A DNA stretch of 64,000 bases, taken from assembly GCA_947624445.1 (NCBI GenBank), contig CANQKF010000004.1, positions 1 through 64,000 of the forward strand, in the 5' to 3' direction. The stretch's first letter is position 1. Each line of letters opens with the position of its first letter. Under the pieces are notes generated by a model, which saw only the letters and a program-made list of their open reading frames with translations, was not told the DNA's origin and made no database searches. Origin of the DNA: an uncultured Clostridia bacterium (lineage in GTDB: Bacteria; Bacillota; Clostridia; Christensenellales; Borkfalkiaceae). A program made the translations under genes and the position numbers. Shown here piece after piece: positions 1 to 64,000 of this stretch.

Positions 1-1
1 C

Positions 2-139
2 ATCGTTTACGAGGACAGAATAGAAATCATCTTCAATAGCCCTATCAACACAAGTCCCGACGGCGAGCGGGGCTTTTATTTTTATATGCGAAATATCCGA
101 CTGAACAGAAAAATGATTTTGATGAGTTTCCTCATTTGA
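2..139 (+). CDS. C-terminal fragment of a probable serine site-specific recombinase
   Basis: The frame is open from the left edge of the window to a TGA at 137-139, so only the last 45 codons are present. The tail begins IVYEDRIEIIFNSP, a short beta-strand pattern that resembles the extreme C-terminus of large serine recombinases on clostridial integrative elements. That family cuts and rejoins DNA at attachment sites. No catalytic residue lies inside the window, so the call rests on this tail and on the imperfect palindrome that starts four bases after the stop codon. It could equally be the end of another DNA-binding protein. Confidence 0.45.
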   Translation: MVYEDRIEIIFNSPINTSPDGERGFYFYMRNIRLNRKMILMSFLI

Positions 140-142
140 CAC

Positions 143-316
143 CCAAACGGCTATTTATTCCACATTCCGCTTGACACGAGCCTCGCGGGCGTGCGGTATT
201 TATGGCAATGCGCCAAGTATCCCGCCCCTGCGGGGCTTTTTTCTTGCCTTTGGCAAATAGCCTACCGCACGCCATTCTCATGTCAAGCGGCTTTTGCGGC
301 ATAAACCGCCGTTTGG
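143..316. repeat. Imperfect 66-bp inverted repeat after the recombinase stop
   Basis: The left arm (143-208) and right arm (250-316) are imperfect reverse complements. Perfect blocks are CCAAACGGC (143-151), CCGCTTGACA (167-176) and GGCGTGCGGTA (188-198). The 41-bp centre holds a terminator hairpin. A palindrome of this size directly after a recombinase gene is compatible with the end of an integrated element. The rest of the gap up to the tRNA shows nothing else I recognise. Confidence 0.6.
221..242 (+). terminator. Terminator-like hairpin after the recombinase tail
   Basis: Stem CCCGC (221-225) and GCGGG (230-234) with loop CCCT, followed by a run of six T at 237-242. It lies in the centre of the larger inverted repeat and would end transcription from the recombinase gene. 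Confidence 0.55.
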
Positions 317-400
317 AGCGATACGGAGAGGAAACCGAGGACACGCCCAAAACCCCGCAGAGGGCATTTCAGCGGGCATAAACGAAGTATTTCAGAGTAC

Positions 401-448
401 AAAAAATCAGTCCAAACCGAACATTGTGAAATATTCGGATTAGACTGA
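401..448 (-). terminator. Terminator of tRNA-Glu
   Basis: On the minus strand TCAGTC pairs with GACTGA (443-448 with 407-412), with a second block CCGAA/TTCGG inside. Six T follow (A at 401-406 on the plus strand). It sits just after the tRNA 3' end. Confidence 0.75.
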
Positions 449-451
449 CTA

Positions 452-526
452 TGGTGACCTTGCCGGGAATCGAACCCGGGATTGCGCCGTGAGAGGGCGC
501 CGTCTTAACCGCTTGACCACAAGGCC
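452..526 (-). tRNA. tRNA-Glu (anticodon CTC)
   Basis: A complete 75-nt tRNA on the minus strand including an encoded CCA end (452-454). The acceptor stem is GGCCTTG with CAAGGTC. The T-loop reads GGTTCGATTCC. The anticodon stem is GCGCC/GGCGC around the loop CTCTCAC, giving anticodon CTC, which reads GAG (glutamate). It has its own promoter upstream (599-627) and terminator downstream. Confidence 0.95.
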
Positions 527-598
527 GTATTTCGTTTTCGCTTTCGGGCACCGCGCCGCAAACGCAGGAGCCGCGCCGCACTTCCCGATCGCTTGTTG

Positions 599-627
599 AT
601 TATACCATAATCCGCGCGTTCTTGCAA
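599..627 (-). promoter_or_regulatory. Promoter of tRNA-Glu
   Basis: On the minus strand TTGCAA (622-627), 17 bp, TATAAT (599-604). Predicted start near 592, about 66 nt upstream of the mature tRNA. Confidence 0.75.
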
Positions 628-649
628 CCGATTTTTGCCCGCAAAACGC

Positions 650-678
650 AAAATTTTTCCAAAGGGAAAAATTTTTTA
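650..678. terminator. AT-rich hairpin behind the structured RNA
   Basis: AAAATTTTTCC (650-660) faces GGGAAAAATTTT (664-675) across a 3-nt loop and is bordered by A and T runs. It could stop transcription from either side. It follows the T-run at the 3' end of the RNA at 681-869. Confidence 0.45.
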
Positions 679-680
679 AG

Positions 681-869
681 AAAAAAGACATCCGCCTGTG
701 CCGCGATCCGAAAATGGGTGAACCCGCATCTCATGCAGGCGGGTGCGCAGCGGCACGGCATCGGACTTTCCGTATTCTCGTACAGACCTCGCCTATCCGA
801 ACCGACTTGCGCTCCCTGAAAAACTTTGTGGATCCCGCTTATTCCCGAACCCCGTACACCGCAGGTGTC
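681..869 (-). ncRNA. Structured 189-nt RNA, candidate 6S RNA
   Basis: A strong promoter (876-904) predicts a start exactly at 869, so the RNA begins GACACC. It ends with UGUC followed by six U (681-686). The 5' GACA pairs with this 3' UGUC, then CC with GG and GUGU with GCAC. Next comes a large unpaired central region, then a rod starting GGG-A-GCGCA paired with UGCGC-A-CCC and continuing CGG/CCG and UCGGA/UCCGA to a terminal loop near 780. Length, closing stem, central bubble and terminal rod are the layout of 6S RNA, which binds housekeeping RNA polymerase. No convincing reading frame overlaps it. The existence of an RNA is well supported; the 6S name is inferred from shape only. Confidence 0.55.
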
Positions 870-875
870 GATATT

Positions 876-904
876 ATTATAGCATCCCCGCGCGAAAAAA
901 GCAA
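876..904 (-). promoter_or_regulatory. Promoter of the structured RNA
   Basis: Minus strand TTGCTT (899-904), 17 bp, TATAAT (876-881), with TGC directly before the -10 (extended -10). The predicted first base is 869, exactly where the closing stem of the RNA begins. Confidence 0.75.
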
Positions 905-981
905 CGCTATGCGGAAATGTTTTTTGCGGAAATTTTTTCCGCGAGAACGACCGCGGCGCCCCTTATAGGGCGCCGTGCGGT

Positions 982-1209
982 TCACTTGACGATCTTGTTC
1001 ATCATGTCGACGATATCCTGCACCGTCTTGATGTTTTCGACGTCGCCGTCGGGAAGGGTGATGCCGTAGGTGTTCTCGAGCGTCATCATGAGTTCGACGA
1101 CATCGAGGGAATCGGCATGCAGGTCCTTGATCACATCGGACTCGGGTTTGATGGAATCCGCGGGGATCCCGAGCTGCTCTGCGAGCATTGCGCAAACTTT
1201 TTCGAACAT
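982..1209 (-). CDS. acpP: Acyl carrier protein
   Basis: A 75-residue acyl carrier protein, the soluble carrier of growing fatty acyl chains. The conserved HADSLDVVELMM segment (about residues 32-43) contains the DSL serine that receives phosphopantetheine. The start MFEKVCAML is chosen because AGGAGG lies at the right distance upstream; a longer reading from 1245 would add a basic, non-homologous leader. It stands alone, with its own promoter at 1256-1284. A GC-rich 8-bp hairpin follows the stop at 954-975, without a clear T-run. Confidence 0.95.
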   Translation of the reverse strand: MFEKVCAMLAEQLGIPADSIKPESDVIKDLHADSLDVVELMMTLENTYGITLPDGDVENIKTVQDIVDMMNKIVK

Positions 1210-1255
1210 ATTTTTCCTCCTGCCTCGATGTGCGAAGCGTTTCATGATTTATTCT

Positions 1256-1284
1256 ATTGTAACGCTTTTTCACGCGGATGTCAA
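1256..1284 (-). promoter_or_regulatory. Promoter of acpP
   Basis: Minus strand TTGACA (1279-1284), 17 bp, TACAAT (1256-1261). Predicted start at 1249, giving a 40-nt leader with the Shine-Dalgarno. Confidence 0.8.
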
Positions 1285-1394
1285 TACTTTTTCGGCATTT
1301 CCCGGATCCGCCCCCCTATTCGCCCGTAAAAAAGGGCGCGCGGCAGAGCGGAGCTTTGCCGCATTTTTGCGAATAAACGATAGCGTTCCCCCGC

Positions 1395-1877
1395 TTATTG
1401 CCTTTGGAACGCTTCGCGGAGCGCCGCGTGCCATGCCGCCTCGCTGTAACGCGGATTGGCGGGAGACGTCGAGGGAAGCCGCTTTGCGCGGGGCGCAAGT
1501 TCGGGCGCTGCGAGAATAAGAAGCGCATAGGCCTTCGCCCCGTTGCAGAGGATCGCGGCCTGCGGGATGCGGGCGGCGAGACGGGAGATATCCGCCGTCT
1601 CCTCCGCGCGGATGGCGGCGTCTGCCGAGCCCTCGATCTCGCACGAGGCGACCATATCCCACAGCGCGACCCCGTATGTATGCAAAAGGGCGCGCTTTTC
1701 CGCGACGGTGCGGGGAAGCCCGACGCCGAAAAAGGCGGAAAGCATGCGCCAGAAGCGGTTTTGCGGGTTGCCGTAGTAGAACCCCTCCGCGCGGCTCTTC
1801 ACGCTCGGAAAGCTCCCGAGGATGAGCACGCGGCTCCCTTCGTCGAATTCGGGCGCAAAGCCCTTCGTCCGCATCAT
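1395..1877 (-). CDS. Hypoxanthine/uracil-DNA glycosylase, UDG family 6
   Basis: A 160-residue base-excision enzyme that removes deaminated bases from DNA. Residues 17-47 carry VLILGSFPS and the GNPQNRFWRML block; the GSFPS and NPxNxFW motifs are typical of the hypoxanthine-DNA glycosylase branch (family 6) of the UDG superfamily. Length agrees with that family. The start overlaps the stop of the M16 peptidase gene by ATGA (1874-1877), so it is the last gene of the ylxY-mlpA operon and translationally coupled. G/U mismatch glycosylase is the nearest alternative. Confidence 0.85.
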   Translation of the reverse strand: MMRTKGFAPEFDEGSRVLILGSFPSVKSRAEGFYYGNPQNRFWRMLSAFFGVGLPRTVAEKRALLHTYGVALWDMVASCEIEGSADAAIRAEETADISRLAARIPQAAILCNGAKAYALLILAAPELAPRAKRLPSTSPANPRYSEAAWHAALREAFQRQ

Positions 1878-3112
1878 AGCGAGAACTTGTCCCCGAGGTT
1901 GCCGACGGCGGCGAGCGCAGCCTTTTCGGGATCGAAGTGCGCCCGGATGGCCTCCGTCACGTCGCCGAGGGTGAGCTGCGAGAGCTCCTCCATGCGCTTT
2001 TCCAAATCGTAGACCTCCCCCGTGTAGAGAAGATTCCGCCCGTAGAGGAGCATCTGTGCGTTGGTGCTCTCCTGCGAGAACACGCTGCCCGCTTTGAGCT
2101 GTTCCCGCCCGCGCAAGAATTCCTCCTCGGTGATGCCGCCGCGGCGAAACTCCTCGATGACCCCGACGATCGCCTGCTTGGCGCTTTCCGCCTTCTCGGG
2201 GTTGACGCCCGCGTACACGGTGAGAAGCCCTGTCTCGGCGTAGTGCGAGGTGTAGGAATAGACGGAATAGGCGAGCCCGAGCTCCTCACGCACCCGCTTG
2301 AAGAGGCGGGAAGAGAGCCCGCCGCCGAGCGCCGCGTTCATCACCTGCACCGCGTAGTAGCCGTCGTCCTCCCGCGGAATGCTCGGAAAGCCGATCGCGA
2401 AGTGCACCTGTTCGTATTTCTTGCGCTTGATCACGTTTCCCGCACGGAACTGCACCCGTTTCGCGCGCCGCACGAGCGGGGTATCCTCCAATCCCCCGAA
2501 CGCCTCCTCCGCGAGACGGAACGCCTCCCCGTGATCGATATTCCCCGCAAAAGAGACGACGATGTTGCGCGGGACGTAGCGCTCTTTTTTATAGCGGAAC
2601 GCCTGTTCCCGCGTGAACTTCTTCACGTTGGAGGCGGGCCCCAGAATATTTCTGCCGTAGTTGTGCTTTCCGAAGGCCGCCCGCGCCAAGAGGTCGAGGC
2701 AGAGATCTTCGGGCGAATCCTCGTTCATGCCGATCTCCTCGAGGATGACCCCCTTTTCGCGCGCCATCTCCTCCTCGGGAAAGTTGGCGTTCAAAAAGAG
2801 ATCCGCGAGCAGCGCGAAGGATTCGGCGGCGTGGTCGCTGGTCGCCTTGGCGTAGTAGCACGTCAGATCTTTGCCCGTGAAGGCGTTGACCTGCGCTCCG
2901 AGCGCGTCGAAGGCGTCCGAGATCTCGAATGCCGTGCGGGTGGGCGTGCCCTTGAACTGCATGTGTTCGATGAAGTGGGAGATGCCGTCCTCCTCGTCCG
3001 TCTCGAAGGCCGCGCCCGTGCCGACGAGCACCCCCATCGCGACGGAATAGAGCCCCTCCATGCGCTTGACGATGACGCGCACGCCGTTTGAAAGCTGTCT
3101 TGTCTCGATCAT
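1874..3112 (-). CDS. mlpA: M16 family zinc peptidase (MlpA/YmxG-like)
   Basis: A 412-residue processing-peptidase homologue. The inverted zinc motif HFIEH is at residues 46-50 and the distal glutamate is in the EKGVILEEIGMNED segment near 125, so the active site is intact. Length fits the single-chain Bacillus MlpA/YmxG type, whose members are cytoplasmic and affect protease production. It follows a ylxY-like deacetylase gene by 19 bp, the same order as in Bacillus (ylxY-mlpA), and overlaps the downstream glycosylase gene. The start has a GAGGAAAAAC ribosome site. Confidence 0.88.
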   Translation of the reverse strand: MIETRQLSNGVRVIVKRMEGLYSVAMGVLVGTGAAFETDEEDGISHFIEHMQFKGTPTRTAFEISDAFDALGAQVNAFTGKDLTCYYAKATSDHAAESFALLADLFLNANFPEEEMAREKGVILEEIGMNEDSPEDLCLDLLARAAFGKHNYGRNILGPASNVKKFTREQAFRYKKERYVPRNIVVSFAGNIDHGEAFRLAEEAFGGLEDTPLVRRAKRVQFRAGNVIKRKKYEQVHFAIGFPSIPREDDGYYAVQVMNAALGGGLSSRLFKRVREELGLAYSVYSYTSHYAETGLLTVYAGVNPEKAESAKQAIVGVIEEFRRGGITEEEFLRGREQLKAGSVFSQESTNAQMLLYGRNLLYTGEVYDLEKRMEELSQLTLGDVTEAIRAHFDPEKAALAAVGNLGDKFSL

Positions 3113-3131
3113 GTTTTTCCTCTCTTTTCTT

Positions 3132-3839
3132 TTACGGATTTTCCGATGCTTGCAGATTTTCTCCGACGGGAATGACGGAGAGCCCCCGCGCGCGGTACCC
3201 CTCCAAAATGCGCGGAAGTGCCGCCACGGTGTGTTTTTTCGGGTGCATGAGGACGAAATCGCCCCCCTCCGCTTCCTGTGCGCGGCGCAGGACGAGCGCG
3301 CTGTCCGCGTCCCGCCAGTCGATGGTATCCTTGCTCCATAAAATGGTCTTGAGCCCCATGCGTTCGGCGGCGAGGACGGTCTCGTCCGAATAGGCGCCCG
3401 AGGGCGGCGCGAACAGCGTGACGGGACTCCCCAAAACGAGGGACAGGAACTCTACGCTCGTTGCGATCTCCCGCACGTTGTCCTCGTAGCCGAGGCTCGC
3501 GTGGTCCAGATGAAAGTAGCCGTGCGAGCCGATCTCGTGCCCCGCCGCCGCGATCGCGCGGACGCACTCCACGTTGTCGTCTGCCCAGCATCCCCCGAGA
3601 AAGAAGGTGACGCGCGCGCCGTACCGCCCGAAACAATCGAGCATCTCGTAGACTTCCTCCGTCCCCTCATAGACGTTGACCATGAGCGAGACGCCGTTTT
3701 GCGAACTTCCGCTGCGAAAGACCCGCGCTTCGACGCCCGAGGCGGGCCCCGCGGCGGGGAAGAAGCACACGACGGATAAAACGATCAGAATGACCGCAAG
3801 CGCGGCGTTGGTGAGCGCGGTGACAGGGCGTCCTTTCAT
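3132..3839 (-). CDS. ylxY: YlxY-type polysaccharide deacetylase-like protein, metal site incomplete
   Basis: A 235-residue protein with an N-terminal membrane anchor (about residues 9-29) and a NodB homology domain outside the membrane. The histidine pair SHGYFH, the APPSG motif, the DTIDW motif and LMHP are all present. The first motif, normally TFDDG, reads MVNVYEG and lacks both aspartates, including the catalytic base. The family normally removes acetyl groups from peptidoglycan or chitin-like sugars; here activity is doubtful. It is the first gene of the ylxY-mlpA-glycosylase operon and starts after GAGGAAAACTG. Confidence 0.82.
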   Translation of the reverse strand: MKGRPVTALTNAALAVILIVLSVVCFFPAAGPASGVEARVFRSGSSQNGVSLMVNVYEGTEEVYEMLDCFGRYGARVTFFLGGCWADDNVECVRAIAAAGHEIGSHGYFHLDHASLGYEDNVREIATSVEFLSLVLGSPVTLFAPPSGAYSDETVLAAERMGLKTILWSKDTIDWRDADSALVLRRAQEAEGGDFVLMHPKKHTVAALPRILEGYRARGLSVIPVGENLQASENP

Positions 3840-3900
3840 CAGTTTTCCTCAAACACACGGGATTTATCACCATTGTATGTCGGAGGACGCCGAATATTCT

Positions 3901-6237
3901 TCATTTCAGCGTGACGATCGTCACCCCGCTCTCCCCCTCGCCGTACTTCCCGAGGCGGAAAGAGGCCACCCTGTGGTGTTTTTTTAAGAGCGCATGCACG
4001 GCGGCGCGCAACTTTCCCGTGCCCATGCCGTGGACGACGCGCACCTCGGGAAGATTCGCGAGCACGGCGCGGTCGAGGAATTTCTCAAGCTCGGGCTCCA
4101 TCTCGGAAGTCGTCATGCCGATGAGGTTGATCTCGTTTTTGGTATCCGCGGGGGCGGTGACGTCCCGCGTGACGCGGATCTTCGGCTTCTCCTCCGTGCG
4201 TGTCGCGGGGAAGAGATCGGAGAGCTTGACGCGGACTTTGAGGGCGCCCGCCTGCACCTCCGCCGTGCCCTTCGCGGGCTGAAAAGCGACCACAGTCCCC
4301 TGCGTTCCCATGCTCCCGATGCGAACAAAGTCCCCCGCCCGCAACGTTTTGGGATCGACGGGATCCGCGCGGACGGGAACCTCTTCCCGCTCCTCCTCCC
4401 CCATTTTGTTCTTGAGGGTGCGGGCGCGGATGAGATCGTGTTCTTCGAGCGTCTCCTTTTGGAAGATCTCCTCGATCTCCGAGAGCAGTTCCTCCGCCCG
4501 CGCCGTCCGTTCGGCGACGATGCGGCGGGCCTCCGCCCGCGAGGACGTGAGGAATTTCTCCCGCTCCTTGCGCAGTTTTTCCTCGTCTTTTTCGAGCTGC
4601 GCCGTCCGCGTCTCCCACGCCTCTTTGAGACGGGCGGCCTCCCGTGCCGTCTCTTCGGCGCGGACGCGGCTCTCCTCCGCCGCCCGCAACGTCTTTTCGA
4701 AGGCGCGCGCCCCCTCCGAGAGGAAGCTCCGCGCAAGGCCGACGACCTCCTCTCCCAGCCCGAGGCGAGTGCAGATGGCGAGGGCGTTGGAAGAGCCCGG
4801 CGCCCCCTTGCGGAAGCGGTAGAGCGGGCGGTGATCCTCCGCGTCGAACTCCATGCAGCCGTTCATGAGCCCGTCGTGCTCGTAGGCAAACTCTTTGAGG
4901 GCGGAATAGTGGGTCGTCACGATGCCGCGGCAGCCCTTTTCGAGCAGCGTGAGCAGCACCGCGCGGGCGATCGCCTGCCCCTCTTCGGGATCGGTGCCCC
5001 CGCCCGGTTCGTCGATGAGGACGACGTCGCCCGCCCCCGCCCCCTCGAGGATCTCTTTGAGGTGCAGGATGTGGGAGGAGAACGTCGAGAGGTTTTCCTC
5101 GATGGATTGGCTGTCGCCCACGTCGCACCAGACCTCGTGCACGGAGAGGCGGGTCCCCTCGGCGGCGGGCACGAAGAAGCCGCACGTCGCCATGAGGCAG
5201 AAGAGCCCGCACATCTTGAGGGTGACCGTCTTGCCGCCCGTGTTGGCGCCCGAGAGGAGCAGAAAGCCGCAGTCCTCCCCGAATCCCACCGAAACGGGCA
5301 CCGCCTTCTTGGGATCGAGCAGGGGGTGCCGCCCCTTGAAGATCGCGACGACGCCCTTCCCGTCGAGCACGGGCTTCACGCAGCGCAGTTTGTAGCAGTA
5401 CTCCGCGCGGGCATAGTAGGTATCCGCTTCGACGACCCGCGCGACCGAACCTGTCAGCCGTTCGCGTTGCAGGCCGAGCCGCCGCGAGAGGTCCTTCAGG
5501 ATGCGCTCGACCTCCTCCTGTTCGTCGATGGCGAGGTCGCGCAGTTCGTTGTTCATCTCGAGCACCTCTTCGGGCTCGATGAACACCGTCGCCCCGCTCT
5601 GGGAACGGTCGTGGACAAAGCCGCGGACGCTCCGCTTGTACTCCGCCTTGACGGGAATGACATAGCGGTCGCCGCGGACGGTCACCACGCCGTCTTGCAG
5701 GTATTTCTTCTCGTCGCCCGTGAGATACTGCGCCAGGCGGGCACGGATCCGCTCGCCGAGGGCGCGCATCTCGCTGCGGATGGCATAGAGCGCTTCGCTC
5801 GCCGTATCGGCGACGGTATCCTCCGAGAGGATCTTCTCCCCGATCTCCCGCTCGAGGGCGCGGTCGAAGTACACTTGCGCCGCAAGTTCGGAAAACATGG
5901 GGGTACGTCCATCGGAAATCTCGACGGACTCCGCAAACAGCCGCAGGGAGCGCAGCGCCCTTGCCGCGGCGAGAAGTTCGGCGCAGGAGAGCGTCGCCCC
6001 CTTCTCCGCGCGCTCCAATGCGTCGCCGAGGGGCGGGAAGTATTCGATCCTGCCCGCGCCCAGCGTGAAGAGGAGAAGGCTCGCCTCCTCCGTTTCGTCG
6101 AGCGCGCGCCGCGCGTCGTCGAGCGCATACACGGGCCGAAGCGCGAGCACCGCTTCCTTCGCCGCGTCGAGCACGGCAAAAGAAGCCGCGGACTGTAGTA
6201 TTTTATCGAGCTCCAAGAGCGTTTCCGAGCGCTTCAT
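3901..6237 (-). CDS. mutS2: Endonuclease MutS2
   Basis: A 778-residue MutS2 protein, the anti-recombination and ribosome-rescue member of the MutS family. The ATPase P-loop SGANTGGKT lies near residue 335, the DEPGGGTDPEEG Walker B follows, and a long charged coiled coil runs roughly from 510 to 600. The Smr nuclease domain ends the protein with VVHGMGTGKLRAAVH. The start MKRSETLLELDK is chosen because AAGGAGTG precedes it and homologues begin there; a longer open frame to 6669 is an artefact overlapping the U32 gene. ATGA overlap (6234-6237) couples it to that gene. Confidence 0.94.
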   Translation of the reverse strand: MKRSETLLELDKILQSAASFAVLDAAKEAVLALRPVYALDDARRALDETEEASLLLFTLGAGRIEYFPPLGDALERAEKGATLSCAELLAAARALRSLRLFAESVEISDGRTPMFSELAAQVYFDRALEREIGEKILSEDTVADTASEALYAIRSEMRALGERIRARLAQYLTGDEKKYLQDGVVTVRGDRYVIPVKAEYKRSVRGFVHDRSQSGATVFIEPEEVLEMNNELRDLAIDEQEEVERILKDLSRRLGLQRERLTGSVARVVEADTYYARAEYCYKLRCVKPVLDGKGVVAIFKGRHPLLDPKKAVPVSVGFGEDCGFLLLSGANTGGKTVTLKMCGLFCLMATCGFFVPAAEGTRLSVHEVWCDVGDSQSIEENLSTFSSHILHLKEILEGAGAGDVVLIDEPGGGTDPEEGQAIARAVLLTLLEKGCRGIVTTHYSALKEFAYEHDGLMNGCMEFDAEDHRPLYRFRKGAPGSSNALAICTRLGLGEEVVGLARSFLSEGARAFEKTLRAAEESRVRAEETAREAARLKEAWETRTAQLEKDEEKLRKEREKFLTSSRAEARRIVAERTARAEELLSEIEEIFQKETLEEHDLIRARTLKNKMGEEEREEVPVRADPVDPKTLRAGDFVRIGSMGTQGTVVAFQPAKGTAEVQAGALKVRVKLSDLFPATRTEEKPKIRVTRDVTAPADTKNEINLIGMTTSEMEPELEKFLDRAVLANLPEVRVVHGMGTGKLRAAVHALLKKHHRVASFRLGKYGEGESGVTIVTLK

Positions 6238-8336
6238 TGCACACTCCTTGCCGCATGGCCTTTGGTCGTCGCTTGCGGCCGTACCGAACGGGCGGTGTCG
6301 TCGCAGAGCCGCCCTGCGTTCCCCGCTTCCGTGAGAAGCGCGGCACAGTTGTAGACCTCGAACCTGCACGCCCCGCTCGGGGAAAGGTACCGCCGCAGGG
6401 GGAAGCCCCGCCCCGCCTCGTCGGTCAGGCGGTAGAATTCGCGGCGGTCGCACGAAGCGCAGGTCCGCCCGAAGGGGCAATAGATGAGGTCCATGAGTTT
6501 GATGTCCCCCGCGGTGAGCGCGAACGCCCCCTCCGCCGCGAGGAAGTCCTGTTCGGCGCGGGAGATCTCCTTGGAGAGGGTGAAATACCGCGCGACTTCC
6601 CGCACCGCGGCGACGCCGATGCGGTTGGCGATATGGAAGCCCGTGCCCGCAAACAGGGGGACGCCCCATTTCTTTGCGAGCGCGATCGCATAATAGCCCT
6701 CGCCGAAGACGCCCGCGATACCCTCTCTCTGCGGCGCGAGCGCCTCGATCTCCTCCGACGTCAAAAAGGGCGGAAGATAGAGGTACGCCCCCCGCGGGAT
6801 CGCGCCGTTCTTCGGCTTTATGATGACGATCTCATTCTCCCCCGCGGGGCCCGTTTGCCCGTCCGTGATGCGGGCGGAAAGCGCGCTCTTTTCGGAAACG
6901 GGCGGGGACGGTAGCGTTTTTTCGATCGTGACCGCGCGTTTCGGGTCGAGATGATCGCGCAGGGCGGCGTAGAAGCCGCGGCGGAAGGCGTTGAGCTCGG
7001 ACCGCGCGAGAAAGACGCCGTCCGTCTCCACCGTGACCTCGGGCGCCAAGGGGAGCCCGTCCACCCGCAGAAAGGCGGCGCGGAGATCCTCTTCGGAGAG
7101 CGGCGCGTTCCGTGCGGCGGAAAGGGGCACCCCCGTATAGCAAAATTCGCCCGCATACGCCTGTGCGGGCGCCCCCGCGTTCATCACGACGCGCACCGCG
7201 ACGGGCCGCAACCGCTTCGCCACGGGCGGCTGCGCGCGGGTCGTGAGACGGACCTCGTCGCCCGCGCAAAGCGGCTTTTCGGCGCGGAGCACGAAGCCCC
7301 CCGCCTGCGCATGCGAAAAACAGGCGCCGCACACCTCCTTGCCCCCGCGGAGGATCTTGAAGCGGTCCCCCCTCTCCGCGGCGAAGGAAGTGCGACAAAC
7401 GGGGGTGCCTCGATCGATCTTTACATAGCCCACGCGCTCGCCGATGTGCCCCTGCACGTCCCGCGAGAGGAAGTCCGCCTTTTGCCCGAACATGAGCCCC
7501 TCGGTGTAGTCCCCGCGGTTGTAGGCGCGGGCGAGCGCTTGGAATTCGGCGCTCCCCTCCTCCCCCGCGAGACGGGCGCGGTAGTAGGCGACCGCCGCCG
7601 CGACGTATTCTTCCCGCCGCATCCTGCCCTCGATCTTGAGGGAGACGACGCCCGCCGCCCGAAGTTCTTCGAGCCTTCCGCCGAGGCAGAGATCGGAGGT
7701 CGAGAGCGCATATGCGCATTCCCCGAAGCCGCGGCGGTCGATGGAATATTTTTTGCGGCAGGGCTGCTTGCATTTGCCGCGGTTGCCGCTGTTCCCGCCC
7801 GCGAAAGAGGAAAAGAAGCACTGCCCCGAGAACGCCGTGCACAGCGCCCCCTGCACAAAGACCTCCGTCTCGATGACGCGGGAGATCTTTTCGATTTCGG
7901 AGATCGGCGTCTCGCGCGCGAGGACGGCCCGCGAAAAGCCGTAGTCCTTTGCAACCTCCGCGCCATAGACGTTGCAGCACCCCGCCTGCGTGGAGAGGTG
8001 CAGCGTGAGCGCGGGGCAGCGGCGCTTGAGCTCCCGCCCGAGGAAGAGATCCTGCAAAAGGAGGGCGTCGGCGCCCGCGTTCCATGCCGCCTCCGCCGCC
8101 CCGAAGAAGCCGCCGAGCTCGCCGTCCTTTATGAGCGTGTTGAGGGCGACGTAGACCTTCGCGCCGAGCAGATGGGCATATTCCGTCACGCGGGAAAGCG
8201 CCGAGACGTCGAAATTCTCCGCACTGCTGCGCGCGGAGAACTGTTTCATCCCGAGATAGACGGCGTCCGCACCCGCGTCGAGCGCGACGTACGCCGCCGA
8301 TTCGCCCCCTGCGGGCGCCAACAATTCGATCTTCAA
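6234..8336 (-). CDS. U32 family peptidase
   Basis: A 700-residue protein starting MKIELLAPAGG, the standard entry of the U32 (collagenase-like) family, with a TIM-barrel N-terminal half and a cysteine-rich segment (SGQCFFSS, GNRGKCKQPCRKKY near residues 165-195). Related proteins such as RlhA act in rRNA hydroxylation, so RNA modification is as likely as proteolysis. A further cysteine group FGRTCASCDRREF lies near residue 635. It sits between hprK (2-bp gap) and mutS2 (ATGA overlap) in the uvrC operon. Confidence 0.88.
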   Translation of the reverse strand: MKIELLAPAGGESAAYVALDAGADAVYLGMKQFSARSSAENFDVSALSRVTEYAHLLGAKVYVALNTLIKDGELGGFFGAAEAAWNAGADALLLQDLFLGRELKRRCPALTLHLSTQAGCCNVYGAEVAKDYGFSRAVLARETPISEIEKISRVIETEVFVQGALCTAFSGQCFFSSFAGGNSGNRGKCKQPCRKKYSIDRRGFGECAYALSTSDLCLGGRLEELRAAGVVSLKIEGRMRREEYVAAAVAYYRARLAGEEGSAEFQALARAYNRGDYTEGLMFGQKADFLSRDVQGHIGERVGYVKIDRGTPVCRTSFAAERGDRFKILRGGKEVCGACFSHAQAGGFVLRAEKPLCAGDEVRLTTRAQPPVAKRLRPVAVRVVMNAGAPAQAYAGEFCYTGVPLSAARNAPLSEEDLRAAFLRVDGLPLAPEVTVETDGVFLARSELNAFRRGFYAALRDHLDPKRAVTIEKTLPSPPVSEKSALSARITDGQTGPAGENEIVIIKPKNGAIPRGAYLYLPPFLTSEEIEALAPQREGIAGVFGEGYYAIALAKKWGVPLFAGTGFHIANRIGVAAVREVARYFTLSKEISRAEQDFLAAEGAFALTAGDIKLMDLIYCPFGRTCASCDRREFYRLTDEAGRGFPLRRYLSPSGACRFEVYNCAALLTEAGNAGRLCDDTARSVRPQATTKGHAARSVQ

Positions 8337-8338
8337 GG

Positions 8339-9265
8339 CTATCTCCCTATCGTGCGCTGGATGAGCTCCTGCGCCGCGTCGTAGCCCATGCTCTTGAGGC
8401 GGTGGTTGCGCGCCGCGACCTCGATGAGGATGGCGAGATTTCTGCCCGGGCTCACGGGGACGGTGAGCTTGGGGACGCGGACGCCGAGGATCTCCTCAAC
8501 GCCCCCCTCGCCGCCGATGCGGTCGTATTCCTTGCCCTGTTTCCAGTGCTCGAGCTCCATCACGAGCTCGACTTCCTTCTCGCCGAGCACCGAGCCCGAG
8601 CCGTACATGTTCTTCACGTTGATGATGCCGATGCCCCGTAGCTCCATGAAGTAGCGGATGCGCTCGGGCGCCGTGCCCACGAGCTCGCTCTCGATCTTCT
8701 TGATGAGCACGGAGTCATCCGCGACGAGGCGGTGCCCCCGCTTGATGAGCTCCATTGCCGTCTCGCTCTTGCCGACGCCCGATTGCCCCGTGAGCAGGAT
8801 GCCCGCGCCGAACACATCCATGAGGACGCCGTGGACGGTCGTCATGGGCGCCAGAAGGCGGCTCAAATAGAGGCAGAGATCGGCCATGATGTTGGTCGTC
8901 ATCTTGCCCGTGCGGAAGATGGGCGTGCCCGTGGCGCGGGCGCAATCCATGAACTCGGGCAAAACGGGCAGGTCCCGCGCGAAGATGACGCAGGGGATCT
9001 CCCCGCAGGAGAACAGCTTGGAGATCATCTCCTGCCGCGCTTCGGAGGAAAAGGAGCGCATGTACTCGTGCTCGGTGAGCCCGACGAGCATGATGCGCTG
9101 GGATTCGAAAAAGCTGAAAAATCCCGTGAGCCGAAGCCCGGGGCGGTCGACGCTGATGCTCGTCAGCGTGATGATGCCACGCCCCGCATAGAGCATCTCG
9201 AGGTTCAGATCGGATGCAAACTTATCGAGCATGACGGTCTCGTGCGGCAGATTGATCTCGTTCAT
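8339..9265 (-). CDS. hprK: HPr kinase/phosphorylase
   Basis: A 308-residue bifunctional enzyme that phosphorylates Ser46 of HPr or Crh and removes the phosphate, controlling carbon catabolite repression in Firmicutes. The P-loop GQSGVGKSETAMELIKRGH is near residues 157-175, preceded by the conserved TTVHGVLMD histidine, and the family signature MELRGIGIINV lies near 205. The start overlaps the HAD gene stop by ATGA (9262-9265). No HPr or PTS gene is inside the window. Confidence 0.95.
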   Translation of the reverse strand: MNEINLPHETVMLDKFASDLNLEMLYAGRGIITLTSISVDRPGLRLTGFFSFFESQRIMLVGLTEHEYMRSFSSEARQEMISKLFSCGEIPCVIFARDLPVLPEFMDCARATGTPIFRTGKMTTNIMADLCLYLSRLLAPMTTVHGVLMDVFGAGILLTGQSGVGKSETAMELIKRGHRLVADDSVLIKKIESELVGTAPERIRYFMELRGIGIINVKNMYGSGSVLGEKEVELVMELEHWKQGKEYDRIGGEGGVEEILGVRVPKLTVPVSPGRNLAILIEVAARNHRLKSMGYDAAQELIQRTIGR

Positions 9266-10074
9266 AAGTCCTCCCCCATTGCATAGTGTTGCAGTGCATA
9301 AGCGACGCCGTCCTCCGTGCAGGAGGGCACGACGGTCGCGATCTTTTTGAGTTCTTGCGCGGCGTTTGCGACGGCAAACCTTCCCCCCGCCGCCCCGAGC
9401 ATGGGCAGATCGTTCTTCTCATCGCCGATCGCCGCGATCTTCTCCCGCGGGACGCCGTAGTACTGCCCGAGAAATCCGATCGCCGCCGCCTTCGTCTGCC
9501 CCTCGGGCATGAATTCGATGAGCGTGGGCGCCGAGCGGGTCACGAAAAATTCGCGGGAAAATTTCTCCGTGCACAGGCCGAACAGCCGCTCCTGCTCCCG
9601 CGCCTCGCACATGATGAGCACCTTCACGATCCGCTCGGTGCGGCAAAGGACGGAGAGCGGGACGTCGGGCACGGTGCCCTTCACGCCGCACACCGCTTCG
9701 TACTGCGCGAGCAGGGCGTCCCGACGGTTGCAAAAGAGGGCGCCGACCGTGTAAATGTGGATATGTACCCCCATTTCTTCGAGGCGGGCGACGAGGGAGA
9801 CCGCCGCTTCGCGGGAAAATGCTTCGTCGCGGAGCAGCCTGCCCGTGCCGATCTCGGCGACCGTCGCCCCCTGGTATGCGGCGACGACGCCCTCGGTGAG
9901 CCCCAATGCGGGCAGCCGCGGCAGGATGGAAGTCAGCATGCGCCCCGTGCAGACGGCGAAAATGCCCCCCGCGCGGCGGTAATCCGCGATCGCGCGCACG
10001 GTCTCCCGGGAGACCGTGCCGTCGGGGCGCAAGAGCGTGCCGTCGAAATCCGAGACAAAGAGCGGATAGTTCAT
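9262..10074 (-). CDS. HAD hydrolase, Cof type
   Basis: A 270-residue haloacid-dehalogenase phosphatase. Motif I is VSDFDGTLL (residues 8-16) with both aspartates; motif IV is IAAIGDEKNDLPML near residue 220. The cap between them is the large Cof/YidA type, which usually acts on sugar phosphates or flavin and pyridoxal phosphates. It overlaps uvrC by four bases upstream and hprK by four bases downstream, so it is tightly embedded in the operon. The substrate cannot be told from sequence. Confidence 0.88.
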   Translation of the reverse strand: MNYPLFVSDFDGTLLRPDGTVSRETVRAIADYRRAGGIFAVCTGRMLTSILPRLPALGLTEGVVAAYQGATVAEIGTGRLLRDEAFSREAAVSLVARLEEMGVHIHIYTVGALFCNRRDALLAQYEAVCGVKGTVPDVPLSVLCRTERIVKVLIMCEAREQERLFGLCTEKFSREFFVTRSAPTLIEFMPEGQTKAAAIGFLGQYYGVPREKIAAIGDEKNDLPMLGAAGGRFAVANAAQELKKIATVVPSCTEDGVAYALQHYAMGEDL

Positions 10075-11882
10075 AGCGTTTCAAAGTAGGTGCGGATGCG
10101 GGCGGCGAGCTCTTTGCCGATGCCGTCCACCGCGGCGAGCTCCCGCTCCTCCGCCCGCATGATGCGGTCGATCGTGCCGAATTTTTCGATGAGGGCCAGC
10201 CGCTTTTTTTCCCCGATGCCCCCGATCTCTTCGAGCACGGAGGAGAGATTGCGCTTCGAGTGCAGGTTGCGGAAATAGGTGATCGCGAACCTGTGGGCTT
10301 CGTCGCGGATGCGCTGCAAGGTGCGCAGCGCGTAGTCCCTGCGGTCGAGGCGGACGGGCTCGTCCGAGGCGAGGGTGTAGACCTCCTCTTCCTGCTTCGC
10401 GAGGGCAATGAGGTCGATATCCTCCACGCCGTATTCCGCGAAGATCGCCGCGACGGCCGTGAGTTGCCCCTTGCCGCCGTCGATGACGACGAGCTGGGGG
10501 CGGGGGAATTTCTCCTCTTCGTCGGTGCCGAGCTTGGCGAGCCTGCGCGCGAGAACTTCCTGCAGCGAGGCGAAATCGTTGGCGCCCTCCACCGTCTTGA
10601 TGCGGAAGCGGCGGTAGGAATATTTTTCGGCTTCGCCGTCCGAAAAAACCACCATGCTCCCCACCTTATCCACGCCGGAGATGTCCGAGATGTCGTAGCA
10701 CTCCATGCGCTTGGGGTAGTTTTTGAGATGCAGGAGATCTTGCAGACGCGCGCAGGCGCGAACCGTCATATCGCTCTTGTGTTCGATCGCGGAGACCGAC
10801 TTTTCGAGGTATTCTTTGGCGTTGCGCTCCGCCATCGCGAGGAGCTCCCGCTTGACGCCGAGCTTGGGGCGAGTGATCTCGATCCCCCTGCCCGCCCGCG
10901 CGCGGACGAACCCCGCAAAGAGGCCGTCGTCGAACTGTTCGCCGAGGATGACCTCGTGCGGGATCTCCTTGCCCTCGTAGTATTGCGTCATGAAGCTGAA
11001 AAGCGCTTCGCCCCCCTCCGCGGCGCCCGCTTCGAAGGCGAAATTCGCGCTTCCCTGCATGATGCCCCCCCGCGTCACGAGCAGGGAGATCGCCGTGTAG
11101 AGCCCGTTGGAATTCATCGCCCAGATATCCGCGCCGACATCCCGCGGCATAGAGGTGATCCGCCGCTGCCCGAGCTTTTTGAGCATCGCGATCTTGTTGC
11201 GGTAGTCGAGGGCGAGCTCGAACTCCTCCGCCGCGGCGAATTCCAGCATCTTTTCTTCGAGCAGGGCGGCCGCTTCCTCGTAGTTGCCCGAGAGAAACCC
11301 CGCGGCCTTCTCGACGAGCGCGGCATACTCCTCCTCGCCGATCCGCCCGGCGCAGGGCGCGGGACAGCGCCCGAGGTCGTGGTCGAGGCAGGGCTTCTTC
11401 GCCTTGTCCCCGATCGCCTGCGTGCAGGTGCGGATCTTATAGACCTTGGCGCAGACGTCGACGATCTCCTTGCAGCTCACGCCGCCCATGAAGGGACCGA
11501 AATACTTGCCGTCCTTCTTCACGCGGCGGGTGATCGAGATGTGCGGGAAGCGCTCCCCCGTGTGTAATTTGATATACGGGTAGGTCTTATCGTCCTTTAA
11601 GAGGATGTTGTATTTGGGCTTGTACTTCTTGATGTAGGTGTTTTCGAGGGCGAGGGCGTCGACCTCGGACGGGGTGACGACATAGGCGAAATCGGCGATC
11701 GCGTCGACCATCGCTTGCACCTTCGGAGGCTTCTCCGAGGCATGAAAATATTGCCGCACCCGATTTTTGAGCACGCGCGCCTTGCCCACGTAGATGACCG
11801 TCCCCGCGGCGTCGTACATGAGATAGACCCCAGGGGAATCGGGCAGAAGTTTGAGCTTCTCGCGCAGAACGCTTTCACCCAT
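10071..11882 (-). CDS. uvrC: Excinuclease ABC subunit C
   Basis: A 603-residue UvrC, which makes both incisions in nucleotide excision repair. The GIY-YIG domain begins GVYLMYDAAGTVIYVGKA near residue 16. The UVR domain (LLEEKMLEFAAAEEF) is near 205, the RNase H-like nuclease half follows, and a helix-hairpin-helix with AAVDGIGKELAARI ends the protein. MGESVLREKLKLLPDSPG matches the normal family start. A perfect promoter (11889-11917) puts the first transcribed base on the A of this ATG, so translation is probably leaderless. It heads the uvrC-HAD-hprK-U32-mutS2 operon. Confidence 0.95.
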   Translation of the reverse strand: MGESVLREKLKLLPDSPGVYLMYDAAGTVIYVGKARVLKNRVRQYFHASEKPPKVQAMVDAIADFAYVVTPSEVDALALENTYIKKYKPKYNILLKDDKTYPYIKLHTGERFPHISITRRVKKDGKYFGPFMGGVSCKEIVDVCAKVYKIRTCTQAIGDKAKKPCLDHDLGRCPAPCAGRIGEEEYAALVEKAAGFLSGNYEEAAALLEEKMLEFAAAEEFELALDYRNKIAMLKKLGQRRITSMPRDVGADIWAMNSNGLYTAISLLVTRGGIMQGSANFAFEAGAAEGGEALFSFMTQYYEGKEIPHEVILGEQFDDGLFAGFVRARAGRGIEITRPKLGVKRELLAMAERNAKEYLEKSVSAIEHKSDMTVRACARLQDLLHLKNYPKRMECYDISDISGVDKVGSMVVFSDGEAEKYSYRRFRIKTVEGANDFASLQEVLARRLAKLGTDEEEKFPRPQLVVIDGGKGQLTAVAAIFAEYGVEDIDLIALAKQEEEVYTLASDEPVRLDRRDYALRTLQRIRDEAHRFAITYFRNLHSKRNLSSVLEEIGGIGEKKRLALIEKFGTIDRIMRAEERELAAVDGIGKELAARIRTYFETL

Positions 11883-11888
11883 ACTCCC

Positions 11889-11917
11889 ATTATACACGAC
11901 TTGCGGCGGAATTTCAA
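11889..11917 (-). promoter_or_regulatory. uvrC promoter, predicted leaderless
   Basis: Minus strand TTGAAA (11912-11917), 17 bp, TATAAT (11889-11894), then GGGAGT and the ATG. With standard spacing, +1 is 11882, the A of the uvrC start codon. Confidence 0.75.
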
Positions 11918-11986
11918 GAAAAATGCGGCAAATTCTCCCGTCCCGCGCAAAAAGCGGGGCGAATTTTTGCATTTCCCTCCCGCGCC

Positions 11987-12015
11987 TTGCGTTTTCCGCC
12001 GCGATGTGCTAAAAT
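11987..12015 (+). promoter_or_regulatory. rarA promoter
   Basis: TTGCGT (11987-11992), 17 bp, TAAAAT (12010-12015) with TGC before the -10 (extended -10). It points away from the uvrC promoter, about 70 bp distant. Confidence 0.7.
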
Positions 12016-12050
12016 GGGGGCGCACGGCTCCCGCGCAAACGGAGAAAGAT

Positions 12051-13367
12051 ATGTTTGAACAAAGTACGCTCTTTGAAAATCCCGAAATGCAGCCCCTCGC
12101 AGAGCGGCTGCGCCCGCAGACCCTCGACGAATTCTGCGGCCAGACCCATCTTTTGGGGGAGGGAAAGATCTTGCGGCGGCTCATCGAGAGCGACAAGATC
12201 AGCTCGATGATCTTCTGGGGCCCCCCGGGCGTCGGCAAGACGACGCTCGCCCGCATCATCGCCCGCCGCACGAAGGCGAGCTTCATCGATTTCTCGGCCG
12301 TCACGAGCGGCATCAAGGAGATCAAGCAGGTGATGGAGCAGGCGGAGAAGAACCGCCGCTTCGGCGAAAAGACCATCCTCTTCGTCGACGAGATCCACCG
12401 CTTCAACAAGGCGCAGCAGGACGCCTTCCTGCCCTTCGTCGAAAAGGGCAGCATCATCCTCATCGGCGCGACGACCGAGAACCCCTCCTTCGAGATCAAC
12501 GGGGCGCTCCTCTCCCGCTGCAAAGTGTTCGTGTTGCAGGCGCTCAAGACGGAGGAGCTCACCGCCCTGCTCCGCCGCGCCGTGCAAGACGAACGCGGCT
12601 TCGGGCTGCAACGCGTCGAGATCTCCGAGGACCTGCTCACCGCGATCGCGAACTTCGCGGGCGGCGACGCCCGCAGCGCCCTCACCACCCTCGAGATGGC
12701 GATCCTCAACGGCGAACAGACGGAGCAGGGGACGGTCGTCACCCGAGAGACCGTCGCCCAGTGCATCTCCAAGAAATCGCTGCTCTACGACAAGGGCGGC
12801 GAGGAGCACTATAACCTCATCTCCGCCCTGCATAAATCCATGCGCAACTCCGATCCCGACGCCGCCGTCTATTGGCTTGCCCGCATGCTCGAGGCGGGCG
12901 AGGATCCCATCTACATCGCGCGGCGGGTGACCCGCTTTGCGAGCGAGGACGTGGGGCTCGCCGATCCCCGCGCCCTCGAGATCGCCGTCGCGGCGTACCA
13001 CGCCTGCCACTTCATCGGCATGCCCGAATGCTCGGTGCACCTCACCGAGGCCGTCGTCTACATGGCGATGGCGCCCAAGTCCAACGCCCTCTACCTCGCC
13101 TATGAGCGGGCGAAAAAGGACGCCCTCACCATGCTCGCGGAGCCCGTGCCCCTCGTCATCCGCAACGCCCCCACCAAGCTCATGAAGGAACTCGACTACG
13201 GCAAGGGCTACCAATACGCGCACGATACCGAGGAAAAACTCACGAACATGCAGTGTCTGCCCGATCTGCTCGTCGGGCGGGAATACTATCTTCCCACCGA
13301 GGAGGGCGTGGAGAGCAAATATAAGGCCCGCCTCGCCGAGATCAAGGCGTGGAAAAAGGCGCACTGA
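12051..13367 (+). CDS. rarA: Replication-associated recombination protein RarA (MgsA)
   Basis: A 438-residue AAA+ ATPase acting at stalled replication forks. The sequence starts MFEQSTLFENPEMQPLAERL, has the family block RPQTLDEFCGQ, Walker A GPPGVGKTT near residue 62 and Walker B ILFVDEIHRF near 108, and the C-terminal MgsA tetramerisation part with IARRVTRFASEDVGLADP. The ATG at 12051 is preceded by GGAGAAAGAT. It is transcribed divergently from uvrC and alone, ending before a strong hairpin. Confidence 0.94.
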   Translation: MFEQSTLFENPEMQPLAERLRPQTLDEFCGQTHLLGEGKILRRLIESDKISSMIFWGPPGVGKTTLARIIARRTKASFIDFSAVTSGIKEIKQVMEQAEKNRRFGEKTILFVDEIHRFNKAQQDAFLPFVEKGSIILIGATTENPSFEINGALLSRCKVFVLQALKTEELTALLRRAVQDERGFGLQRVEISEDLLTAIANFAGGDARSALTTLEMAILNGEQTEQGTVVTRETVAQCISKKSLLYDKGGEEHYNLISALHKSMRNSDPDAAVYWLARMLEAGEDPIYIARRVTRFASEDVGLADPRALEIAVAAYHACHFIGMPECSVHLTEAVVYMAMAPKSNALYLAYERAKKDALTMLAEPVPLVIRNAPTKLMKELDYGKGYQYAHDTEEKLTNMQCLPDLLVGREYYLPTEEGVESKYKARLAEIKAWKKAH

Positions 13368-13433
13368 TCCCGCGCAAAATGCGGAATGATCGACCACAGG
13401 TCCCCCCGAATGCGGTTTCGGAGGAAATAACAT

Positions 13434-13471
13434 GGCGCGCCGCGGGCGAAAAATTTCGCCCGCGGCGCGCC
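13434..13471. terminator. 38-bp perfect palindrome between convergent genes
   Basis: GGCGCGCCGCGGGCG (13434-13448) pairs perfectly with CGCCCGCGGCGCGCC (13457-13471) around AAAAATTT. It lies between convergent rarA and the TetR gene and is a good barrier to both transcripts. The following T-run is imperfect. Confidence 0.6.
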
Positions 13472-13508
13472 TTCATAGATGCGGTTTTTCTCGCCCTCTT
13501 TGCGGCGT

Positions 13509-14102
13509 TCAGAGCCCCTTCGCCTTCATCGTGGGACGCACGCAGATGGAGATGACTTCGCAGATGAAGAGGATATCGTCCTCGCAGCCCCGCTTCACCC
13601 ATTCCATTGTAATCGCGGTGACGCCGCTGATGAAGTAGCGCGACATGTATTCGACGATCCGCCGGTCCGTCACGCCGTTCTTCGCGTAGATCGGCACAAA
13701 CACGTTCTCGATGAGCTGCTTATCCATATCGCCGATCGGGAAGGCGCCCGAATTGTTGTAGACCTCATAGAGCCGCCTGTTCTTCTTGATGAACGTGAGG
13801 TAGGGTACGAGGTACTGCGGGGAGATAAAGACGAGCTCATCCGCCGTCATTTTTGAAAGATCCGCCGCATGTAAGGAGGCGCCGAAGGACACAATAAACT
13901 CCGAGACGGCGCGCTCCTGCGTCTCCTTCAAGAGGTCGTATAGATTTTCATAGTGCGCGTAGAAGGTGGAGCGGTTGACGCCCGCCTTTTCGCATACATC
14001 CATGATGGAAATATCCTTGAACTCTTTATGTTCGAGGAGCAGGACGAGCGCGTCGTCCATCTTGACGGCGGTGTTGTGGAATTTGGCTTCGGATTTGTTC
14101 AT
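13509..14102 (-). CDS. TetR family transcriptional regulator
   Basis: A 197-residue one-component regulator. The helix-turn-helix is at about residues 27-55 (FKDISIMDVCEKAGVNRSTF then YAHYENLYDLL), a clear TetR entry. The C-terminal ligand domain resembles the group with TetR_C_7-like segments in Firmicutes, with ligand unknown. It starts after AAGGAGGCGCAC. Its promoter (14121-14149) abuts a 65-bp repeat whose second copy precedes the ABC operon at 15274, suggesting that it controls that operon and that the genes were once adjacent. Confidence 0.88.
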   Translation of the reverse strand: MNKSEAKFHNTAVKMDDALVLLLEHKEFKDISIMDVCEKAGVNRSTFYAHYENLYDLLKETQERAVSEFIVSFGASLHAADLSKMTADELVFISPQYLVPYLTFIKKNRRLYEVYNNSGAFPIGDMDKQLIENVFVPIYAKNGVTDRRIVEYMSRYFISGVTAITMEWVKRGCEDDILFICEVISICVRPTMKAKGL

Positions 14103-14120
14103 GTGCGCCTCCTTTGCCCC

Positions 14121-14149
14121 ATTCTACCACAGATCGGTGCGGTGCGCAA
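14121..14149 (-). promoter_or_regulatory. Promoter of the TetR gene
   Basis: Minus strand TTGCGC (14144-14149), 17 bp, TAGAAT (14121-14126). The direct repeat copy 1 begins three bases upstream. Confidence 0.6.
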
Positions 14150-14152
14150 GGC

Positions 14153-14217
14153 TCAAAACGATTTTTGTCCGTTTCACGCACAAATATTTTTCAGAACCCG
14201 ACACTTTTCTGGATTTT
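14153..14217 (+). repeat. 65-bp direct repeat, copy 1
   Basis: Begins TCAAAACGATTTTTGTCCGT and matches 15150-15214 in about 60 of 65 positions, same orientation. The two copies flank the SLOG and XRE genes. Confidence 0.85.
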
Positions 14218-14243
14218 ACAAAAATCCTTGGAGAACGGTCAGC

Positions 14244-14696
14244 CTATTCATCGTATAGGTTGACGATCCGAAGGCCCTTGCGCTTGGCGTAGCGCAGCGC
14301 GGTTTTCGCCCCGCTGCGGGAAATCGTTTCATCCACATAGCAAATCAGCGCGTCGCAGGCGTCGATCATCTTCCTGTTGCTCAAAGTGATGCGCTGCTTA
14401 AAGTGCGCTTCCTCGATGTCATAGAAAACGGTGCTTACGTCGGAATATGGCGTGCTATCCCATTCGTCGCTTTTTTGAATGGTATGCAGGCCGGTGAGGA
14501 CAACTTCGATTTGCAATCCGGGATATTCTTTCCGCAGTTTACGGCAGGATTGCAGGGCGAGCCTATCAAACTCGCCGTGCGTTCCCATCGTAAACGAAAA
14601 ACAGCCGTTTTTGATTTCGGCTTTGATTGCGTCGATCAACCTCCGCGGTAGGGTTTTGGCGAATATCTGTCTGTGTCCAATAAATGCCGTTTTCAT
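14244..14696 (-). CDS. SLOG-family protein (DUF1273/YpsA-like)
   Basis: A 150-residue protein of the Rossmann-like SLOG superfamily. It opens MKTAFIGHRQIF, the typical TAFIGHR nucleotide-binding strand of YpsA/DUF1273 proteins. GTHGEFDRLALQS (residues 38-50) and ACDALICYVDE near 113 complete the pattern of a nucleotide or nucleotide-derived ligand binder. The role is unknown; SLOG proteins often sense signal nucleotides or belong to conflict systems. It is divergent from a small XRE regulator with shared palindromic operators, and the two genes lie between 65-bp direct repeats, so they look like a small inserted module. Confidence 0.8.
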   Translation of the reverse strand: MKTAFIGHRQIFAKTLPRRLIDAIKAEIKNGCFSFTMGTHGEFDRLALQSCRKLRKEYPGLQIEVVLTGLHTIQKSDEWDSTPYSDVSTVFYDIEEAHFKQRITLSNRKMIDACDALICYVDETISRSGAKTALRYAKRKGLRIVNLYDE

Positions 14697-14712
14697 CTCG
14701 GTTCTCCAATAT

Positions 14713-14760
14713 GTAGGTATGCCTACCTATTATTATAGACCAAACGGCGAAAATAAGCAA
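14713..14760 (-). promoter_or_regulatory. SLOG gene promoter with palindromic operator
   Basis: Minus strand TTGCTT (14755-14760), 17 bp, TATAAT (14732-14737). The palindrome GTAGG-TATG-CCTAC (about 14713-14726) lies over the predicted start site, so a bound repressor would block it. Confidence 0.65.
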
Positions 14761-14786
14761 ACGCTATGTAGGCACACCTTCGTATT

Positions 14787-14832
14787 TTGTCAAGGGCGAT
14801 GGCTTAAAATATTATGTAGGCAGAACTACATA
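14787..14832 (+). promoter_or_regulatory. XRE gene promoter with palindromic operator
   Basis: TTGTCA (14787-14792), 17 bp, TATTAT (14810-14815). The palindrome TATGTAG-N6-CTACATA (14813-14832) covers the -10 and start site. A third TATGTAGGCA half site lies at about 14765. All share TATGTAGG with the SLOG operator, consistent with autoregulation. Confidence 0.65.
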
Positions 14833-14844
14833 AGGAGAGCCATT

Positions 14845-15087
14845 TTGACAGTAAGCGAAGCCGTTGCAAAACGAATCAACAGATTGCTCATCGAGAAGGG
14901 GATGACGCAGTATCGGTTGGAACAAAATTCGGGCATCCAACACGGGAGCATGCAGTGTATTATGAACGGTCGGAATAAGACGGTAACGCTTAGTACGGTC
15001 ATTATGATCGCCCGCGGATTCAACATGACGCTCTTGGAATTTCTGGACGACCCGGTGTTTACCTCGGAAGATTTGGAAGTCGAATAA
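14845..15087 (+). CDS. XRE-type helix-turn-helix regulator
   Basis: An 80-residue Cro/CI-type DNA-binding protein. The HTH spans about residues 9-57, with GMTQYRLEQNSGIQHGSMQC as its core. A TTG start at 14845 is chosen because AAGGAG lies seven bases upstream and the whole HTH fold is then included; starting at the first in-frame ATG would remove helix 1. It is divergent from the SLOG gene and probably represses both through the TATGTAG sites. A strong terminator follows. Confidence 0.82.
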   Translation: MTVSEAVAKRINRLLIEKGMTQYRLEQNSGIQHGSMQCIMNGRNKTVTLSTVIMIARGFNMTLLEFLDDPVFTSEDLEVE

Positions 15088-15101
15088 AGGTCATGGCAGG
15101 C

Positions 15102-15131
15102 AAAAGCCGAGAGAACGCTCTCGGCTTTTTT
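15102..15131 (+). terminator. Terminator of the XRE gene
   Basis: GCCGAGAG (15106-15113), loop AACG, CTCTCGGC (15118-15125), then six T. Confidence 0.9.
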
Positions 15132-15149
15132 GTTGCGTTAAAATACGGT

Positions 15150-15214
15150 TCAAAACGATTTTTGTCCGTTTCACGCATAAATATTTTTCAGAAACCGACA
15201 CATTTCGGGATTTC
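15150..15214 (+). repeat. 65-bp direct repeat, copy 2
   Basis: Second copy of 14153-14217. It lies immediately upstream of the promoter of the ABC transporter operon, mirroring copy 1 upstream of the TetR promoter. Confidence 0.85.
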
Positions 15215-15219
15215 TGTTG

Positions 15220-15248
15220 TGGCGTTTGCCTGCCAAACGTTCTACAAT
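15220..15248 (+). promoter_or_regulatory. ABC operon promoter and candidate TetR operator
   Basis: TACAAT at 15243-15248 with a weak TGGCGT at -35 (15220-15225). Between them is the palindrome CGTTTG-CCTGC-CAAACG (15223-15239), the size of a TetR-family operator. Binding there would exclude polymerase. The link to the TetR gene is inferred. Confidence 0.5.
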
Positions 15249-15273
15249 AGAGGTGTAAAGCAAGGAGGCGGCT

Positions 15274-16173
15274 ATGAACGCCATCGAAATTCATGATCTT
15301 ACCAAGAGTTTCCGCGGAATGTATGCGCTCGACGGCTTGAATATGACCGTGCCGCAGGGCGCGATCTACGGCTTCATCGGCGAAAACGGCAGCGGAAAAT
15401 CCACGACCGAAAAGTGCATCTGCGGGCATCTCGTTCCCGATAAGGGCAGCATACGGCTCTTCGGCAGGCCTTATACCGATGCGGGCGTCCGCGCCAAAGT
15501 GGGTGCGCTCATTGAAAACGCGGGGTGTTTTCCCTCGTCGAGCGTTTATTCCAACCTCATGATGCAGGCAATCAACTTGGGGCTGAAAAACAGAAGCGGC
15601 GAAATCGCACGGGTACTTAAAATCGTCCGCATGGAGGACAACGCGAAACTCACATTCAAGAAGTGTTCGCTCGGCATGAAGCAGCGCATCGGCATTGCCA
15701 TGGCGCTTTTGGGCGATCCCGCGCTTCTCATTCTCGATGAGCCGATCAACGGACTCGATACCGACGGCATGCGGCTCATGCGGGAAATTCTCGTGGACAT
15801 CACGAAGAACTACGGCTGTACCGTCCTCATCTCCTCGCATATTCTCGGCGAACTTGAAAAGATCGCCACGCACTACGGCATTCTCCGCCAGGGCAAGATG
15901 ATCAAGGAGATCGCCGCCTCGGAAATGGACAGCCGCGCGCAGGTCTATGTTTCCCTGAAAACGCAAGAAACGCGGGGGGCATATGTCGTTTTACGGCGTT
16001 TCGGATACCGCGCGGAAGTCGCGGAGGACTTGATCAAAGTCTACGACGTCGAGGAGACGGGCAAGCTGGTCGCCCTGCTTCTGCAAAACGGACAGAAGAT
16101 CTTCGAGGTCAAAAAGCACAAGATCGGGCTCGAGGAATACTATGTTTCTTTGATGAGCGAAAAGGCGGTGTAA
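15274..16173 (+). CDS. ABC transporter ATP-binding protein 1 (BcrA-like)
   Basis: A 299-residue nucleotide-binding subunit of an ABC-2 exporter. Walker A GENGSGKST is at residues 37-45, the signature is the degenerate LGMKQR near 138, Walker B is LLILDEPINGLD near 150, and the switch histidine is in SSHILGELEKIATHYGI. This pattern is typical of bacitracin/lantibiotic immunity type transporters. It starts after AAGGAGGCGGCT. The permease gene starts one base after the stop. A second, clearly related pair follows at 17007, so the operon is a tandem duplication. Confidence 0.9.
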   Translation: MNAIEIHDLTKSFRGMYALDGLNMTVPQGAIYGFIGENGSGKSTTEKCICGHLVPDKGSIRLFGRPYTDAGVRAKVGALIENAGCFPSSSVYSNLMMQAINLGLKNRSGEIARVLKIVRMEDNAKLTFKKCSLGMKQRIGIAMALLGDPALLILDEPINGLDTDGMRLMREILVDITKNYGCTVLISSHILGELEKIATHYGILRQGKMIKEIAASEMDSRAQVYVSLKTQETRGAYVVLRRFGYRAEVAEDLIKVYDVEETGKLVALLLQNGQKIFEVKKHKIGLEEYYVSLMSEKAV

Positions 16174-16174
16174 T

Positions 16175-16993
16175 ATGGAAAACACGAAAACGTTGCAATT
16201 CGAAAAGCCGAGCTTTTTTGCACGGCTCAAAGGGATGCTCGGCGTGGACCTCTACCGCCTCTTCCACACCCCGCTCTTCTATATCTTTCTCGCGATCGCT
16301 GCCATCATTCCCGCGCTCGTCTCGATGGGCGCCACCACGGAGGGCGAGGCGGCAAACATGTTTACAAACGCTTGGCAGATCATTGCCGCAGACAGCCCGC
16401 TGTATATCGTTCACGATATGGGCGAATACGCCAACATGAACATGGTCTTTATCTTCGGCGGCATTATGGTGTCTATCTTTATCGGACACGACTATCGAAG
16501 CGGATACGTTAAGCAACTCTTTACCACTCACGCCAAGAAAGAGGACTATATGATCAGTAAAACCCTCGTTTCCGCGTTTTCAATGGTGTGTATGTGCGGA
16601 ACATATTTTATCGGCGGGACGATTTCGGGGGCTACAACTGGGCTTCCGTTTACAATCAACGCAGGCTCTCTTGTTTGCGCAATCCTCGGTAAAATGATCA
16701 TGAGCCTCGGCTGGGCGAGCCTGTACACCTTTATTAACATCATCTTCCGCAGGAAATTCGGCATTTCCATTGCCCTGTGCTTTGTGTTAGGGACGGGTAT
16801 TCCCGTCATCGGTGCGGCGGCACTTCTCGGCAACACGGCGGCTCTCAATATCTTCCTCTACGGTTCGTCGGTGCAGGCGTGCCTCTCCTCCAACTTCTTG
16901 TCCGTCCTCGTGTGCCTTGCCTGCTCTTGTATTTGGGCGGTCATCTATAACGTTCTCGGCGCGGTCATTTTGTACCGCAGGGACGTTTACTGA
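16175..16993 (+). CDS. ABC-2 type permease 1
   Basis: A 272-residue membrane protein with about six hydrophobic segments. The first is near residues 28-48 (TPLFYIFLAIAAIIPALVSM), then a longer loop, then HDYRSGYVKQLFTTHAKKEDY, a cytoplasmic coupling segment seen in ABC-2 permeases of the BcrB/antibiotic immunity type. The protein partners the ATPase encoded one base upstream. The same block, DFRSGYVKNLFTVRSKKLDY, is in permease 2, showing common origin. The exported substrate is unknown. Confidence 0.82.
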   Translation: MENTKTLQFEKPSFFARLKGMLGVDLYRLFHTPLFYIFLAIAAIIPALVSMGATTEGEAANMFTNAWQIIAADSPLYIVHDMGEYANMNMVFIFGGIMVSIFIGHDYRSGYVKQLFTTHAKKEDYMISKTLVSAFSMVCMCGTYFIGGTISGATTGLPFTINAGSLVCAILGKMIMSLGWASLYTFINIIFRRKFGISIALCFVLGTGIPVIGAAALLGNTAALNIFLYGSSVQACLSSNFLSVLVCLACSCIWAVIYNVLGAVILYRRDVY

Positions 16994-17006
16994 AGGGGGT
17001 ACTGTC

Positions 17007-17909
17007 ATGAACGCAATCGAAATCAGAAATTTGACGAAAACGTTCGGGGAAAAACGCGCGGTGGACGGCCTCAATATGACGGTGCCCGAGGGCGCGATCT
17101 ACGGCTTCATCGGGGAGAACGGAAGCGGCAAATCGACGACCGAAAAGCTCATTTGCGGGCTCATTCAGCCGAGCGGCGGCGAAATCAAACTTTGGGGAAA
17201 AGACCATAAAGACCAAAATGTCCGCGCGCAGATCGGCGTTCTCATCGAATCCCCCGGGTGCTTTCCCAATTACACCGTCTGGAACAATATGAAGCTGCAA
17301 GCTGCCAACTTGGGGCTGAAAAACGAGGACGAGGAAATACGGCGCGTTCTGCACCTCGTCCGCATGGACGGTGCGGCTTCGAACAAGTTCAAGAACTGCT
17401 CGCTCGGCATGAAACAGCGCATCGGCATCGCCTTCGCGCTCCTCGGAAACCCCAAACTTCTCGTACTTGACGAGCCGATCAACGGCCTCGACGCCGACGG
17501 TATGCGCATCATGCGGGAAATTCTGACCGACCTTTCCAAACGCGGCACGACCGTTCTCATTTCCTCGCACATCTTGGGCGAGCTTGAAAAAATCGCCACG
17601 CACTACGGCATTCTCCGCGGCGGCAAGATGCTTCGTGAAATGACGGCAGAACAGCTCAACGCCGACTGCCCGACCTATGTCGCCCTCAAAGCGGACGACA
17701 TGGAAACGGCGCGGGAGGCCTTGCAGCGGGCGTTCGGACGGACGGAATTCGATGAGGCGTCGGGCGAGATCCGCGTCTATCAGAGGGCTGCGGCGGAGCA
17801 AATCGCGGGGTACCTATATCGATCTTTCGGCATTCCCGTCACCGAACTGCAAACGAAAAAGATCGATCTCGAAGCATACTACACGGGGCTCATGCAGGAG
17901 GGAAAATGA
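17007..17909 (+). CDS. ABC transporter ATP-binding protein 2 (BcrA-like)
   Basis: A 300-residue paralogue of the protein encoded at 15274, sharing the MNAIEI start, GENGSGKSTTEK Walker A, LGMKQR signature, LDEPINGLDADGM Walker B and SSHILGELEKIATHYGILR. The start at 17007 follows GAAGGGGGTACTGTC; an earlier in-frame start at 16812 lies inside the preceding permease gene and is rejected. It overlaps the next permease by ATGA. The pair may form a separate exporter, or the two pairs may assemble together. Confidence 0.9.
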   Translation: MNAIEIRNLTKTFGEKRAVDGLNMTVPEGAIYGFIGENGSGKSTTEKLICGLIQPSGGEIKLWGKDHKDQNVRAQIGVLIESPGCFPNYTVWNNMKLQAANLGLKNEDEEIRRVLHLVRMDGAASNKFKNCSLGMKQRIGIAFALLGNPKLLVLDEPINGLDADGMRIMREILTDLSKRGTTVLISSHILGELEKIATHYGILRGGKMLREMTAEQLNADCPTYVALKADDMETAREALQRAFGRTEFDEASGEIRVYQRAAAEQIAGYLYRSFGIPVTELQTKKIDLEAYYTGLMQEGK

Positions 17910-18694
17910 ACGCGAATATGAAAATCAATGACTTCGGAAACCGCCTCAAAACCATGCTCAAAGTGGACGCGCGCAGAATATTTTTGACGCCCGCCCTCTA
18001 TATCATGCTCGGCGTCAGCCTCGCGCTCCCCATTTTGATTTTGGTGATGACCTCTTTCATGGGCGGAACAAACCCCGAAACGGGAGAAGCGGTCGAAACG
18101 TTTACGAACGTCTGGCAGGCGATCGGCTCTGCGGGCGGAAACGCCATGAATATGGACCTCACGAGCATGTGCAATATCAATCTCCTGTACTTCCTTGTGG
18201 CGATTTTCGTCTGCCTGTTCGTGAGCGAGGACTTCCGAAGCGGATACGTCAAGAACCTGTTCACGGTGCGCTCGAAAAAGCTCGATTACGTCCTCTCCAA
18301 AACCATTGTGCTGTTTGTAGCGGCGACGGGGATGTTTGTCCTCTACTTTATCGGCGCGATGATTGGCGGCGGGATCGCGGGGCTTTCCTTCGACTTTGCT
18401 TCGGTCGGCGCATCCGCGGGCGGAATTGCCGCCTGTATGGTATCGAAAATCTTCTTTTCACTCGTCTTTGTGTCGATCGCCCTCACGCTCTCGGCGGTCG
18501 GAAAACAGCGGCTTTGGCTCTCCATCCTCGGCTCTCTTGCGGCGGGAATGTTGCTCTTTACAATGATCCCCATGATGACGCCGCTCAATTCGGGCGCGTT
18601 CAACGTCGCGCTGTGCGTCCTCGGCGGGCCCCTCTTCGCCGCGGGACTTGGAGCGGCCTCGAATTTGATTTTAAGCAAGACAAGTTTGGTATAA
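17906..18694 (+). CDS. ABC-2 type permease 2
   Basis: A 262-residue membrane protein with about six transmembrane segments, paralogous to the permease at 16175. The first membrane segment is near residues 30-50 (YIMLGVSLALPILILVM), and the conserved DFRSGYVKNLF cytoplasmic segment is near 110. It overlaps the upstream ATPase gene by four bases, as expected for a coupled subunit. A bidirectional terminator follows within 32 bp. Confidence 0.82.
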   Translation: MNANMKINDFGNRLKTMLKVDARRIFLTPALYIMLGVSLALPILILVMTSFMGGTNPETGEAVETFTNVWQAIGSAGGNAMNMDLTSMCNINLLYFLVAIFVCLFVSEDFRSGYVKNLFTVRSKKLDYVLSKTIVLFVAATGMFVLYFIGAMIGGGIAGLSFDFASVGASAGGIAACMVSKIFFSLVFVSIALTLSAVGKQRLWLSILGSLAAGMLLFTMIPMMTPLNSGAFNVALCVLGGPLFAAGLGAASNLILSKTSLV

Positions 18695-18725
18695 CTTTTG
18701 CGCTCCGATTCTCGCAAAGCGCATG

Positions 18726-18754
18726 AAAAAAACCGCACCGTGGTGCGGTTTTTT
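18726..18754. terminator. Bidirectional terminator
   Basis: CCGCACC (18733-18739), loop GT, GGTGCGG (18742-18748), bordered by seven A and six T. It serves the ABC operon on plus and the copper operon on minus, and touches the arsR stop codon. Confidence 0.92.
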
Positions 18755-19089
18755 CAGTCGCCGAGGAACTCCACGCCCTTCAATAACACGTCGTTGACGA
18801 TCTCATTGTAGAGCGAATAAAAGATGATCTTTCCGTGCCGCTCGGTGCAAACGATGCCCGCATCCTTCAAGAAGCGGAGCTGGTGGGAGACGGTCGTCTG
18901 GTTGATGCCGAGCACGCGGGAGATATCCGTGACGCACATCTCCGAGATCGCGAGCGCAGACAAGATGCGCAGGCGCGTCGGATCCGAAAAGATCGAGAAG
19001 AAGCGCACGAGCGAGAAGAGCAGTTCGCCCTCGGGGACGTACCCCTCGATGAGCCCCTGCGTGCGGCGGTCTAACAGCAAAGTTTGCAT
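18754..19089 (-). CDS. ArsR/SmtB-type transcriptional regulator
   Basis: A 111-residue winged-helix regulator. The core is FSDPTRLRILSALAISEMCVTDISRVLGINQTTVSHQLRFL read as separate helices from residue 33, with TTVSHQLRFL as the recognition helix. The alpha-3 metal motif ELCVCD of SmtB is reduced to EMCVTD, leaving one cysteine, so the inducer may be a metal at another site or a non-metal signal. It lies 96 bp downstream of copA on the same strand and may be co-transcribed with the copper genes. Ribosome site AGGTAGGT. Confidence 0.87.
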   Translation of the reverse strand: MQTLLLDRRTQGLIEGYVPEGELLFSLVRFFSIFSDPTRLRILSALAISEMCVTDISRVLGINQTTVSHQLRFLKDAGIVCTERHGKIIFYSLYNEIVNDVLLKGVEFLGD

Positions 19090-19185
19090 ATACGCTACCT
19101 ACCTTTTTTATGAAAGTATCGCATATGTACGGCGGCGCATATTCGCATTCTTTGTCGAAGCCGCAAATTTTTCCGCGAAACCGCT

Positions 19186-19389
19186 TTATTCGACGCCGAC
19201 GACTTCGTACCCCGCCGCCTTGACCGCCGCTTCGAGCGCTTCCGTTTGCACGTCGCCCGTCACATAGGCCGCTTTCTTCTTGAGCTTGACTTCGACCTTC
19301 TCGACGCCCGCAACCGACTGGAGCGCTTCGGTGACACGCTTGGCGCAGTGCTCGCACATCATGCCCTCGATTTTCAACACACGCTGCAT
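19186..19389 (-). CDS. copZ: CopZ copper chaperone by internal initiation (nested in copA)
   Basis: Inside copA, AAAGGAGG followed by AAAAGCC precedes an in-frame ATG at 19387-19389. Translation from it gives 67 residues starting MQRVLKIEGMMCEHC and ending at the copA stop, exactly the size and fold pattern of free CopZ (beta-alpha-beta-beta-alpha-beta, metal cysteines 12 and 15). CopZ carries Cu(I) to CopA and to CopY or CsoR. Whether the cell makes the free protein, the fused one, or both is not visible; the ribosome site argues for the free form at least in part. Confidence 0.7.
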   Translation of the reverse strand: MQRVLKIEGMMCEHCAKRVTEALQSVAGVEKVEVKLKKKAAYVTGDVQTEALEAAVKAAGYEVVGVE

Positions 19390-21630
19390 GGCTTTTCCTC
19401 CTTTTTTGGATTTTTTTGCCCCCCTGTCCGGCTGCCCGATCGTGAGCCGCAGGGCGTTCGTCACCACGAACAGCGAAGAGAGGCTCATCGCCGCCGCGCC
19501 GATCATGGGATTCAGCACGACGCCGAGGGCGGAAAATGCCCCCGCCGCGAGCGGGATCCCGATACAGTTGTAGAAGAACGCCCAGAAGAGGTTCTGTTTG
19601 ATGATGCGCATCGTGCGCCTGGAGAGTGCGATCGCGCGGGGGAGCGCGGAAATATCCCCGCTCACGAGCACGGCGTCCGCACTCTCGATGGCGACGTCCG
19701 TCCCGTTCCCAATCGCGATTCCGACGTCCGCCTCCTTTAAGGCGGGGGCGTCGTTGATGCCGTCCCCAACCATGGCAACGTAGGGATTTGCCCGCTTGGC
19801 GGTGCGGAGTTCCCGCTTCGCCCGTTCGCTTTGTTCGCGCGCACGGCGCACATACTCGAGCTTTTCCTCGGGCAGAAGCTCGGCGCACACGCAGCAGTCC
19901 CAATGGGGGAAGCCCGCCTCGCGCGCGATAAACTGCCCCACGGCGGCGTTGTCCCCCGTGAGCATGATGGGGACGCACCCGAGGGCGGAAAGCTCCTGCA
20001 CCGCCGCGCGGCTGCCCGCCTTCAAGGTGTCGGCGAGGGCGAACATCGCGAGGACATGCGTTTCATCGGCGAGGAAGAGCACCGTCTTGCCCTCCGAAGT
20101 GCGCTGCTCGAAGGCTCCGAACCATTCGATGAACTTCACGCCCTTCATCTGCATGAGCGTCTCGTTGCCGAGGAAATAGGTCTTTCCGCCCACCTTGCCC
20201 ACGGCGCCCTGCCGCGGGATGTAGGCGACGTCCTCCGCTTCATACCCCTCCCCGCAGAACTCCACGATGCACTGCGCGAGGGGGTGATTGAGCTTTTTTT
20301 CGATACCGTATGCGACCTTTTTCGCCTCCTCGTCCCCTTCGAAGTGCACGACGCGGGGCTTGCCCTCGGTGATCGTCGCCGTCTTATCGAGAAAGACATC
20401 ACACACCGTCGCCATCTTCTGCAGGGCCTCGGCGTTCTTATAGAGGACGCCGAGCGAGGCGCCGCGGCCCGTCGCCGCCATGATCGCCACGGGCGTCGCG
20501 AGCCCCAAGGCGCACGGGCAGGAGATGACGAGCACGCTGACCGCATAGTTGATCGCCTGCGCGAAGTCGCGCGCGATCAGGATCCAGACGAGAAAGGTGA
20601 CGAGCGCGATGCAGACGACGGCGGGCACGAAAATCGCCGAAACGCGGTCGGCGAGCTTTTGGATGGGCGCCTTGCTCGCCCCCGCCTCGCGCACCATGCG
20701 GATGATCCCCGCGAGCATGGTATCTTCCCCCACCTTCTCGGCGCGGAGCTTCAAATATCCGCCCGCGAGCAGGGAGGCGCTCGTCACGCGGTCCCCCGCG
20801 CCCACTTCGACGGGCAGACTCTCGCCCGTCACCGCCGAGGCGTCGACGAAGGCATGCCCCTCGAGGACGACGCCGTCCGCCGCGACGCTCTCTCCCTGCT
20901 TGACGACGACCGTATCCCCCTCTTCCACTTCGGAGAGCGGAACACGACACTCCTTGCCCTCCCGCTCGACGGTGACCGTTTGGGGGGCGAGCGCGCGGAG
21001 CTTTTCGAGCTCCTTGCCCGTGCGCTTCTTGCTCTTCTCCTCGAGGAATTTCCCGAGGGTGACGAGGGTGACGATCATCGCCGCCGATTCGAAGAAGAGG
21101 TGCATCATCTCCCCGCCCGTCTGCATGACGATGAGCGCGGCGAGGCTGTAAAAATAGGACGCCGCGGCGCCGAGCGTGACGAGCGTATCCATGTTGGGCA
21201 CGCGTTTGCACGCCGCGCGCACGCCGCTCGTGAAGAAGGCGTAGTTCACACCGAGGATCGCCGTCGTGAGCCCGATCTGGAAGCCGTAGTTCCACCACCC
21301 CGCGGGGACGGGCAGGGAGAGCATCCCGCCCATCGAGAGATACATGAGCGGCAGGAGCAGGGCGAGCGAGACGAAGAAGCGGACGATCAGGGGGATCCCC
21401 CGCCGCTTCTCGGGCGCCTTGCCCTCGTCGTATGCGCCGTAGCCGAGCGAGAACACGGCGGAGCGGATCTTCGCCGCGTCGAGCAGGGCGGGATCGTATT
21501 CCACCTCCATGCTCTCCCCCATGAGGGAGACGGCGCAGCTCTGCACGCCTTTGAGTTTTTTCACCGTGCGCTCGATGCCCGCCGCGCACGCCGCACAGGT
21601 CATGCCCGTGACGCTGAATCGCTGTTTCAT
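19186..21630 (-). CDS. copA: Copper-exporting P1B ATPase with C-terminal CopZ domain
   Basis: An 814-residue copper efflux pump. Residues 1-70 are a heavy-metal-associated domain with GMTCAAC (C12, C15). The membrane copper site CPC is at 371-373, the TGES actuator motif, HP motif (KKLNHPL), TGDN and GDGINDAPAL are intact, and a YNCIGIP and a MSLSS segment complete the transport helices. The phosphorylation motif reads DKTAT at 415-419, not the near-invariant DKTGT. The last 67 residues are a second metal domain (GMMCEHC, C759, C762), joined by a Lys/Gly linker encoded by a perfect Shine-Dalgarno sequence, so a free chaperone may also be made. Three bases separate it from csoR. Confidence 0.93.
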   Translation of the reverse strand: MKQRFSVTGMTCAACAAGIERTVKKLKGVQSCAVSLMGESMEVEYDPALLDAAKIRSAVFSLGYGAYDEGKAPEKRRGIPLIVRFFVSLALLLPLMYLSMGGMLSLPVPAGWWNYGFQIGLTTAILGVNYAFFTSGVRAACKRVPNMDTLVTLGAAASYFYSLAALIVMQTGGEMMHLFFESAAMIVTLVTLGKFLEEKSKKRTGKELEKLRALAPQTVTVEREGKECRVPLSEVEEGDTVVVKQGESVAADGVVLEGHAFVDASAVTGESLPVEVGAGDRVTSASLLAGGYLKLRAEKVGEDTMLAGIIRMVREAGASKAPIQKLADRVSAIFVPAVVCIALVTFLVWILIARDFAQAINYAVSVLVISCPCALGLATPVAIMAATGRGASLGVLYKNAEALQKMATVCDVFLDKTATITEGKPRVVHFEGDEEAKKVAYGIEKKLNHPLAQCIVEFCGEGYEAEDVAYIPRQGAVGKVGGKTYFLGNETLMQMKGVKFIEWFGAFEQRTSEGKTVLFLADETHVLAMFALADTLKAGSRAAVQELSALGCVPIMLTGDNAAVGQFIAREAGFPHWDCCVCAELLPEEKLEYVRRAREQSERAKRELRTAKRANPYVAMVGDGINDAPALKEADVGIAIGNGTDVAIESADAVLVSGDISALPRAIALSRRTMRIIKQNLFWAFFYNCIGIPLAAGAFSALGVVLNPMIGAAAMSLSSLFVVTNALRLTIGQPDRGAKKSKKGGKAMQRVLKIEGMMCEHCAKRVTEALQSVAGVEKVEVKLKKKAAYVTGDVQTEALEAAVKAAGYEVVGVE

Positions 21631-21633
21631 GGC

Positions 21634-21927
21634 TTATTGGAACCTCTTGAAGAGGTCCACGACCTCATCGACCACGGCATAGTTGCCCGCCTCGATGTTC
21701 TCGATCAGGCAGGAGTGCATGTGGCTCTCCAAAATGACGCCCGCGAGGCTCTTGACCGCCTTATCCACGGCGGCGAGCTGGATGAGCACGTCGTCGCAGT
21801 AGCGGTCCTCCTCGACCATGCGCTTCACGCCGCCGATCTGCCCCGCGATGCGGTTGATCCGCGCGACGATCTTTTTCTTCTCCTCTTCGGAGCGGACCTT
21901 CGTCTTGGTTGCACAGCAAGTTTCCAT
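21634..21927 (-). CDS. csoR: CsoR-type copper-sensing repressor
   Basis: A 97-residue all-helical repressor. The Cu(I) ligands are present as C in YCDDVLIQL (helix 2 start) and H and C in ESHMHSC, the C-H-C signature that separates CsoR from RcnR and FrmR. The start METCCATK is chosen for its GAGGAGGAAACG ribosome site. It is first in the csoR-copA(Z)-(arsR) operon and two ATACC-N7-GGTAT sites lie in its promoter, so it probably represses the operon until copper binds. Confidence 0.92.
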   Translation of the reverse strand: METCCATKTKVRSEEEKKKIVARINRIAGQIGGVKRMVEEDRYCDDVLIQLAAVDKAVKSLAGVILESHMHSCLIENIEAGNYAVVDEVVDLFKRFQ

Positions 21928-21949
21928 CGTTTCCTCCTCTCGGGGCACA

Positions 21950-22000
21950 ATACCCCATGTAGGTATTATCAGTATATACCGCGGCGGGGTATTTTGTCAA
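21950..22000 (-). promoter_or_regulatory. csoR-copA promoter with two CsoR operators
   Basis: Minus strand TTGACA (21995-22000), 18 bp, TATACT (21971-21976). The same palindrome ATACC-N7-GGTAT occurs twice: 21976-21992 between the boxes, and 21950-21966 over the transcription start. Centres are 26 bp apart. Confidence 0.75.
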
Positions 22001-22085
22001 GCGTTTTGCGAAATTTCTTTCTGATCCCGCAGGGAAATTTTCCCGCGGGCGCGCCGCTTCGGTATTTCGAAAATTGTCGAAATAT

Positions 22086-22112
22086 AAAAAATCCCCCGCA
22101 TTCGGGGGGATC
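22086..22112 (-). terminator. Terminator of the rubredoxin flavoprotein gene
   Basis: Minus strand ATCCCCCCG, loop, CGGGGGAT, then six T (A at 22086-22091). Confidence 0.85.
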
Positions 22113-22127
22113 ATATGGCAAAAACAC

Positions 22128-22919
22128 TCAAATTTCTTTCTTTTTGAAGAATTCCTTGCCCATGCCGCAGAGCGGGCACACCCAATCCTCGGGGAGTTCC
22201 TCGAAGGGCACCTCGCCGTCGTACTCATATCCGCACACGGTGCACACCCAAACTTCCCGCTTCTTTTTCGCGGGCGCAGGCGTGCGCTTCTCGAAGGCGT
22301 CCTTGCCCATGCCGCAGAGCGGACACACCCAATCCTCGGGGAGTTCCTCGAAGGGCACCTCGCCGTCGTACACATACCCGCACACGGTGCACACCCACGC
22401 CTCCTTCTCCTCGGCGGCGGGCGTCTCCACATAGGTAGGCGCGAGCGCGCTCGTCTTGCCCTTCAATACCTCGTGGTAGTAAGCGTACGTCATGGGCTTT
22501 GCGCGCTGCACGTTCTCCGCGTCGTACACTTCGCCCAAAAAGACGGTGTGCGTCGGGGTATCCCACTTGGCGACGACCTTGCAGCAGAAATAGGCGACGC
22601 TATCGAGAATGACGGGCAGCTTGCCCTTGACCGCATAGGGCGTCCCCGCGAACTTATCGGTATCGCGCGAGGAGGTGAAGCCGAACTTGCCGATGAGCTT
22701 GGGATCGGACTTCTCCGAGAGCGCCGAGAGCGCAAAGTAGCCGCAATCTTCGATCGCCGCATGGGTGAAGTTCTGCTTGTTCACGCTCACTGCGATCGTC
22801 GCAGGCGACGAGGTGATCTGCATCGCGGAATTGGCGACGCAGCCCGCGGGCGTGCCCTCGTGCCAGCTCGTGACGATATACACGCCGTAGGAAAGGCGAA
22901 AGAGTGCCGTAGGATCCAT
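22128..22919 (-). CDS. Flavin reductase-like protein with two tandem rubredoxins
   Basis: A 263-residue high-molecular-weight-rubredoxin type protein. Residues 1-160 form an FMN-binding split barrel (flavin reductase-like). Two rubredoxin domains follow, near 173-208 and 225-259, each with CTVCGY and CPLCG cysteine pairs binding one iron. Such proteins pass electrons from NAD(P)H to oxygen- or peroxide-reducing partners (rubredoxin:oxygen oxidoreductase, rubrerythrin) in anaerobes. Known relatives usually carry one rubredoxin; here the two are nearly identical even in DNA, showing a recent duplication. Start after AAGGAGATACC. Single gene. Confidence 0.9.
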
Positions 22920-22948
22920 GGTATCTCCTTGTTCGATATGTACGGACG

Positions 22949-22979
22949 AAAAAGGCGGACCTTTCTTTCGTCCGCCTTT
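22949..22979 (-). terminator. Terminator of rpmF
   Basis: AGGCGGAC (22953-22960), 9-nt loop, GTCCGCCT (22970-22977); on the minus strand a T-run follows. Confidence 0.8.
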
Positions 22980-22982
22980 GTC

Positions 22983-23171
22983 TTATTTCTTTTCCTCTTC
23001 CTGCTTGATGACTTCCGTGCCGTCGTAGTAGCCGCAATTCTTGCAGACTCTGTGGGCGGGCGTCAGTACATGGCAATGAGGGCACATGACGAGCGTCGGC
23101 GCCTTCGCCTTGTAGTTCGCAAAGCGCTTGTTGGTTCTGCTCTTCGATTGTTTGCTCTTAGGGACTGCCAT
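22983..23171 (-). CDS. rpmF: 50S ribosomal protein L32
   Basis: A 62-residue zinc-ribbon L32. It starts MAVPKSKQSKSRTNKRFANY, with C30, C33, C43 and C46 as zinc ligands. It follows yceD by 21 bp, the usual yceD-rpmF pair. The ribosome site is GAGGTGGTAAT. Confidence 0.97.
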   Translation of the reverse strand: MAVPKSKQSKSRTNKRFANYKAKAPTLVMCPHCHVLTPAHRVCKNCGYYDGTEVIKQEEEKK

Positions 23172-23192
23172 ATTACCACCTCTTCTCCGTAA

Positions 23193-23606
23193 TTATTCTG
23201 TTTCCCCGTCGGGGCCGCCGCAGTTCCCGCAGAGGAGACGGGGCGGCAGCGCGAACATGATCGCGTCGCGCAGGAACTCGCCGAGCTTTACGACGCCGTT
23301 TTGGTAGCCGTAGGTCTCGCCGTCCCCCTCGCCGGGTTCGAAAAAGCCGTAGACCTCCTCCGAGAAAGTCTGCCGCGCAGCCGCAAGGCACCGCGAACAT
23401 GCCCCCTCGAGGGTGAAGGAAACGCTTCCCCGCACCTCGACCGTATCATCCTCGAAAATTTCGTACTTGAGCGAATAGACGACGGGCCCCGAGAAGCTGA
23501 CATACGGGATCTCCAACAGATCGGCGTCCGCCTCCCCGAAGATCTCGAGCGTGCCCTCGTATTTCCCTCTCGCCACGTTGCCGCGTACATCGATATCAGG
23601 AATCAT
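23193..23606 (-). CDS. yceD: DUF177/YceD family protein
   Basis: A 137-residue member of the YceD (DUF177) family that always pairs with rpmF and has been linked to 23S rRNA or large-subunit accumulation. Cysteines in ACSRCLAA (near 69-72) and LLCGNCGG at the end are typical. The start MIPDIDVRG is the family start; there is no Shine-Dalgarno. A perfect promoter (23617-23645) predicts a leader of only four bases, so initiation is essentially leaderless. Confidence 0.87.
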   Translation of the reverse strand: MIPDIDVRGNVARGKYEGTLEIFGEADADLLEIPYVSFSGPVVYSLKYEIFEDDTVEVRGSVSFTLEGACSRCLAAARQTFSEEVYGFFEPGEGDGETYGYQNGVVKLGEFLRDAIMFALPPRLLCGNCGGPDGETE

Positions 23607-23616
23607 GGACTTAAAA

Positions 23617-23645
23617 AGTATAGGATATTTCTGCGGGTTTGTCAA
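23617..23645 (-). promoter_or_regulatory. yceD-rpmF promoter, near-leaderless
   Basis: Minus strand TTGACA (23640-23645), 17 bp, TATACT (23617-23622). Predicted +1 at 23610, four bases before the ATG. Confidence 0.75.
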
Positions 23646-23682
23646 TCTTTTTTCGCGTATATTTCGCAGTTTTTGCGAAAAA

Positions 23683-24876
23683 TCAGAGAAGCGCTGCCGT
23701 TTCGCGCGCAATGACGAGCTCCTCGTTCGTGGGAATGACGAGGATCTTCACGCGCGAGGTCGCCTTCTGGATCTCGTGGATCGCGCCGTCGTTCTTGAAA
23801 TCGTTCTTGGCTTCGTCGAGTTCGACGCCGAACGCCTCGAGCCCCGAAACGACGTCTTTCCGCACATCGGGCGTGTTCTCGCCGATGCCCGCGGTGAACA
23901 CGATGACGTCCAGCCCGCCGAGCGCGGCCATGTAGGCGCCGATGTACTTCTTGCAAGAATAGGCGAACATATCGAGCGCCAGGCGGGCGCGGTCGTTGCC
24001 CGCGTCCTTCGCCGCGGCGAGGTCGCGGAAGTCCGAAGAGACGCCCGAAATGCCCAGAACGCCGCACTTCTTATTGAGGTAGGTGAGCCCTTCGGAGAGG
24101 TTCATGCCCTTCTTGCGGAAGATGAACTCCGCCGCCGCATAGTCGATATCGCCGCTGCGCGTGCCCATGGGAACGCCCGCGAGCGGGGTGAATCCCATCG
24201 AAGTATCGATACACGTCCCCCCCTTGACCGCGGAAATGGAGGATCCGTTGCCGAGGTGGCAGGTGATGATCTTGAGGTCCTTAACGTCCTTTTTCAGGTA
24301 CTTCGCCGCCTCGCCCGAGACATACTTGTGCGAAGTGCCGTGCGCGCCGTAGCGGCGGACCTTATATTGCTTGTAGTCGTCGTAATCGACGGCATACATA
24401 TATGCGTAATCGGGCATCGTGGCGTGGAAGGAGGTGTCAAACACGAGCGCCATCTTCTTGCCGGGCATCACGGCGCGGCAGGCATTCACGCCGAGGATCG
24501 CCGCAGGGTTGTGGAGGGGCGCAAGCTCGGCGATCTCCTCCATCGTCTCCATCACTTTGTCGTCGACGAGCGTCGTCTTTTTGAACGCCTCGCCCGAAGC
24601 GACCACGCGGTGCCCCACGGCGTCGATCTCGTCCATCGAGGCGATGCAGCCCGCCTTGGGATCGACGAGCATTTTGAGGACGAGGGAGATCGCGTCGGTA
24701 TGGGTGGGCATTTCCTGCTCGACGACATACGTCTCGCCGTGCGCCTTGTGGGTGAGCTTGCCGCCCGCAATGCCGATGCGCTCGCAGCCGCCCTTGGCGA
24801 TGACCTCCTCGGTCTCCATGTGGATGAGCTGATACTTGAGGGAGGAGCTCCCCGCGTTGATCACAAGAATTTTCAT
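23683..24876 (-). CDS. ackA: Acetate kinase
   Basis: A 397-residue enzyme converting acetyl phosphate and ADP to acetate and ATP. All motifs are present: NAGSSSLK at the start, HRVVASGE, DTSFHATMPDYAYMY, GAHGTSH, CHLGNGSS and AGIGENTPDVR. The ATG at 24874-24876 follows AGAGGTATTTT. Pta is encoded upstream on the same strand but 725 bp away, the gap being filled by repeats. Together they give substrate-level ATP from acetyl-CoA in fermentation. Confidence 0.97.
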   Translation of the reverse strand: MKILVINAGSSSLKYQLIHMETEEVIAKGGCERIGIAGGKLTHKAHGETYVVEQEMPTHTDAISLVLKMLVDPKAGCIASMDEIDAVGHRVVASGEAFKKTTLVDDKVMETMEEIAELAPLHNPAAILGVNACRAVMPGKKMALVFDTSFHATMPDYAYMYAVDYDDYKQYKVRRYGAHGTSHKYVSGEAAKYLKKDVKDLKIITCHLGNGSSISAVKGGTCIDTSMGFTPLAGVPMGTRSGDIDYAAAEFIFRKKGMNLSEGLTYLNKKCGVLGISGVSSDFRDLAAAKDAGNDRARLALDMFAYSCKKYIGAYMAALGGLDVIVFTAGIGENTPDVRKDVVSGLEAFGVELDEAKNDFKNDGAIHEIQKATSRVKILVIPTNEELVIARETAALL

Positions 24877-24956
24877 AAAATACCTCTTTATGCTTTTTTG
24901 AACTTCGTATAGGCGAACTGCGGATGAGCCGCCGCATGAAGTAGACCTTTCTAATT

Positions 24957-25160
24957 TGTCATGTCGCCCGACGCGCAGCGGCGTACGAAGTAGCAGAGTC
25001 GAGACATCTAATGCGCAACCCGACCCCGCCCTCCGTGTCATTCAGAGGGAGCCCTGTTTTACTTGTCATTCAGAGGGGGCGCAGCCCCCGAAGAATCCCC
25101 TTGGTCGATGTTGGAAAACGGACTTCGTACCTCGGGATCCTTACTTCGCACTTCGTGCTC
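24957..25160. repeat. Dispersed intergenic repeat, ackA-pta copy
   Basis: 24957-25009 starts TGTCATGTCGCCCGACGCGC and ends GTCGAGACATCT; the same opening occurs at 63143. 25064-25160 starts TGTCATTCAGAGGGGGCGCA and is the near-perfect reverse complement of 63169-63262. Sequences of the TGTCAT...GAAGAATC type are common MITE-like intergenic repeats. No reading frame is convincing here. Confidence 0.75.
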
Positions 25161-25241
25161 GTGCCGCGCTTTGTGTACAAATAGAAGCTGCGCGCGGGGC
25201 GCTGCGCTCAGGATGACACGGAACCCGCATTCCAAATCTCT

Positions 25242-25398
25242 GAAAAACCCAAAATCACACTTTTGGGTTTTTCACCCCAATTTGCGCATTCATGCGCTTC
25301 TTGTCTTTGAGGACAAAGCGGTTGGCGGCCAAAAAAGTCGGGGGATGTAGTAATTTAACCCCTCACGGAATTTTTTCGCCAAGGAAAAATTCGTGAAC
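25242..25398 (+). repeat. Structured repeat element, copy 1
   Basis: A 157-nt unit. Hairpin H1 is a 13-bp perfect stem (25242-25254 with 25261-25273). Next come CCCCAATTTG, hairpin H2 (GCGCATTCATGCGC), TTGTCTTTGAGGACAA and a GCGGCC block. It ends with hairpin H3 (25363-25398): CACG, bulged G, AATTTTT pairing with AAAAATT and CGTG. Confidence 0.7.
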
Positions 25399-25419
25399 TT
25401 CCAAACTCTCTTTGCGTTA

Positions 25420-25595
25420 GGCGGAATTCACTTCCGCCGTGCGCGACACAATTTGCCGAACCCTTTCGGCTTGTTGTCTTGAGAACAGACAAGGTTGCGG
25501 CCGACGGGGCTGTGAGATGTAAAAGTTTACCCCTCGAAAATTTCTATGCCCTTATTTTGCACCCGCAGGGGATTTCTAATGGATAGAAATTTTCG
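25420..25595 (+). repeat. Structured repeat element, copy 2
   Basis: Directly follows copy 1. H1 is GGCGGAA/TTCCGCC around TTCAC (25420-25438). It shares ACACAATTTG, H2 as CCGAACCCTTTCGG, TTGTCTTGAGAACAGACAA and GCGGCC with the other copies. Its last hairpin is a 13-bp perfect stem (25535-25547 with 25583-25595) with a longer loop, close to the pta stop. Confidence 0.65.
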
Positions 25596-25601
25596 AAATT
25601 C

Positions 25602-26645
25602 TCACTCCGCTTGCAGCGCCGTGATGGCGACCGCGCAGACGATATCGTCCTTCTTGCAGCCGCGGGAGAGATCGTTGAGGGGCTTCGCAAAGCCCTGGCA
25701 GATGGGGCCGATCGCCTGGAACCCGCCGAGGCGCTCCGCGATCTTGTAGCCGATGTTGCCCGATTGCAGATCGGGGAAGATGAGCACGTTTGCATGCCCC
25801 GCCACCTTGGACGCGGGCGCTTTGAGCGCCGCGACTTCGGGGACCATCGCCGCGTCGAACTGCAATTCGCCGTCGATCATGAGCTCGGGCGCCTTCGCTT
25901 TGGCGATCTTCACCGCCTCCTGCACGTTGGTCACGAGGTCGTGCTTGGCGCTGCCCATCGTCGAGAAGGAGAGCATGGCGACGCGGGGCGAAAGGCCTGC
26001 GATCTCCATCGCGCTCTTCGCCGTGGCGATGGCGCAGTCGGCGAGCCCTTCCGCCGTGTAGGTGGGGTTGAGCCCGCAGTCCGCAAAGATCAGCATGCCG
26101 TCCTCGCAGTATTTATTGCCGCCCGAGGGCGCGACCATGAGGTTGAAACTCGAGACGGCGGAGACGCCCGGCGCCGTCTTGATGATCTGGAGCCCGGGGC
26201 GGAGCGTGTTGGCCGTCGAATGGCATGCGCCCGAGACGAGCCCGTCCACATCGCCCGATTTCAGCATGAGCGCGCCGAAGAAGGTCGCGTCCTTCGCCTG
26301 TTCGAGCGCCTGTTCCTCCGTCATGCCCTTTGCCTTGCGGAGCTCATAGAGGAGCTTGGCGTATTCGCCGAGCTTGGGCGACGTCGCGGGCTCGACGATC
26401 TGCACGCCCGCAAGGTTGATCTCGGGATTCTTTGCGCGGATCTCCTCCGCATTGCCGAGCAGGACGATCTTCGCGACGCCCTGGTCGACGCAATCCGCCG
26501 CCGCCTCGACGACGCGCGCATCCTCGCCCTCGCAGAGGACGATCGTCTTTTGCTTCGCCGCCGCCTTTTTCTTGATCTCTTCAATGATCGTTCCGCTCTC
26601 GGCGATCTTTCTGCCGAGGTCCTTGAATGCTTTCATGATGCCCAT
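25602..26645 (-). CDS. pta: Phosphate acetyltransferase
   Basis: A 347-residue Pta that makes acetyl phosphate from acetyl-CoA. Family blocks include VLCEGEDARVVEAA, KSGDVDGLVSGACHSTANTLRP and MLSFSTMGSA near 250. Length fits the short clostridial type without the N-terminal regulatory domain. The start MGIMKAF is chosen for GGAGAT seven bases upstream. It is divergent from tmcAL; about 120 bp with two TATAAT/TATACA-like boxes separate them. Confidence 0.95.
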   Translation of the reverse strand: MGIMKAFKDLGRKIAESGTIIEEIKKKAAAKQKTIVLCEGEDARVVEAAADCVDQGVAKIVLLGNAEEIRAKNPEINLAGVQIVEPATSPKLGEYAKLLYELRKAKGMTEEQALEQAKDATFFGALMLKSGDVDGLVSGACHSTANTLRPGLQIIKTAPGVSAVSSFNLMVAPSGGNKYCEDGMLIFADCGLNPTYTAEGLADCAIATAKSAMEIAGLSPRVAMLSFSTMGSAKHDLVTNVQEAVKIAKAKAPELMIDGELQFDAAMVPEVAALKAPASKVAGHANVLIFPDLQSGNIGYKIAERLGGFQAIGPICQGFAKPLNDLSRGCKKDDIVCAVAITALQAE

Positions 26646-26768
26646 TTGAAAATCTCCAAAAAACCCTTTATTTTTCTCCGCGTTTCGTGTATAATGTTCG
26701 CGGAAGAAATGATCGTATGTCATTATACACCCTTTTCGGAGAATTGTAAAGCTACAGGCGGAAAAATC

Positions 26769-27950
26769 ATGAAATTTTGTGCTGTCATCTGCGAATACAA
26801 CCCCTTCCACAACGGGCACGCCTACCAGCTCGCCGAGATCAAGCGGCAGAGCGGATGCGACGCCGTTCTCTGCCTCATGAGCGGGAATTTCACCCAGCGC
26901 GGCGAACCCGCCGTCCTCGGGAAGTACGCGCGCGCCCGCCATGCGGTCGAAAACGGGGCGGATATCGTCCTCGAACTGCCCGCGGCGTTTGCCGTCGCCC
27001 CCGCGGAGATCTTCGCGCAGGGTGCCGTCCACATCCTCGCAAGCATCGGCGCCGTGACGACGCTCGCCTTCGGCTGCGAGAGCGGGACGAAGGAGGACTT
27101 CCTGCGCGCCGCCCGTGCGACGCTCGGCGAGGACAGGCGTTTCCGCGCCGCCCTCAAAGAGGCGATGAAAGACGGCACCTCCTATGTGAAAGCGCGCACG
27201 CAGGTGATCCTCGCGCTCAATTCGGACATCGACGAAGCCCTCCTCACCGCGCCCAACAACATGCTCGGCACCGAATACTGCCGCGCGATCCTCGCTTCGG
27301 GCGCAAACATCGCCCCTCTGCCCATCCGCCGCGTCGGGGGCGGGCATGCGGACAGCGCGCTTCATCGGGACTTCTCCTCCGCGGCGGCGCTGCGCAGCGT
27401 GCTCGGCGAGCGCTCCCTCCGCGCGGCATTCGCAAAGCGGCGCAACCTGCCCGCGGACGTCTGCGCCTCCCTCGCCGACTACAAGCCGACGGCGTATCCC
27501 ACCGCCGCGCTCTGCGCCCTCGTTGCGGCGGACGAAGCCGATCTCGCGCTCACGCCCGATTGCTCGGAAGGGCTCGAGAACCGCCTCAAAGCGCTCTCGC
27601 GCTCCAATCTCGACTACGAAGCCCTGCTCGGCAAGGTCGTCTCCAAGCGGTATACCCGCGCGCGCATCAAGCGCATTTTGCTCCAGAATTTCCTCGGGAT
27701 CCGCCTGAAAAACGTCAGAAATTACCTCGACGCCCCCCTCTATCTGCGCACGCTCGCCGTGAAGAAGCGCCGCGCGGAGGAACTGCTTTCGGCGCTCTCG
27801 GGCGGCTTCCCCATCCTCGCCCGCAAGAGCGACGGGGCGCTGCTCAAAAAGGACGCCCTCTCCTGCTTTTCCCTCGACGTGCGCGCAAACGAGCTCTATG
27901 GCGCGCTGACGGGCGTTCACAGCGGCGATTTCGAGACGGTGTTCGTCTGA
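26769..27950 (+). CDS. tmcAL: tRNA(Met) cytidine acetate ligase (YlbM family)
   Basis: A 393-residue nucleotidyltransferase-fold enzyme that uses ATP and acetate to form N4-acetylcytidine at the wobble base of elongator tRNA-Met. The sequence starts VICEYNPFHNGH with the HxGH-type ATP motif at 14-17 and has MSGNFTQRGEPA near 39-50. It is divergent from pta and near ackA; since the enzyme uses free acetate, the neighbourhood fits its substrate. This grouping with yceD-rpmF is usual in Clostridia. Start at 26769 after AGGCGGAAAAATC. Confidence 0.92.
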   Translation: MKFCAVICEYNPFHNGHAYQLAEIKRQSGCDAVLCLMSGNFTQRGEPAVLGKYARARHAVENGADIVLELPAAFAVAPAEIFAQGAVHILASIGAVTTLAFGCESGTKEDFLRAARATLGEDRRFRAALKEAMKDGTSYVKARTQVILALNSDIDEALLTAPNNMLGTEYCRAILASGANIAPLPIRRVGGGHADSALHRDFSSAAALRSVLGERSLRAAFAKRRNLPADVCASLADYKPTAYPTAALCALVAADEADLALTPDCSEGLENRLKALSRSNLDYEALLGKVVSKRYTRARIKRILLQNFLGIRLKNVRNYLDAPLYLRTLAVKKRRAEELLSALSGGFPILARKSDGALLKKDALSCFSLDVRANELYGALTGVHSGDFETVFV

Positions 27951-27967
27951 ACCGCGTCCGCAAGCCA

Positions 27968-28010
27968 CAAAAAAGGGCCCCCGAAGTTGCCTCGGGGGTC
28001 CTTTTTTTTG
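27968..28010. terminator. Bidirectional terminator between tmcAL and GH43 gene
   Basis: GGGCCCCCGA (27975-27984) pairs with TCGGGGGTCC (27992-28001) with one G-U pair, A-run before and eight T after. Confidence 0.9.
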
Positions 28011-28031
28011 CCGTTGGAATCCTTCCCGGGA

Positions 28032-30023
28032 TCAGCCGACGAGATCGGTGCCCGTGATGGACGAATAGTTGTTGAAGAACAGCCCGAACCCTTGCGTGGA
28101 TTCGCCCTCGGAGTGGCTCATGCAGGTGATCGTGAAGCCGGATTTGTTCTGGTCGTCGAGCCAAGCCGTGCGGACGACGCCGTAGTATTTCTTGTGTCCC
28201 GCGGGAACGGTCGCCGCGTCGTTGAACTCGAAATAAATATACCCGTCCCCATAGATCCTCCACGTGCCGATCTCCATCGTGTCCCAGATCGTGCCATCCT
28301 CGCGCAGGGTGACGTCCGTCGAGGTGAGCGTGAGATCGTTGTCGTTTTTGAGCACGACCATCTTGAACTTCCGATCCTGCGTATATTTGAAGAGCTCCTC
28401 CTCGGAGACGGGACGCTGGCTCTCGCCGCCGTAGCGGTTGGGGTTGATGACGATATCGCCCATCGAGTTGAGGTAGTATTGGTGGACCTGCGAGACGAAC
28501 ACGGTGCCGTCGGCCTGTCCCTTTTGCATCCAGCTGTCCGTGCGGGTGATGTACGCCGCGACGTTGACGCCCGATTTCGTCGTGAAGAGGTCGTTGTGCC
28601 CGGGCAGCTTGATGTCGATCGCGTTCTCCCACGCGCCTTGCCATTTGAACGTGCCCGTATACTTATTGCCCGAATTCTGCGCGTTGGCGGGCCCGATGTT
28701 GCGGACGATCCCGCCGTTCGTAGATTCATATACGCCCCACGGGCTTTCGCTTCTTCCGCCCCACATCTGGTAGCCGACGTCGAGCCCGTTATAGGAGTGC
28801 ATGGAGTAGTAATAGGTCTTTCCCTTGGAAAGCACCTTCTCGTTCTCGTCCATTATGGTCACGTTGTCGTGGCGGGCGATGACGGGCGCCTCCATGGCGG
28901 AGAGGGAGATGAGCCTGCCGTAGAACTCGGATTCGACCGTCTTGCCCTGCGCGAAATCCATGTGCATCGCGACCGCTTCGTCGCGGTAAGCGCGCACGGC
29001 GGGGATATCGAGGAAGGTCCCGTCCTGATAGAAGTTATCCTTGCGGAGCCCCGTCGCGGGATCGAGCTCGAGCATCCAGTTGCCCGTGCCGAAGGAGCCG
29101 TATGCCATATACATCTTGCCGTCGGGCGAGTAGATGATCTGCGGGTCGATGGAGTTGACGTCCATGCTCGATTCCTGGGTATTCTGCGGGATCGCCGACT
29201 GCATCAAAACGCCCACGTATTGGAAGGTCTCGGGCTGCAGCGAATACGAATGGAAGAGCACGATGCACGCCTTGGAATACTCCACGCCGTCGTGATTGGG
29301 CGTGCCGTTGGAAACGCAGCAGGTGTAGAGCCAATAGCCGCCGTCGGGCGCTTTCACGATGTCGGGCGCCCACCACTGGATGCCGCCGCTCGTGCTGTTC
29401 TTCTCCTCTTCCCACGCGTCGATGAGGGGCATCTGCGTGCTCGGCGAAGTCGCCTTGCCGAGATAATTCCACGTGATGAGGTCGTAGGACTTCCGGATCT
29501 CGTTGCCCGACGACCATCCCGTGGAGAAGATATAGTAGGCGGGCTTGCCGTTCTCCTCTACCTCGATGAGAGAGGGATCGTGCGTCCAGCCGAGCAGTTT
29601 GCTCCCGCCCGTCGAATAATCGTTCTTGCTCGAGAGATCATATTGGTTGTGCGGATTTGTGACGTACGCGGGCACGACCTCGACGCGGAACCCCGTCCCG
29701 TCCTTCATCGTAAAGACGGCGGAGCCCGCCGTGTTCTTGGCGCTGACGACGCCCCCCGCGTAGTCCACGACGGTACCCTCGGCGACCTCTGCGCCCGTGG
29801 CGTCGTACTCCTTGCGGGAGACCGCGCCTTTCAAAGTGTAACTCGTCGTCGAAGCGGGAAGTTCCACGCCGTCGTCGGGCAAGTTATCGAAGGCGATGCG
29901 CGCGCCTTCCGCCTTTGTCGCACTGCCGCCATCGCCGCCGCAACCCGCGAAGATCGCCAGCGAGGAGACCGTAAGGACGGAGCCGAGCGCGAGCGCCAAC
30001 AGCTTTTGCGTTCCTTTTATCAT
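28032..30023 (-). CDS. GH43 lipoprotein, probable endo-arabinanase
   Basis: A 663-residue secreted lipoprotein. Residues 1-27 are a signal peptide ending in the lipobox FAGC, then an Ig-like N-terminal stretch, then a five-bladed GH43 domain starting GWTHDPSLIE (catalytic-base region) near residue 147 and containing QWWAPDIVKAPDGGYW near 220. The last 120 residues resemble the C-terminal domain of extracellular arabinanases (GH43_C), with GTWRIYGDGYIYFEF. The likely role is cutting alpha-1,5-arabinan at the cell surface. It is a single gene with promoter at 30050-30078 and ribosome site GGGGGTGGAAAC. Confidence 0.88.
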   Translation of the reverse strand: MIKGTQKLLALALGSVLTVSSLAIFAGCGGDGGSATKAEGARIAFDNLPDDGVELPASTTSYTLKGAVSRKEYDATGAEVAEGTVVDYAGGVVSAKNTAGSAVFTMKDGTGFRVEVVPAYVTNPHNQYDLSSKNDYSTGGSKLLGWTHDPSLIEVEENGKPAYYIFSTGWSSGNEIRKSYDLITWNYLGKATSPSTQMPLIDAWEEEKNSTSGGIQWWAPDIVKAPDGGYWLYTCCVSNGTPNHDGVEYSKACIVLFHSYSLQPETFQYVGVLMQSAIPQNTQESSMDVNSIDPQIIYSPDGKMYMAYGSFGTGNWMLELDPATGLRKDNFYQDGTFLDIPAVRAYRDEAVAMHMDFAQGKTVESEFYGRLISLSAMEAPVIARHDNVTIMDENEKVLSKGKTYYYSMHSYNGLDVGYQMWGGRSESPWGVYESTNGGIVRNIGPANAQNSGNKYTGTFKWQGAWENAIDIKLPGHNDLFTTKSGVNVAAYITRTDSWMQKGQADGTVFVSQVHQYYLNSMGDIVINPNRYGGESQRPVSEEELFKYTQDRKFKMVVLKNDNDLTLTSTDVTLREDGTIWDTMEIGTWRIYGDGYIYFEFNDAATVPAGHKKYYGVVRTAWLDDQNKSGFTITCMSHSEGESTQGFGLFFNNYSSITGTDLVG

Positions 30024-30049
30024 GTTTCCACCCCCAAAACTTTTCCATT

Positions 30050-30078
30050 ATTTTATCATATCGCGGAGAACATTGCAA
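30050..30078 (-). promoter_or_regulatory. GH43 gene promoter
   Basis: Minus strand TTGCAA (30073-30078), 17 bp, TAAAAT (30050-30055) with TGA before the -10 (extended). Confidence 0.7.
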
Positions 30079-30115
30079 CCCATTCCCTGTATTTTCTGCA
30101 AAAAACTTTCTTGCC

Positions 30116-30158
30116 GCAAGCATATCGTAAGCAATTTGCAAACAGAATGCAAGCATAT
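30116..30158. promoter_or_regulatory. Direct repeats upstream of the GH43 promoter
   Basis: GCAAGCATAT occurs at 30116-30125 and 30149-30158, 33 bp apart (three helical turns), 40 bp upstream of the -35 box. This is the position of an activator site. The rest of the 30079-30313 gap shows nothing further that I can name. Confidence 0.4.
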
Positions 30159-30313
30159 AGCAAAGCCCTCTCCGTCACCGAAGAGGACTTTGCTGAGAGA
30201 ATATGAAAAAATCAGAGAATAAGCAGAAGTTTGTTTTCTGCCTATATCTTAACGTAGCAACGTGAAATTTTTGTGTATTTGCGATTAAAAGTATCTGAAA
30301 GAAAAAATTATTT

Positions 30314-31816
30314 TCAAAATCCGCAGCGCGCGGCGATCGCAGAAGCGACGCGGATCCCGTCCGCCGCCGCCGACATGATCCCTCCCGCATAGCCGCATCC
30401 CTCGCCGCAGGGGTAGACGCCCTCGTGCCCCGCCGCCTCAAAGGTCTCCCCGCGCAAGACGCGGACGGGCGAGCTCGTGCGGCTCTCGACCCCCGTGAGC
30501 AGAGCGTCGGGATGATCGAAGCCCTTGAGCCGCCGCCCCATATCGCGGATCCCGCGGGCGAGGCACTCCGTCATCACGGGCGGAAGATAGGCGGAGACGG
30601 GCGCGAACGCCGTGCCGCGGGCATAGGTCGGGAGGACGGCGCCGAAGCGGTCTGTTTCCCGCCCCGCGAGGAAGTCCCCCACGCGCTGCACGGGCGCACG
30701 GTATCCCCCGCCGCCCGCAAGATAGGCCGCCCGCTCGAGGTTCCGCTGGAAGGCGACTCCCGCGAGCGGATGGTCGCTCGCAAAGTCCTCCCGCTTCACT
30801 TGCACGACGACGGCGGCATTGGCGTTCCTTCCCGCGCGGGCGTAGTCGCTCATGCCGTTGGTGACGACGCCCCCCTCTTCGGACGCCGCGGGGATGACGA
30901 CCCCGCCCGGGCACATGCAGAAGGTGAATACGCCGCGCTCCGAGGCATGGGAGACGAGCTTGTAGTCGGCGGGCGGCAACAGGCGGTAGGCGTCGCCGTA
31001 CTGCGCGCGCCCGATGTCCTCCTGCAAGTGCTCGATCCGCACCCCCGCCGCGAACTCCTTCTGTTCCATGGCGAAGCCGCGGGAGAGCAGCATCCCGAAG
31101 GTGTCCCGCGCGCTGTGCCCGATCGCAAGGACCACGGCGTCGAACTTCTCCCGCCCGCCGATCTCCGCGACGGGCTTGCCGTTTTCGAAGAAGAGATCGG
31201 AGAGCGCCGTCCCGAAGCGCAGTTCGCCGCGCTCGGCGATGAATTTCGTGAGATTCGCGACGACCTGTAGTAGTTTATCGCTGCCGATGTGCGGCTTGTT
31301 CAGGTAGAGGATCTCCGCGGGCGCCCCGAAGCGGACGAAGCGCTCGAGCACCTCGCGGTGGAAGGGCGAATTGGTCTGCGTTGTGAGTTTTCCATCGGAA
31401 AACGCCCCCGCGCCGCCCGCGCCGAACTGCACGTTGGAGGCGGGATCGAGTACCCCCGTATGTTGAAATTCGAGGATATCCGCGGCGCGCGCCTCCACCG
31501 CCTTGCCCCGCTCGACGAGCACGGGAGAGACGCCGTGGTCGATGAGCCGAAGCGCGCAGAAGAGCCCCGCGGGGCCCGCGCCCACGATGAGCACGCGCGG
31601 CTTGCCCTTAACCTGCGGAAAAACGGGCGGGATCTCGCGGCGGACGGCGGTATCGCATTCGATGCTGTATACCCAGCGGATATCCCGTTTATCTCGGGCG
31701 TCCAGCGACTTTTTGAGGATGCGGAAGTGGCGGACGGGGCCGCCGAGCCTGCCCGCGCAGAACGCATGGAGTTTGCGCTCGTCCTCCCCGGGACGGAGGG
31801 TCGTCTGCACGATCAT
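30314..31816 (-). CDS. FAD-dependent dehydrogenase (COG2509 type)
   Basis: A 500-residue flavoprotein. An N-terminal ferredoxin-like part of about 90 residues precedes the Rossmann dinucleotide fold VLIVGAGPAGLFCALRL near residue 92. GGAGAFSDGKLTTQ (near 150), a second conserved block near 340 (MCPGGVVIPAASEEGG) and the closing GEGCGYAGGIMSAAADG are typical of the uncharacterised COG2509 family. The start overlaps the stop of the next flavoprotein gene by ATGA (31813-31816). The reaction is unknown. Confidence 0.88.
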   Translation of the reverse strand: MIVQTTLRPGEDERKLHAFCAGRLGGPVRHFRILKKSLDARDKRDIRWVYSIECDTAVRREIPPVFPQVKGKPRVLIVGAGPAGLFCALRLIDHGVSPVLVERGKAVEARAADILEFQHTGVLDPASNVQFGAGGAGAFSDGKLTTQTNSPFHREVLERFVRFGAPAEILYLNKPHIGSDKLLQVVANLTKFIAERGELRFGTALSDLFFENGKPVAEIGGREKFDAVVLAIGHSARDTFGMLLSRGFAMEQKEFAAGVRIEHLQEDIGRAQYGDAYRLLPPADYKLVSHASERGVFTFCMCPGGVVIPAASEEGGVVTNGMSDYARAGRNANAAVVVQVKREDFASDHPLAGVAFQRNLERAAYLAGGGGYRAPVQRVGDFLAGRETDRFGAVLPTYARGTAFAPVSAYLPPVMTECLARGIRDMGRRLKGFDHPDALLTGVESRTSSPVRVLRGETFEAAGHEGVYPCGEGCGYAGGIMSAAADGIRVASAIAARCGF

Positions 31817-32949
31817 GCGAGCGCCTCCGCCACGGCGTGCGCCGAGGCAAACGCCCAATGTAGGTTGTATCCCCCGCATTCGCCGTCGACGTCGAGGATC
31901 TCCCCCGCAAAGTAGAGCCCGCGGCGGAATTTGCTCTCCAGCCCCTCCCCCGTCTCGGAGAGGGGGATGCCGCCGCGGGTCGCCTGCGCCCGCGCAAAGC
32001 CGTAGGTCCCCGTCACGGGGAGAGGGAAGCCCTTCAAGAGCGCCGCGAGCTTTGCCGCGTCGCCCCCCGTTCTGCGCCAGACTACCCGCGCCAGCCCATT
32101 GGGCACGACGCAGAGCAGATCTTCCTCCCCGCGCCCCCGCGCAAACAGCCGCATGAGCGCGGAACTTTGCACATCGGGCAACAGGTCGATCATGAGCACG
32201 TCCCCCGTCTCGGCATACGACGAGGCGCGGAACACGAGGTCCCCCGAGACGCCGCCCTCGGTAAAGAGCACGTCCCCCCGCCCCGCAAAGCGCTCTTTGC
32301 TTCCGCGGAGGACGCGGAGCGCGCAGTCGACGCGGATGCCCTTGAGCCCGCGGACGAGCGCGGGATCGCACTTGAGCTGCACGAGAACGGGCGAGAGCGG
32401 GGTCACGCTGTGCCCGAAGGCCTCGGCGAGCGCATATGCCGTGCCGTCGGTACCGAAGCTCTCCGTCGCCCTGCCGCCCGCGGCGAGAACGACGGCGTCC
32501 GCCGCAAGCGAATTTCCGTTCCAATGCACGAAAAAGCCACCCCTGTCATCGATCTTTTCGACGCGCGCCCCCAAGATCACCTCCACGCCGAGGCGGGAAA
32601 GTTCGTGGCGGAAGAGGTCGGTGACGGCCGAGGCTTGCCGCCCCGCGGGGTACACCCTGCCGCGGGCGTCGGGCAAAAAGACGCCCCCCATCGAGGAGAG
32701 GAAGGCGATCGCGTCCTCCGCCGAAAAGCGCGCGAGCACGGCGCCGACCCGCGCGGGATCGTGCGAAAAGTAGTGCGCGGCGCCCATATCGAGATTGGTG
32801 ACGTTGCCCTGCCCGTTGCCCGTCGCGGAGAGTTTGCGCCCGAGGTGGTCCCCCCGCTCGAGCAGAACGACCTCGTTGTTTGCCCTTGCCAGCAGGACGG
32901 CACACGCCATGCCCGCCGCGCCCCCGCCGATGACTGCGATTTTTCTCAT
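31813..32949 (-). CDS. HI0933/BaiN-like flavoprotein
   Basis: A 378-residue NAD(P)/FAD-dependent oxidoreductase. It starts MRKIAVIGGGAAGMACAVLL, has GRKLSATGNGQGNVTN near 44-60 (the GRKxxxTGNGxCN motif of this family) and closes with GEILDVDGECGGYNLHWAF. Relatives include BaiN, assigned to bile-acid dehydroxylation, but most are of unknown substrate. There is no Shine-Dalgarno; a perfect promoter puts +1 on the A of the ATG. A longer frame to 33561 overlaps the opposite gene and is rejected. Together with the next gene it forms a two-flavoprotein operon. Confidence 0.88.
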   Translation of the reverse strand: MRKIAVIGGGAAGMACAVLLARANNEVVLLERGDHLGRKLSATGNGQGNVTNLDMGAAHYFSHDPARVGAVLARFSAEDAIAFLSSMGGVFLPDARGRVYPAGRQASAVTDLFRHELSRLGVEVILGARVEKIDDRGGFFVHWNGNSLAADAVVLAAGGRATESFGTDGTAYALAEAFGHSVTPLSPVLVQLKCDPALVRGLKGIRVDCALRVLRGSKERFAGRGDVLFTEGGVSGDLVFRASSYAETGDVLMIDLLPDVQSSALMRLFARGRGEEDLLCVVPNGLARVVWRRTGGDAAKLAALLKGFPLPVTGTYGFARAQATRGGIPLSETGEGLESKFRRGLYFAGEILDVDGECGGYNLHWAFASAHAVAEALA

Positions 32950-32955
32950 AAACTT

Positions 32956-32984
32956 ATCATAACTGCTGAAAAAAAATTTGTCAA
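32956..32984 (-). promoter_or_regulatory. Promoter of the BaiN-like gene, predicted leaderless
   Basis: Minus strand TTGACA (32979-32984), 17 bp, TATGAT (32956-32961), AAGTTT, ATG. Predicted +1 is 32949, the first base of the start codon. Confidence 0.75.
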
Positions 32985-32988
32985 TGGA

Positions 32989-33017
32989 TTGACAGAACAA
33001 ATTTCTTGTGTTATAAT
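32989..33017 (+). promoter_or_regulatory. Promoter of the DUF1508 membrane protein gene
   Basis: TTGACA (32989-32994), 17 bp, TATAAT (33012-33017), followed by AAAAGGAG before the ATG. It is back to back with the opposite promoter, the two -35 boxes four bases apart. Confidence 0.85.
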
Positions 33018-33037
33018 GGGGAAAAGGAGAAAAAATT

Positions 33038-33823
33038 ATGGCAGTTTTCAATTTGCTCACCGGTTTTTCGGATTTCATGAATGAGAACAAGCCGCTCGTC
33101 ATCATTCTTGCGGTGATCCTCATGCTCATCCTCGCGCTTGCGATCGTCATGGTCGTGCTCCATATCAAGGATAAAAAGCAAGTTGCAGAGGAAAAATTGG
33201 CAAAAGAAGCGGCGCTGCTGGCGGAAATGCAGCCCCAATCCGCACCCGAAGCACCCGCGGAGGACGAAGAGGAAACCGGCGAAGCGGAAGAGAACGCGGC
33301 CGAATCAGGCGCGGCAGAAACGGCGGATGAGAACGATCCGACGGCGGAACAGGAGGATGATGAAATGAAAAAGAAGGCGAACGCTCCCGCAAAGAAGCCC
33401 GAACCCAAGAAAGCCCCGGTCGTCGTCAAGGCCGAGCCCCCGAAGGAAGAGCCCAAGAAGGAAGATCCGAAGGTCTCTGGCGCGGGCGGCAAGTGGGTCA
33501 TCGAAGAGGATAAGAACGGCAAATTCTGGTTCTCCCTCATCGCCTCCAACGGGCAGATCATGCTCGAAAGCCCGACCCCTTACGTCTCTTTGCAGAACGC
33601 AAAGGACGGCATCGCCACCTACCAGAACAACATCGCGGCCGACCGCCTCGAGATCACCGAGCACAAGAACGGCGATTTCCAGGTGCAGGTGCTCAACGGC
33701 AGCAAGCGGTTGCTCGCGACGAGCTCCACCTATCCCTCGCGTACGCAGGCGGAGAGCACGCGCGATTCCATCAAGCGCTGGGCGCAGACCTCTGTGATCG
33801 AAGTCAAAAACTTCGAGGAATAA
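33038..33823 (+). CDS. Membrane-anchored protein with two DUF1508 (YegP) repeats
   Basis: A 261-residue protein. Residues 18-45 are one transmembrane helix, followed by a short basic stretch, an acidic Glu/Ala/Pro region (about 60-110), then a Lys/Pro stretch (112-150), and two YegP-like repeats: GKFWFSLIASNGQIMLES with NAKDGIATYQNN, and GDFQVQVLNGSKRLLATS with STRDSIKRWA. The DUF1508 fold is small and of unknown function, normally soluble. The helix anchors it, with the repeats probably inside or at the wall depending on topology. Single gene with strong promoter and terminator. Confidence 0.8.
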   Translation: MAVFNLLTGFSDFMNENKPLVIILAVILMLILALAIVMVVLHIKDKKQVAEEKLAKEAALLAEMQPQSAPEAPAEDEEETGEAEENAAESGAAETADENDPTAEQEDDEMKKKANAPAKKPEPKKAPVVVKAEPPKEEPKKEDPKVSGAGGKWVIEEDKNGKFWFSLIASNGQIMLESPTPYVSLQNAKDGIATYQNNIAADRLEITEHKNGDFQVQVLNGSKRLLATSSTYPSRTQAESTRDSIKRWAQTSVIEVKNFEE

Positions 33824-33837
33824 TTTGCAGTGGATCA

Positions 33838-33867
33838 ATATCCCCGCGTAAAACGCGGGGATATTTC
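33838..33867. terminator. Terminator of the DUF1508 gene
   Basis: ATATCCCCGCG (33838-33848), loop TAAAA, CGCGGGGATAT (33854-33864), then TTT. Confidence 0.8.
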
Positions 33868-34000
33868 ATTTTGGGCATAGCCAGAATCGTTACAGGTAGC
33901 GTGCAAAGTAGCGTAGTCGCCCCGCGCGCGGCTTCTTCGCCTGCGGCTCGTGCCAACTTTAATATAACAATAGAAGCCTCGGTTGGGGCTTCCCCCCATT

Positions 34001-34038
34001 AGATTTCTCGACTTCGCTTCGCTCCGCTCGAAATGACA
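34001..34038. repeat. Dispersed TGTCAT-type repeat
   Basis: Reads, on the minus strand, TGTCATTTCGAGCGGAGCGA, ending in GTCGAGAAATCT; same class as the copies at 24957 and 63109. The rest of 33868-34170 is low-information GC-rich sequence with a CCCCCCCCATGGGGG tract at about 34050-34065 and no gene. Confidence 0.65.
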
Positions 34039-34170
34039 GTTTGCTGTTCCCCCCCCATGGGGGTAGGATTATAAGGGATGTTCCCCCTTTCATTGTTCTA
34101 CTTATCTTTTTCTGTTCCTCGGCAAGGCCTCTCTCGCACCGCGCGGCGATCGCGCGGGTTTCGTTCCGAC

Positions 34171-34203
34171 AAAAAAACGGGCGGCGCTGCCGTCCGTTTT
34201 TTT
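34171..34203. terminator. Terminator of mrp
   Basis: ACGGGCGGC, loop GCT, GCCGTCCGT, with seven A before (34171-34177) and seven T after. On the minus strand it follows the mrp stop. Confidence 0.85.
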
Positions 34204-34259
34204 GTGCAATTTTCGCGTTTTTCGATCTACGTCCCCCCGCAAATGCCCTTGCGGTGCGG

Positions 34260-35096
34260 TCAGAAACGGATCTCCCGCGACCGCAAGATCTCCGCAAAGA
34301 TCGCGGCGACGGGATCGGTATCCGCCTCCTCCGCCCTGCCTTCATCGAAGAGGCGGGCGAGCGCGGGATCGATGGGGATGCGCGCCGTCGCGGGGATGGC
34401 GTAGCGGGCGGCAAACGCCTCCGCCCTGCTCGCGCCGAAGATCTCGTGCGCCTTGCCGCAATCGGGGCAGACGTAGTAGCTCATATTCTCGGCGAGCCCG
34501 AGGATGGGGATCCCGAGCATGCCCGCCATGTGCACCGCCTTGCCGACGATCATCTCGACGAGGTCCTGCGGCGTCGTGACGATGACCGTCCCCGAGAGCG
34601 GGATGCTCTGAAAGACGGTGAGCGGCACATCCCCCGTGCCGGGCGGCATATCGAGGAAGAGAAGATCGAGGTCTCCCCACGCGACGTCCGTCCAGAATTG
34701 CAGCGCCGCGCCCGCGATGAGCGAGCCCCGCCAGACGACGGGATCGTCCTCGTGGTCGAGCAGGGAGTTCATCGAAATGAGCTTGATGCCCCCCTTCGTC
34801 TCCACGGGCAGGATGTTGCCGTCGGTGCCCGTCGCGCGGTCGTGCACGCCGAACGCCTTGGGGATGGAAGGGCCCGTGACGTCGGCGTCGAGAATGCCGA
34901 CTTTGAGCCCCATCGCCCGTGCGCGGACGGCGAGCAGGGCGGTGACGAGAGACTTCCCCACGCCCCCCTTCCCGCTCGCGACGGCGACGACGCGGCGGAT
35001 CTTCGCCGACTTATGCGGCGGCTTGATGAAGGATTTTTTGTTGCGCGTGCCGCAGTTGCTCGCGCAGGTGGAACAATCGTGAGTGCAGTCTGCCAT
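34260..35096 (-). CDS. mrp: Mrp/NBP35 family iron-sulfur carrier ATPase
   Basis: A 278-residue P-loop protein that holds and delivers iron-sulfur clusters. The N-terminus has C4, C8, C11 and C15, the ferredoxin-like cluster of the NBP35 subtype. The deviant Walker A SGKGGVGKS is at about 41-49, DADVTGPSIPK near 70, and the cluster pair CPDC near 211. It is a single gene preceding a strong terminator. Confidence 0.93.
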   Translation of the reverse strand: MADCTHDCSTCASNCGTRNKKSFIKPPHKSAKIRRVVAVASGKGGVGKSLVTALLAVRARAMGLKVGILDADVTGPSIPKAFGVHDRATGTDGNILPVETKGGIKLISMNSLLDHEDDPVVWRGSLIAGAALQFWTDVAWGDLDLLFLDMPPGTGDVPLTVFQSIPLSGTVIVTTPQDLVEMIVGKAVHMAGMLGIPILGLAENMSYYVCPDCGKAHEIFGASRAEAFAARYAIPATARIPIDPALARLFDEGRAEEADTDPVAAIFAEILRSREIRF

Positions 35097-35124
35097 ACTA
35101 TCTCCTTTGCCGGTTTTTCGGTTC

Positions 35125-36897
35125 TTATTTGCGCGCGTTCAGGGCGAAATATCTCCCCTTGAGGCGCATAAGTTCTTCGTGGGATCCCTGCTCGGCGATG
35201 CCCTTCTCCGCGATGTAGAGAATGCGGTCGGCCTTGCGGATGGTCGAGAGGCGGTGGGCGACGATGAACGCCGTCTTGCCCGCGAGCAGCTTATCGAGCG
35301 CCTGCTGGATGAGCAGCTCGGTCTCCGAGTCGATGGAGCTCGTCGCCTCGTCCAAGATGACGATCCGCGGGTCTTTGAGGACGATCCGCGCAAAGGAGAT
35401 GAGCTGTTTTTCGCCCGCCGAGAGCCCCTCGCCCCGCTCGCCGAGCACGGCGCGATACCCCTCGGGGAACCTCCGCGCGACGCGGTCGCAGTAGATCGCC
35501 TCCGCCGCCGCGATGCACGCCTCGTCCGTCGCCCCCTCGTTGCCGTAGCGGATGTTCTCGAGGATGCTCCCGCGGAAGATGAAGGGCTCCTGCATCAGCA
35601 CGCCGATCTCGCGGCGCAGGGAGCGCAAGGTGGCGTCGCGCACGTCCACGCCGTCCACCGTGACCCGCCCCGCGTTCACATCGTAGAAGCGGGTGAGGAG
35701 ATTGATGACGGTCGTCTTGCCCGCGCCCGTGGGGCCGACGAGCGCGATCTTCTCGCCCGGCGCCACGCGCAAACTGAAATGTTCGAGGACGTTGACGCCC
35801 TCCTCGTAGCCGAACGTGACATCCTCGTAGCAGACTTCGCCGCGCACGTTTTTCAGCACTACGGCCCCCGTCTTATCCGAGATCGTGACGGGCGCGTCGA
35901 TGGTCTCGTAGACCCGCTCGAGGTTGGCGGAGACCTGCGAGAGCTGCTGCATGACGGCGGCGAGTTGCAGGAGCGGTTCGGCGCACAGGTTGGCGAAGAG
36001 CAGAAAGGCGATGACCGTCCCGACGATCGTCGTATCGCCGCGCAGCGACAGGACGAGCGCGACGGCATACATCGCGAGGATGCCCGCGTTCCAGAAGAAT
36101 TCCGAGACGGGCGCATTGAGCTCGTTGCGGCGGACGATGCGCATCCACGTGCGCGCGCTGTCCTCCTGCAGGTCGCGGTAGACGGCACGGTTGTAGGCCG
36201 AACGGTTGTAGTTCTTGATGACCTTCTCGCCCATGATGGATTCGACGATGAAGGCGTTGCGGTTGGAATTTTTGGCGCGGTGCTTGCGGAAGAGCGCCCG
36301 CACCGCCCGCTTGATGAGGAACACGCAGAGCACCATGGGCACGATCGCCGCATACACGATCGCCGTGAGCAGGGGGCTCAACGCGAGCATGAATACCGTC
36401 GCGACGACGAGCTTCAACATGTCCACGATGAAATTCAGCAGGTAATCCGTGAAGAAATCGGCGAGCTCGTTGATGTATTCGGTGACGCGGATGGAGATCT
36501 TCCCCGCGGGACGGGTATCGTAATATTCGAAGGGCAGCTCCTGCAAATGCACGAAGATCTCCCGCCGCACGTCGCGGATGATGCCGTGCCCGAGCGTCCC
36601 CATGATGAGCCTGTGGAAGTAGGGCAAAAGCGCCGTCAGCGCCCCCATGACGCCGAGCGCGAGGAGCAGCCCCGTGAGTTTTCCGCCCCCGTCCCCCGCG
36701 GGCACGACGTCGTTGACGATCGTGCGGATGACGATGGGCGGGATCAGCGCGACGACCGAGGAAGCCGCGAGCAGGATGAGCGCGAGCAGGAACAGCTTCT
36801 TATGGGGCAGGATGCGCGAGAGGATGCGTTTGAGGTACTTGATATCGACGCGGTCGGTCTTGACCTCTTCGTCCATGAAATAGGTGTTGCGCTTCAT
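35125..36897 (-). CDS. ABC exporter subunit with canonical ATPase site
   Basis: A 590-residue half-transporter: six membrane helices (about 35-320) then an ATPase domain with GPTGAGKTT, the slightly altered signature LSAGEKQ and Walker B ILDEATSSID with the catalytic Glu. The start MKRNTYFMDEEVK is preceded by AAGGGGGAGCTGTG; the longer frame beyond it overlaps the partner gene. It overlaps the partner gene stop as TGATG. Together they look like a heterodimeric multidrug or lipid exporter of the LmrCD/BmrCD type. The substrate is unknown. Confidence 0.92.
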   Translation of the reverse strand: MKRNTYFMDEEVKTDRVDIKYLKRILSRILPHKKLFLLALILLAASSVVALIPPIVIRTIVNDVVPAGDGGGKLTGLLLALGVMGALTALLPYFHRLIMGTLGHGIIRDVRREIFVHLQELPFEYYDTRPAGKISIRVTEYINELADFFTDYLLNFIVDMLKLVVATVFMLALSPLLTAIVYAAIVPMVLCVFLIKRAVRALFRKHRAKNSNRNAFIVESIMGEKVIKNYNRSAYNRAVYRDLQEDSARTWMRIVRRNELNAPVSEFFWNAGILAMYAVALVLSLRGDTTIVGTVIAFLLFANLCAEPLLQLAAVMQQLSQVSANLERVYETIDAPVTISDKTGAVVLKNVRGEVCYEDVTFGYEEGVNVLEHFSLRVAPGEKIALVGPTGAGKTTVINLLTRFYDVNAGRVTVDGVDVRDATLRSLRREIGVLMQEPFIFRGSILENIRYGNEGATDEACIAAAEAIYCDRVARRFPEGYRAVLGERGEGLSAGEKQLISFARIVLKDPRIVILDEATSSIDSETELLIQQALDKLLAGKTAFIVAHRLSTIRKADRILYIAEKGIAEQGSHEELMRLKGRYFALNARK

Positions 36898-38714
36898 CAC
36901 AGCTCCCCCTTTCCGTATGAGGAATCGTCGAGCTGTCCGTCGCTCGTCTGCAACCGCCAGATCGCGGCGAACGCGCCGTTCAAGCGGATGAGCTCCTCCG
37001 CCGTGCCCCGTTCGACGATCTCGCCGTCGCGCAGAAAGACGATCTCGTCGCAATCCATGACCGAAGAGACGCGGTGCGCCGCAATGAGCAGCGTCTTTTC
37101 GGGGCATTCCCGCTTCAACGCCGCGAGCACCCGCTTCTCCGTCGCCATGTCGAGCGCGGAGGAGGCGTCGTCGAGAATGAGCACAGGCGCCCCCTTCACG
37201 AGCGCGCGGGCGATGGAGACGCGCTGTTTCTGCCCGCCCGAGAGCCCGATCCCCCGCTCGCCGACGATCGTCGCATACCCCGATTCGAGCTTCTCGATGA
37301 AGCGCGCCGCCTGCGCGGTCTCCGCGGCGGCATACACTTCCGCTTCGGAGCACGTCTCGGGGCGGGCGAAGGCGATGTTGGCGTCCACCGTGTTGGAGAA
37401 GAGAAAGACGTCCTGAAAGACATAGCCGTATTCGGCGCGCACCGCCTCCAAAGGGTATTCGCGCAAATCGTGCCCGTCGATTGTGATGCTGCCGCCCGTC
37501 ACATCGAAGATGCGCGAGAGCGATTTGAGCAGCGCCGATTTCCCGCTGCCCGTTCCCCCCATCACGCCCACCTTCTTGCCGTAGGGCAGATCGAGGTCGA
37601 TCCCCCGCAACACCTGCTTCTCGCCGAGCGTGAGGCTCACGTGCTCCAAACGGATGTGCGGCGCCGTGCTCGCGACGAGCGCGGAGGGACAATCGGGGAC
37701 GGCGCTCTCCTCGGTGAGGAATTTTTTGAGCCGCCCGCCCGAGACGAGCTGGTTCTGCATCATGAAGCAGCTGCGGGAGATCTGCGTGATGTGCGAGATG
37801 ATGCGCGTGACGTAGGTCGTCGCCGCGGTGAGGCTGCCGATGAGGATGTTCCCCGAGAGCACGAGGAGCACGGCGACGATGACCGTCCCCACATAGCCGA
37901 TCTGCTGGAACCCCATGAAGATGGAGTTATACTTCGCGGTGAGCCGCACCTGCTTGACCGAGAGATCGTAGACTTCCCCGTTGCAGCGGTCGAACTTTTG
38001 GATCTCCCGCTCCTCGGCGGCGAAGGAGCGGACGATGCGCACGGCGTCGATATTCTCCTGCACGTCGAGATTGATGGCGGAGTATCCCTCGCGGATGGCG
38101 CGGAACAGCTTGCGCGAGCGGGAGAGATAAAAGCAGAGCGCGACGACGAAGAAGGGCGCAATGCAGAGCGGGATGATGAGCAGATGCACATCCATCGCCG
38201 CGAGCAGCGCGCAGGAGATCCCGATCACGATCACCGAATCGAAGAGGTTCATGAAGATGCGCGAATACATCTCCTTGAAGATGATGGTATCGCGGTTCAT
38301 CGTCGTGAGGAGTTCCCCCATGTTGTAGCGGGAGATCGTCTCGCCGTCGAGATCGAGGAGCTTCGCGTAGGTCTGCTCGCGCAGGGTGCACTCCATCCGC
38401 AGCCCGCACCACTGGAAGGTGACGTTCTTGCAGTACAGCACGATGACGCGCAACAAAAACACCGCCGCGAACAAGATCGCGAGGTGCGCAAAGAGCGCGA
38501 CGCTCCCCGGCGCGCCGAGCCCTTCCGTGAGCAACGCAAACAGCCCCTCGTGGGGCGCGGAGGGATCGTAGGCGAGCACGTAGTCGAGAAATGCGGCGTC
38601 GATGAGCGGGATGAAGAGATCGCAGAGGATCGCGATGAGGCTGAACAGCTTCGCGAGCAGCGAGAGCGGGAGGTATTTCTTCCAATATTTCAGCCCGAAA
38701 AGAAAGGTATGCAT
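36897..38714 (-). CDS. ABC exporter subunit with degenerate ATPase site
   Basis: A 605-residue half-transporter with six membrane helices, Walker A GGTGSGKSALL, canonical signature LSGGQKQRVSIARAL and Walker B LILDDASSALD, where the catalytic Glu is Asp. This pattern, one degenerate and one canonical subunit, is the mark of heterodimeric exporters. No clear Shine-Dalgarno precedes the ATG at 38712-38714; the leader is about 16 nt. The partner gene overlaps its stop codon. Confidence 0.92.
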   Translation of the reverse strand: MHTFLFGLKYWKKYLPLSLLAKLFSLIAILCDLFIPLIDAAFLDYVLAYDPSAPHEGLFALLTEGLGAPGSVALFAHLAILFAAVFLLRVIVLYCKNVTFQWCGLRMECTLREQTYAKLLDLDGETISRYNMGELLTTMNRDTIIFKEMYSRIFMNLFDSVIVIGISCALLAAMDVHLLIIPLCIAPFFVVALCFYLSRSRKLFRAIREGYSAINLDVQENIDAVRIVRSFAAEEREIQKFDRCNGEVYDLSVKQVRLTAKYNSIFMGFQQIGYVGTVIVAVLLVLSGNILIGSLTAATTYVTRIISHITQISRSCFMMQNQLVSGGRLKKFLTEESAVPDCPSALVASTAPHIRLEHVSLTLGEKQVLRGIDLDLPYGKKVGVMGGTGSGKSALLKSLSRIFDVTGGSITIDGHDLREYPLEAVRAEYGYVFQDVFLFSNTVDANIAFARPETCSEAEVYAAAETAQAARFIEKLESGYATIVGERGIGLSGGQKQRVSIARALVKGAPVLILDDASSALDMATEKRVLAALKRECPEKTLLIAAHRVSSVMDCDEIVFLRDGEIVERGTAEELIRLNGAFAAIWRLQTSDGQLDDSSYGKGEL

Positions 38715-38736
38715 GGCGCTTCGGAATTACGGACAT

Positions 38737-38765
38737 ATTGTAACACGTTTTTCCGCAAAGCACAA
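38737..38765 (-). promoter_or_regulatory. Promoter of the ABC exporter operon
   Basis: Minus strand TTGTGC (38760-38765), 17 bp, TACAAT (38737-38742). Confidence 0.65.
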
Positions 38766-38832
38766 ACATTTCCGCCGTTCCCCGTTGAATTTATTTTTGT
38801 GTGAAGAAAAGAGCGCTTTCCCCGAAAAACGC

Positions 38833-38861
38833 TTGCAAAAACCGAAAAAATCGGGTATACT
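38833..38861 (+). promoter_or_regulatory. Promoter of SRP RNA
   Basis: TTGCAA (38833-38838), 17 bp, TATACT (38856-38861). Predicted +1 at 38868, where the 5' closing strand of the RNA begins. Confidence 0.8.
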
Positions 38862-38867
38862 ATGATT

Positions 38868-39140
38868 GCTGTGATAGGCGGGGAGTTAGCGGTGCCCTGT
38901 ATCTGCAATCCGCTATAGCAGAGCCGAACGCTTTTCTCGGTGCGACCTATGGGAGGCTGCGCGAGATAAGGGCTGTCGATCATAAGGTCTCATGCAACGT
39001 ATGCCCGCGAACCGTGTCAGGGTAGGGATACAGCAGCACTAAGAGGTGTCGTGCGTGTGCCATGAGGAAGCTTTGTGGGAGGTACCTGTTTCGTTTCCGC
39101 TCCGGTATGCCGTAACAAAAAAAGCCCTCACAGTTTTTTT
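38868..39140 (+). ncRNA. ffs: Signal recognition particle RNA, large bacterial type
   Basis: A RNA of about 270 nt. The 5' Alu-like domain matches the Bacillus form: GGCGGGGAGTTAGCGGTGCC, CTGTATCTGCAATCCGCTAT and AGCAGAGCCGAA. The S domain has GTCAGG, a hairpin GTA-GGGA-TAC, and AGCAGCACTAAG, the Ffh-binding loop. The ends pair as CTGTGA (38869-38874) with TCACAG (39128-39133), followed by a T-run. The RNA forms the signal recognition particle with Ffh and targets membrane proteins. The GNRA tetraloop is GGGA rather than the usual GGAA. Confidence 0.95.
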
Positions 39141-39150
39141 CGCACAAATC

Positions 39151-39183
39151 GCGCCGCCGCGGCTCTCCGCGGCGGCGCTTTTT
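39151..39183 (+). terminator. Strong second terminator after SRP RNA
   Basis: GCGCCGCCGCGG (39151-39162), loop CTCT, CCGCGGCGGCGC (39167-39178), five T. It overlaps the stop codon of the opposing gene by one base. Confidence 0.9.
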
Positions 39184-39599
39184 CAGAGCGGCAACCGTTG
39201 CAAAAAGAAGGCGAGAAACACCGCGATCCCCGCGACCGCCGCAAGGAACACGGCGAGCGCGATCCACGAGAGCGCCGAGCGGTTGACCGTGAGCTGCACG
39301 ACCGCGTTGACGGCGGCGTTCAGGAGCATGAGGAGCGTCCCGAATGCGCCGAACCCGAGCGCAAACGGAAAGACGAAGAGCGCGAGTAAAATCACCCACG
39401 CCCCCACGTCATTGAGCACAAACACGAGCAGCAGCGCGGGCGCGCAGAGGGCCGCCAGAACCGAATAAACGATCGCGTAGTACCCCGAACGTCGGTATCG
39501 CCGCCGCTTCTCGGGGTCCTTCCGCGCCGCAGCGGCTTCGGTCGCCGCCTCCGCCATGTTGAACAGGAACGCCTTGGGCGTCATTTTGTTGCTCCGCAT
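39183..39599 (-). CDS. Hypothetical membrane protein
   Basis: A 138-residue protein I do not recognise. A charged 45-residue N-terminus (MRSNKMTPKAF, then Arg/Lys-rich KDPEKRRRYRR) precedes three or four hydrophobic helices (about 46-68, 71-90, 93-110 and 113-135). The start MRSNKM follows GGAGGGGGAAAG; an earlier frame would add nine residues. It lies alone, convergent with the SRP RNA gene. Confidence 0.65.
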   Translation of the reverse strand: MRSNKMTPKAFLFNMAEAATEAAAARKDPEKRRRYRRSGYYAIVYSVLAALCAPALLLVFVLNDVGAWVILLALFVFPFALGFGAFGTLLMLLNAAVNAVVQLTVNRSALSWIALAVFLAAVAGIAVFLAFFLQRLPL

Positions 39600-39646
39600 C
39601 TTTCCCCCTCCGCGCAAGGATACCATAAGTTTGCCGAAAAACGCGG

Positions 39647-39678
39647 AAAAAATTCCCTCCCCGCGAAAAAGGGGAGGG
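39647..39678 (-). terminator. Terminator of the M18 aminopeptidase gene
   Basis: CCCTCCCC (39655-39662) pairs with GGGGAGGG (39671-39678); on the minus strand AATTTTTT follows. Confidence 0.85.
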
Positions 39679-39704
39679 ACTGTGGTCGTTTATTTCGGTT
39701 TTCC

Positions 39705-41105
39705 TCACTTCATGAAGGCGAGGAATGCCCTGTAATTGCTGTAAAGATCGGCCTTGGAGACGACTTCCCACGGCGCGTGCATGGAGATGACGGGCACCCC
39801 GAGATCCACCGTATCGATGTTGAGCTGGGCGACGAACTTCGCGACGGTCCCGCCGCCGCCGATGTCCACCTTGCCGAGCTCCGCCGTCTGCCAGACGACG
39901 CCGTTCTCCGCGAACATCTTGCGGACGAGCCCGACGAATTCGGCGTTCGCGTCGTTGGAGCCGCTCTTCCCGCGCGCCCCCGTGAACTTGCACATCGCGG
40001 TGCCGCAGGAGAGGATCGCCGAGTTCTGCTTTTCGTAGACGCCCGCAAAGTTGGGGTCGTATGCCGCCGTCACATCCGAGGAGAGGCACATGGAATGCGC
40101 GCGCACCTTGCGGAAGTTGGCGCCGAGCGCGAGGGAGATCTCCTCCATGAGGTCCTCGTAGACCTTGCATTGGATGCCCGTGGTACCCTCGCTGCCGATC
40201 TCCTCCTTATCGACGAGCATGGCGAGCACGGTGTGCGGCGTCTCGTTTTCCAGAACCGCCGTGAGCGCGGGATAGGCGCAGACCCTGTCGTCGTGCCCGT
40301 AGGCGCCGATGAGCGCACGGTCGAAGCCGACGTCGCGCGCGCCGAACGCGGGGACGGCGGAGAGCTCCGCCGAGAGGAAATCCTCCTCCGTGACGCCGTA
40401 GCGCTCGTTCAGCGCCGCAAGCACGGAGAGCTTGATCTTCTCGGAGACCTCGTCGTCCGCATAGGGCAGCCCGCCGACGAGCACGTTCAACTGCTCGCCC
40501 TCGATGAGCTTCCCCGCCTTGCCCGCCATCTGGTCGGCGCCGAGATGGGGCAGAAGGTCGTTGATGTAGAACACGGGATCCGCGGGATCCTCGCCCACGC
40601 GCACCTCGATCTTCTCGCCGCTCTTCAGCACGACGACGCCGTGCAGCGCGAGCGGGATCGCCGTCCACTGATATTTCTTGATGCCGCCGTAGTAGTGGGT
40701 CTTGAGGAACGCCATGCCGCTGTCCTCGTAGAGCGGATTCTGCTTGATGTCGATGCGGGGCGCGTCGATATGGGAGGCGATGATGCGGATGCCGTCCTCC
40801 TCGAGATCCTTTTCGCCCACGCGGAACACGACGACGGACTTGCCGCGGTTGACGAAATACTTCTTATCGCCCGCCTGCAAAGGATCGCCGAAGTTGTATT
40901 CGGTGAAGCCCTTCGCCCGCGCCGCAGCGACGGCAAAGTCGCACGCCTCGCGCTCGGTCTTTGCGGCGTCGAGAAATTCCATGTAGCCCTTCGCGTAATC
41001 GAAGATCGCCTGTTTCTCCGCCGCGTCCGCCGTCTCGAAATAGTTCTGCTTCTTGTAGGTGAGCTTTTCCTGCAACTGTTTGCTCTTGCTTTTCTTTTCC
41101 GCCAT
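39705..41105 (-). CDS. M18 family aminopeptidase
   Basis: A 466-residue cytoplasmic metallo-aminopeptidase releasing N-terminal, often acidic, residues. The metal ligands are visible: SHIDAPR (His, about residue 114), DKEEIGSEG (Glu pair, near 303-306) and SMHAPWE (His, near 441). Length fits the M18 family. The start MAEKKSKSKQ follows GGAGGAAACGATC. The promoter is at 41200-41228, about 95 bp upstream. Confidence 0.93.
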   Translation of the reverse strand: MAEKKSKSKQLQEKLTYKKQNYFETADAAEKQAIFDYAKGYMEFLDAAKTEREACDFAVAAARAKGFTEYNFGDPLQAGDKKYFVNRGKSVVVFRVGEKDLEEDGIRIIASHIDAPRIDIKQNPLYEDSGMAFLKTHYYGGIKKYQWTAIPLALHGVVVLKSGEKIEVRVGEDPADPVFYINDLLPHLGADQMAGKAGKLIEGEQLNVLVGGLPYADDEVSEKIKLSVLAALNERYGVTEEDFLSAELSAVPAFGARDVGFDRALIGAYGHDDRVCAYPALTAVLENETPHTVLAMLVDKEEIGSEGTTGIQCKVYEDLMEEISLALGANFRKVRAHSMCLSSDVTAAYDPNFAGVYEKQNSAILSCGTAMCKFTGARGKSGSNDANAEFVGLVRKMFAENGVVWQTAELGKVDIGGGGTVAKFVAQLNIDTVDLGVPVISMHAPWEVVSKADLYSNYRAFLAFMK

Positions 41106-41199
41106 GATCGTTTCCTCCATATGCGCGTGTTCCGTTGATTTATATACCGCGATCCGCGGGATCTCAAACACGCGCGGCATAAGATTCTGTTCTTTGCAT

Positions 41200-41228
41200 A
41201 TTATAGCACGGCGCGGCGGAAAATGCAA
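41200..41228 (-). promoter_or_regulatory. M18 gene promoter
   Basis: Minus strand TTGCAT (41223-41228), 17 bp, TATAAT (41200-41205) with TGC before the -10. Confidence 0.8.
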
Positions 41229-41305
41229 CCGAATTTTCCCAAAACCGCCGCACGGCCGCCCGCAAACCCCGACGCCCCCCGGAGCGGACCCCGTTGGAAC
41301 GCGCC

Positions 41306-41379
41306 CATGCGCACCTTTGCATGCGTTCATCTTTACATGCGTACATCTTTGCATGCGCGCAAAAGTGCATGCGTACATC
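41306..41379. repeat. Short 16-bp tandem repeat array
   Basis: Five units beginning CATGCG: 14, 16, 16, 16 and 12 bp long (starts 41306, 41320, 41336, 41352, 41368), consensus CATGCGTACATCTTTG. It lies between the fucO terminator and the M18 promoter. Confidence 0.8.
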
Positions 41380-41411
41380 AAAAAAACGGACACAGGTGTG
41401 CCCGTTTTTTG
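41380..41411. terminator. Terminator of fucO
   Basis: Plus strand ACGGACACAGG/TGTGCCCGT hairpin with A-run before and T-run after; on the minus strand it follows the fucO stop by ten bases. Confidence 0.85.
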
Positions 41412-41421
41412 CGGAAGCGGT

Positions 41422-42567
41422 TCAGAGCAGCTTCTTGTAGAGCGACAGGATATCTTCGTACGTCGGATCCTTGGGGTTGCCGGGGCGGCAGGCGTCGGCC
41501 ATCGCGCTCTCGGCGAGGAAGGGCAGATCCTTCTCCGCGACGATACCCTTGAGATCGCGCGGGATCCCCACGTCGGCGGCGAGGCGGCGGACCGCGTCGC
41601 ACGCGGCCTTGCGGTATTGTGCGGGCGTCATCGTCTCGGTGCCCTCCACGCCCATCGCCTTGGCGATGTCGCGGTACTTCTCGCCCGTCGCGTCGGCATT
41701 GTACTCCATGACCGTGGGCAGCAGAATGGCGTTGGCGACGCCGTGCGGCGTATCGTAGACCGCGCCGAGCGCATGCGCCATCGAGTGCACGATGCCGAGC
41801 CCGACGTTGGAAAAGCCCATGCCCGCAATGTACTGCCCGAGCGCCATGCCCTCTCTGCCCGCCTTCTCGCCCTTGACGGCGGCGCGCAGGGAGCGGGAAA
41901 TGATCTCGATCGCCTTCAAGTGGAACATATCCGTCATCTCCCACGCCGCCTTGGTGATGTAGCCCTCGATCGCGTGCGTGAGCGCGTCCATGCCCGTCGC
42001 CGCGGTGAGCCCCTTGGGCATCGTGCTCATGAGATCGCTGTCCACGATGGCTACGACGGGGATATCGTGCACGTCCACGCAGACGAACTTGCGCTTCTTC
42101 TCGGCGTCGGTGATGACGTAGTTGATGGTGACCTCGGCCGCTGTGCCCGCCGTGGTGGGAACGGCGAAGATGGGGACGGACGGGTGCTTCGTGGGCGCGA
42201 CGCCCTCGAGCGAACGCACGTCCGCGAACTCGGGATTGGCGGCGATGATGCCGATCGCCTTTGCCGTGTCGATCGAGGAGCCCCCGCCGACCGCGACCAG
42301 ACAATCCGCTCCGCTCGCACAGAAGGCGGCGACGCCCGATTGCACGTTTTCGATCGTGGGGTTGGGCTTGATGTCCGAATAGATCGCGTAGGGAATGCCC
42401 GCGCCGTCGAGCACGTCGGTCGCCTTCTTGGTGACGCCGAATTTCAGAAGATCGGGATCCGAGCAGACGAACGCCTTTTTGAGGCCTCTTGCGCAGATCT
42501 CGGTCGCGAGCGACGCGATCTCTCCCGCGCCGTGATAGCTTGTTTCGTTGAGAACCAGTCTTGCCAT
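41422..42567 (-). CDS. fucO: Iron-containing alcohol dehydrogenase, FucO-like
   Basis: A 381-residue group III dehydrogenase. GGGSSIDTAKAI (near 93-104) binds NAD; metal ligands are D and H in DSD and MDALTHAIEGY, and HSMAHALGAVYDTPHG near 262-277. Length and pattern fit lactaldehyde reductase, which reduces L-lactaldehyde to 1,2-propanediol in fucose or rhamnose fermentation. No fucose genes lie nearby, so another aldehyde is possible. The start MARLVLNETSYHG follows AAGGAGGAAGCAA; it is a single gene. Confidence 0.88.
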   Translation of the reverse strand: MARLVLNETSYHGAGEIASLATEICARGLKKAFVCSDPDLLKFGVTKKATDVLDGAGIPYAIYSDIKPNPTIENVQSGVAAFCASGADCLVAVGGGSSIDTAKAIGIIAANPEFADVRSLEGVAPTKHPSVPIFAVPTTAGTAAEVTINYVITDAEKKRKFVCVDVHDIPVVAIVDSDLMSTMPKGLTAATGMDALTHAIEGYITKAAWEMTDMFHLKAIEIISRSLRAAVKGEKAGREGMALGQYIAGMGFSNVGLGIVHSMAHALGAVYDTPHGVANAILLPTVMEYNADATGEKYRDIAKAMGVEGTETMTPAQYRKAACDAVRRLAADVGIPRDLKGIVAEKDLPFLAESAMADACRPGNPKDPTYEDILSLYKKLL

Positions 42568-42590
42568 ATTTGCTTCCTCCTTACGGGAAG

Positions 42591-42619
42591 ATTGTAGCAC
42601 ATCGCAAAAAAGATTGCAA
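42591..42619 (-). promoter_or_regulatory. fucO promoter
   Basis: Minus strand TTGCAA (42614-42619), 17 bp, TACAAT (42591-42596) with extended TGC. Confidence 0.8.
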
Positions 42620-42851
42620 GGCGCGGCGGAAAAATCTTGAAAAATTTTTATGGCGCGGACCTTTGGGGCAAATGATCGACATATGTCCCCCGCTTCATAT
42701 GCGGAAAAGGTGCGATATGCGGCATATGTGCGGCAAAACACACGGGCGGATTTTCCCCGCATATGCCCCGCCGCGCATCTCTCGCAAATGCAAAAAAACG
42801 CATACGTCCCCCGCCTTTTTCATCTGACCCGCCTGCGGCGAGGGGACGGCA

Positions 42852-42926
42852 GCGCCCTGCCCCGCGCAGCACAATGCGCGGGGCAGGGCGCAAAAGGCGC
42901 GGCGCAAGGGAACCTTGCGCCGCGCC
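42852..42926. other. Two adjacent long perfect hairpins
   Basis: Hairpin 1 has a 17-bp perfect stem (42852-42868 with 42875-42891), hairpin 2 a 14-bp perfect stem (42896-42909 with 42913-42926), separated by AAAA. A weaker CCGCAC/GTGCGG stem follows. The rest of the 42620-43020 gap has scattered CATATG/GCATATG words and no gene. Confidence 0.7.
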
Positions 42927-42980
42927 AAACCATAAACCGATCGGCCCGCACCGCAGGGCGTTCGCCGTGCGGCGTACACG

Positions 42981-43012
42981 AAAAAACACCCACGGTGGGG
43001 TGCTTTTTCCAA
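42981..43012 (-). terminator. Terminator of the ribosomal superoperon
   Basis: On the minus strand GCACCCCACCGTGGGTG, then six T (A at 42981-42986). It lies directly after the rplQ stop. Confidence 0.75.
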
Positions 43013-43020
43013 ATCGTTTT

Positions 43021-43527
43021 TCAGACGAGCTCGATGATCGCTTCCTCGGAAGCGTCGCCGCGGCGCTCGCCGAGGCGATAGATGCGCGTGTAACCGCCGC
43101 CCTGTCCGAGCTCCGCTTTGCGGTCGGCATACTTGGGCGCGATCTCGTTGAACAGCTTCTCCATGAGCGGATGATTGATCTTGCCCGTGCGCTTCTTAAA
43201 GTCGCTCTTCTTCTCCGCGAAGGGCTTGATCTCCTGAAGGTCGTAGGTCTTTGCCATGCAATAGCGGCGCGCCGCGAGCTTCTTGGGGCCGTCCTTATAG
43301 GACTTCGTCTTGACTTCCTTGCCCTTCTTGTCCTTGGCGACGACCTCGATCTCAACGACGTCCTCATAGGAATTGATCGCCTTGGTGATGAGCTTCTCGA
43401 CGTAAGGCTGCAACTCCTTCGCGCGCGCCAACGTCGTTTCGATTCTTCCGTACCAGAGGAGCTGGGACGCCTGATTGCGCAGGATCGCAAGGCGCTGCTC
43501 CGTTGTTCTGCCTAATTTCCCGGGCAT
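43021..43527 (-). CDS. rplQ: 50S ribosomal protein L17
   Basis: A 168-residue L17, starting MPGKLGRTTEQRLAILRNQA. It is longer than the usual 120 residues; the extra part is an insertion of about 40 residues in the middle (VEIEVVAKDKKGKEVKTKSY region). It is the last gene of the alpha operon, three bases after rpoA, and ends before the terminator at 42981. Confidence 0.95.
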   Translation of the reverse strand: MPGKLGRTTEQRLAILRNQASQLLWYGRIETTLARAKELQPYVEKLITKAINSYEDVVEIEVVAKDKKGKEVKTKSYKDGPKKLAARRYCMAKTYDLQEIKPFAEKKSDFKKRTGKINHPLMEKLFNEIAPKYADRKAELGQGGGYTRIYRLGERRGDASEEAIIELV

Positions 43528-43530
43528 GAT

Positions 43531-44484
43531 TTAATCCTCCTTTTTTTCAAGCGAAAGACCGTACGATTCGAGCTTCTGAATGACTTCGTCGAGGGACTTC
43601 TTGCCGAGGTTTCTGACCTTGAGCATGTCCTCTTCCGTCTTTCGGATGAGGTCTTCCACGGTGTGAATGTTGGCTCTCTTCAAGCAGTTGTAGGAACGGA
43701 CGGAGAAGTCCATGTCCTCGATCTTCATCGAGAGGATCTGCTGCTGCTTATCGTCGTCCGTCTTGACGAGGATATCCATATCCTTGATGGTATCCGAAAG
43801 ATTGACGAACAGGTTGATGTGGTCCTGCATGATCTTCGCGGCGAGGGAGACGATCTCCTTCCCCGAGAAGGTGCCGTCCGTCCAGACCTCGATGGTGAGG
43901 CGGTCGAAATCGATGTTCTGCCCGACGCGGGCGGGATCGACGCTGTAATTGACCTTCTTGACGGGCGTGTAGATGCTATCGATGGGAATATAATCGATCT
44001 GAGGTTGCTTGTTGTCCTTCGCGGGATGATATCCTCTGCCCCTGCCGATCGTGATCTCCATATCGATCTTGCCGCCTGCGTCGATGGTGCAGATGTATTG
44101 GTCGGAGTTGATGATCTCGATCTCCGAATCCTGCGAGATGTCCGCCGCCGTCACGACCGCGGGCCCCTCCTTCACGAGGCGCAAGGTCTTGGTGTAGCCC
44201 TTATCGGTGACCCTCGTCTTGATGGCGAGGAGTTTGAGGTTCAGAATAATTTCGGTAACGTCCTCTTTGACGCCCGGGATGGCGCAGAACTCATGTTTCA
44301 CAGTCCCGTCCATGAAGCGGATCCCTTGCGCGGCAGCACCGGGCAGCGCCGACAGCAGAATTCTTCTCAAGCAGTTGCCGATTGTAAGACCGAATCCCTT
44401 CTCGAGCGGCTCGACGACAAGTTTTGCATAGCTCTTGTCCTCGTTTTCCGTAACCTCGATCTTGGGCATATCCATTTCGATCAT
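43531..44484 (-). CDS. rpoA: RNA polymerase alpha subunit
   Basis: A 317-residue alpha subunit. The N-terminal assembly domain has GNCLRRILLSALPGAA near 38, and the C-terminal domain ends with NCLKRANIHTVEDL and NLGKKSLDEVIQKL, the helix-hairpin-helix that contacts UP elements and activators. Start MIEMDMPKIEV after AAGGAGGTAGCTAT. It lies between rpsD and rplQ. Confidence 0.98.
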   Translation of the reverse strand: MIEMDMPKIEVTENEDKSYAKLVVEPLEKGFGLTIGNCLRRILLSALPGAAAQGIRFMDGTVKHEFCAIPGVKEDVTEIILNLKLLAIKTRVTDKGYTKTLRLVKEGPAVVTAADISQDSEIEIINSDQYICTIDAGGKIDMEITIGRGRGYHPAKDNKQPQIDYIPIDSIYTPVKKVNYSVDPARVGQNIDFDRLTIEVWTDGTFSGKEIVSLAAKIMQDHINLFVNLSDTIKDMDILVKTDDDKQQQILSMKIEDMDFSVRSYNCLKRANIHTVEDLIRKTEEDMLKVRNLGKKSLDEVIQKLESYGLSLEKKED

Positions 44485-44509
44485 ATAGCTACCTCCTTAT
44501 GGAATTTAA

Positions 44510-45136
44510 TTATTTGGAGTACAACTCGACGATCATGTGTTCTGCGATCTGGCTATCGATGTCCTCTCTGGTCGGCAGCGCCAAAACCTTTCCCTCGAGC
44601 TTCTCGGGATCGAATTCCAGCCACTTGGGCAGGTTCCCCGCCTTCATCGACTTGATCTGCTCGAAATATTTGTTGTTCTTTCTGTTCTCTTTGACGGCAA
44701 CGACGTCCCCCGCCTTCACGATATAGGAGGGAACGGTGACCGTCTTTCCGTTGACCGTGAGGTGCGCGTGGTTGACGAGCTGGCGCGCCTGCGTGCGCGA
44801 AGCGCCGATACCCATGCGGAACACGACGTTATCCAGCCTTCTCTCGAGGAGGGAGAGCATGTTCTCGCCCGTGATCCCCTTCATGCGCTCCGCAAGCTCG
44901 TAGTAGTGGCGGAACTGCCCTTCCTGCACGCCGTAGATGCGCTTCGTCTTTTGCTTCTCGCGAAGCTGGAGTCCGTATTCGGAGACCTTCTTCCGCATGG
45001 CGCTGGGCGCTTTCCCGGGAGGCGTGGGCCGCTTGTTGAACGGGCACTTCTCCATGTAGCACTTATCGCCCTTCAAAAAGAGCTTATTGCCCTCTCTTCT
45101 GCAAAGCTTGCATTTCGCTTCTCTGTAAACAGCCAT
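44510..45136 (-). CDS. rpsD: 30S ribosomal protein S4
   Basis: A 208-residue S4, primary 16S rRNA binder. It is the zinc (C+) form, with C9, C12, C26 and C31, and the S4 RNA-binding domain RLDNVVFRMGIGASRTQARQ near 100. In Bacillus and E. coli S4 represses its own operon; a long leader precedes rpsM here (45928-46154). Confidence 0.97.
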   Translation of the reverse strand: MAVYREAKCKLCRREGNKLFLKGDKCYMEKCPFNKRPTPPGKAPSAMRKKVSEYGLQLREKQKTKRIYGVQEGQFRHYYELAERMKGITGENMLSLLERRLDNVVFRMGIGASRTQARQLVNHAHLTVNGKTVTVPSYIVKAGDVVAVKENRKNNKYFEQIKSMKAGNLPKWLEFDPEKLEGKVLALPTREDIDSQIAEHMIVELYSK

Positions 45137-45147
45137 GTCTTACCTCC

Positions 45148-45546
45148 TTAAACTCTTCTGCGCTTGGGCGGACGGCACCCGTTGTGCGCGACCGGCGAAA
45201 CGTCGGAAATGAGCGTGACTTCGAGATCGCAGTTCGCGAGCGCGCGGATCGCGGACTCTCTGCCCGCGCCGGGACCCTTGACGTAGACTTCGACGGAACG
45301 GAGCCCGTGCTCCTTTGCCGCCTTCGCCGCCGTCTCGGCCGCCATCTGCGCTGCGAACGGCGTGCCCTTGCGCGAGCCGCGGTATTTCAGCGCGCCTGCG
45401 CTCGACCACGAGATGACATTGCCGTTCATATCCGTGATGGTGACGATGGTGTTGTTGAACGTGGACTGGATGTGGACCTGTCCGCGGTCGATCTTCTTGA
45501 TTTCTCTGCGCTTGCGCGAAGCAACCGACTTCTTTGCTGCTGCCAT
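45148..45546 (-). CDS. rpsK: 30S ribosomal protein S11
   Basis: A 132-residue S11 of the small-subunit platform. [18 protein letters not shown] (near 22-39) and the basic end [12 protein letters not shown] are typical. It follows rpsM after 12 bp. Confidence 0.97.
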
Positions 45547-45558
45547 GTCCTCGCCTCC

Positions 45559-45927
45559 TTACTTCTTCTTGTTCGCGACCGTACGGCGGGGTCCTTTGCG
45601 GGTCCGCGCGTTGCGCTTCGTGCTCTGTCCGCGTACGGGCAAGCCCTTTCTGTGGCGCACGCCGCGATAGCACCCGATCTCCATCAGGCGCTTGATGTTG
45701 AGGCTGACCTGTCCTCTGAGTTCGCCCTCCACGGTGAGGTGGTGGTCGATATACTCTCTGAGTTTCGAAACGTCGTTCTCATCGAGATCCTTCACGCGGG
45801 TATCGGGGTCGATGCCCGTCTCCGCAAGGATCTTCTTCGACGTCGTAAGTCCGATTCCGTAGATGTAGGTGAGACCGATCTCGACCCGCTTCTCTCTCGG
45901 CAAATCCACACCGGCAATACGTGCCAT
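45559..45927 (-). CDS. rpsM: 30S ribosomal protein S13
   Basis: A 122-residue S13, starting [20 protein letters not shown], with the helix-two-turn-helix [11 protein letters not shown] and basic tail. The start has GGAGGTTTCAATTAC. A longer frame extending upstream crosses the leader and is rejected. First gene after the internal alpha-operon promoter. Confidence 0.97.
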
Positions 45928-46154
45928 GTAATTGAAACCTCCGTTGAAATGGTAAAATATATTTTCTATGTCGTCCGTTCTTCGCGGCGCGCAGTGGAAA
46001 GTACGCGCCTGCAAAGCGGGAATTTTCGGTTTCTTGCGCGTCTTTGGCGGAAAAACTCCCCAAATCAGCGCAAAGCAAGCCAACTCTCCGCACCTACCGT
46101 TGCGGAAATTCGGCTTGAAATCTGGTTCATTTACGGTTCTGTGCAAAAACCGTA
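45928..46154 (-). promoter_or_regulatory. Long leader of the rpsM-rplQ operon
   Basis: About 227 nt separate the predicted start (46154) from rpsM. It contains no gene. Such a leader before S13 is where S4 binds to repress translation in other bacteria. I cannot confirm a pseudoknot by eye. Confidence 0.45.
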
Positions 46155-46160
46155 GGATAC

Positions 46161-46189
46161 ATTATAGCACCAAAAACAGTCCTTGTCAA
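46161..46189 (-). promoter_or_regulatory. Internal promoter of the alpha operon
   Basis: Minus strand TTGACA (46184-46189), 17 bp, TATAAT (46161-46166) with TGC before the -10. It lies seven bases after the rpmJ stop and is a consensus promoter. Confidence 0.88.
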
Positions 46190-46195
46190 CTGATT

Positions 46196-46312
46196 TTAAC
46201 CCTGTCTTTGCTTGTGGCTCTTGTTTTTCGAGCAGATGACCATCACTTTTCCGTTTCTCTTGATCACTTTGCACTTATCGCACATGGGTTTTACGGAAGG
46301 TCTGACTTTCAT
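46196..46312 (-). CDS. rpmJ: 50S ribosomal protein L36
   Basis: A 38-residue L36 on the minus strand: it opens [16 protein letters not shown] and ends KSHKQRQG. Zinc ligands are C11, C14, C27 and H33 (the C+ form). It lies between infA and rpsM in the standard order, 160 bp after infA. Confidence 0.97.
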
Positions 46313-46426
46313 TTTTTTCTACCTCGGATTTGAATTTGCGAACTGCGATTTTTCCGCACGGTTTCCCTCGGACGCGCAGTTTCAAAGTGAGACGCATTTA
46401 TTGCATTACGCGTCGGGCTTATTTCC

Positions 46427-46463
46427 TCGGCGAAAAGATTTGCCCCGCAAAGCTTTTCGCCGA
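46427..46463 (-). other. Stable hairpin between infA and rpmJ
   Basis: TCGGCGAAAAG (46427-46437) pairs with CTTTTCGCCGA (46453-46463), and inside the loop TTTGC pairs with GCAAA. No T-run follows, so it could be a processing or stability signal rather than a terminator. Confidence 0.55.
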
Positions 46464-46472
46464 AACTATCTT

Positions 46473-46694
46473 TCAGTTCTTGCTGCGCCAGGTGATACGA
46501 CCTTTGGTGAGATCGTAGGGGCTCATCTCGAGCTTCACATTGTCGCCCTCGATGATGCGGATATAGTTCATGCGGAGCTTCCCCGAAATATACGCCGTGA
46601 TGATGTGTCCGTTGGAGAGCCGCACCTTGAACGCGGCGTTGGGGAGCGCTTCGATGACTTTTCCTTCGGTTTCGATGACGTCGTCCTTCGACAT
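46473..46694 (-). CDS. infA: Translation initiation factor IF-1
   Basis: A 73-residue OB-fold factor that occupies the A site during initiation. [20 protein letters not shown] and the basic end [12 protein letters not shown] are diagnostic. The start MSKDD follows GGAGGTAGT; the upstream extension is rejected. It lies after map. Confidence 0.97.
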
Positions 46695-46710
46695 ACTACC
46701 TCCGTTCACC

Positions 46711-47454
46711 TCAAAGGGTGAGGATCTCAACGCCGTCCTCGCGGACGACCAGCGTGTTCTCGTAATGCGCGGCGGGGCGGCCGTCCGCCATGACGGCGGT
46801 CCATCCGTCGGGAAGCACCTCGACCCGCCACTTGCCTGCGGCGATCATGGGCTCGACGCAGATGACCGCGCCTGCGGGAAGCCGCATCCCCGTGCCTTGC
46901 CGCCCGAAATTCGGAACGGCGGGGTCCTCGTGCATTTCTCTGCCGATGCCGTGCCCCGTGTATGCGCGGATGACGGAAAACCCGTTCTCCTCCGCATGCT
47001 TCTGGACGCGGGATCCGATGTCGTTGAGCGGCGTGCCCGCGCGGAGCCCCTCGATGCCCGCAAAGAAACACTCCTCGGTGACGCGCACCAATTTGTCTTT
47101 CTCCGCGCTCACCTTCCCGATGCGGAAGGTCCTTGCGCCGTCGCCGTGAAAGCCGTTCTTGTAGGCGCAGAGGTCTACGCTCACGATATCCCCCTCGCGG
47201 AGGACCCGATCGCCCGGGATGCCGTGCACCACGACTTCGTTGACGGAGACGCAGGCGGAGGCGGGAAACCCGCCGTACCCGAGGCAGGAGGGGATCGCAC
47301 CGTGCGCGCGGATGAACTGCTCGACGAGCGCGTCGACCTCCCGCGTCGTCATGCCCGCGGCGATCCTTTCCCCCACATGGGCGAGGCAGTCGCGGACGAT
47401 GGCGCAGGGCTCGCGCATGCGCGCGATCTCTTCTTCGCTCTTAACGACGATCAT
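46711..47454 (-). CDS. map: Methionine aminopeptidase, type I
   Basis: A 247-residue type I enzyme that removes the initiator Met. The metal ligands are in [20 protein letters not shown] (Asp pair), [13 protein letters not shown] (His) and the closing glutamates VEPM and YENT. The start [13 protein letters not shown] overlaps the adk stop by ATGA (47451-47454). Confidence 0.96.
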
Positions 47455-48089
47455 TGCTTTGCGAGACGGTCGAGCACCTTCTTGATCTCCTCGAACAGCA
47501 CTTCGGCGGGAGCCTCCGTGCCCGTGAAGTTCAGGATGTTGCCCTTCTTCGTGTAGTAGTCGATGAGCGGCGCCGTCTGCTCGTTGTAGACGGCAAGGCG
47601 GGCGCCCACGGTCTCGGGGTTGTCGTCCTTGCGGCGGTAGAGTTCGCCGCCGCAGCGGGCGCACGTCGTCGCCCCGTTGAGGGTGGAGACGTGGTAGCTC
47701 TCGCCGCATTCCTTGCAAACTCTCCTGCCGCAAAGGCGGTCCATGAGGAGTTTGTGGTCGATGTTGATGTTCACAACGCCGTCGATCTCGGCGAACGTAT
47801 CGAGCGCCTCCGCCTGGAACAGGTTGCGGGGGAAGCCGTCGAGGAGATACCCCTTCTTGCAATCCTCCCACGTGAGGCGGTCCTTCACGATCGCGCAGGT
47901 CACTTCGTCGGGAACGAGCTCGCCCTTATCGGTATAAGACTTCGCGAGCAGCCCGATCTCGGTGCCGTTTTTGATGTTCGCACGGAAGATGTCGCCCGTG
48001 GAGATGTGGACGAGACCGTAGCGGTCGGAGATCTTTGTCGCCTGCGTGCCCTTGCCTGCGCCGGGCGCGCCGAGAAGGATCAGATTCAT
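47451..48089 (-). CDS. adk: Adenylate kinase
   Basis: A 212-residue long-form kinase. P-loop GAPGAGKGTQA at 7-17, and a zinc-containing LID with CGRRVCKECGESYHV and CARCGG. It interconverts ATP and AMP with two ADP. The start MNLILLGAP follows GAGGTTGTTT; an in-frame TTG two codons earlier has no usable ribosome site. It is normally contiguous with secY, but here 356 bp of repeats intervene. Confidence 0.97.
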   Translation of the reverse strand: MNLILLGAPGAGKGTQATKISDRYGLVHISTGDIFRANIKNGTEIGLLAKSYTDKGELVPDEVTCAIVKDRLTWEDCKKGYLLDGFPRNLFQAEALDTFAEIDGVVNINIDHKLLMDRLCGRRVCKECGESYHVSTLNGATTCARCGGELYRRKDDNPETVGARLAVYNEQTAPLIDYYTKKGNILNFTGTEAPAEVLFEEIKKVLDRLAKQ

Positions 48090-48131
48090 AAACAACCTCT
48101 TTTTTGCTTAGCGAGATGATGCTTTTCAATC

Positions 48132-48271
48132 TCTTGCGCGAGCAAAGCCGCGCTTTGCGCTACATGGATATTGGGTTCCGTTAAACTGCGGAGAAGCGAT
48201 ACGCTTCCGATTTCTTGCGCGAGCAAAACCACGCTTTTGCGCTACATGGATATTGGGTTCCGTTAAACTGC
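48132..48271 (+). repeat. Two tandem copies of a 58-bp repeat in the adk-secY gap
   Basis: Copy a is 48132-48189 and copy b 48213-48271, both opening TCTTGCGCGAGCAAA and closing GGGTTCCGTTAAACTGC. Each folds into a hairpin: GCAAAG with CTTTGC in a, GCAAAA with TTTTGC in b. The CCGTTAAACTGCGGAGAAGC end also occurs at about 63371. Confidence 0.75.
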
Positions 48272-48290
48272 CTTCAAATCCCTTGCCTTA

Positions 48291-48445
48291 GCCCGAATTC
48301 ACTTCGGGCGTGGGCGACCCAAGTTGCCGAACCCTTTCGGCTTCTTGTCCGATGAAACAAAAAGGGTTTGTGCGGCTAAGAGTCTGGGAAAGCATGGGCG
48401 ATTATCCGCTCACGGAATTTTCTTGGCACAAGAAAATTCGTGAAC
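48291..48445 (+). repeat. Structured repeat element, copy 3
   Basis: H1 is GCCCGAA/TTCGGGC around TTCAC (48291-48309). H2 is CCGAACCCTTTCGG. The TTGTCCGATGAAAC and GTTTGTGCGGC blocks follow. H3 (48408-48445) is CACG, bulged G, AATTTTC paired with GAAAATT, CGTG. It ends one base before the secY stop codon and is antisense to the operon. Confidence 0.75.
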
Positions 48446-49777
48446 TTACTTCAAGAATCCCTTATAGTTCTTCATCAGGATCTGCGACTGCAACTGCTTA
48501 TCGAATTCCAGCGCGACCGAGACGACGATCAAGATCCCCGTCGTGGAGAACACGTTGACAAGGTTGGAGCCTGCCCAGCTGAACGCCACCGAGGGAATGA
48601 ACGCGACAAGGGTGAGGAAGATCGCACCGAACAGCGTGATGCGCTTGTTGATCTTCTTGAGATATGCCGCCGTCGGCTTGCCGGGACGGATGCCCTGGAT
48701 GAAGCCGCCGTTGCCCTGGATCTGCTTCGCCACGTCGTCGGGATTGAACTCGATGGAGGCGTAGAAGAACGCAAAGATGAAGATGAGAATGCAGAGCGCG
48801 AGGGCGTAGAGGACCTGCCCGTACCAGTTGGGCGAGGAGCCCGAGAACCAGTTCTGGAGACCGGTCGCTGCGGGCGTGTTCCCCCAGAAGAGGCTGATGA
48901 GCATGGACGGGAAGGAGATGATCGCGAACGCGAAGATGAGGGGCATGACGCCGCTTCCCGTGATCTTCATGGGAATGACGGAGCTCTGGCCGCCGTACAT
49001 CTTGGTGCCGCGCACCTGCTTTGCGTATTGCACGGGGATCTTGCGCTCGGCGAGGTCCACATACACGATCGCAAAGAACACGAGGACCGTGATGACAAGG
49101 AACAGACCGAGATTGAGAAGGTGCTCCGCGTTGTCCGTAAAGACAAGTTCGATCTCGTTGAGGACGGAGATGCCCGCCGTCGAGATGATGCCGATGAAGA
49201 TGATCATCGAGATGCCGTTGCCGACGCCGAAATCGGTGATGCGCTCACCGAGCCACATGACGAGCATGGCGCCGCCCGTGTAGACGATGGTCATGTAGAT
49301 CCCTGCGATCCACTTTGCGGCCGTCTCGCCGATGTCCTTCGCGAAGAAGAGGTCTGCCTTGATGGCGTTCTGCTGGTTCGCGAAGGTGACGATGATGCCG
49401 ACGGATTGGATGACGGCAAGGATGATGGTCAAAAGACGCGTGAAGAACGTGATGCGCTTTCTCCCCTCTTCGCCCTGCTTCGAGAGGTTCTCGAGGTAGG
49501 GAATGCCGACCGTGAGAAGCTGGATGATAATGGACGCGTTGATGTACGGCCCGATCCCGAGCGCGAACAGCGTGCCGTTCTGGAGCGCGTTGCCCGTGAT
49601 GCCGCTCATGAGCGTCAAAAAGTCGTTGCCCGTGATCGCCGTCTCGAACTGCACTCTGTCGAGCCCCGGGACGGGGATATAGCACCCGACGCGGAACACG
49701 AGCAAGAGCAGCAGGGTGAATAAGAGCTTCTTGCGGATCTCTTTATTGAGAAGGGCGTTTTTAATGGTTTCAAACAT
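48446..49777 (-). CDS. secY: Preprotein translocase subunit SecY
   Basis: A 443-residue ten-helix channel protein of the Sec translocon. It has GIGPYINASIIIQLL near 73-87 and the C-terminal loops that bind SecA and ribosomes (EFNPDDVAKQIQGNGGFIQG as two parts near 315-335). It follows rplO by 41 bp. The start MFETIKNALLN is the family start. Confidence 0.97.
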   Translation of the reverse strand: MFETIKNALLNKEIRKKLLFTLLLLLVFRVGCYIPVPGLDRVQFETAITGNDFLTLMSGITGNALQNGTLFALGIGPYINASIIIQLLTVGIPYLENLSKQGEEGRKRITFFTRLLTIILAVIQSVGIIVTFANQQNAIKADLFFAKDIGETAAKWIAGIYMTIVYTGGAMLVMWLGERITDFGVGNGISMIIFIGIISTAGISVLNEIELVFTDNAEHLLNLGLFLVITVLVFFAIVYVDLAERKIPVQYAKQVRGTKMYGGQSSVIPMKITGSGVMPLIFAFAIISFPSMLISLFWGNTPAATGLQNWFSGSSPNWYGQVLYALALCILIFIFAFFYASIEFNPDDVAKQIQGNGGFIQGIRPGKPTAAYLKKINKRITLFGAIFLTLVAFIPSVAFSWAGSNLVNVFSTTGILIVVSVALEFDKQLQSQILMKNYKGFLK

Positions 49778-49818
49778 AGTTTACTCCTTTCAAGCGCCGT
49801 GGAAGAGACGGGGAATGC

Positions 49819-50268
49819 TCATTCGAGAACTTCCGCCGTGCCGCCCGCAGCCTCGATCGCAGCCTTCGCCGCCGCCGAGAACTTCGCGGCGCGCACTTTG
49901 AGCGCGACTTTGAGTTCCCCGCCGCCGAGGACTTTGAGCCCCGCGTTGTGCTTGACTTCCTTTGCAAGCCCGTTTTCGAGCACGTAGCCGTAGTCGACTT
50001 CCGTCCCCGCGGGAAGATCGTTGAGCGCCGAAACGTTGACGATCACATAGTCCTTGCCCCACTTGTTGTGGAAGCCGCGCTTGGGGATCCTGCGGGCAAG
50101 CGGCATCTGGCCGCCTTCGAAGCCGGGTCTTACCCCGCCGCCCGAACGCGCCCACTGGCCCTTGTGGCCCTTGCCGCTCGTCTTGCCGAGGCCCGAACCG
50201 ATGCCCCTGCCAAGCCGCTTTTCGGTTTTTCTTGCTCCCTCTGCGGGAGAGATGGTATCGATTCTCAT
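49819..50268 (-). CDS. rplO: 50S ribosomal protein L15
   Basis: A 149-residue L15 with the glycine-rich loop [20 protein letters not shown] (near 17-36) and the second half [18 protein letters not shown]. Standard spc-operon position between rpmD and secY. Confidence 0.97.
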
Positions 50269-50271
50269 TGT

Positions 50272-50451
50272 TTACTCCTTTACCTCTTCGACCTGAACGA
50301 GGTGCGCGACCTTCTTGATCTGCCCGCGCAGCGTTGCGCTGTCGGCAAAGACTTTGTAGGTGCGGATCTTCGTGAGACCGAGGGCGGCGATCGTCGCCTT
50401 GACCGACTTGACCTCGCCGATGGGGCTCTTCATCAAAGTGATTTTTACCAT
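50272..50451 (-). CDS. rpmD: 50S ribosomal protein L30
   Basis: A 59-residue L30: MVKITLMKSPIGEVKSVKAT opens the protein. The start follows GAGGAAATC. It lies 10 bp after rpsE. Confidence 0.96.
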   Translation of the reverse strand: MVKITLMKSPIGEVKSVKATIAALGLTKIRTYKVFADSATLRGQIKKVAHLVQVEEVKE

Positions 50452-50461
50452 GATTTCCTCC

Positions 50462-50980
50462 TCAGCCGACGATCTCTTCGACGGTCTTTCCGCGAAGCGC
50501 CGCGATCTCCTCGGCGGTCTTGAGCTCTGCGAGCCCCGCGACCGTCGCTTTGATGCAGTTACCGGGGTTCTGCGTGCCGTGCGACTTCGTACGGATATTC
50601 TTGATCCCCGCGGCTTCCATGACGGCACGGACGGGCCCGCCCGCGATGACGCCGGTACCTTCGGCGGCGGGGAGCATGAGCACCGCGCCTTTCCCGAACC
50701 GCCCCAGCACCTCGTGCGGGATCGTCGTATCCACGATGGAGACCTTGATCATGTTCTTCTTGGCGGCCTGCGTCGCTTTCTCGATCGCCTCGGGGACTTC
50801 CTTGGATTTCCCCGTGCCGTAGCCGACGTGCCCCGCCCCGTCGCCGACGACGACAAGCGCCGCAAAGCGCATGTTCTTGCCGCCCTTGACGGTCTTGCTC
50901 ACGCGATTGATCTCGATGAGCTTCTTGATGAGCCCGTCGTTTTCTTCCTGTCTTCTCTGAGGTCTGTTTTCTCTTGCCAT
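50462..50980 (-). CDS. rpsE: 30S ribosomal protein S5
   Basis: A 172-residue S5 with an N-terminal dsRNA-binding-like domain ([20 protein letters not shown] near 43-62) and the ribosomal-S5-like second domain. S5 helps decoding accuracy. Confidence 0.97.
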
Positions 50981-50993
50981 GATCTATACTCCT

Positions 50994-51362
50994 TCAGAAT
51001 TCCAGCCCGGCTTCGCGTGCGCCGTCCGCAACCGCCTGTACGCGCCCCGTGTAGTTGTAGCCGCCGCGGTCGAACACAACGGTGGCGATCCCCTTCTCCT
51101 TGGCGCGCTCGCCGGCGATCTTGCCGACGATCTTTGCGGCTGCCGTCTTGGTCTTGCCCTCGATCTCGCCCTGCACGCTCTTCTCAAGCGTGGAGCAGGA
51201 CGCGAGCGTCAGACCGTTGACATCGTCGATGAACTGAACGTAGATGTTTTTCGTGCTCTTATAGACGGAGAGACGCGGGCATTCGGGGGTTCCGGAGAGC
51301 GTCTTGCGGACGCGCGCATGGCGGCGCTGTCTCACCGCATTCTTATCGATTCTTGTTATCAT
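50994..51362 (-). CDS. rplR: 50S ribosomal protein L18
   Basis: A 122-residue L18 that binds 5S r[21 protein letters not shown] near 34-51 and the closing [20 protein letters not shown] are typical. Confidence 0.97.
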
Positions 51363-51375
51363 GTTTCACGCTCCT

Positions 51376-51924
51376 TTACTTCTTGCCCTTGCCCGAAGTC
51401 TTGCCTTCCTTGTGCTCGACATGCTCGCCCTTGTAGCGGATGCCGTAGCCGTGGTAGGGCTCGGGGATGCGGATCGCGCGAAGGTCCGCGGCGACCTGGC
51501 CGACAAGCACCTTGTCGATCCCGGAGACCGTGATCTCCGTCGCCGTCGGGCATTCGAGCTTGATGCCCTCGGGGGCGGCGAAATCGACGGGGTGCGAGAA
51601 GCCGACGTTCAGCACCAGCTTGGTGCCCTGCATCTGCCCCTTCCAGCCGACGCCCTTGATCTCGAGGGAGCGCGTAAAGCCCTCCGAAACGCCCTTGACC
51701 ATATCCGCGATGAGCGCACGGTAGAGCCCGTGGCGCGCATTCGTCTCTTTTGCCTCGTCGAGCGCGAGCACGTGCACTTCCGCACCCTCGTGCTTGACGT
51801 CGATATTGCCCTTGATCTCACGCGTGAGCGTGCCCTTGGGCCCTTTGACGGTGACGACGCCACCTGCAAAGTCCACAGTGACGCCTGCGGGAACCGCGAT
51901 CACCTTTTTTCCGATTCTCGACAT
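51376..51924 (-). CDS. rplF: 50S ribosomal protein L6
   Basis: A 182-residue L6 with two related alpha-beta domains; the start MSRIGKKVIAVPAGV and the end PEPYHGYGIRYKGE are diagnostic. It lies between rpsH and rplR. Confidence 0.97.
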   Translation of the reverse strand: MSRIGKKVIAVPAGVTVDFAGGVVTVKGPKGTLTREIKGNIDVKHEGAEVHVLALDEAKETNARHGLYRALIADMVKGVSEGFTRSLEIKGVGWKGQMQGTKLVLNVGFSHPVDFAAPEGIKLECPTATEITVSGIDKVLVGQVAADLRAIRIPEPYHGYGIRYKGEHVEHKEGKTSGKGKK

Positions 51925-51934
51925 AATTCCCTCC

Positions 51935-52327
51935 TTAATAGACGTAGCACAGCACTTCGCCGCCGACGTTTTGCGCCTTCGCTTTCTTATCCGTCATGAT
52001 GCCCTTGTTGGTGGAGACGATGGCAATGCCGTATCCGCCGAGCACCTTCGGCATGTTCTTGGCGCCGCTATACGCGCGCAGACCGGGTTTGGAAGCCCTC
52101 TCGAGCCCGCCGATGACCGACTTGCCGCCCGCATATTTGAGGGTGACGACGATCTTGGGCTGTTTGCCCTCTTCCTCGACGAATTCCACGCCCGAAACAT
52201 ACCCCTCTTCGAGGAGGATGTTCGCGATCGCTTTCTTCATGTTGGAAGCGGGGATCTCGACGGTCTCCTTGCGGACCATGAGCGCGTTTCTGATTCTCGT
52301 GAGCATATCTGCGATAGGATCTGTCAT
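51935..52327 (-). CDS. rpsH: 30S ribosomal protein S8
   Basis: A 130-residue S8, a central-domain 16S rRNA binder. [18 protein letters not shown] opens it. Start after AAGGAGGCAAGAG; the upstream extension belongs to the rpsN region. Confidence 0.97.
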
Positions 52328-52338
52328 CTCTTGCCTCC

Positions 52339-52524
52339 TTACCAGCTCGCTTTCTTCATGCCGGGGATCATCCCCTTGTAGGCAAGTTCCCGAAGGCAGA
52401 TACGGCACATGCCGTATTTCCGGAGAACCGCGTGCGGTCTGCCGCAGATCGAGCAGCGCGTATACGCTCTCGTCGAGAACTTCGGCTTCTTCTGCTGTTT
52501 GTTGATCATTGATTTCTTCGCCAT
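52339..52524 (-). CDS. rpsZ: 30S ribosomal protein S14, type Z
   Basis: A 61-residue zinc-binding S14 with C24, C27, C40 and C43. Standard place between rplE and rpsH. Confidence 0.97.
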
Positions 52525-52536
52525 GTCCGTCTCTCC

Positions 52537-53133
52537 TTACTTCTTAAAGGGCATTCCGAGCGCCTTCAAAAGCTCGCGCGCCTCTTCGTCCGTCTTTGCC
52601 GTCGTCACGATGACGACGTCCATGCCGCGGATGTTCTCCACCTGATCGTAGGTGATCTCGGGGAAGATCAGCTGCTCCTTGAGCCCGAGCGCGTAGTTGC
52701 CTCTGCCGTCGAACGCCTTATCCGAGACGCCGCGGAAGTCGCGGACGCGGGGAAGCGCGATGGAGACGAGCTTGTCGTAGAAGTCGTACATCCTTCTGCC
52801 GCGGAGCGTCACCTTGAGACCGATGTTCATGCCCTCCCGGAGCTTGAAGTTTGCGACCGACTTCGTTGCCTTTCTGTAAATGGGCTTCTGCCCGGTGATG
52901 AGCATGAGCTCCTTTTCCACCGTCTGCATCGCCTTTTGGTTGTCCTTGATGTCGCCAAGGCCCGTGTTGATGACGATCTTCTCGAGCTTGGGGCACTGCA
53001 TCACGGACGAATAGTTGAATTTCTTCATGAGGTACGGGACGACCTCCGTCTCGTACTGCACTCTCACCCTGCTCGGTCCCACGGGAGCGGCGGGCGCGGG
53101 CGCTTGATTCTTTGCCTGTTTCTTCTCTGCCAT
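52537..53133 (-). CDS. rplE: 50S ribosomal protein L5
   Basis: A 198-residue L5 that contacts 5S rRNA and P-site tRNA. The conserved part starts at [18 protein letters not shown] near residue 24; before it is an extra segment rich in Lys, Gln, Ala and Pro (about 20 residues). The start [10 protein letters not shown] has GGGAGG at the right distance; an ATG two codons earlier lies too close to that site. Confidence 0.95.
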
Positions 53134-53148
53134 GACCATTCCTCCCGA

Positions 53149-53568
53149 TTATTCCTGAGCTGGCGCTTCCGCCTTCTGGCTGCGCTTTCTCGTGCGCTTC
53201 TTGGGCGCTTCTTCCGCGGGTGCGGCGGGCGCCGCTTTCTTGCTCTTGCCTGCGTATGCCTTGTCGAGCACCGCGCCGCACTTCTTGCAGACGCGGACAT
53301 ACTTCTTGCCGGCGAGCTGGTGCGCGATGCGCGTGGGCTTGCCGCATTTCTCGCAGACGAGCATCACGTTGGAGACGTCGATGGGCGCCTCTTCGCGGAT
53401 GATGCGCGCGGTCTCGTTCGCCTTGCGCGCCTTCCTGTGTTTATACACGAAGTTCACGCCCTCGACGATGACCGTATGGTTCTTGGGGCTCGTTTTGAGC
53501 ACTTTGCCTTTCGCGCCCTTGTATTTGCCCGTGATGACGATCACGTTATCGTTTGTCTTGATTTCCAT
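53149..53568 (-). CDS. rplX: 50S ribosomal protein L24 with zinc ribbon and long tail
   Basis: A 139-residue L24. The KOW motif is in NVIVITGKYKGAKGKVLKT (8-26). Two cysteine pairs (C72, C75 and C94, C97) form a zinc ribbon, wider apart than in most L24. The last 35 residues are an Ala/Lys/Arg/Pro tail (KKAAPAAPAEEAPKKRTRK). L24 starts 50S assembly. The neighbouring rplE has a similar low-complexity end. Confidence 0.94.
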   Translation of the reverse strand: MEIKTNDNVIVITGKYKGAKGKVLKTSPKNHTVIVEGVNFVYKHRKARKANETARIIREEAPIDVSNVMLVCEKCGKPTRIAHQLAGKKYVRVCKKCGAVLDKAYAGKSKKAAPAAPAEEAPKKRTRKRSQKAEAPAQE

Positions 53569-53578
53569 GCCGTCCTCC

Positions 53579-53947
53579 TTACAGTACCTCGGGCGCGAGC
53601 GAGATGATCCTCATGTAATCCTTCTCTCTGAGTTCTCTCGCGATCGGTCCGAAGATACGGGTGCCCTTGGGCTGCTTCTGCGCGTCGATGATGACTGCCG
53701 CATTGTCGTCGAACCGGATGTAGGAGCCGTCTGCGCGGCGGATGCCCTTGGAGGTGCGCACGATGACCGCTTTCACGACGTCGCCCTTCTTCACGGCGCC
53801 GCCGGGGTTTGCCGTCTTGACGCTCGCCACGATGACATCGCCGATGTTGCCGCATCTTCTGAAGCTGCCGCCGAGCACGCGGATGCACATGATCTCCTTC
53901 GCACCCGAATTATCGGCGACCTTGAGCCTTGTTTGAGGTTGAATCAT
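53579..53947 (-). CDS. rplN: 50S ribosomal protein L14
   Basis: A 122-residue L14, starting [20 protein letters not shown]. It lies near the subunit interface and is the RsfS target in silencing. Confidence 0.98.
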
Positions 53948-53965
53948 ATTCTTCTATGCCTCCCC

Positions 53966-54220
53966 TTACTTCGCCTTCTCGATGATCTCGGCGACCCGCC
54001 AGTTCTTATCCTTGGAGAGCTTTCTCGTCTCCGCGATGAGGACTTTGTCGCCTACGCCGCACTCGTTGTTCTCGTCGTGTGCCTTGAACTTCTTCGTGCG
54101 GGTGATCGTCTTTTTGTAGACGGGGTGCTTGCGCTTGTCGGTGACTGCGACGACGACCGTCTTATCCATCTTATCGGAGACTACCACTCCGACTCTCTCT
54201 TTTCTCAAATTTCTTTCCAT
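53966..54220 (-). CDS. rpsQ: 30S ribosomal protein S17
   Basis: An 84-residue OB-fold S17 with [18 protein letters not shown] near 11-28. It lies 11 bp after rpmC. Confidence 0.97.
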
Positions 54221-54231
54221 GTTGCGCCTCC

Positions 54232-54423
54232 TTACTTCGCCTTGCGCGCGCGGATCTCGGTGTTGACTCGCGCGATCTCGCGCTTGCAGGTGCGGATGGA
54301 GAGCGGGTTTTCGAGCTGGCCGCTCGCATGGCGGAAGCGGAGATTGAAGAGCTCGCTCTTGAGATCCTTGAGCTTCTTATCGAGCTCAACGTCGGTCATG
54401 TTGTGGAATTCGTTCTCTTTCAT
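54232..54423 (-). CDS. rpmC: 50S ribosomal protein L29
   Basis: A 63-residue helical hairpin protein near the exit tunnel, with [16 protein letters not shown]. It overlaps the rplP stop by ATGA (54420-54423). Confidence 0.97.
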
Positions 54424-54863
54424 TTCACTTCACCGCCTTCCGTAGTTTCGGCGGGCTCCTCCGCCTTCACGAACTTGCACTTCACGGGGAGCTTGTGCGC
54501 CGCGAGACGCATGGCCTCGCGCGCCACGTCCTCGGGCACGCCCGCCATCTCGAACAGGACCCTGCCCGGCTTCACGACCGCGACCCAGAACTCGACCGCG
54601 CCCTTGCCCGAACCCATACGGGCTTCGGCGGGGTGACGCGTGATGGGCTTGTGGGGGAAGATGTCGATCCATACCTGCCCGCCGCGCTTGATGAAACGGG
54701 TCATCGCGATACGGGCGGCTTCGATCTGGTTGGACTTGATCCAGCCCGCTTCCTCCGCCACGAGCCCGTATTCGCCGTACGCGACCTTGTTGCCTTTATG
54801 CGCCGCACCTTTCAGGCTTCCGCGGTGCTGCTTTCTGCGCTTGACTCTCTTCGGAATTAACAT
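54420..54863 (-). CDS. rplP: 50S ribosomal protein L16
   Basis: A 147-residue L16, starting [19 protein letters not shown], part of the A-site region. The start overlaps the rpsC stop as TAATG. The upstream open frame is rejected. Confidence 0.97.
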
Positions 54864-55522
54864 TATCTGCCTCCTTCGGGCTTCTTCGCCGCCTTGAGGA
54901 CATCGCCCTTGTAGATCCAGCACTTCACGCCGATCATGCCGAACGTCGTGTGTGCTTCGGCAAAGCCGTAGTCGATATCGGCGCGGAGCGTCTGCAACGG
55001 GATGGAACCCTCGCTGTAATGCTCGGTGCCCGCGATCTCACGGCCGTCGAGACGGCCCGAGACCTGCATCTTCACGCCCTTCACGCCCGCACGCATCGTC
55101 TTGCCGATCGCCTGCTTCATCGCGCGGCGGAAAGAAGTGCGCTTCTCGAGCTGCGCCGCAACGCTCTCCGCGACGAGCTGCGCGTCCGCCTCCACCTTGC
55201 GGATCTCGGTGACGTTGATGGCGATCTGCTTGCCCTTGGTGAGCTTCGCAAGTTCCTTCTTGATGACCTCGATCTCCGCGCCGGCCTTCCCGATCAGCAC
55301 GCCGGGACGCCCCGTCTGGATGGTGACGACGATCTTGCCCGCCGCCCGCTCGATAAGGATGCGGGAGACCGCGGCGGCATAGTACTTCTTCTTCAAATAG
55401 GTGCGGATGACGTGATCCTCTTTCAGATACGCCGCAAAATCCTTCTTATCGGCATACCACTGGGTATCCCAACCCTTATTGATCCCGACTCTGAGTCCAT
55501 GAGGATTGACTTTCTGTCCCAT
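54863..55522 (-). CDS. rpsC: 30S ribosomal protein S3
   Basis: A 219-residue S3 with the KH domain block [19 protein letters not shown] near 74-92. It lines the mRNA entry. It overlaps rplV by one base (TAATG). Confidence 0.98.
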
Positions 55523-55923
55523 TAGATTTCTCCCTCCGCTTTTTTTACGTCAAGGATGACGGTGATGTGGCTCGTTCTCTTGAGGATCGCGTGCCCTCTG
55601 CCCTTGGAGACGGGCTGCATCCGCTTGAGGCTCGTGCCGCCGTCCGCATAGCAGGCCGCGACGTAGAGATCATCCCGCGACATATCCCTGTTGTGCTCCG
55701 CGTTCGCGACCGCGCTCATCAGCACCTTCTTGGTGGGCGCCGCGCCGCCGTTGGGCAGATTCTCGAGGATCGCCTGCGCTTCGGCGACGGACTTGCCGCG
55801 GATGAGGTCGAGCACCGTCCGCACCTTGTAGGGGGAGATCCGGATATACTTTGCGACCGCGCGCGGACGCGTATCTTTGTTCGCATGGATCCGCTCGGTC
55901 TTTTTCTTCATATTACTTGCCAT
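55522..55923 (-). CDS. rplV: 50S ribosomal protein L22
   Basis: A 133-residue L22, whose loop lines the exit tunnel near macrolide sites. [20 protein letters not shown] and [15 protein letters not shown] are typical. The first 20 residues are a basic extension. Confidence 0.97.
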
Positions 55924-55934
55924 CTTCTCTCTCC

Positions 55935-56213
55935 TTACTTGCCGGGCGTCGTCGACTTCGCCGTGTGGCCTCTGAACGTTCTCGTGGGCGCGAACTCACC
56001 GAGCTTGCAGCCCACCATATCTTCGGTGATATAGACGGGAACGTGCTTCCTTCCGTCGTAGACGGCAATCGTGTGCCCGACCATCTGAGGGAAGATCGTC
56101 GATGCTCTCGACCACGTCTTGAGCACCCGCTTTTCGTTGGACTCGTTCATCGCCTCGATCCTCGCAAGCAGCTTGGCTTCGACGTAGGGTCCCTTCTTGA
56201 TACTTCTCGACAT
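55935..56213 (-). CDS. rpsS: 30S ribosomal protein S19
   Basis: A 92-residue S19, starting [20 protein letters not shown]. It binds with S13 in the 30S head. Confidence 0.98.
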
Positions 56214-56227
56214 CTGAAATTCCCTCC

Positions 56228-57055
56228 TTAATTGATCCGCTTGAGAATGAACTTGCTCGTCGGATTCTTCTTCTTTCTCGTCTTATAGCCGAGTGCGGGC
56301 TTGCCCCAAGGCGTCTCGGGACCCGCATGCCCGACGGGGCTCTTGCCCTCGCCGCCGCCGTGCGGGTGATCGTTCGGGTTCATGACCGAACCGCGCACCG
56401 TGGGACGGATGCCGAGGTGGCGCGTCTTGCCCGCCTTGCCGATGCGGATGATCTCATGCTCGACGTTGCCGACCTGGCCGATCGTCGCGCGGCAACCGAT
56501 GGGGATGAGGCGCATCTCGCCCGAAGGCATGCGGATCGTCGCATATTTTCCTTCGCGCGCCATGATCTGCGCGGAGATGCCCGCCGCCCTTGCGATCTGG
56601 CCGCCGCGGCCGGGCTTCATCTCGATGTTGTGCACCATCGTGCCGACCGGGATCTCCGAGAGCGGAAGGCAGTTGCCGACCTTGATGTCCGCGCCCGTGC
56701 CGCTCATCACCTTGTCGCCGACGTTGAGGCCGACGGGCGCCAGAATGTAGCGCTTTTCGCCGTCCGCATAGGCGAGCAGGGCGATGTTCGCGCTGCGGTT
56801 GGGGTCGTATTGGATGGACTTGACCGTCGCGACGACGCCGTCTTTATTGCGCTTGAAATCGATGATGCGGTATTTGCGCTTATTGCCGCCGCCGATGTGG
56901 CGGACGGTGATCCTGCCCGCGCTGTTTCTCCCGCCGGACTTTCTCTGGTCCTCAAGGAGCGATCTTTCGGGCTTCGCCCGCGAGATCTCGCCGTATTCGG
57001 GAACCGTCATGAGACGGCGCGCGGCAGATGTGGGTTTGTATCTCTTGACTGCCAT
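56228..57055 (-). CDS. rplB: 50S ribosomal protein L2
   Basis: A 275-residue L2, near the peptidyl transferase centre. It ends with the conserved loop [20 protein letters not shown] near 222-241 containing the critical His. Confidence 0.98.
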
Positions 57056-57071
57056 ATTTCTTGCCCTCCGC

Positions 57072-57398
57072 TTAACTCAACGAATCGAAGAATTCGATGG
57101 GCTTCGATTCTTTCTTCAACTGGATGACCGCCTTCTTCGCGGTCGGCGTGTAGCCCTCGTGCCTGCCCATTCTCTTGAGCTTGCCGCGGCGGGTGATCGT
57201 GTTGACGCTCTGGACCTTGACGCCGAACATCTGCTCGACGGCGATCTTGATCTGCGTCTTATTCGCCGTTTTCAGAACGAGGAAGGTGTACTTCTTGCCG
57301 TAGCTCGTGCGGTCGCTCTTTTCCGACTCGTCGGCCTGCAGACCGTCCGTCGCCTTTTCCGTGAGGACGGGTTTCAAAATGATGTCTTCGGGTGCCAT
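57072..57398 (-). CDS. rplW: 50S ribosomal protein L23
   Basis: A 108-residue L23 at the tunnel exit, docking trigger factor and [23 protein letters not shown] opens it. It overlaps rplD by one base (TAATG). Confidence 0.97.
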
Positions 57399-58021
57399 TA
57401 GCAGTAGACCTCCTCGAGTTTCTTGACGGAGCCCTTCGTGAGCACCACAACGGCGTTCGCGACGACCTCGTAGGTGTTGATCTCCGCGACGGAGATCGTC
57501 TTGAGCGTGGGAAGGTTGCGCGCGGCAAGGATGACGTCCTCATTCGCTTCGTCCATGACGACGACGGTGTTCTTCGCGAAGTTGAACGCGCTGCGGAACG
57601 CCTCCATCTCTTTCGTCTTGGGCGCCGAGACCTTGAGCTCGTCCACGACGATGAGCTCGCCGTCCGTCAGCTTCTTGGAGAGCGCCGAGAAGAGCGCGCC
57701 CCGCTTGGCGGCGGTGTTCATCTTCTTCGTGAAATCGCGGCTCTTGGGCGCGAACACGACGCCGCCCTTGATCCACTGCGGCGCGCGGGTCGATCCCTGG
57801 CGCGCACGGCCTGTGCCCTTCTGCCTCCACGGCTTCACGCCGCCTCCGCGCACTTCCGTCCGCGTGAGCGTGGACTTGGTGCCCTGTCTCTGGTTGGAAA
57901 GATAGGTGACGACCGCCTGATGGATGAGGGGCTCGTTGTATTCGACGGCGAAGATCCCATCGGGGAGATCGATCGTCCCCACCTCTTGCTTCTTCATATC
58001 ATAAACTTTGACATTCGCCAT
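57398..58021 (-). CDS. rplD: 50S ribosomal protein L4
   Basis: A 207-residue L4 with the tunnel loop KSTLTRTEVRGGGVKPWRQK and GTGRARQGSTRAPQW near 48-82. In some bacteria it represses the S10 operon. It follows rplC by 12 bp. Confidence 0.98.
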   Translation of the reverse strand: MANVKVYDMKKQEVGTIDLPDGIFAVEYNEPLIHQAVVTYLSNQRQGTKSTLTRTEVRGGGVKPWRQKGTGRARQGSTRAPQWIKGGVVFAPKSRDFTKKMNTAAKRGALFSALSKKLTDGELIVVDELKVSAPKTKEMEAFRSAFNFAKNTVVVMDEANEDVILAARNLPTLKTISVAEINTYEVVANAVVVLTKGSVKKLEEVYC

Positions 58022-58033
58022 AATCTTTGCTCC

Positions 58034-58699
58034 TTATTGCTTCACGCTCGATTTCAACGTGACCACGCTGCCCTTGGGCCCGGGGATCGCGCCCTTGACG
58101 AGGATCGCGTTCCTTGCGACGTCCACGCGGACGACCTCGAGGTTCTGGACGGTGACGTTCTCGACGCCGTATTGCCCGGCGAGGTGCTTGTGCTTGAACA
58201 CGCGCGAGGGATCGCTGATCGAGCCCATGGAGCCGGGCTCCCTGTGGACGGGGCCGACGCCGTGCGTCTCTTTCAGGCGGTGCTGGTTCCATCTCTTGAT
58301 GACGCCCGTGAATCCGTGCCCCTTGCTCACGCCCGAGACGTCGACCCGCTCGCCTGCGGCGAACACGTCTGCCTTGAGCTCGTCGCCGACCTTGTAGCCT
58401 TCGACACCGCGGACCTCTTTGAGGACCTTGCAGGGCTGCACGCCCGCCTTGCGGAACTGGCCGTAGTCGGGGCGGGAGATGCCGTAGTTGAGATACTCGT
58501 GCTTCTCATCCTGCTTCTTGCCCTTGGACGCGATGTAGCCGAAGCCGAGTTTGAGCGCCGCGTAACCGTCGGTCTCCTCCGTCTTGACCTGCACCACGGG
58601 GCAAGGACCCGCTTCGAGCACGGTGACGGGAATGACCCTGCCGTCCTCGGCGAAGATCTGCGTCATGCCGATCTTTTTCGCGATGATTGCTTTACTCAT
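58034..58699 (-). CDS. rplC: 50S ribosomal protein L3
   Basis: A 221-residue L3, with the loop [20 protein letters not shown] reaching toward the peptidyl transferase centre. Start after TAGGAGTGAACTTTATCC. Instead of directly following rpsJ it is separated from it by 984 bp holding repeats and an unknown gene. A short AATACTGCC/GGCGGTATT hairpin (about 58735-58757) stands before its ribosome site. Confidence 0.97.
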
Positions 58700-58771
58700 G
58701 GATAAAGTTCACTCCTATAAATTTATTTGCGAATACCGCCCTACGGCAGTATTTCAACAGTGAGGTTGCTT

Positions 58772-58925
58772 GTTCACGAAATTTTTCTTGCCGAAAAATT
58801 TCCGTGAGCGGACTGCTCTTGCGTCTCCATTCGCGCTTCGCCGCACAAACTTGCTCGTTTCATCGGACAATAAGCGTGCGGTGGCTTGGCAAATTGGGCC
58901 GCGCACGGCGGAAGTCAATTCCGCC
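58772..58925 (-). repeat. Structured repeat element, copy 4
   Basis: Read on the minus strand: H1 GGCGGAA/TTCCGCC around TTGAC (58907-58925), CGCGGCCCAATTTGCC, a TTGTCCGATGAAAC block, GTTTGTGCGGCGAAGC, and H3 (58772-58809) CACG, bulged G, AAATTTTTC paired with GAAAAATTT and CGTG. It is co-directional with the ribosomal operon. Confidence 0.75.
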
Positions 58926-58947
58926 TAACGCACATTATTTGGATCAT

Positions 58948-59043
58948 GTTCACGAAATTTTTCTTGCCGAAAAATTTCCGTGAGCGGACTGCTCTTGCGT
59001 TTCCATTCGCGCTCCGCCGCACAAACTTGCGCGTTTCATCGGA
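58948..59043 (-). repeat. Structured repeat element, partial copy 5
   Basis: Only the second half is present: TGTCCGATGAAAC, AAGTTTGTGCGGCGGAGC, and H3 (58948-58985), identical in layout to copy 4. H1 and H2 are missing; the break is at the stop codon of the unknown gene at 59046. Confidence 0.7.
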
Positions 59044-59045
59044 CA

Positions 59046-59573
59046 TCAGGCGCAATGAAGTTCCTTCGGATTCTTAATGACAAGTTTCACCGTCGGGAAG
59101 CAATACGCATCTTCCAGAGCATGCGCTAAAATATAATCGTAGATATCCGTTAAGAACGTCTCCGAGTTGCTCTTCAACTCTTCAAAATCGGATACGCGAT
59201 CGACCGACCCATCATCGGACACAAATAATTCGACGAGCCGAACATCATAACGAAACACGATTTTTAGCATTTCCTTCAAGAAGCCGTATTTTTTCATGAA
59301 CTTTTGCTTCGCACGATCGCTTCCCCAGTCGTATGCCAAATCGGTCGTATTGAGAAACTCGCAGTTTTTGTAGAGAAAGCTATCCGACATCAAGAAGAAA
59401 TTTTTCATCCCGCCATCCCGAATGATCTCTTCGCCATAATCGTAAGAGTTGAAGAAAATCGCAATATCGTTGTCCAATGCAAACTGAATCAGCTCTTTCG
59501 CTAAGCGATTATAATTATCGAATTCACCGATGAGGTTGCTTTCTTTCAGATTTACGATACAAATCGCGCTCAT
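59046..59573 (-). CDS. Unknown protein inside the S10 operon
   Basis: A 175-residue protein I do not recognise. It is soluble, rich in Asp, Glu, Phe, Tyr and Leu, without signal or membrane segment. A FFNSYDYGEE stretch is near 40-49 and a C-terminal helix DIYDYILAHALEDAY near 143-157. Start after AAGGAGATCGCT, a good ribosome site. Its codons are clearly more AT-rich than those of the neighbouring ribosomal genes, suggesting transfer. It lies between rpsJ and rplC, where no gene normally sits, and its stop touches a broken repeat. Immunity-like proteins have this composition, but that is only a guess. Confidence 0.65.
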   Translation of the reverse strand: MSAICIVNLKESNLIGEFDNYNRLAKELIQFALDNDIAIFFNSYDYGEEIIRDGGMKNFFLMSDSFLYKNCEFLNTTDLAYDWGSDRAKQKFMKKYGFLKEMLKIVFRYDVRLVELFVSDDGSVDRVSDFEELKSNSETFLTDIYDYILAHALEDAYCFPTVKLVIKNPKELHCA

Positions 59574-59683
59574 AGCGATCTCCTTGAAATGGCAATGCGA
59601 AGTTGATCGCTGTTTCCCATACGCCGTTTATGATATTTCACACAGAACGCAGGGGAGCTTCTCTCCGGAAGAGATCCGTGGAA

Positions 59684-59983
59684 TTACAGCTTTACTTTGA
59701 TATCTACGCCGGCGGGAAGGTGGATGCTGTCGAGCAGCTTCGCGTTGGGCGAATAGATGTCGATGATGCGCTTGTAGGTGCGCATTTCGAACTGCTCGCG
59801 CGAATCCTTATCTTTATGGGGGCTGCGGAGGATGGTGACGATCTCACGCTCCGTGGGAAGCGGGATGGGCCCGGAGATCTTCGCTCCGCCGCTCTTCATC
59901 GTCTCGACGATCCTGTTCGCCGCTTCGTCGACGAGAACATGGTCGTATGCGGATAATTTGATGCGAATACGCTGGCTTGCCAT
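59684..59983 (-). CDS. rpsJ: 30S ribosomal protein S10
   Basis: A 99-residue S10, starting [20 protein letters not shown] and ending [17 protein letters not shown]10 is also NusE in antitermination. Start after AAAAGGAGTAACAAAATT. It is the first gene of the superoperon, after a 250-nt leader. Confidence 0.97.
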
Positions 59984-60234
59984 AATTTTGTTACTCCTTT
60001 TTTTCCGAACTGTTTTGTCCGTGTCAACGCACCCGTGCGTGCCGAGGTCGTTTCCGAAAAAAACACGCGCTTTGCGGTGTTTTCGCAAAAGCCTCGGTCC
60101 GTCGCAGGAATCAAGTCCCACACTTGTCAGCGGAAATTACCTGCCGAGGGGCTTTTCACCTCGATTTTTCAGCAACTTCCCGCCTCAACCCTACACGCAT
60201 TCGGCATGGCACCGAAATGCCGCAATGACACAGC
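59984..60234 (-). promoter_or_regulatory. Long S10-operon leader
   Basis: About 250 nt lie between the predicted start (60234) and rpsJ, with several inverted segments (for example CCGAGG words at about 60040 and 60100) and no gene. Leaders here bind L4 or other proteins in some bacteria. I cannot name a known motif. Confidence 0.4.
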
Positions 60235-60240
60235 CTATTG

Positions 60241-60269
60241 ATTTTACCAAATTGTCAAACGAATGTCAA
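60241..60269 (-). promoter_or_regulatory. S10 superoperon promoter
   Basis: Minus strand TTGACA (60264-60269), 17 bp, TAAAAT (60241-60246). Confidence 0.8.
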
Positions 60270-60372
60270 CGGTTTTGCGGGGATTTTTTCCGAAAAATGC
60301 AAAACTTTTCGGCTTTTCCGGCGATTTTTTCGGTAATTTGCCCCCGCGCGCGGGAAAAAACCGCTTTTTCTT

Positions 60373-60942
60373 CTATCCGAGCCGCGCCGCGAGCGCCGCA
60401 AGGGTGCGCTCTCCCATCACGGGAAGGGCGCAGTTTCTGCCCGCCACGAGCGCAAACAGCCGCGCGAAGATCTCCTCCGCGTCCCCGCCGAGGAGCACTG
60501 CGCCCCGCGTGAGGATGGCTCCGTAGACCGCCTCGTCGTCGGCGTCGGGGGAGCGCAGCACGGCGCCGTAGCCGTATGCCGCGGCGTCTCCCTCTTCCAC
60601 TTCCCCCGTCCGCGCCGCACAGAGCGCGCCGAAGCGGGTATAGTGGCGGTCGTCGTAGCGCACGCCGCCGAATTCGAGCAGTCTGGCCCCGCCGATGCGG
60701 ATCCCCCGCGCCCCCTCTTTGGCCGCGACGCGCTTGATGAGCCCGAGGTCGTAGGGCGCGTTCCGCCCGTCCGCGCGCAACGTCCGCTCCACGATGCCCC
60801 GCTGCAACCGCTCGTGGACGCCGACGGGCGCGAGCACGGCCTCCCCCTCCTTCAGGGGAAGATCCGCGAGGTACCAATACACGCGATCCGCAAGATTGGG
60901 ATCGGCGGAAAATCTGAGCGCGGCAAAATCATACATCGGCAT
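60373..60942 (-). CDS. Unknown protein, N-terminus resembles the PriA 3'-DNA-binding fold
   Basis: A 189-residue soluble protein. Residues 10-60 (YWYLADLPLKEGEAVLAPVG, then RLQRGIVERTL) recall the N-terminal beta-barrel of primosomal PriA, where a pseudo-symmetric ligand pocket meets the DNA 3' end; the helicase part is absent. The remaining 130 residues do not match anything I know. Start MPMYDFAALRF after CCGGTGGCGT. It has its own promoter back to back with that of the TPP riboswitch. The PriA likeness is weak. Confidence 0.55.
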   Translation of the reverse strand: MPMYDFAALRFSADPNLADRVYWYLADLPLKEGEAVLAPVGVHERLQRGIVERTLRADGRNAPYDLGLIKRVAAKEGARGIRIGGARLLEFGGVRYDDRHYTRFGALCAARTGEVEEGDAAAYGYGAVLRSPDADDEAVYGAILTRGAVLLGGDAEEIFARLFALVAGRNCALPVMGERTLAALAARLG

Positions 60943-60991
60943 ACGCCACCGGCGGGACGCAAATTTCGGGAGGACCCCCGCGTCTTTGATG

Positions 60992-61020
60992 ATTATACAC
61001 CTTTTTTTGCGAAAAAACAA
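60992..61020 (-). promoter_or_regulatory. Promoter of the 60373 gene
   Basis: Minus strand TTGTTT (61015-61020), 17 bp, TATAAT (60992-60997). Its -35 directly abuts the -35 of the plus-strand thiT promoter. Confidence 0.7.
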
Positions 61021-61049
61021 TTGACTTCGCGCAAAAAACGCGCTATACT
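61021..61049 (+). promoter_or_regulatory. Promoter of the thiT riboswitch transcript
   Basis: TTGACT (61021-61026), 17 bp, TATACT (61044-61049); predicted +1 near 61056. Confidence 0.75.
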
Positions 61050-61055
61050 TGAGAA

Positions 61056-61182
61056 AAAGTGCATATCCGTCGTGGGTGCCCCGCAAGGGGCTGAGATGAT
61101 ACCATTGGAATCGGGCAAGGTCATGCTTGGACGAAAGAACGGTTGAAGGTTTCCGCCTGCGATTTTTTCGCGGGCGGTTTTT
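61056..61182 (+). promoter_or_regulatory. TPP riboswitch with terminator
   Basis: The aptamer (about 61065-61143) contains GGGTGCCCC, the invariant GGCTGAGAT (61090-61098), GATACC and the ligand half GGTCATGCTTGGACGAAAGA. A terminator follows: CCGCCTGCG (61153-61161), A/T loop, CGCGGGCGG (61169-61177), five T. Bound thiamine pyrophosphate should favour the terminator and shut off thiT. Confidence 0.9.
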
Positions 61183-61219
61183 CATTCGGGGCGGGGCGCA
61201 CGAAATTTCGGAGGTTTTT

Positions 61220-62347
61220 ATGTTTCTATCCCTGCTCGATACCACATGGTATCCCGTGCGCTTCGATTCGCCGATGAACATCCTGCGCGGCGTCGCCTTC
61301 TGGCTGACGGTCGCGCTCGCCCTCGGCGTCCTCGTCGCCGCCCTCGCCGTCAAGGGCAACGCGCGCAAAAAACTGCTGAAGGCCGCGCTGATCTGCGCGA
61401 TCTTCTACGCCGTCGCCCTCGGCATCGCCTTCCTCGTGATGACTTTCGTCACCGACGGCATCGAAGCTCTGCTCTTCGTGCCCCTGCTCATCATGCTCGT
61501 GTGCGCGGCGGGCTGCCTCGCCCTTCTGCTCCTGCGGCACGACTTCATCGCGAAGATCTCCGCGGGCGCCGTGATGGGCGCGGCCGCGATCGGGCTGTTT
61601 CTCTGCCTCGCCGTGCGCTATTCCTCGGGCGTCTCCGCCGATCTCAACGGCGTCACCAAGGAGGACGTGAAGGAGCTCTGGCTGTACCTCTCCGCCGCCC
61701 TGCTCATCGCCGCCGTCGTCGCGGGCGCCTTCCTCTTCGACCGTGAAAAGCGGGACTACGGTGCAAAATCTCTCTCGTATGCCTCCGTCGCGATCGCGAT
61801 GAGTTTCGCCCTCTCCTTCATCCGCATCGTGCGCATGCCGCAGGGCGGCTCGATCACCGTGGCTTCCCTCCTGCCCCTCATGATCTACTCCTACATGTTC
61901 GGGACGCGCAGAGGGGTCGCGGCGGGCGCCGTCTACGGCGTTTTGCAGGCCTTCCAGGACCTCTACATCCTGCACCCCGCGCAGTTCCTCCTCGACTACC
62001 CCATCGCTTTCGCCTGCATCGGCTTCGCGGGGATGTTCGCCAAGACCAAAGCCCTCAAAAAGGCGCCGCAAGTGCAGTTCGCCCTCGGCGCCGTGATCGC
62101 GGGGCTGCTGCGCTTCCTCGCCCACTTCCTCTCGGGCTGCTTCGCCTTCGGCGCCTACGCGCCCGCAGGCACCCCCGTGTGGCTCTACAGCCTCACCTAC
62201 CAGGCGGGTTACGTGCTGCCCGACCTCGCGATCGCAGTGGCCGTCGGCATCTTCGTGTTCTGTTCGCCCTCGTTTGTGAAGCTCGCAAGGCGCTTCCATA
62301 GCGAAAAAAAGACCACATCCCCCGACCAATCGCCCGAACAGGCCTGA
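61220..62347 (+). CDS. thiT: Thiamine transporter ThiT with extra N-terminal membrane domain
   Basis: A 375-residue membrane protein. Residues about 180-360 are ThiT, the thiamine-binding S-component of ECF transporters: SFIRIVRMPQGGSITVASLL near 206, HPAQFLLDYPIAFACIGFAG near 255, and the closing helices. ThiT normally has about 190 residues; here another 180 with about five hydrophobic helices and no recognised family precede it. The start follows GGAGGTTTTT, with a TPP riboswitch upstream. The protein needs the EcfAAT module, not seen in this window. What the extra domain does is unknown. Confidence 0.88.
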   Translation: MFLSLLDTTWYPVRFDSPMNILRGVAFWLTVALALGVLVAALAVKGNARKKLLKAALICAIFYAVALGIAFLVMTFVTDGIEALLFVPLLIMLVCAAGCLALLLLRHDFIAKISAGAVMGAAAIGLFLCLAVRYSSGVSADLNGVTKEDVKELWLYLSAALLIAAVVAGAFLFDREKRDYGAKSLSYASVAIAMSFALSFIRIVRMPQGGSITVASLLPLMIYSYMFGTRRGVAAGAVYGVLQAFQDLYILHPAQFLLDYPIAFACIGFAGMFAKTKALKKAPQVQFALGAVIAGLLRFLAHFLSGCFAFGAYAPAGTPVWLYSLTYQAGYVLPDLAIAVAVGIFVFCSPSFVKLARRFHSEKKTTSPDQSPEQA

Positions 62348-62353
62348 ACGCAG

Positions 62354-62385
62354 AAAAAAAGTCGGCAAAAGTGCCGACTTTTTTT
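62354..62385. terminator. thiT terminator
   Basis: GTCGGCA (62361-62367), loop AAAG, TGCCGAC (62372-62378), A-run and seven T. Confidence 0.92.
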
Positions 62386-62395
62386 GCGCAAACGC

Positions 62396-62444
62396 TTGAC
62401 AAGTATACTTGGCAGTGGTATGATGTGAATGCCAAGCAAACTTG
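62396..62444 (+). promoter_or_regulatory. Promoter with two CAAG-N4-CTTG operators
   Basis: TTGACA (62396-62401), 17 bp, TATGAT (62419-62424). CAAGTATACTTG (62400-62411) is a perfect palindrome inside the spacer and CAAGCAAACTTG (62433-62444) lies after the start; centres are 33 bp apart. The XRE regulator downstream is the likely ligand. Confidence 0.7.
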
Positions 62445-62460
62445 GCAAGGAGGTATGACG

Positions 62461-62856
62461 ATGGAAGAAAAGCAAACAGAGCTTCCCGAAATGCAAACCG
62501 AGGCGCAGGAGCTCTCGCGGGAAGAAGTCCTCTCGCGGGCGCGGACCGAGAACGCGAAAAACGGAGACGAGCGGCAGCGCTCGCAGATGCAGTGGGCGAA
62601 CTATGCGGGGTTCATCGCCACGGAGTTTGCCTGCATTATCATCATGTTCTCCAAAATCTTTACGGGGAACGAGTTCTCGCCCGAGTTCTTCTGCATCATG
62701 TTTACGGGCGTAGCGGCGCAGAATATCGTGCAGGCATGCGTAAACAAGAACAAGAAGACGAAGGTCGTCTTTATCGTCTGTGCCGCCCTCATTACGGCGG
62801 CTACGGCCGTCTATTGGGTCTTCTGGATCCTCGGGCTGTGCGGGATCGACCTTTGA
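62461..62856 (+). CDS. Small membrane protein (DUF6442-like)
   Basis: A 131-residue protein with a charged 50-residue N-terminus (EEKQTELPEMQTEAQELS then SRARTENAKNGDERQR) and three hydrophobic helices (about 52-70, 76-92, 101-124). The architecture and the link with a downstream XRE gene match small DUF6442-type proteins of Clostridia; the function is unknown. The ATG at 62461 has AAGGAGG seven bases upstream; an ATG two codons earlier is too close to that site. The XRE gene follows after 7 bp. Confidence 0.7.
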   Translation: MEEKQTELPEMQTEAQELSREEVLSRARTENAKNGDERQRSQMQWANYAGFIATEFACIIIMFSKIFTGNEFSPEFFCIMFTGVAAQNIVQACVNKNKKTKVVFIVCAALITAATAVYWVFWILGLCGIDL

Positions 62857-62863
62857 GGCGGTT

Positions 62864-63070
62864 ATGGACGAGAAATTGGTATTACACAACAGACTCAAGG
62901 AGTTCCGTGCGGAGAAGGGCATCTCGCAGGGGGAGCTCGCGGCCATGGTGGGCGTCTCGCGCAATACGATCAGCTCGATCGAGACGGGGCAGTATTGCCC
63001 GACGGCGAAGCTCGCGCTCATCCTCTGCGTCGCCCTCGATAAGCGCTTCGAAGAGATCTTTTATTTTTAG
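62864..63070 (+). CDS. XRE-type regulator (YgzD-like)
   Basis: A 68-residue Cro/CI-type repressor, starting MDEKLVLHNRLKEFRAEKGI, with HTH core SQGELAAMVGVSRNTISSIE (about 21-40) and the typical ending CVALDKRFEEIFYF. It follows the membrane protein gene by 7 bp and probably autoregulates through the CAAG-N4-CTTG sites. Confidence 0.9.
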   Translation: MDEKLVLHNRLKEFRAEKGISQGELAAMVGVSRNTISSIETGQYCPTAKLALILCVALDKRFEEIFYF

Positions 63071-63108
63071 GATACACCCCCCGTCCGTCACGGCCGCACC
63101 CCATAAAT

Positions 63109-63262
63109 TGTCATGTCGAGCGTAGTCGAGACATCTCTACTTTGTCATGTCGCCCGACGCGCAGCGGCGCACGAAGTGCGAAGTAAGGATCCCGAAGTAC
63201 GGAGTCCGTTTTCCAACATCGACCAGCGGGATTCTTCGGGGGCTGCGCCCCCTCTGAATGAC
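63109..63262. repeat. Dispersed intergenic repeat, right copy
   Basis: 63109-63136 and 63143-63178 each start TGTCATGTCG. 63169-63262 is the near-perfect inverse complement of 25064-25160, ending CTGAATGACA. The rest, 63263-63519, holds the CCGTTAAACTGCGGAGAAGC word shared with 48175 and no gene. Confidence 0.75.
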
Positions 63263-63519
63263 ACGGAGAGCGGGTCGGTTTTGAATGCGCCCGCGCGAAA
63301 GGACGGGCGTTTCCCCCCACCACCGCTGCGCAGAGCCTCCCCCCAGCGGGGGTCGGCCTTGGAAGTCGTCACCGTTAAACTGCGGAGAAGCAAGCAGAAC
63401 GAGGAGCGCGCGGCTTCCCGAAGGGAGCGTACTCTTTTGTACGTGACCAAGGGAAACGTAAGCGCAACGAAGTTATGCGCCGCTTATCCGTAGTTCGCCT
63501 TTACGTAGTCCAAACAAGC

Positions 63520-63547
63520 AAAAAAGCACCCACGGGGGTGCTTTTTT
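63520..63547 (-). terminator. Terminator of the RseP gene
   Basis: AGCACCC, loop ACGG, GGGTGCT with A-run and six T; on the minus strand it follows the stop by 16 bases. Confidence 0.88.
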
Positions 63548-63563
63548 CTTGCTTTTTATGCTT

Positions 63564-64000
63564 TTATATGAATTGAAGGATGTCCACGAGGATCGCAAAT
63601 CCCAACAGCAACACAAACCCGACGGCGTGGATGATCGCCTCCACCTTGCGCGAAATGGGCTTGCCGCGCACCCACTCGATGGCGGTGAACACCACCTTGC
63701 TCCCATCGAGCGCGGGGATGGGCAAAAGGTTGAACACGGCGAGATTGACGCCGATATAAGAGGCGATCTCGAGGAAGTTTTGCACCCCCGAGACGGCGAT
63801 CTCGGAGGTCATTTTGATCGTCGTGACGGGTCCGCCGAGGGCGTTGATCCCCAGCCGCCCCGTGAGCAGTTCGCCGATCACGCGGAAGATCGACCCCGCG
63901 ATCTTGAACGAATAGACGAAGGAGTGCCCGATCGTCCCGAAGAAGCCGAAGTGGTAAGAAGTCGAGGAGAGCATGTAATATTTGCCGTCCTCGAGCTCCT
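63564..64000 (-). CDS. rseP: RIP metalloprotease RseP/RasP, C-terminal part
   Basis: At least 145 residues of the C-terminal half of a site-2 protease (M50); the frame runs out of the window on the right. Hydrophobic segments near IGHSFVYSFKIAGSIFRVIG and the LPIPALDGS motif (third zinc ligand Asp) are visible, then a final helix GFVLLLGFAILVDILQF. The HExxH motif and PDZ domain must lie outside. The enzyme cuts membrane-bound anti-sigma factors and signal peptides. It is usually next to dxr and uppS. Confidence 0.93.
   Translation of the reverse strand, partial: ELEDGKYYMLSSTSYHFGFFGTIGHSFVYSFKIAGSIFRVIGELLTGRLGINALGGPVTTIKMTSEIAVSGVQNFLEIASYIGVNLAVFNLLPIPALDGSKVVFTAIEWVRGKPISRKVEAIIHAVGFVLLLGFAILVDILQFI

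Follow-up and report, generated by a model that had tools for sequence, protein, structure and literature searches.

Why should the gaps between core genes of an uncultured Clostridia bacterium hold several copies of a folded repeat, is the fold maintained in RNA or in DNA, and how might such an element have reached these sites? We addressed these questions with the window, the whole 64,000 nt stretch of contig CANQKF010000004.1, and with related genomes.

Copies and architecture of the element

The element is a non-coding unit of approximately 165 nt, consisting of a leader, the hairpins P1 and P2, a variable spacer and the hairpin P3 (stems H1, H2 and H3 in the original prediction). P1 is an imperfect hairpin, the outer part of which has GCC/GGC or GCG/CGC flanking a TTA/GTG internal loop. 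P2 contains T-T mismatches, and P3 is long, with a bulged G in many copies. The conserved leader 5′ of P1 reads, by eye, approximately TTCYAAATYAYKTGC. The original prediction had described an ordered design of H1, linker, H2, a TTGTC/GAAAC-like segment and H3, and this order was confirmed in the window copies. All five copies were recovered at their predicted coordinates, with scores of 58.8 to 158.1 bits under the covariance model R1, which was built from 19 copies that included A to D but not E. The positions stood, but the strand had to be corrected for the copies at 58772-58925 and 58948-59043, which lie on the minus strand. The features of the window are as follows.

25230..25398, plus strand: copy A with leader; A/T-rich P1 (25242-25273), P2, spacer and P3 with bulged G
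25399..25601, plus strand: copy B and its leader; P1 GGCGGAA/TTCCGCC, P3 longer in the loop and lacking the bulge
46421..46466, minus strand: remnant of a P3-type hairpin, behind infA at 6 nt from its stop codon
48120..48271, plus strand: flanking mosaic, in which a hairpin resembling the second P1 type occurs twice, each time with the end of a second repeat family after it
48273..48448, plus strand: copy C with leader; P1 GCCCGAA/TTCGGGC, in the secY-adk gap
58769..58944, minus strand: copy D with leader; second tandem unit, between an unknown ORF and rplC
58945..59055, minus strand: copy E, 5′-truncated, P1 and most of P2 missing (R1 58.8 bits)

Copy A (R1 122.9 bits at 25240-25401) is the first unit of a two-unit tandem with copy B (135.2 bits at 25412-25601). 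Copy C gave 158.1 bits at 48283-48448 and copy D 132.7 bits at 58769-58933; copies D and E are 97% identical over 99 nt. As had been proposed, four copies carry the bulged G in P3 (A, C, D and E, by eye), and it is absent from B. In the wider alignment, the clear TCACGG form of this strand-marking bulge occurs in 52 of 121 rows, so the bulge is not universal. Some copies have an additional stem, GAGGA/TCCTC, 5′ of P3. Across the 121 rows, complementary 4-mers (79 versus 29.4 expected) and 5-mers (30 versus 9.7) exceeded expectation at this place whilst 6-mers did not (3 versus 3.4), so the extra stem is short or type-specific.

Pfam identified the neighbouring genes as acetate kinase, phosphotransacetylase (PTA_PTB match at 25602-27968), SecY, adenylate kinase, an M24 peptidase that we judge from its genomic place to be methionine aminopeptidase, and the ribosomal proteins L3, L4, L23, L2 and S10, with InfA at infA. 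The element therefore occupies the ackA-pta gap, the secY-adk gap of the spc operon and the rpsJ/rplC gap of the S10 operon, in agreement with the original prediction. The 3′ end of copy B lies directly behind the stop codon of the antisense phosphotransacetylase gene (stop at 4 nt), and the P3 end of copy C directly behind the antisense secY TAA (stop at 1 nt). The remnant behind infA is an addition to the earlier description; hairpins of its type belong to copies behind infA in two relatives (L137 and L143).

Conservation of the fold and its strand

The claim that stem sequences differ between copies but remain paired proved genuine on an alignment of 123 matches (121 distinct rows). Paired cells made up 92.8%, both sides had changed in 24 of 30 pairs, and none of 500 shuffles reached an equally high value; covariation was also well above slid controls. 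The larger alignment thus passed a covariation test based on shuffles and slid controls instead of R-scape, and the view that the fold is selected is upheld by pairing that is maintained through double changes. Seven of the ten strongest couplings are in-register pairs in P1, P2 or P3; the others, three in number, map to the internal loop of P1, at which one P1 type is swapped for another.

Orthologous copies point in the same direction. Seven pairs were picked for at least 88% element identity, and in the five that entered a stricter test the hairpin segments, loops included, had changed at 22 of 541 sites compared with 34 of 281 in the spacer (p = 3e-5). The pair L076/L083, one of the seven, showed the opposite trend (hairpins 10/96, spacer 3/54). 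Two omitted pairs, each with both copies in one genome, had 0/96 hairpin versus 6/55 spacer changes (L056/L057) and 3/99 versus 9/55 (L059/L063). Copy C and its counterpart L178 share 97.4% identity although 67 of 174 four-fold sites differ in secY, a contrast that is also compatible with selection at host level, a recent local exchange or repeated insertion.

The original prediction left it open whether the fold acts in RNA or DNA. Fold energy preferred neither strand (56 versus 64 of 120 copies), in contrast to the SRP RNA of the same genus, where the sense strand was preferred in 28 of 28 cases by -12.8 kcal/mol (28 of 30 fetched loci, leaving out the shorter, lower-scoring L252 and the partial L253). 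For the fold as a whole there is a slight lean towards the gene-sense strand (mean 1.1 kcal/mol, p = 0.03); when each part was tested on all 121 distinct rows, the spacer leaned the same way (p = 0.001) and P1 to the opposite strand (p = 0.004). In the model alignment G-U cells outnumber A-C cells, a surplus that we set aside because it consists mostly of the P1 internal-loop T-G and bulge-shifted P3 columns. A symmetric alignment of the arms gave 38 G-T versus 76 A-C in P3, 23 versus 27 in P2 and 84 versus 8 in P1, where 81 are the internal-loop T-G, and hence no G-U excess beyond one fixed internal-loop position. Because there is neither a strand preference nor a G-U excess, DNA hairpins are favoured and an RNA of one strand is not, and we rejected RNA-level selection as the main explanation after the SRP strand control. 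Rfam found only SRP RNA and a tRNA in the window at gathering score, and its six matches to the five element loci at E≤1 all scored well short of the gathering thresholds. Rfam thus lent no support to self-cleaving ribozymes or to other known RNAs.

Distribution and placement at gene ends

A search of this genome and its relatives with a covariance model, as the original prediction had suggested, returned 20 R1 matches in the genome of the window at E≤6e-5, nine of which had served to build the model. R1 matched 53 of 61 genomes of the genus, with at least 25 matches in 25 of the 61. In other genera it matched none of 145 and none of 195 genomes, in overlapping draws with few candidates scored per genome. 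Because the scored candidates were limited (at most 46 per genome in the genus, and 18 and 14 in the other genera), copy numbers are minimum estimates, and the searches may have missed weak or diverged copies elsewhere. All members of the family that were found come from a single genus of uncultured gut bacteria. Tandem arrays also occur, with the units head-to-tail. Of 77 genomes in which the secY-adk gap was measured, 27 have a gap of 8-23 nt and 16 hold an R1 match in the gap; many relatives have no element there. There was no match among 50,697 phage and 72,556 plasmid records, nor in viral contigs to one exact pattern of one P1 type. The top-ranked open-access literature held no earlier description of the element, and the name ‘Gallimonas’ was absent from the part checked.

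The placement seen at copies B and C is common in the wider collection. Among non-tandem copies, 51 of 82 P3 ends are no more than 9 nt from an antisense stop codon, compared with 8 of 83 P1 ends (p = 5e-13), and 6.5% of random places lie within 12 nt of such a stop; 12 of the 82 copies face a start codon instead. Genes here are unannotated ORFs of at least 60 codons, and the counts omit 38 tandem copies at the P3 end and 37 tandem or identical-flank copies at the P1 end. Placement, strand, orthologue and frame counts refer to 120 of the 123 matches, leaving out two rows (L216) that duplicate places of L136, and also L135:6022-6226. As many copies share genes (secY, infA and pta), the placement counts are not independent. 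At infA, a TAG stop is found in 7 of 12 genomes with an adjacent P3, assigned by eye, and in 0 of 59 others, and the last codon is AAT in 10 of the 12 and in 2 of the 59. The inserted end seems to turn AACTGA into AATTAG or AATTAA and, judging from these codons, probably supplies the stop codon of infA.

Known repeat families and competing explanations

Passages of Di Nocera 2013 (PMC3733652) and PMC6006769 describe REPs as palindromic intergenic repeats that are often species-specific, some with bulged hairpins, many near ORF 3′ ends (convergent ones mostly within 20 bp), and with termini that often provide a stop codon. Our element resembles REP, BIME and REPIN sequences in being palindromic, intergenic and often located at ORF 3′ ends, with an end that probably supplies a stop at infA. 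Unlike REPs, which span 20-40 bp, it is a unit of approximately 165 nt with three unlike hairpins, and its units run head-to-tail where REP dimers are in opposite orientation. The GTAG/CGTC tag is present in 0 of 114 distinct P3 ends, scored at the P3 foot alone over the four bases after GAA. The BOX element of Streptococcus pneumoniae, boxA-(boxB)n-boxC, has terminal inverted repeats that have been compared with those of ISSpn2 (Croucher 2011, PMC3049150). As far as that account extends, BOX is likewise a small interspersed repeat of composite, modular build, strongly folded and with a tandem number that varies, and it clusters with further repeats, the members of which insert into each other. 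The two are set apart by description, since our element repeats entire units in tandem and its stems vary freely with pairing kept. The flanking mosaic beside copy C combines the hairpin GCGCGAGCAAAACCACGCTTTTGCGC, and a variant of it, with the second-family end GGGTTCCGTTAAACTGC at 48173 and 48255. PATEs of Haloquadratum are non-autonomous IS200/IS605 relatives, non-coding, with hairpins and many copies. Our element shares these last three properties and differs in having three hairpins and no link that we could find to the Y1 genes of the genus. Most tested membership features of REP, IS200 and attC failed.

Our data agree best with a genus-specific, non-autonomous family of palindromic repeats resembling REP/BIME or BOX, and we think it reasonably probable that this family was spread by an enzyme reading folded single-stranded DNA. 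Such an enzyme would recognise a single strand on the lagging-strand template or one freed in repair, reading shape and unpaired linkers rather than the letters of the stems. It would be a transposase, present now or formerly, that acts in trans, as is thought of TnpA-REP (RAYT) for REPs. We infer movement, as close relatives yielded no pair of clean empty and filled sites; neither a recent insertion matched by a clean empty site nor a target duplication, which along with terminal inverted repeats is a hallmark of MITEs, was apparent in the genomes compared.

A mobilising enzyme was not found in the genus genomes searched. Mobilisation in trans by an IS200/IS605-type Y1 transposase of the genus, PATE-like or strictly REP-like, would suit the bulged and mismatched hairpins, the tandem arrays and the leader and P3 end, between which no terminal inverted repeat was noticed by eye. 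This genome does have one Y1 gene that we could find, but it is IS200-type and not RAYT-type (REP_Tyr_transpos 22.1 bits versus a cut-off of 80). Y1 genes gave 21 matches in 16 of 61 genomes, their presence was uncorrelated with copy number (mean 24.1 versus 19.9, p = 0.40), and a full-model R1 search at E≤1 matched 0 of 12 examined Y1 loci (34,462 bases). Several high-copy genomes, for example G005, G006, G024 and G070, had no Y1 match, although MAGs are incomplete and such absence is not proof. With no association with loci or copy number, the IS200-type transposase was rejected as the mover, and we regard this route as improbable. In a search for IS91-type Y2 transposases, the control genomes gave no signal. 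That the copies are decayed ends of a coding transposon, a possibility raised by the original prediction itself, would account for partial copies and internal deletions (copy E; L202). Most of the matches listed nevertheless span the whole model. Each of the six frames runs open from end to end in no more than 6 to 19 of 120 copies, so that no open frame explains the element, as had been stated, and there was no match in the phage and plasmid records, nor in viral contigs to the one exact pattern. We found no coding transposon behind the element, and consider this origin very improbable. Integron attC sites have paired core sites, RYYYAAC and GTTRRRY. Imperfect hairpins behind genes, and GTTAGGC at the P1 5′ side in 18 of 120 copies, recall them, but the order GTTRRRY...RYYYAAC occurs in only 7 of 120 copies and the reverse in none, and the window copies sit in core operons rather than cassette arrays. 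We rejected attC identity on the core-site counts, and give an attC-like recombination site almost no credence.

A stronger rival is a host-beneficial 3′-UTR or other non-coding RNA structure that acts on the transcript of its own gene, the repeats being kept for this purpose. P3 directly behind stop codons, the slower change of orthologous hairpins, the near-identity of copy C across a strongly diverged secY and the slight gene-sense lean of fold and spacer all speak for it. Yet strand bias is far more pronounced in the known RNA of the genus, P1 favours the opposite strand, some copies face start codons and many relatives do without the element in the same gap, and we judge this explanation rather unlikely.

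Returning to the mobile repeat family, we propose that insertions would persist chiefly at sites where the P3 end abuts the end of a gene, since this end is able to provide a stop codon in the gene's reading direction. P3 would then sit in the 3′ untranslated RNA of the gene and, by analogy with REPs, may act on RNA stability or translation. REPs near stop codons affect translation, and REPs are said to act on either process. More tentatively, a recombination enzyme of the genus could read the shape of single-stranded DNA and join the element to gene 3′ ends, where its end can replace the stop; the stems would be free to change while paired because shape, and not stem sequence, is read. The swapped and compensated stems, together with an easily read rule of placement at stop codons, offer a natural experiment in structure-only conservation, in which one can test whether an enzyme recognises DNA by shape alone. 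REP-like placement occurs here in a lineage that showed no REP tag and in which RAYT was not found, and the repeats widen the intergenic spaces of core ribosomal operons while leaving the operons unbroken.

A structure-conserved repeat of one genus

The element is a real, genus-wide, structure-conserved palindromic repeat. Inspection of the sequence confirmed all five copies that the original prediction had described in the window:

25230-25398 (+), copy A
25399-25601 (+), copy B, behind pta
48273-48448 (+), copy C, in the secY-adk gap
58769-58944 (-), copy D, between rpsJ and rplC
58945-59055 (-), copy E, 5'-truncated, in tandem with D

Each unit, occurring singly or head-to-tail at a spacing of approximately 170 nt, is built from the following parts:

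Leader: the 5'-most part, approximately 16 nt, read by eye
P1: hairpin whose inner stem comes in several types, with outer part GCC/GGC or GCG/CGC and internal loop TTA/GTG
P2: hairpin of the form CAAT-TT-stem-TT-ATTG
Spacer: variable, between P2 and P3, with a stem GAGGA/TCCTC in some copies
P3: the 3'-most hairpin, of the form TC-stem-GA

With copy C as blast query, 19 matches at E<=1 were found in the same 1.84-Mb genome, some being parts of one copy. The covariance model R1, built from 19 copies (165 positions, 30 pairs), gave at least 22 matches at E<=1 in this genome among 150 scored of 520 candidates, and at least 20 of these reached E<=6e-5 (five in the window, one P3 only, and nine used in building the model). 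Across the genus, R1 matched at E<=0.01 in 53 of 61 genomes, the window's genome included, and in none of the other eight; 25 of the 61 had at least 25 matches, counts that are lower bounds, as at most 46 candidates were scored per genome and seven of the 25 reached that number. Outside the genus, blast found the element in 0 of 24 genomes, versus 17 of 36 same-genus relatives. R1 matched none of 145 other-genus genomes drawn from the order (at most 18 candidates scored per genome; five of six same-genus genomes matched) and none of 195 genomes outside the genus drawn from the class (at most 14 candidates per genome); these draws overlap and the filters were strict. A SecY search grouped the window's genome with 'uncultured Clostridia' MAGs, many named 'Lapin' and presumably from rabbit gut, and with Candidatus Gallimonas species. 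No earlier description of the element was found in the literature searched.

The predicted compensation between stem arms was borne out, and held in a larger alignment of 123 matches that reached E<=1e-12 in 80 chosen sources (121 distinct rows, as two places had been retrieved in duplicate). Both sides had changed in 24 of 30 pairs, and 92.8% of paired cells were complementary; the share was 74.4% for shuffled alignments and 38-53% when partners were slid. As the structure guided the alignment, these counts lean towards it. The covariation score was 0.472 versus 0.151 in shuffled alignments, and none of 500 shuffles came as high on any of the five measures. Seven of the ten strongest mutual-information couplings were in-register pairs of P1, P2 or P3 (5-31, 124-152, 123-153, 122-154, 12-24, 45-58 and 132-145); the remaining three (6-28, 7-28 and 6-17) include positions of the P1 internal loop and reflect the exchange of P1 types, whose inner stems are GGCGGAA/TTCCGCC, GCCCGAA/TTCGGGC, GCGC-GA-GCAAAA/TTTTGC-GCT-GCGC or long A/T stems.

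Over the 121 rows, P2 contained 215 T-T cells, and P3 carried an unpaired G on its 5' arm in 90 cases versus six on the other arm, with the clear TCACGG form of the bulge in 52 rows and other P3 types lacking it. A spacer 5-mer complementary to the P3-side arm occurred in 30 of the 121 copies versus 9.7 expected, 26 of them GAGGA/TCCTC; 6-mers showed no excess in the same copies.

Placement at gene ends

Taking ORFs of at least 60 codons as genes, 58 of 82 non-tandem copies had an antisense ORF ending no more than 57 nt from the P3 end, and in 51 of them the distance was at most 9 nt. Random places in the same loci had an ORF end within 60 nt in 23% of cases and within 12 nt in 6.5%. A start codon came first in 12 of the 82, and neither start nor stop in another 12. 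The P1 end lay within 9 nt of a sense ORF end in only eight of 83 copies (P3 versus P1, p = 5e-13); as several neighbour genes (secY, infA, pta) recur across species, individual placements cannot be counted as independent. Among 77 relatives, 27 had a secY-adk gap of 8-23 nt and 50 one of 34-856 nt. R1 matched within the gap in 16 of the 77 loci, and in two of three further loci that ended before adk; for 11 of the 18, we read the first match as antisense and starting no more than 12 nt downstream of secY. Among 71 infA loci, the stop was TAG in seven of 12 genomes with P3 within 3 nt (by eye) versus 0 of 59 others, and the last codon was AAT in 10 of 12 versus two of 59. The simplest reading of these sequences would be that insertion replaced the last infA bases, the element's own end supplying the stop. 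For REP elements, Di Nocera et al. (2013, PMC3733652) describe ends that often provide stop codons.

For pairs of copies that follow the same gene in separate genomes, hairpin segments (arms and loops) were compared with the spacer. In seven pairs picked for at least 88% element identity, 24 of 728 hairpin sites differed versus 43 of 387 spacer sites, and in five non-redundant pairs 22 of 541 versus 34 of 281 (p = 3e-5); one of the seven (L076/L083) showed the opposite trend. Many more diverged pairs kept P1, with widely different P3 and spacer. Between copy C and the corresponding copy at locus L178, four of 155 aligned positions differed, all within the spacer, beside secY genes with 81 differences among 442 amino acids and 67 among 174 four-fold sites. 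Because hairpins differ less than the spacer, and copy C and L178 are near-identical beside diverged secY genes, the hairpins may be constrained after insertion, or such copies may have been recently exchanged or inserted, the data being compatible with either.

Probable DNA hairpins and a search for the mover

The original prediction held the fold to be selected, in RNA or DNA; selection stands on the shuffling result, and the strand balance favours DNA. An RNA is expected to tolerate G-U pairs on its own strand, and in 28 SRP RNAs of the same genus (from 30 fetched loci) the sense strand folded better in every case, by a mean of 12.8 kcal/mol. The element folded better in sense in 56 of 120 copies and in antisense in 64, with a mean difference of 1.1 kcal/mol towards antisense, and its stems are mostly Watson-Crick. 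As there is no strand preference like that of SRP RNA and pairing is mostly Watson-Crick, our data favour hairpins that act as DNA rather than RNA. A small residual lean of the fold to the mRNA strand of the neighbouring gene was seen (overall p = 0.03; spacer p = 0.001), and P1 leaned to the opposite strand (p = 0.004), consistent with its fixed T-G.

We infer that the element is mobile and that an enzyme reads its shape. The sole Y1 (HUH) match found in the window's genome is an IS200/IS605-type TnpA gene (L120 1414-1935, G000:C14; NF033573, 144 bits). Y1 genes occurred in 16 of 61 genus genomes, their presence showing no association with element copy number (mean 24.1 versus 19.9, p = 0.40), and no element stood at the 12 loci examined of 21 Y1 matches. 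Phage and plasmid records gave no match to the element, nor viral contigs to one exact element pattern. The absence of a mover gene is weak evidence, because MAGs lose repeats and mobile genes. The element probably works in a manner similar to REP/BIME and BOX elements, but lacks three of the REP features scored, namely tag, size and RAYT.

Neighbouring repeats and an additional ORF

Other repeats were found within P3 loops and between units. Several copies contained a nested repeat, GCCCCGC..GCAC..GCGCGGCACGAGC..GAAGTAGGGC, either between P1 and P2 or following P2:

L063 696-914, nested repeat
L104 378-619, nested repeat
L091 365-576, nested repeat
L134, nested repeat

Another repeat, GTCATTCAGAGGG..GAAGAATCC..AGGATGACACGG (window 25040-25229), lies ahead of both copy A and the L024 array, and these repeats therefore appear to travel or accumulate as composites. 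A second structured family, ..CGTATAAGCGTCGCAATGC..CGGTCACGTACG....AGTACGCTCCC..CTTGCTCGCTTCTCCGCGTTTAACGG, at window 48120-48271, stands behind the same stop codons as the element: directly behind that of secY in L127, L137, L142, L162, L168, L183 and L195, and that of infA in L155, L157, L158, L161, L163, L167 and L171. L161 belongs to Gallimonas merdae (G015), whose genome gave no R1 match.

Between rpsJ (59684-60121) and rplC (58034-58699) lies a 175-aa ORF (59046-59573, -) with no Pfam or NCBIfam match, which from its position would add a gene to the S10 operon. The truncated copy E stands directly behind it.
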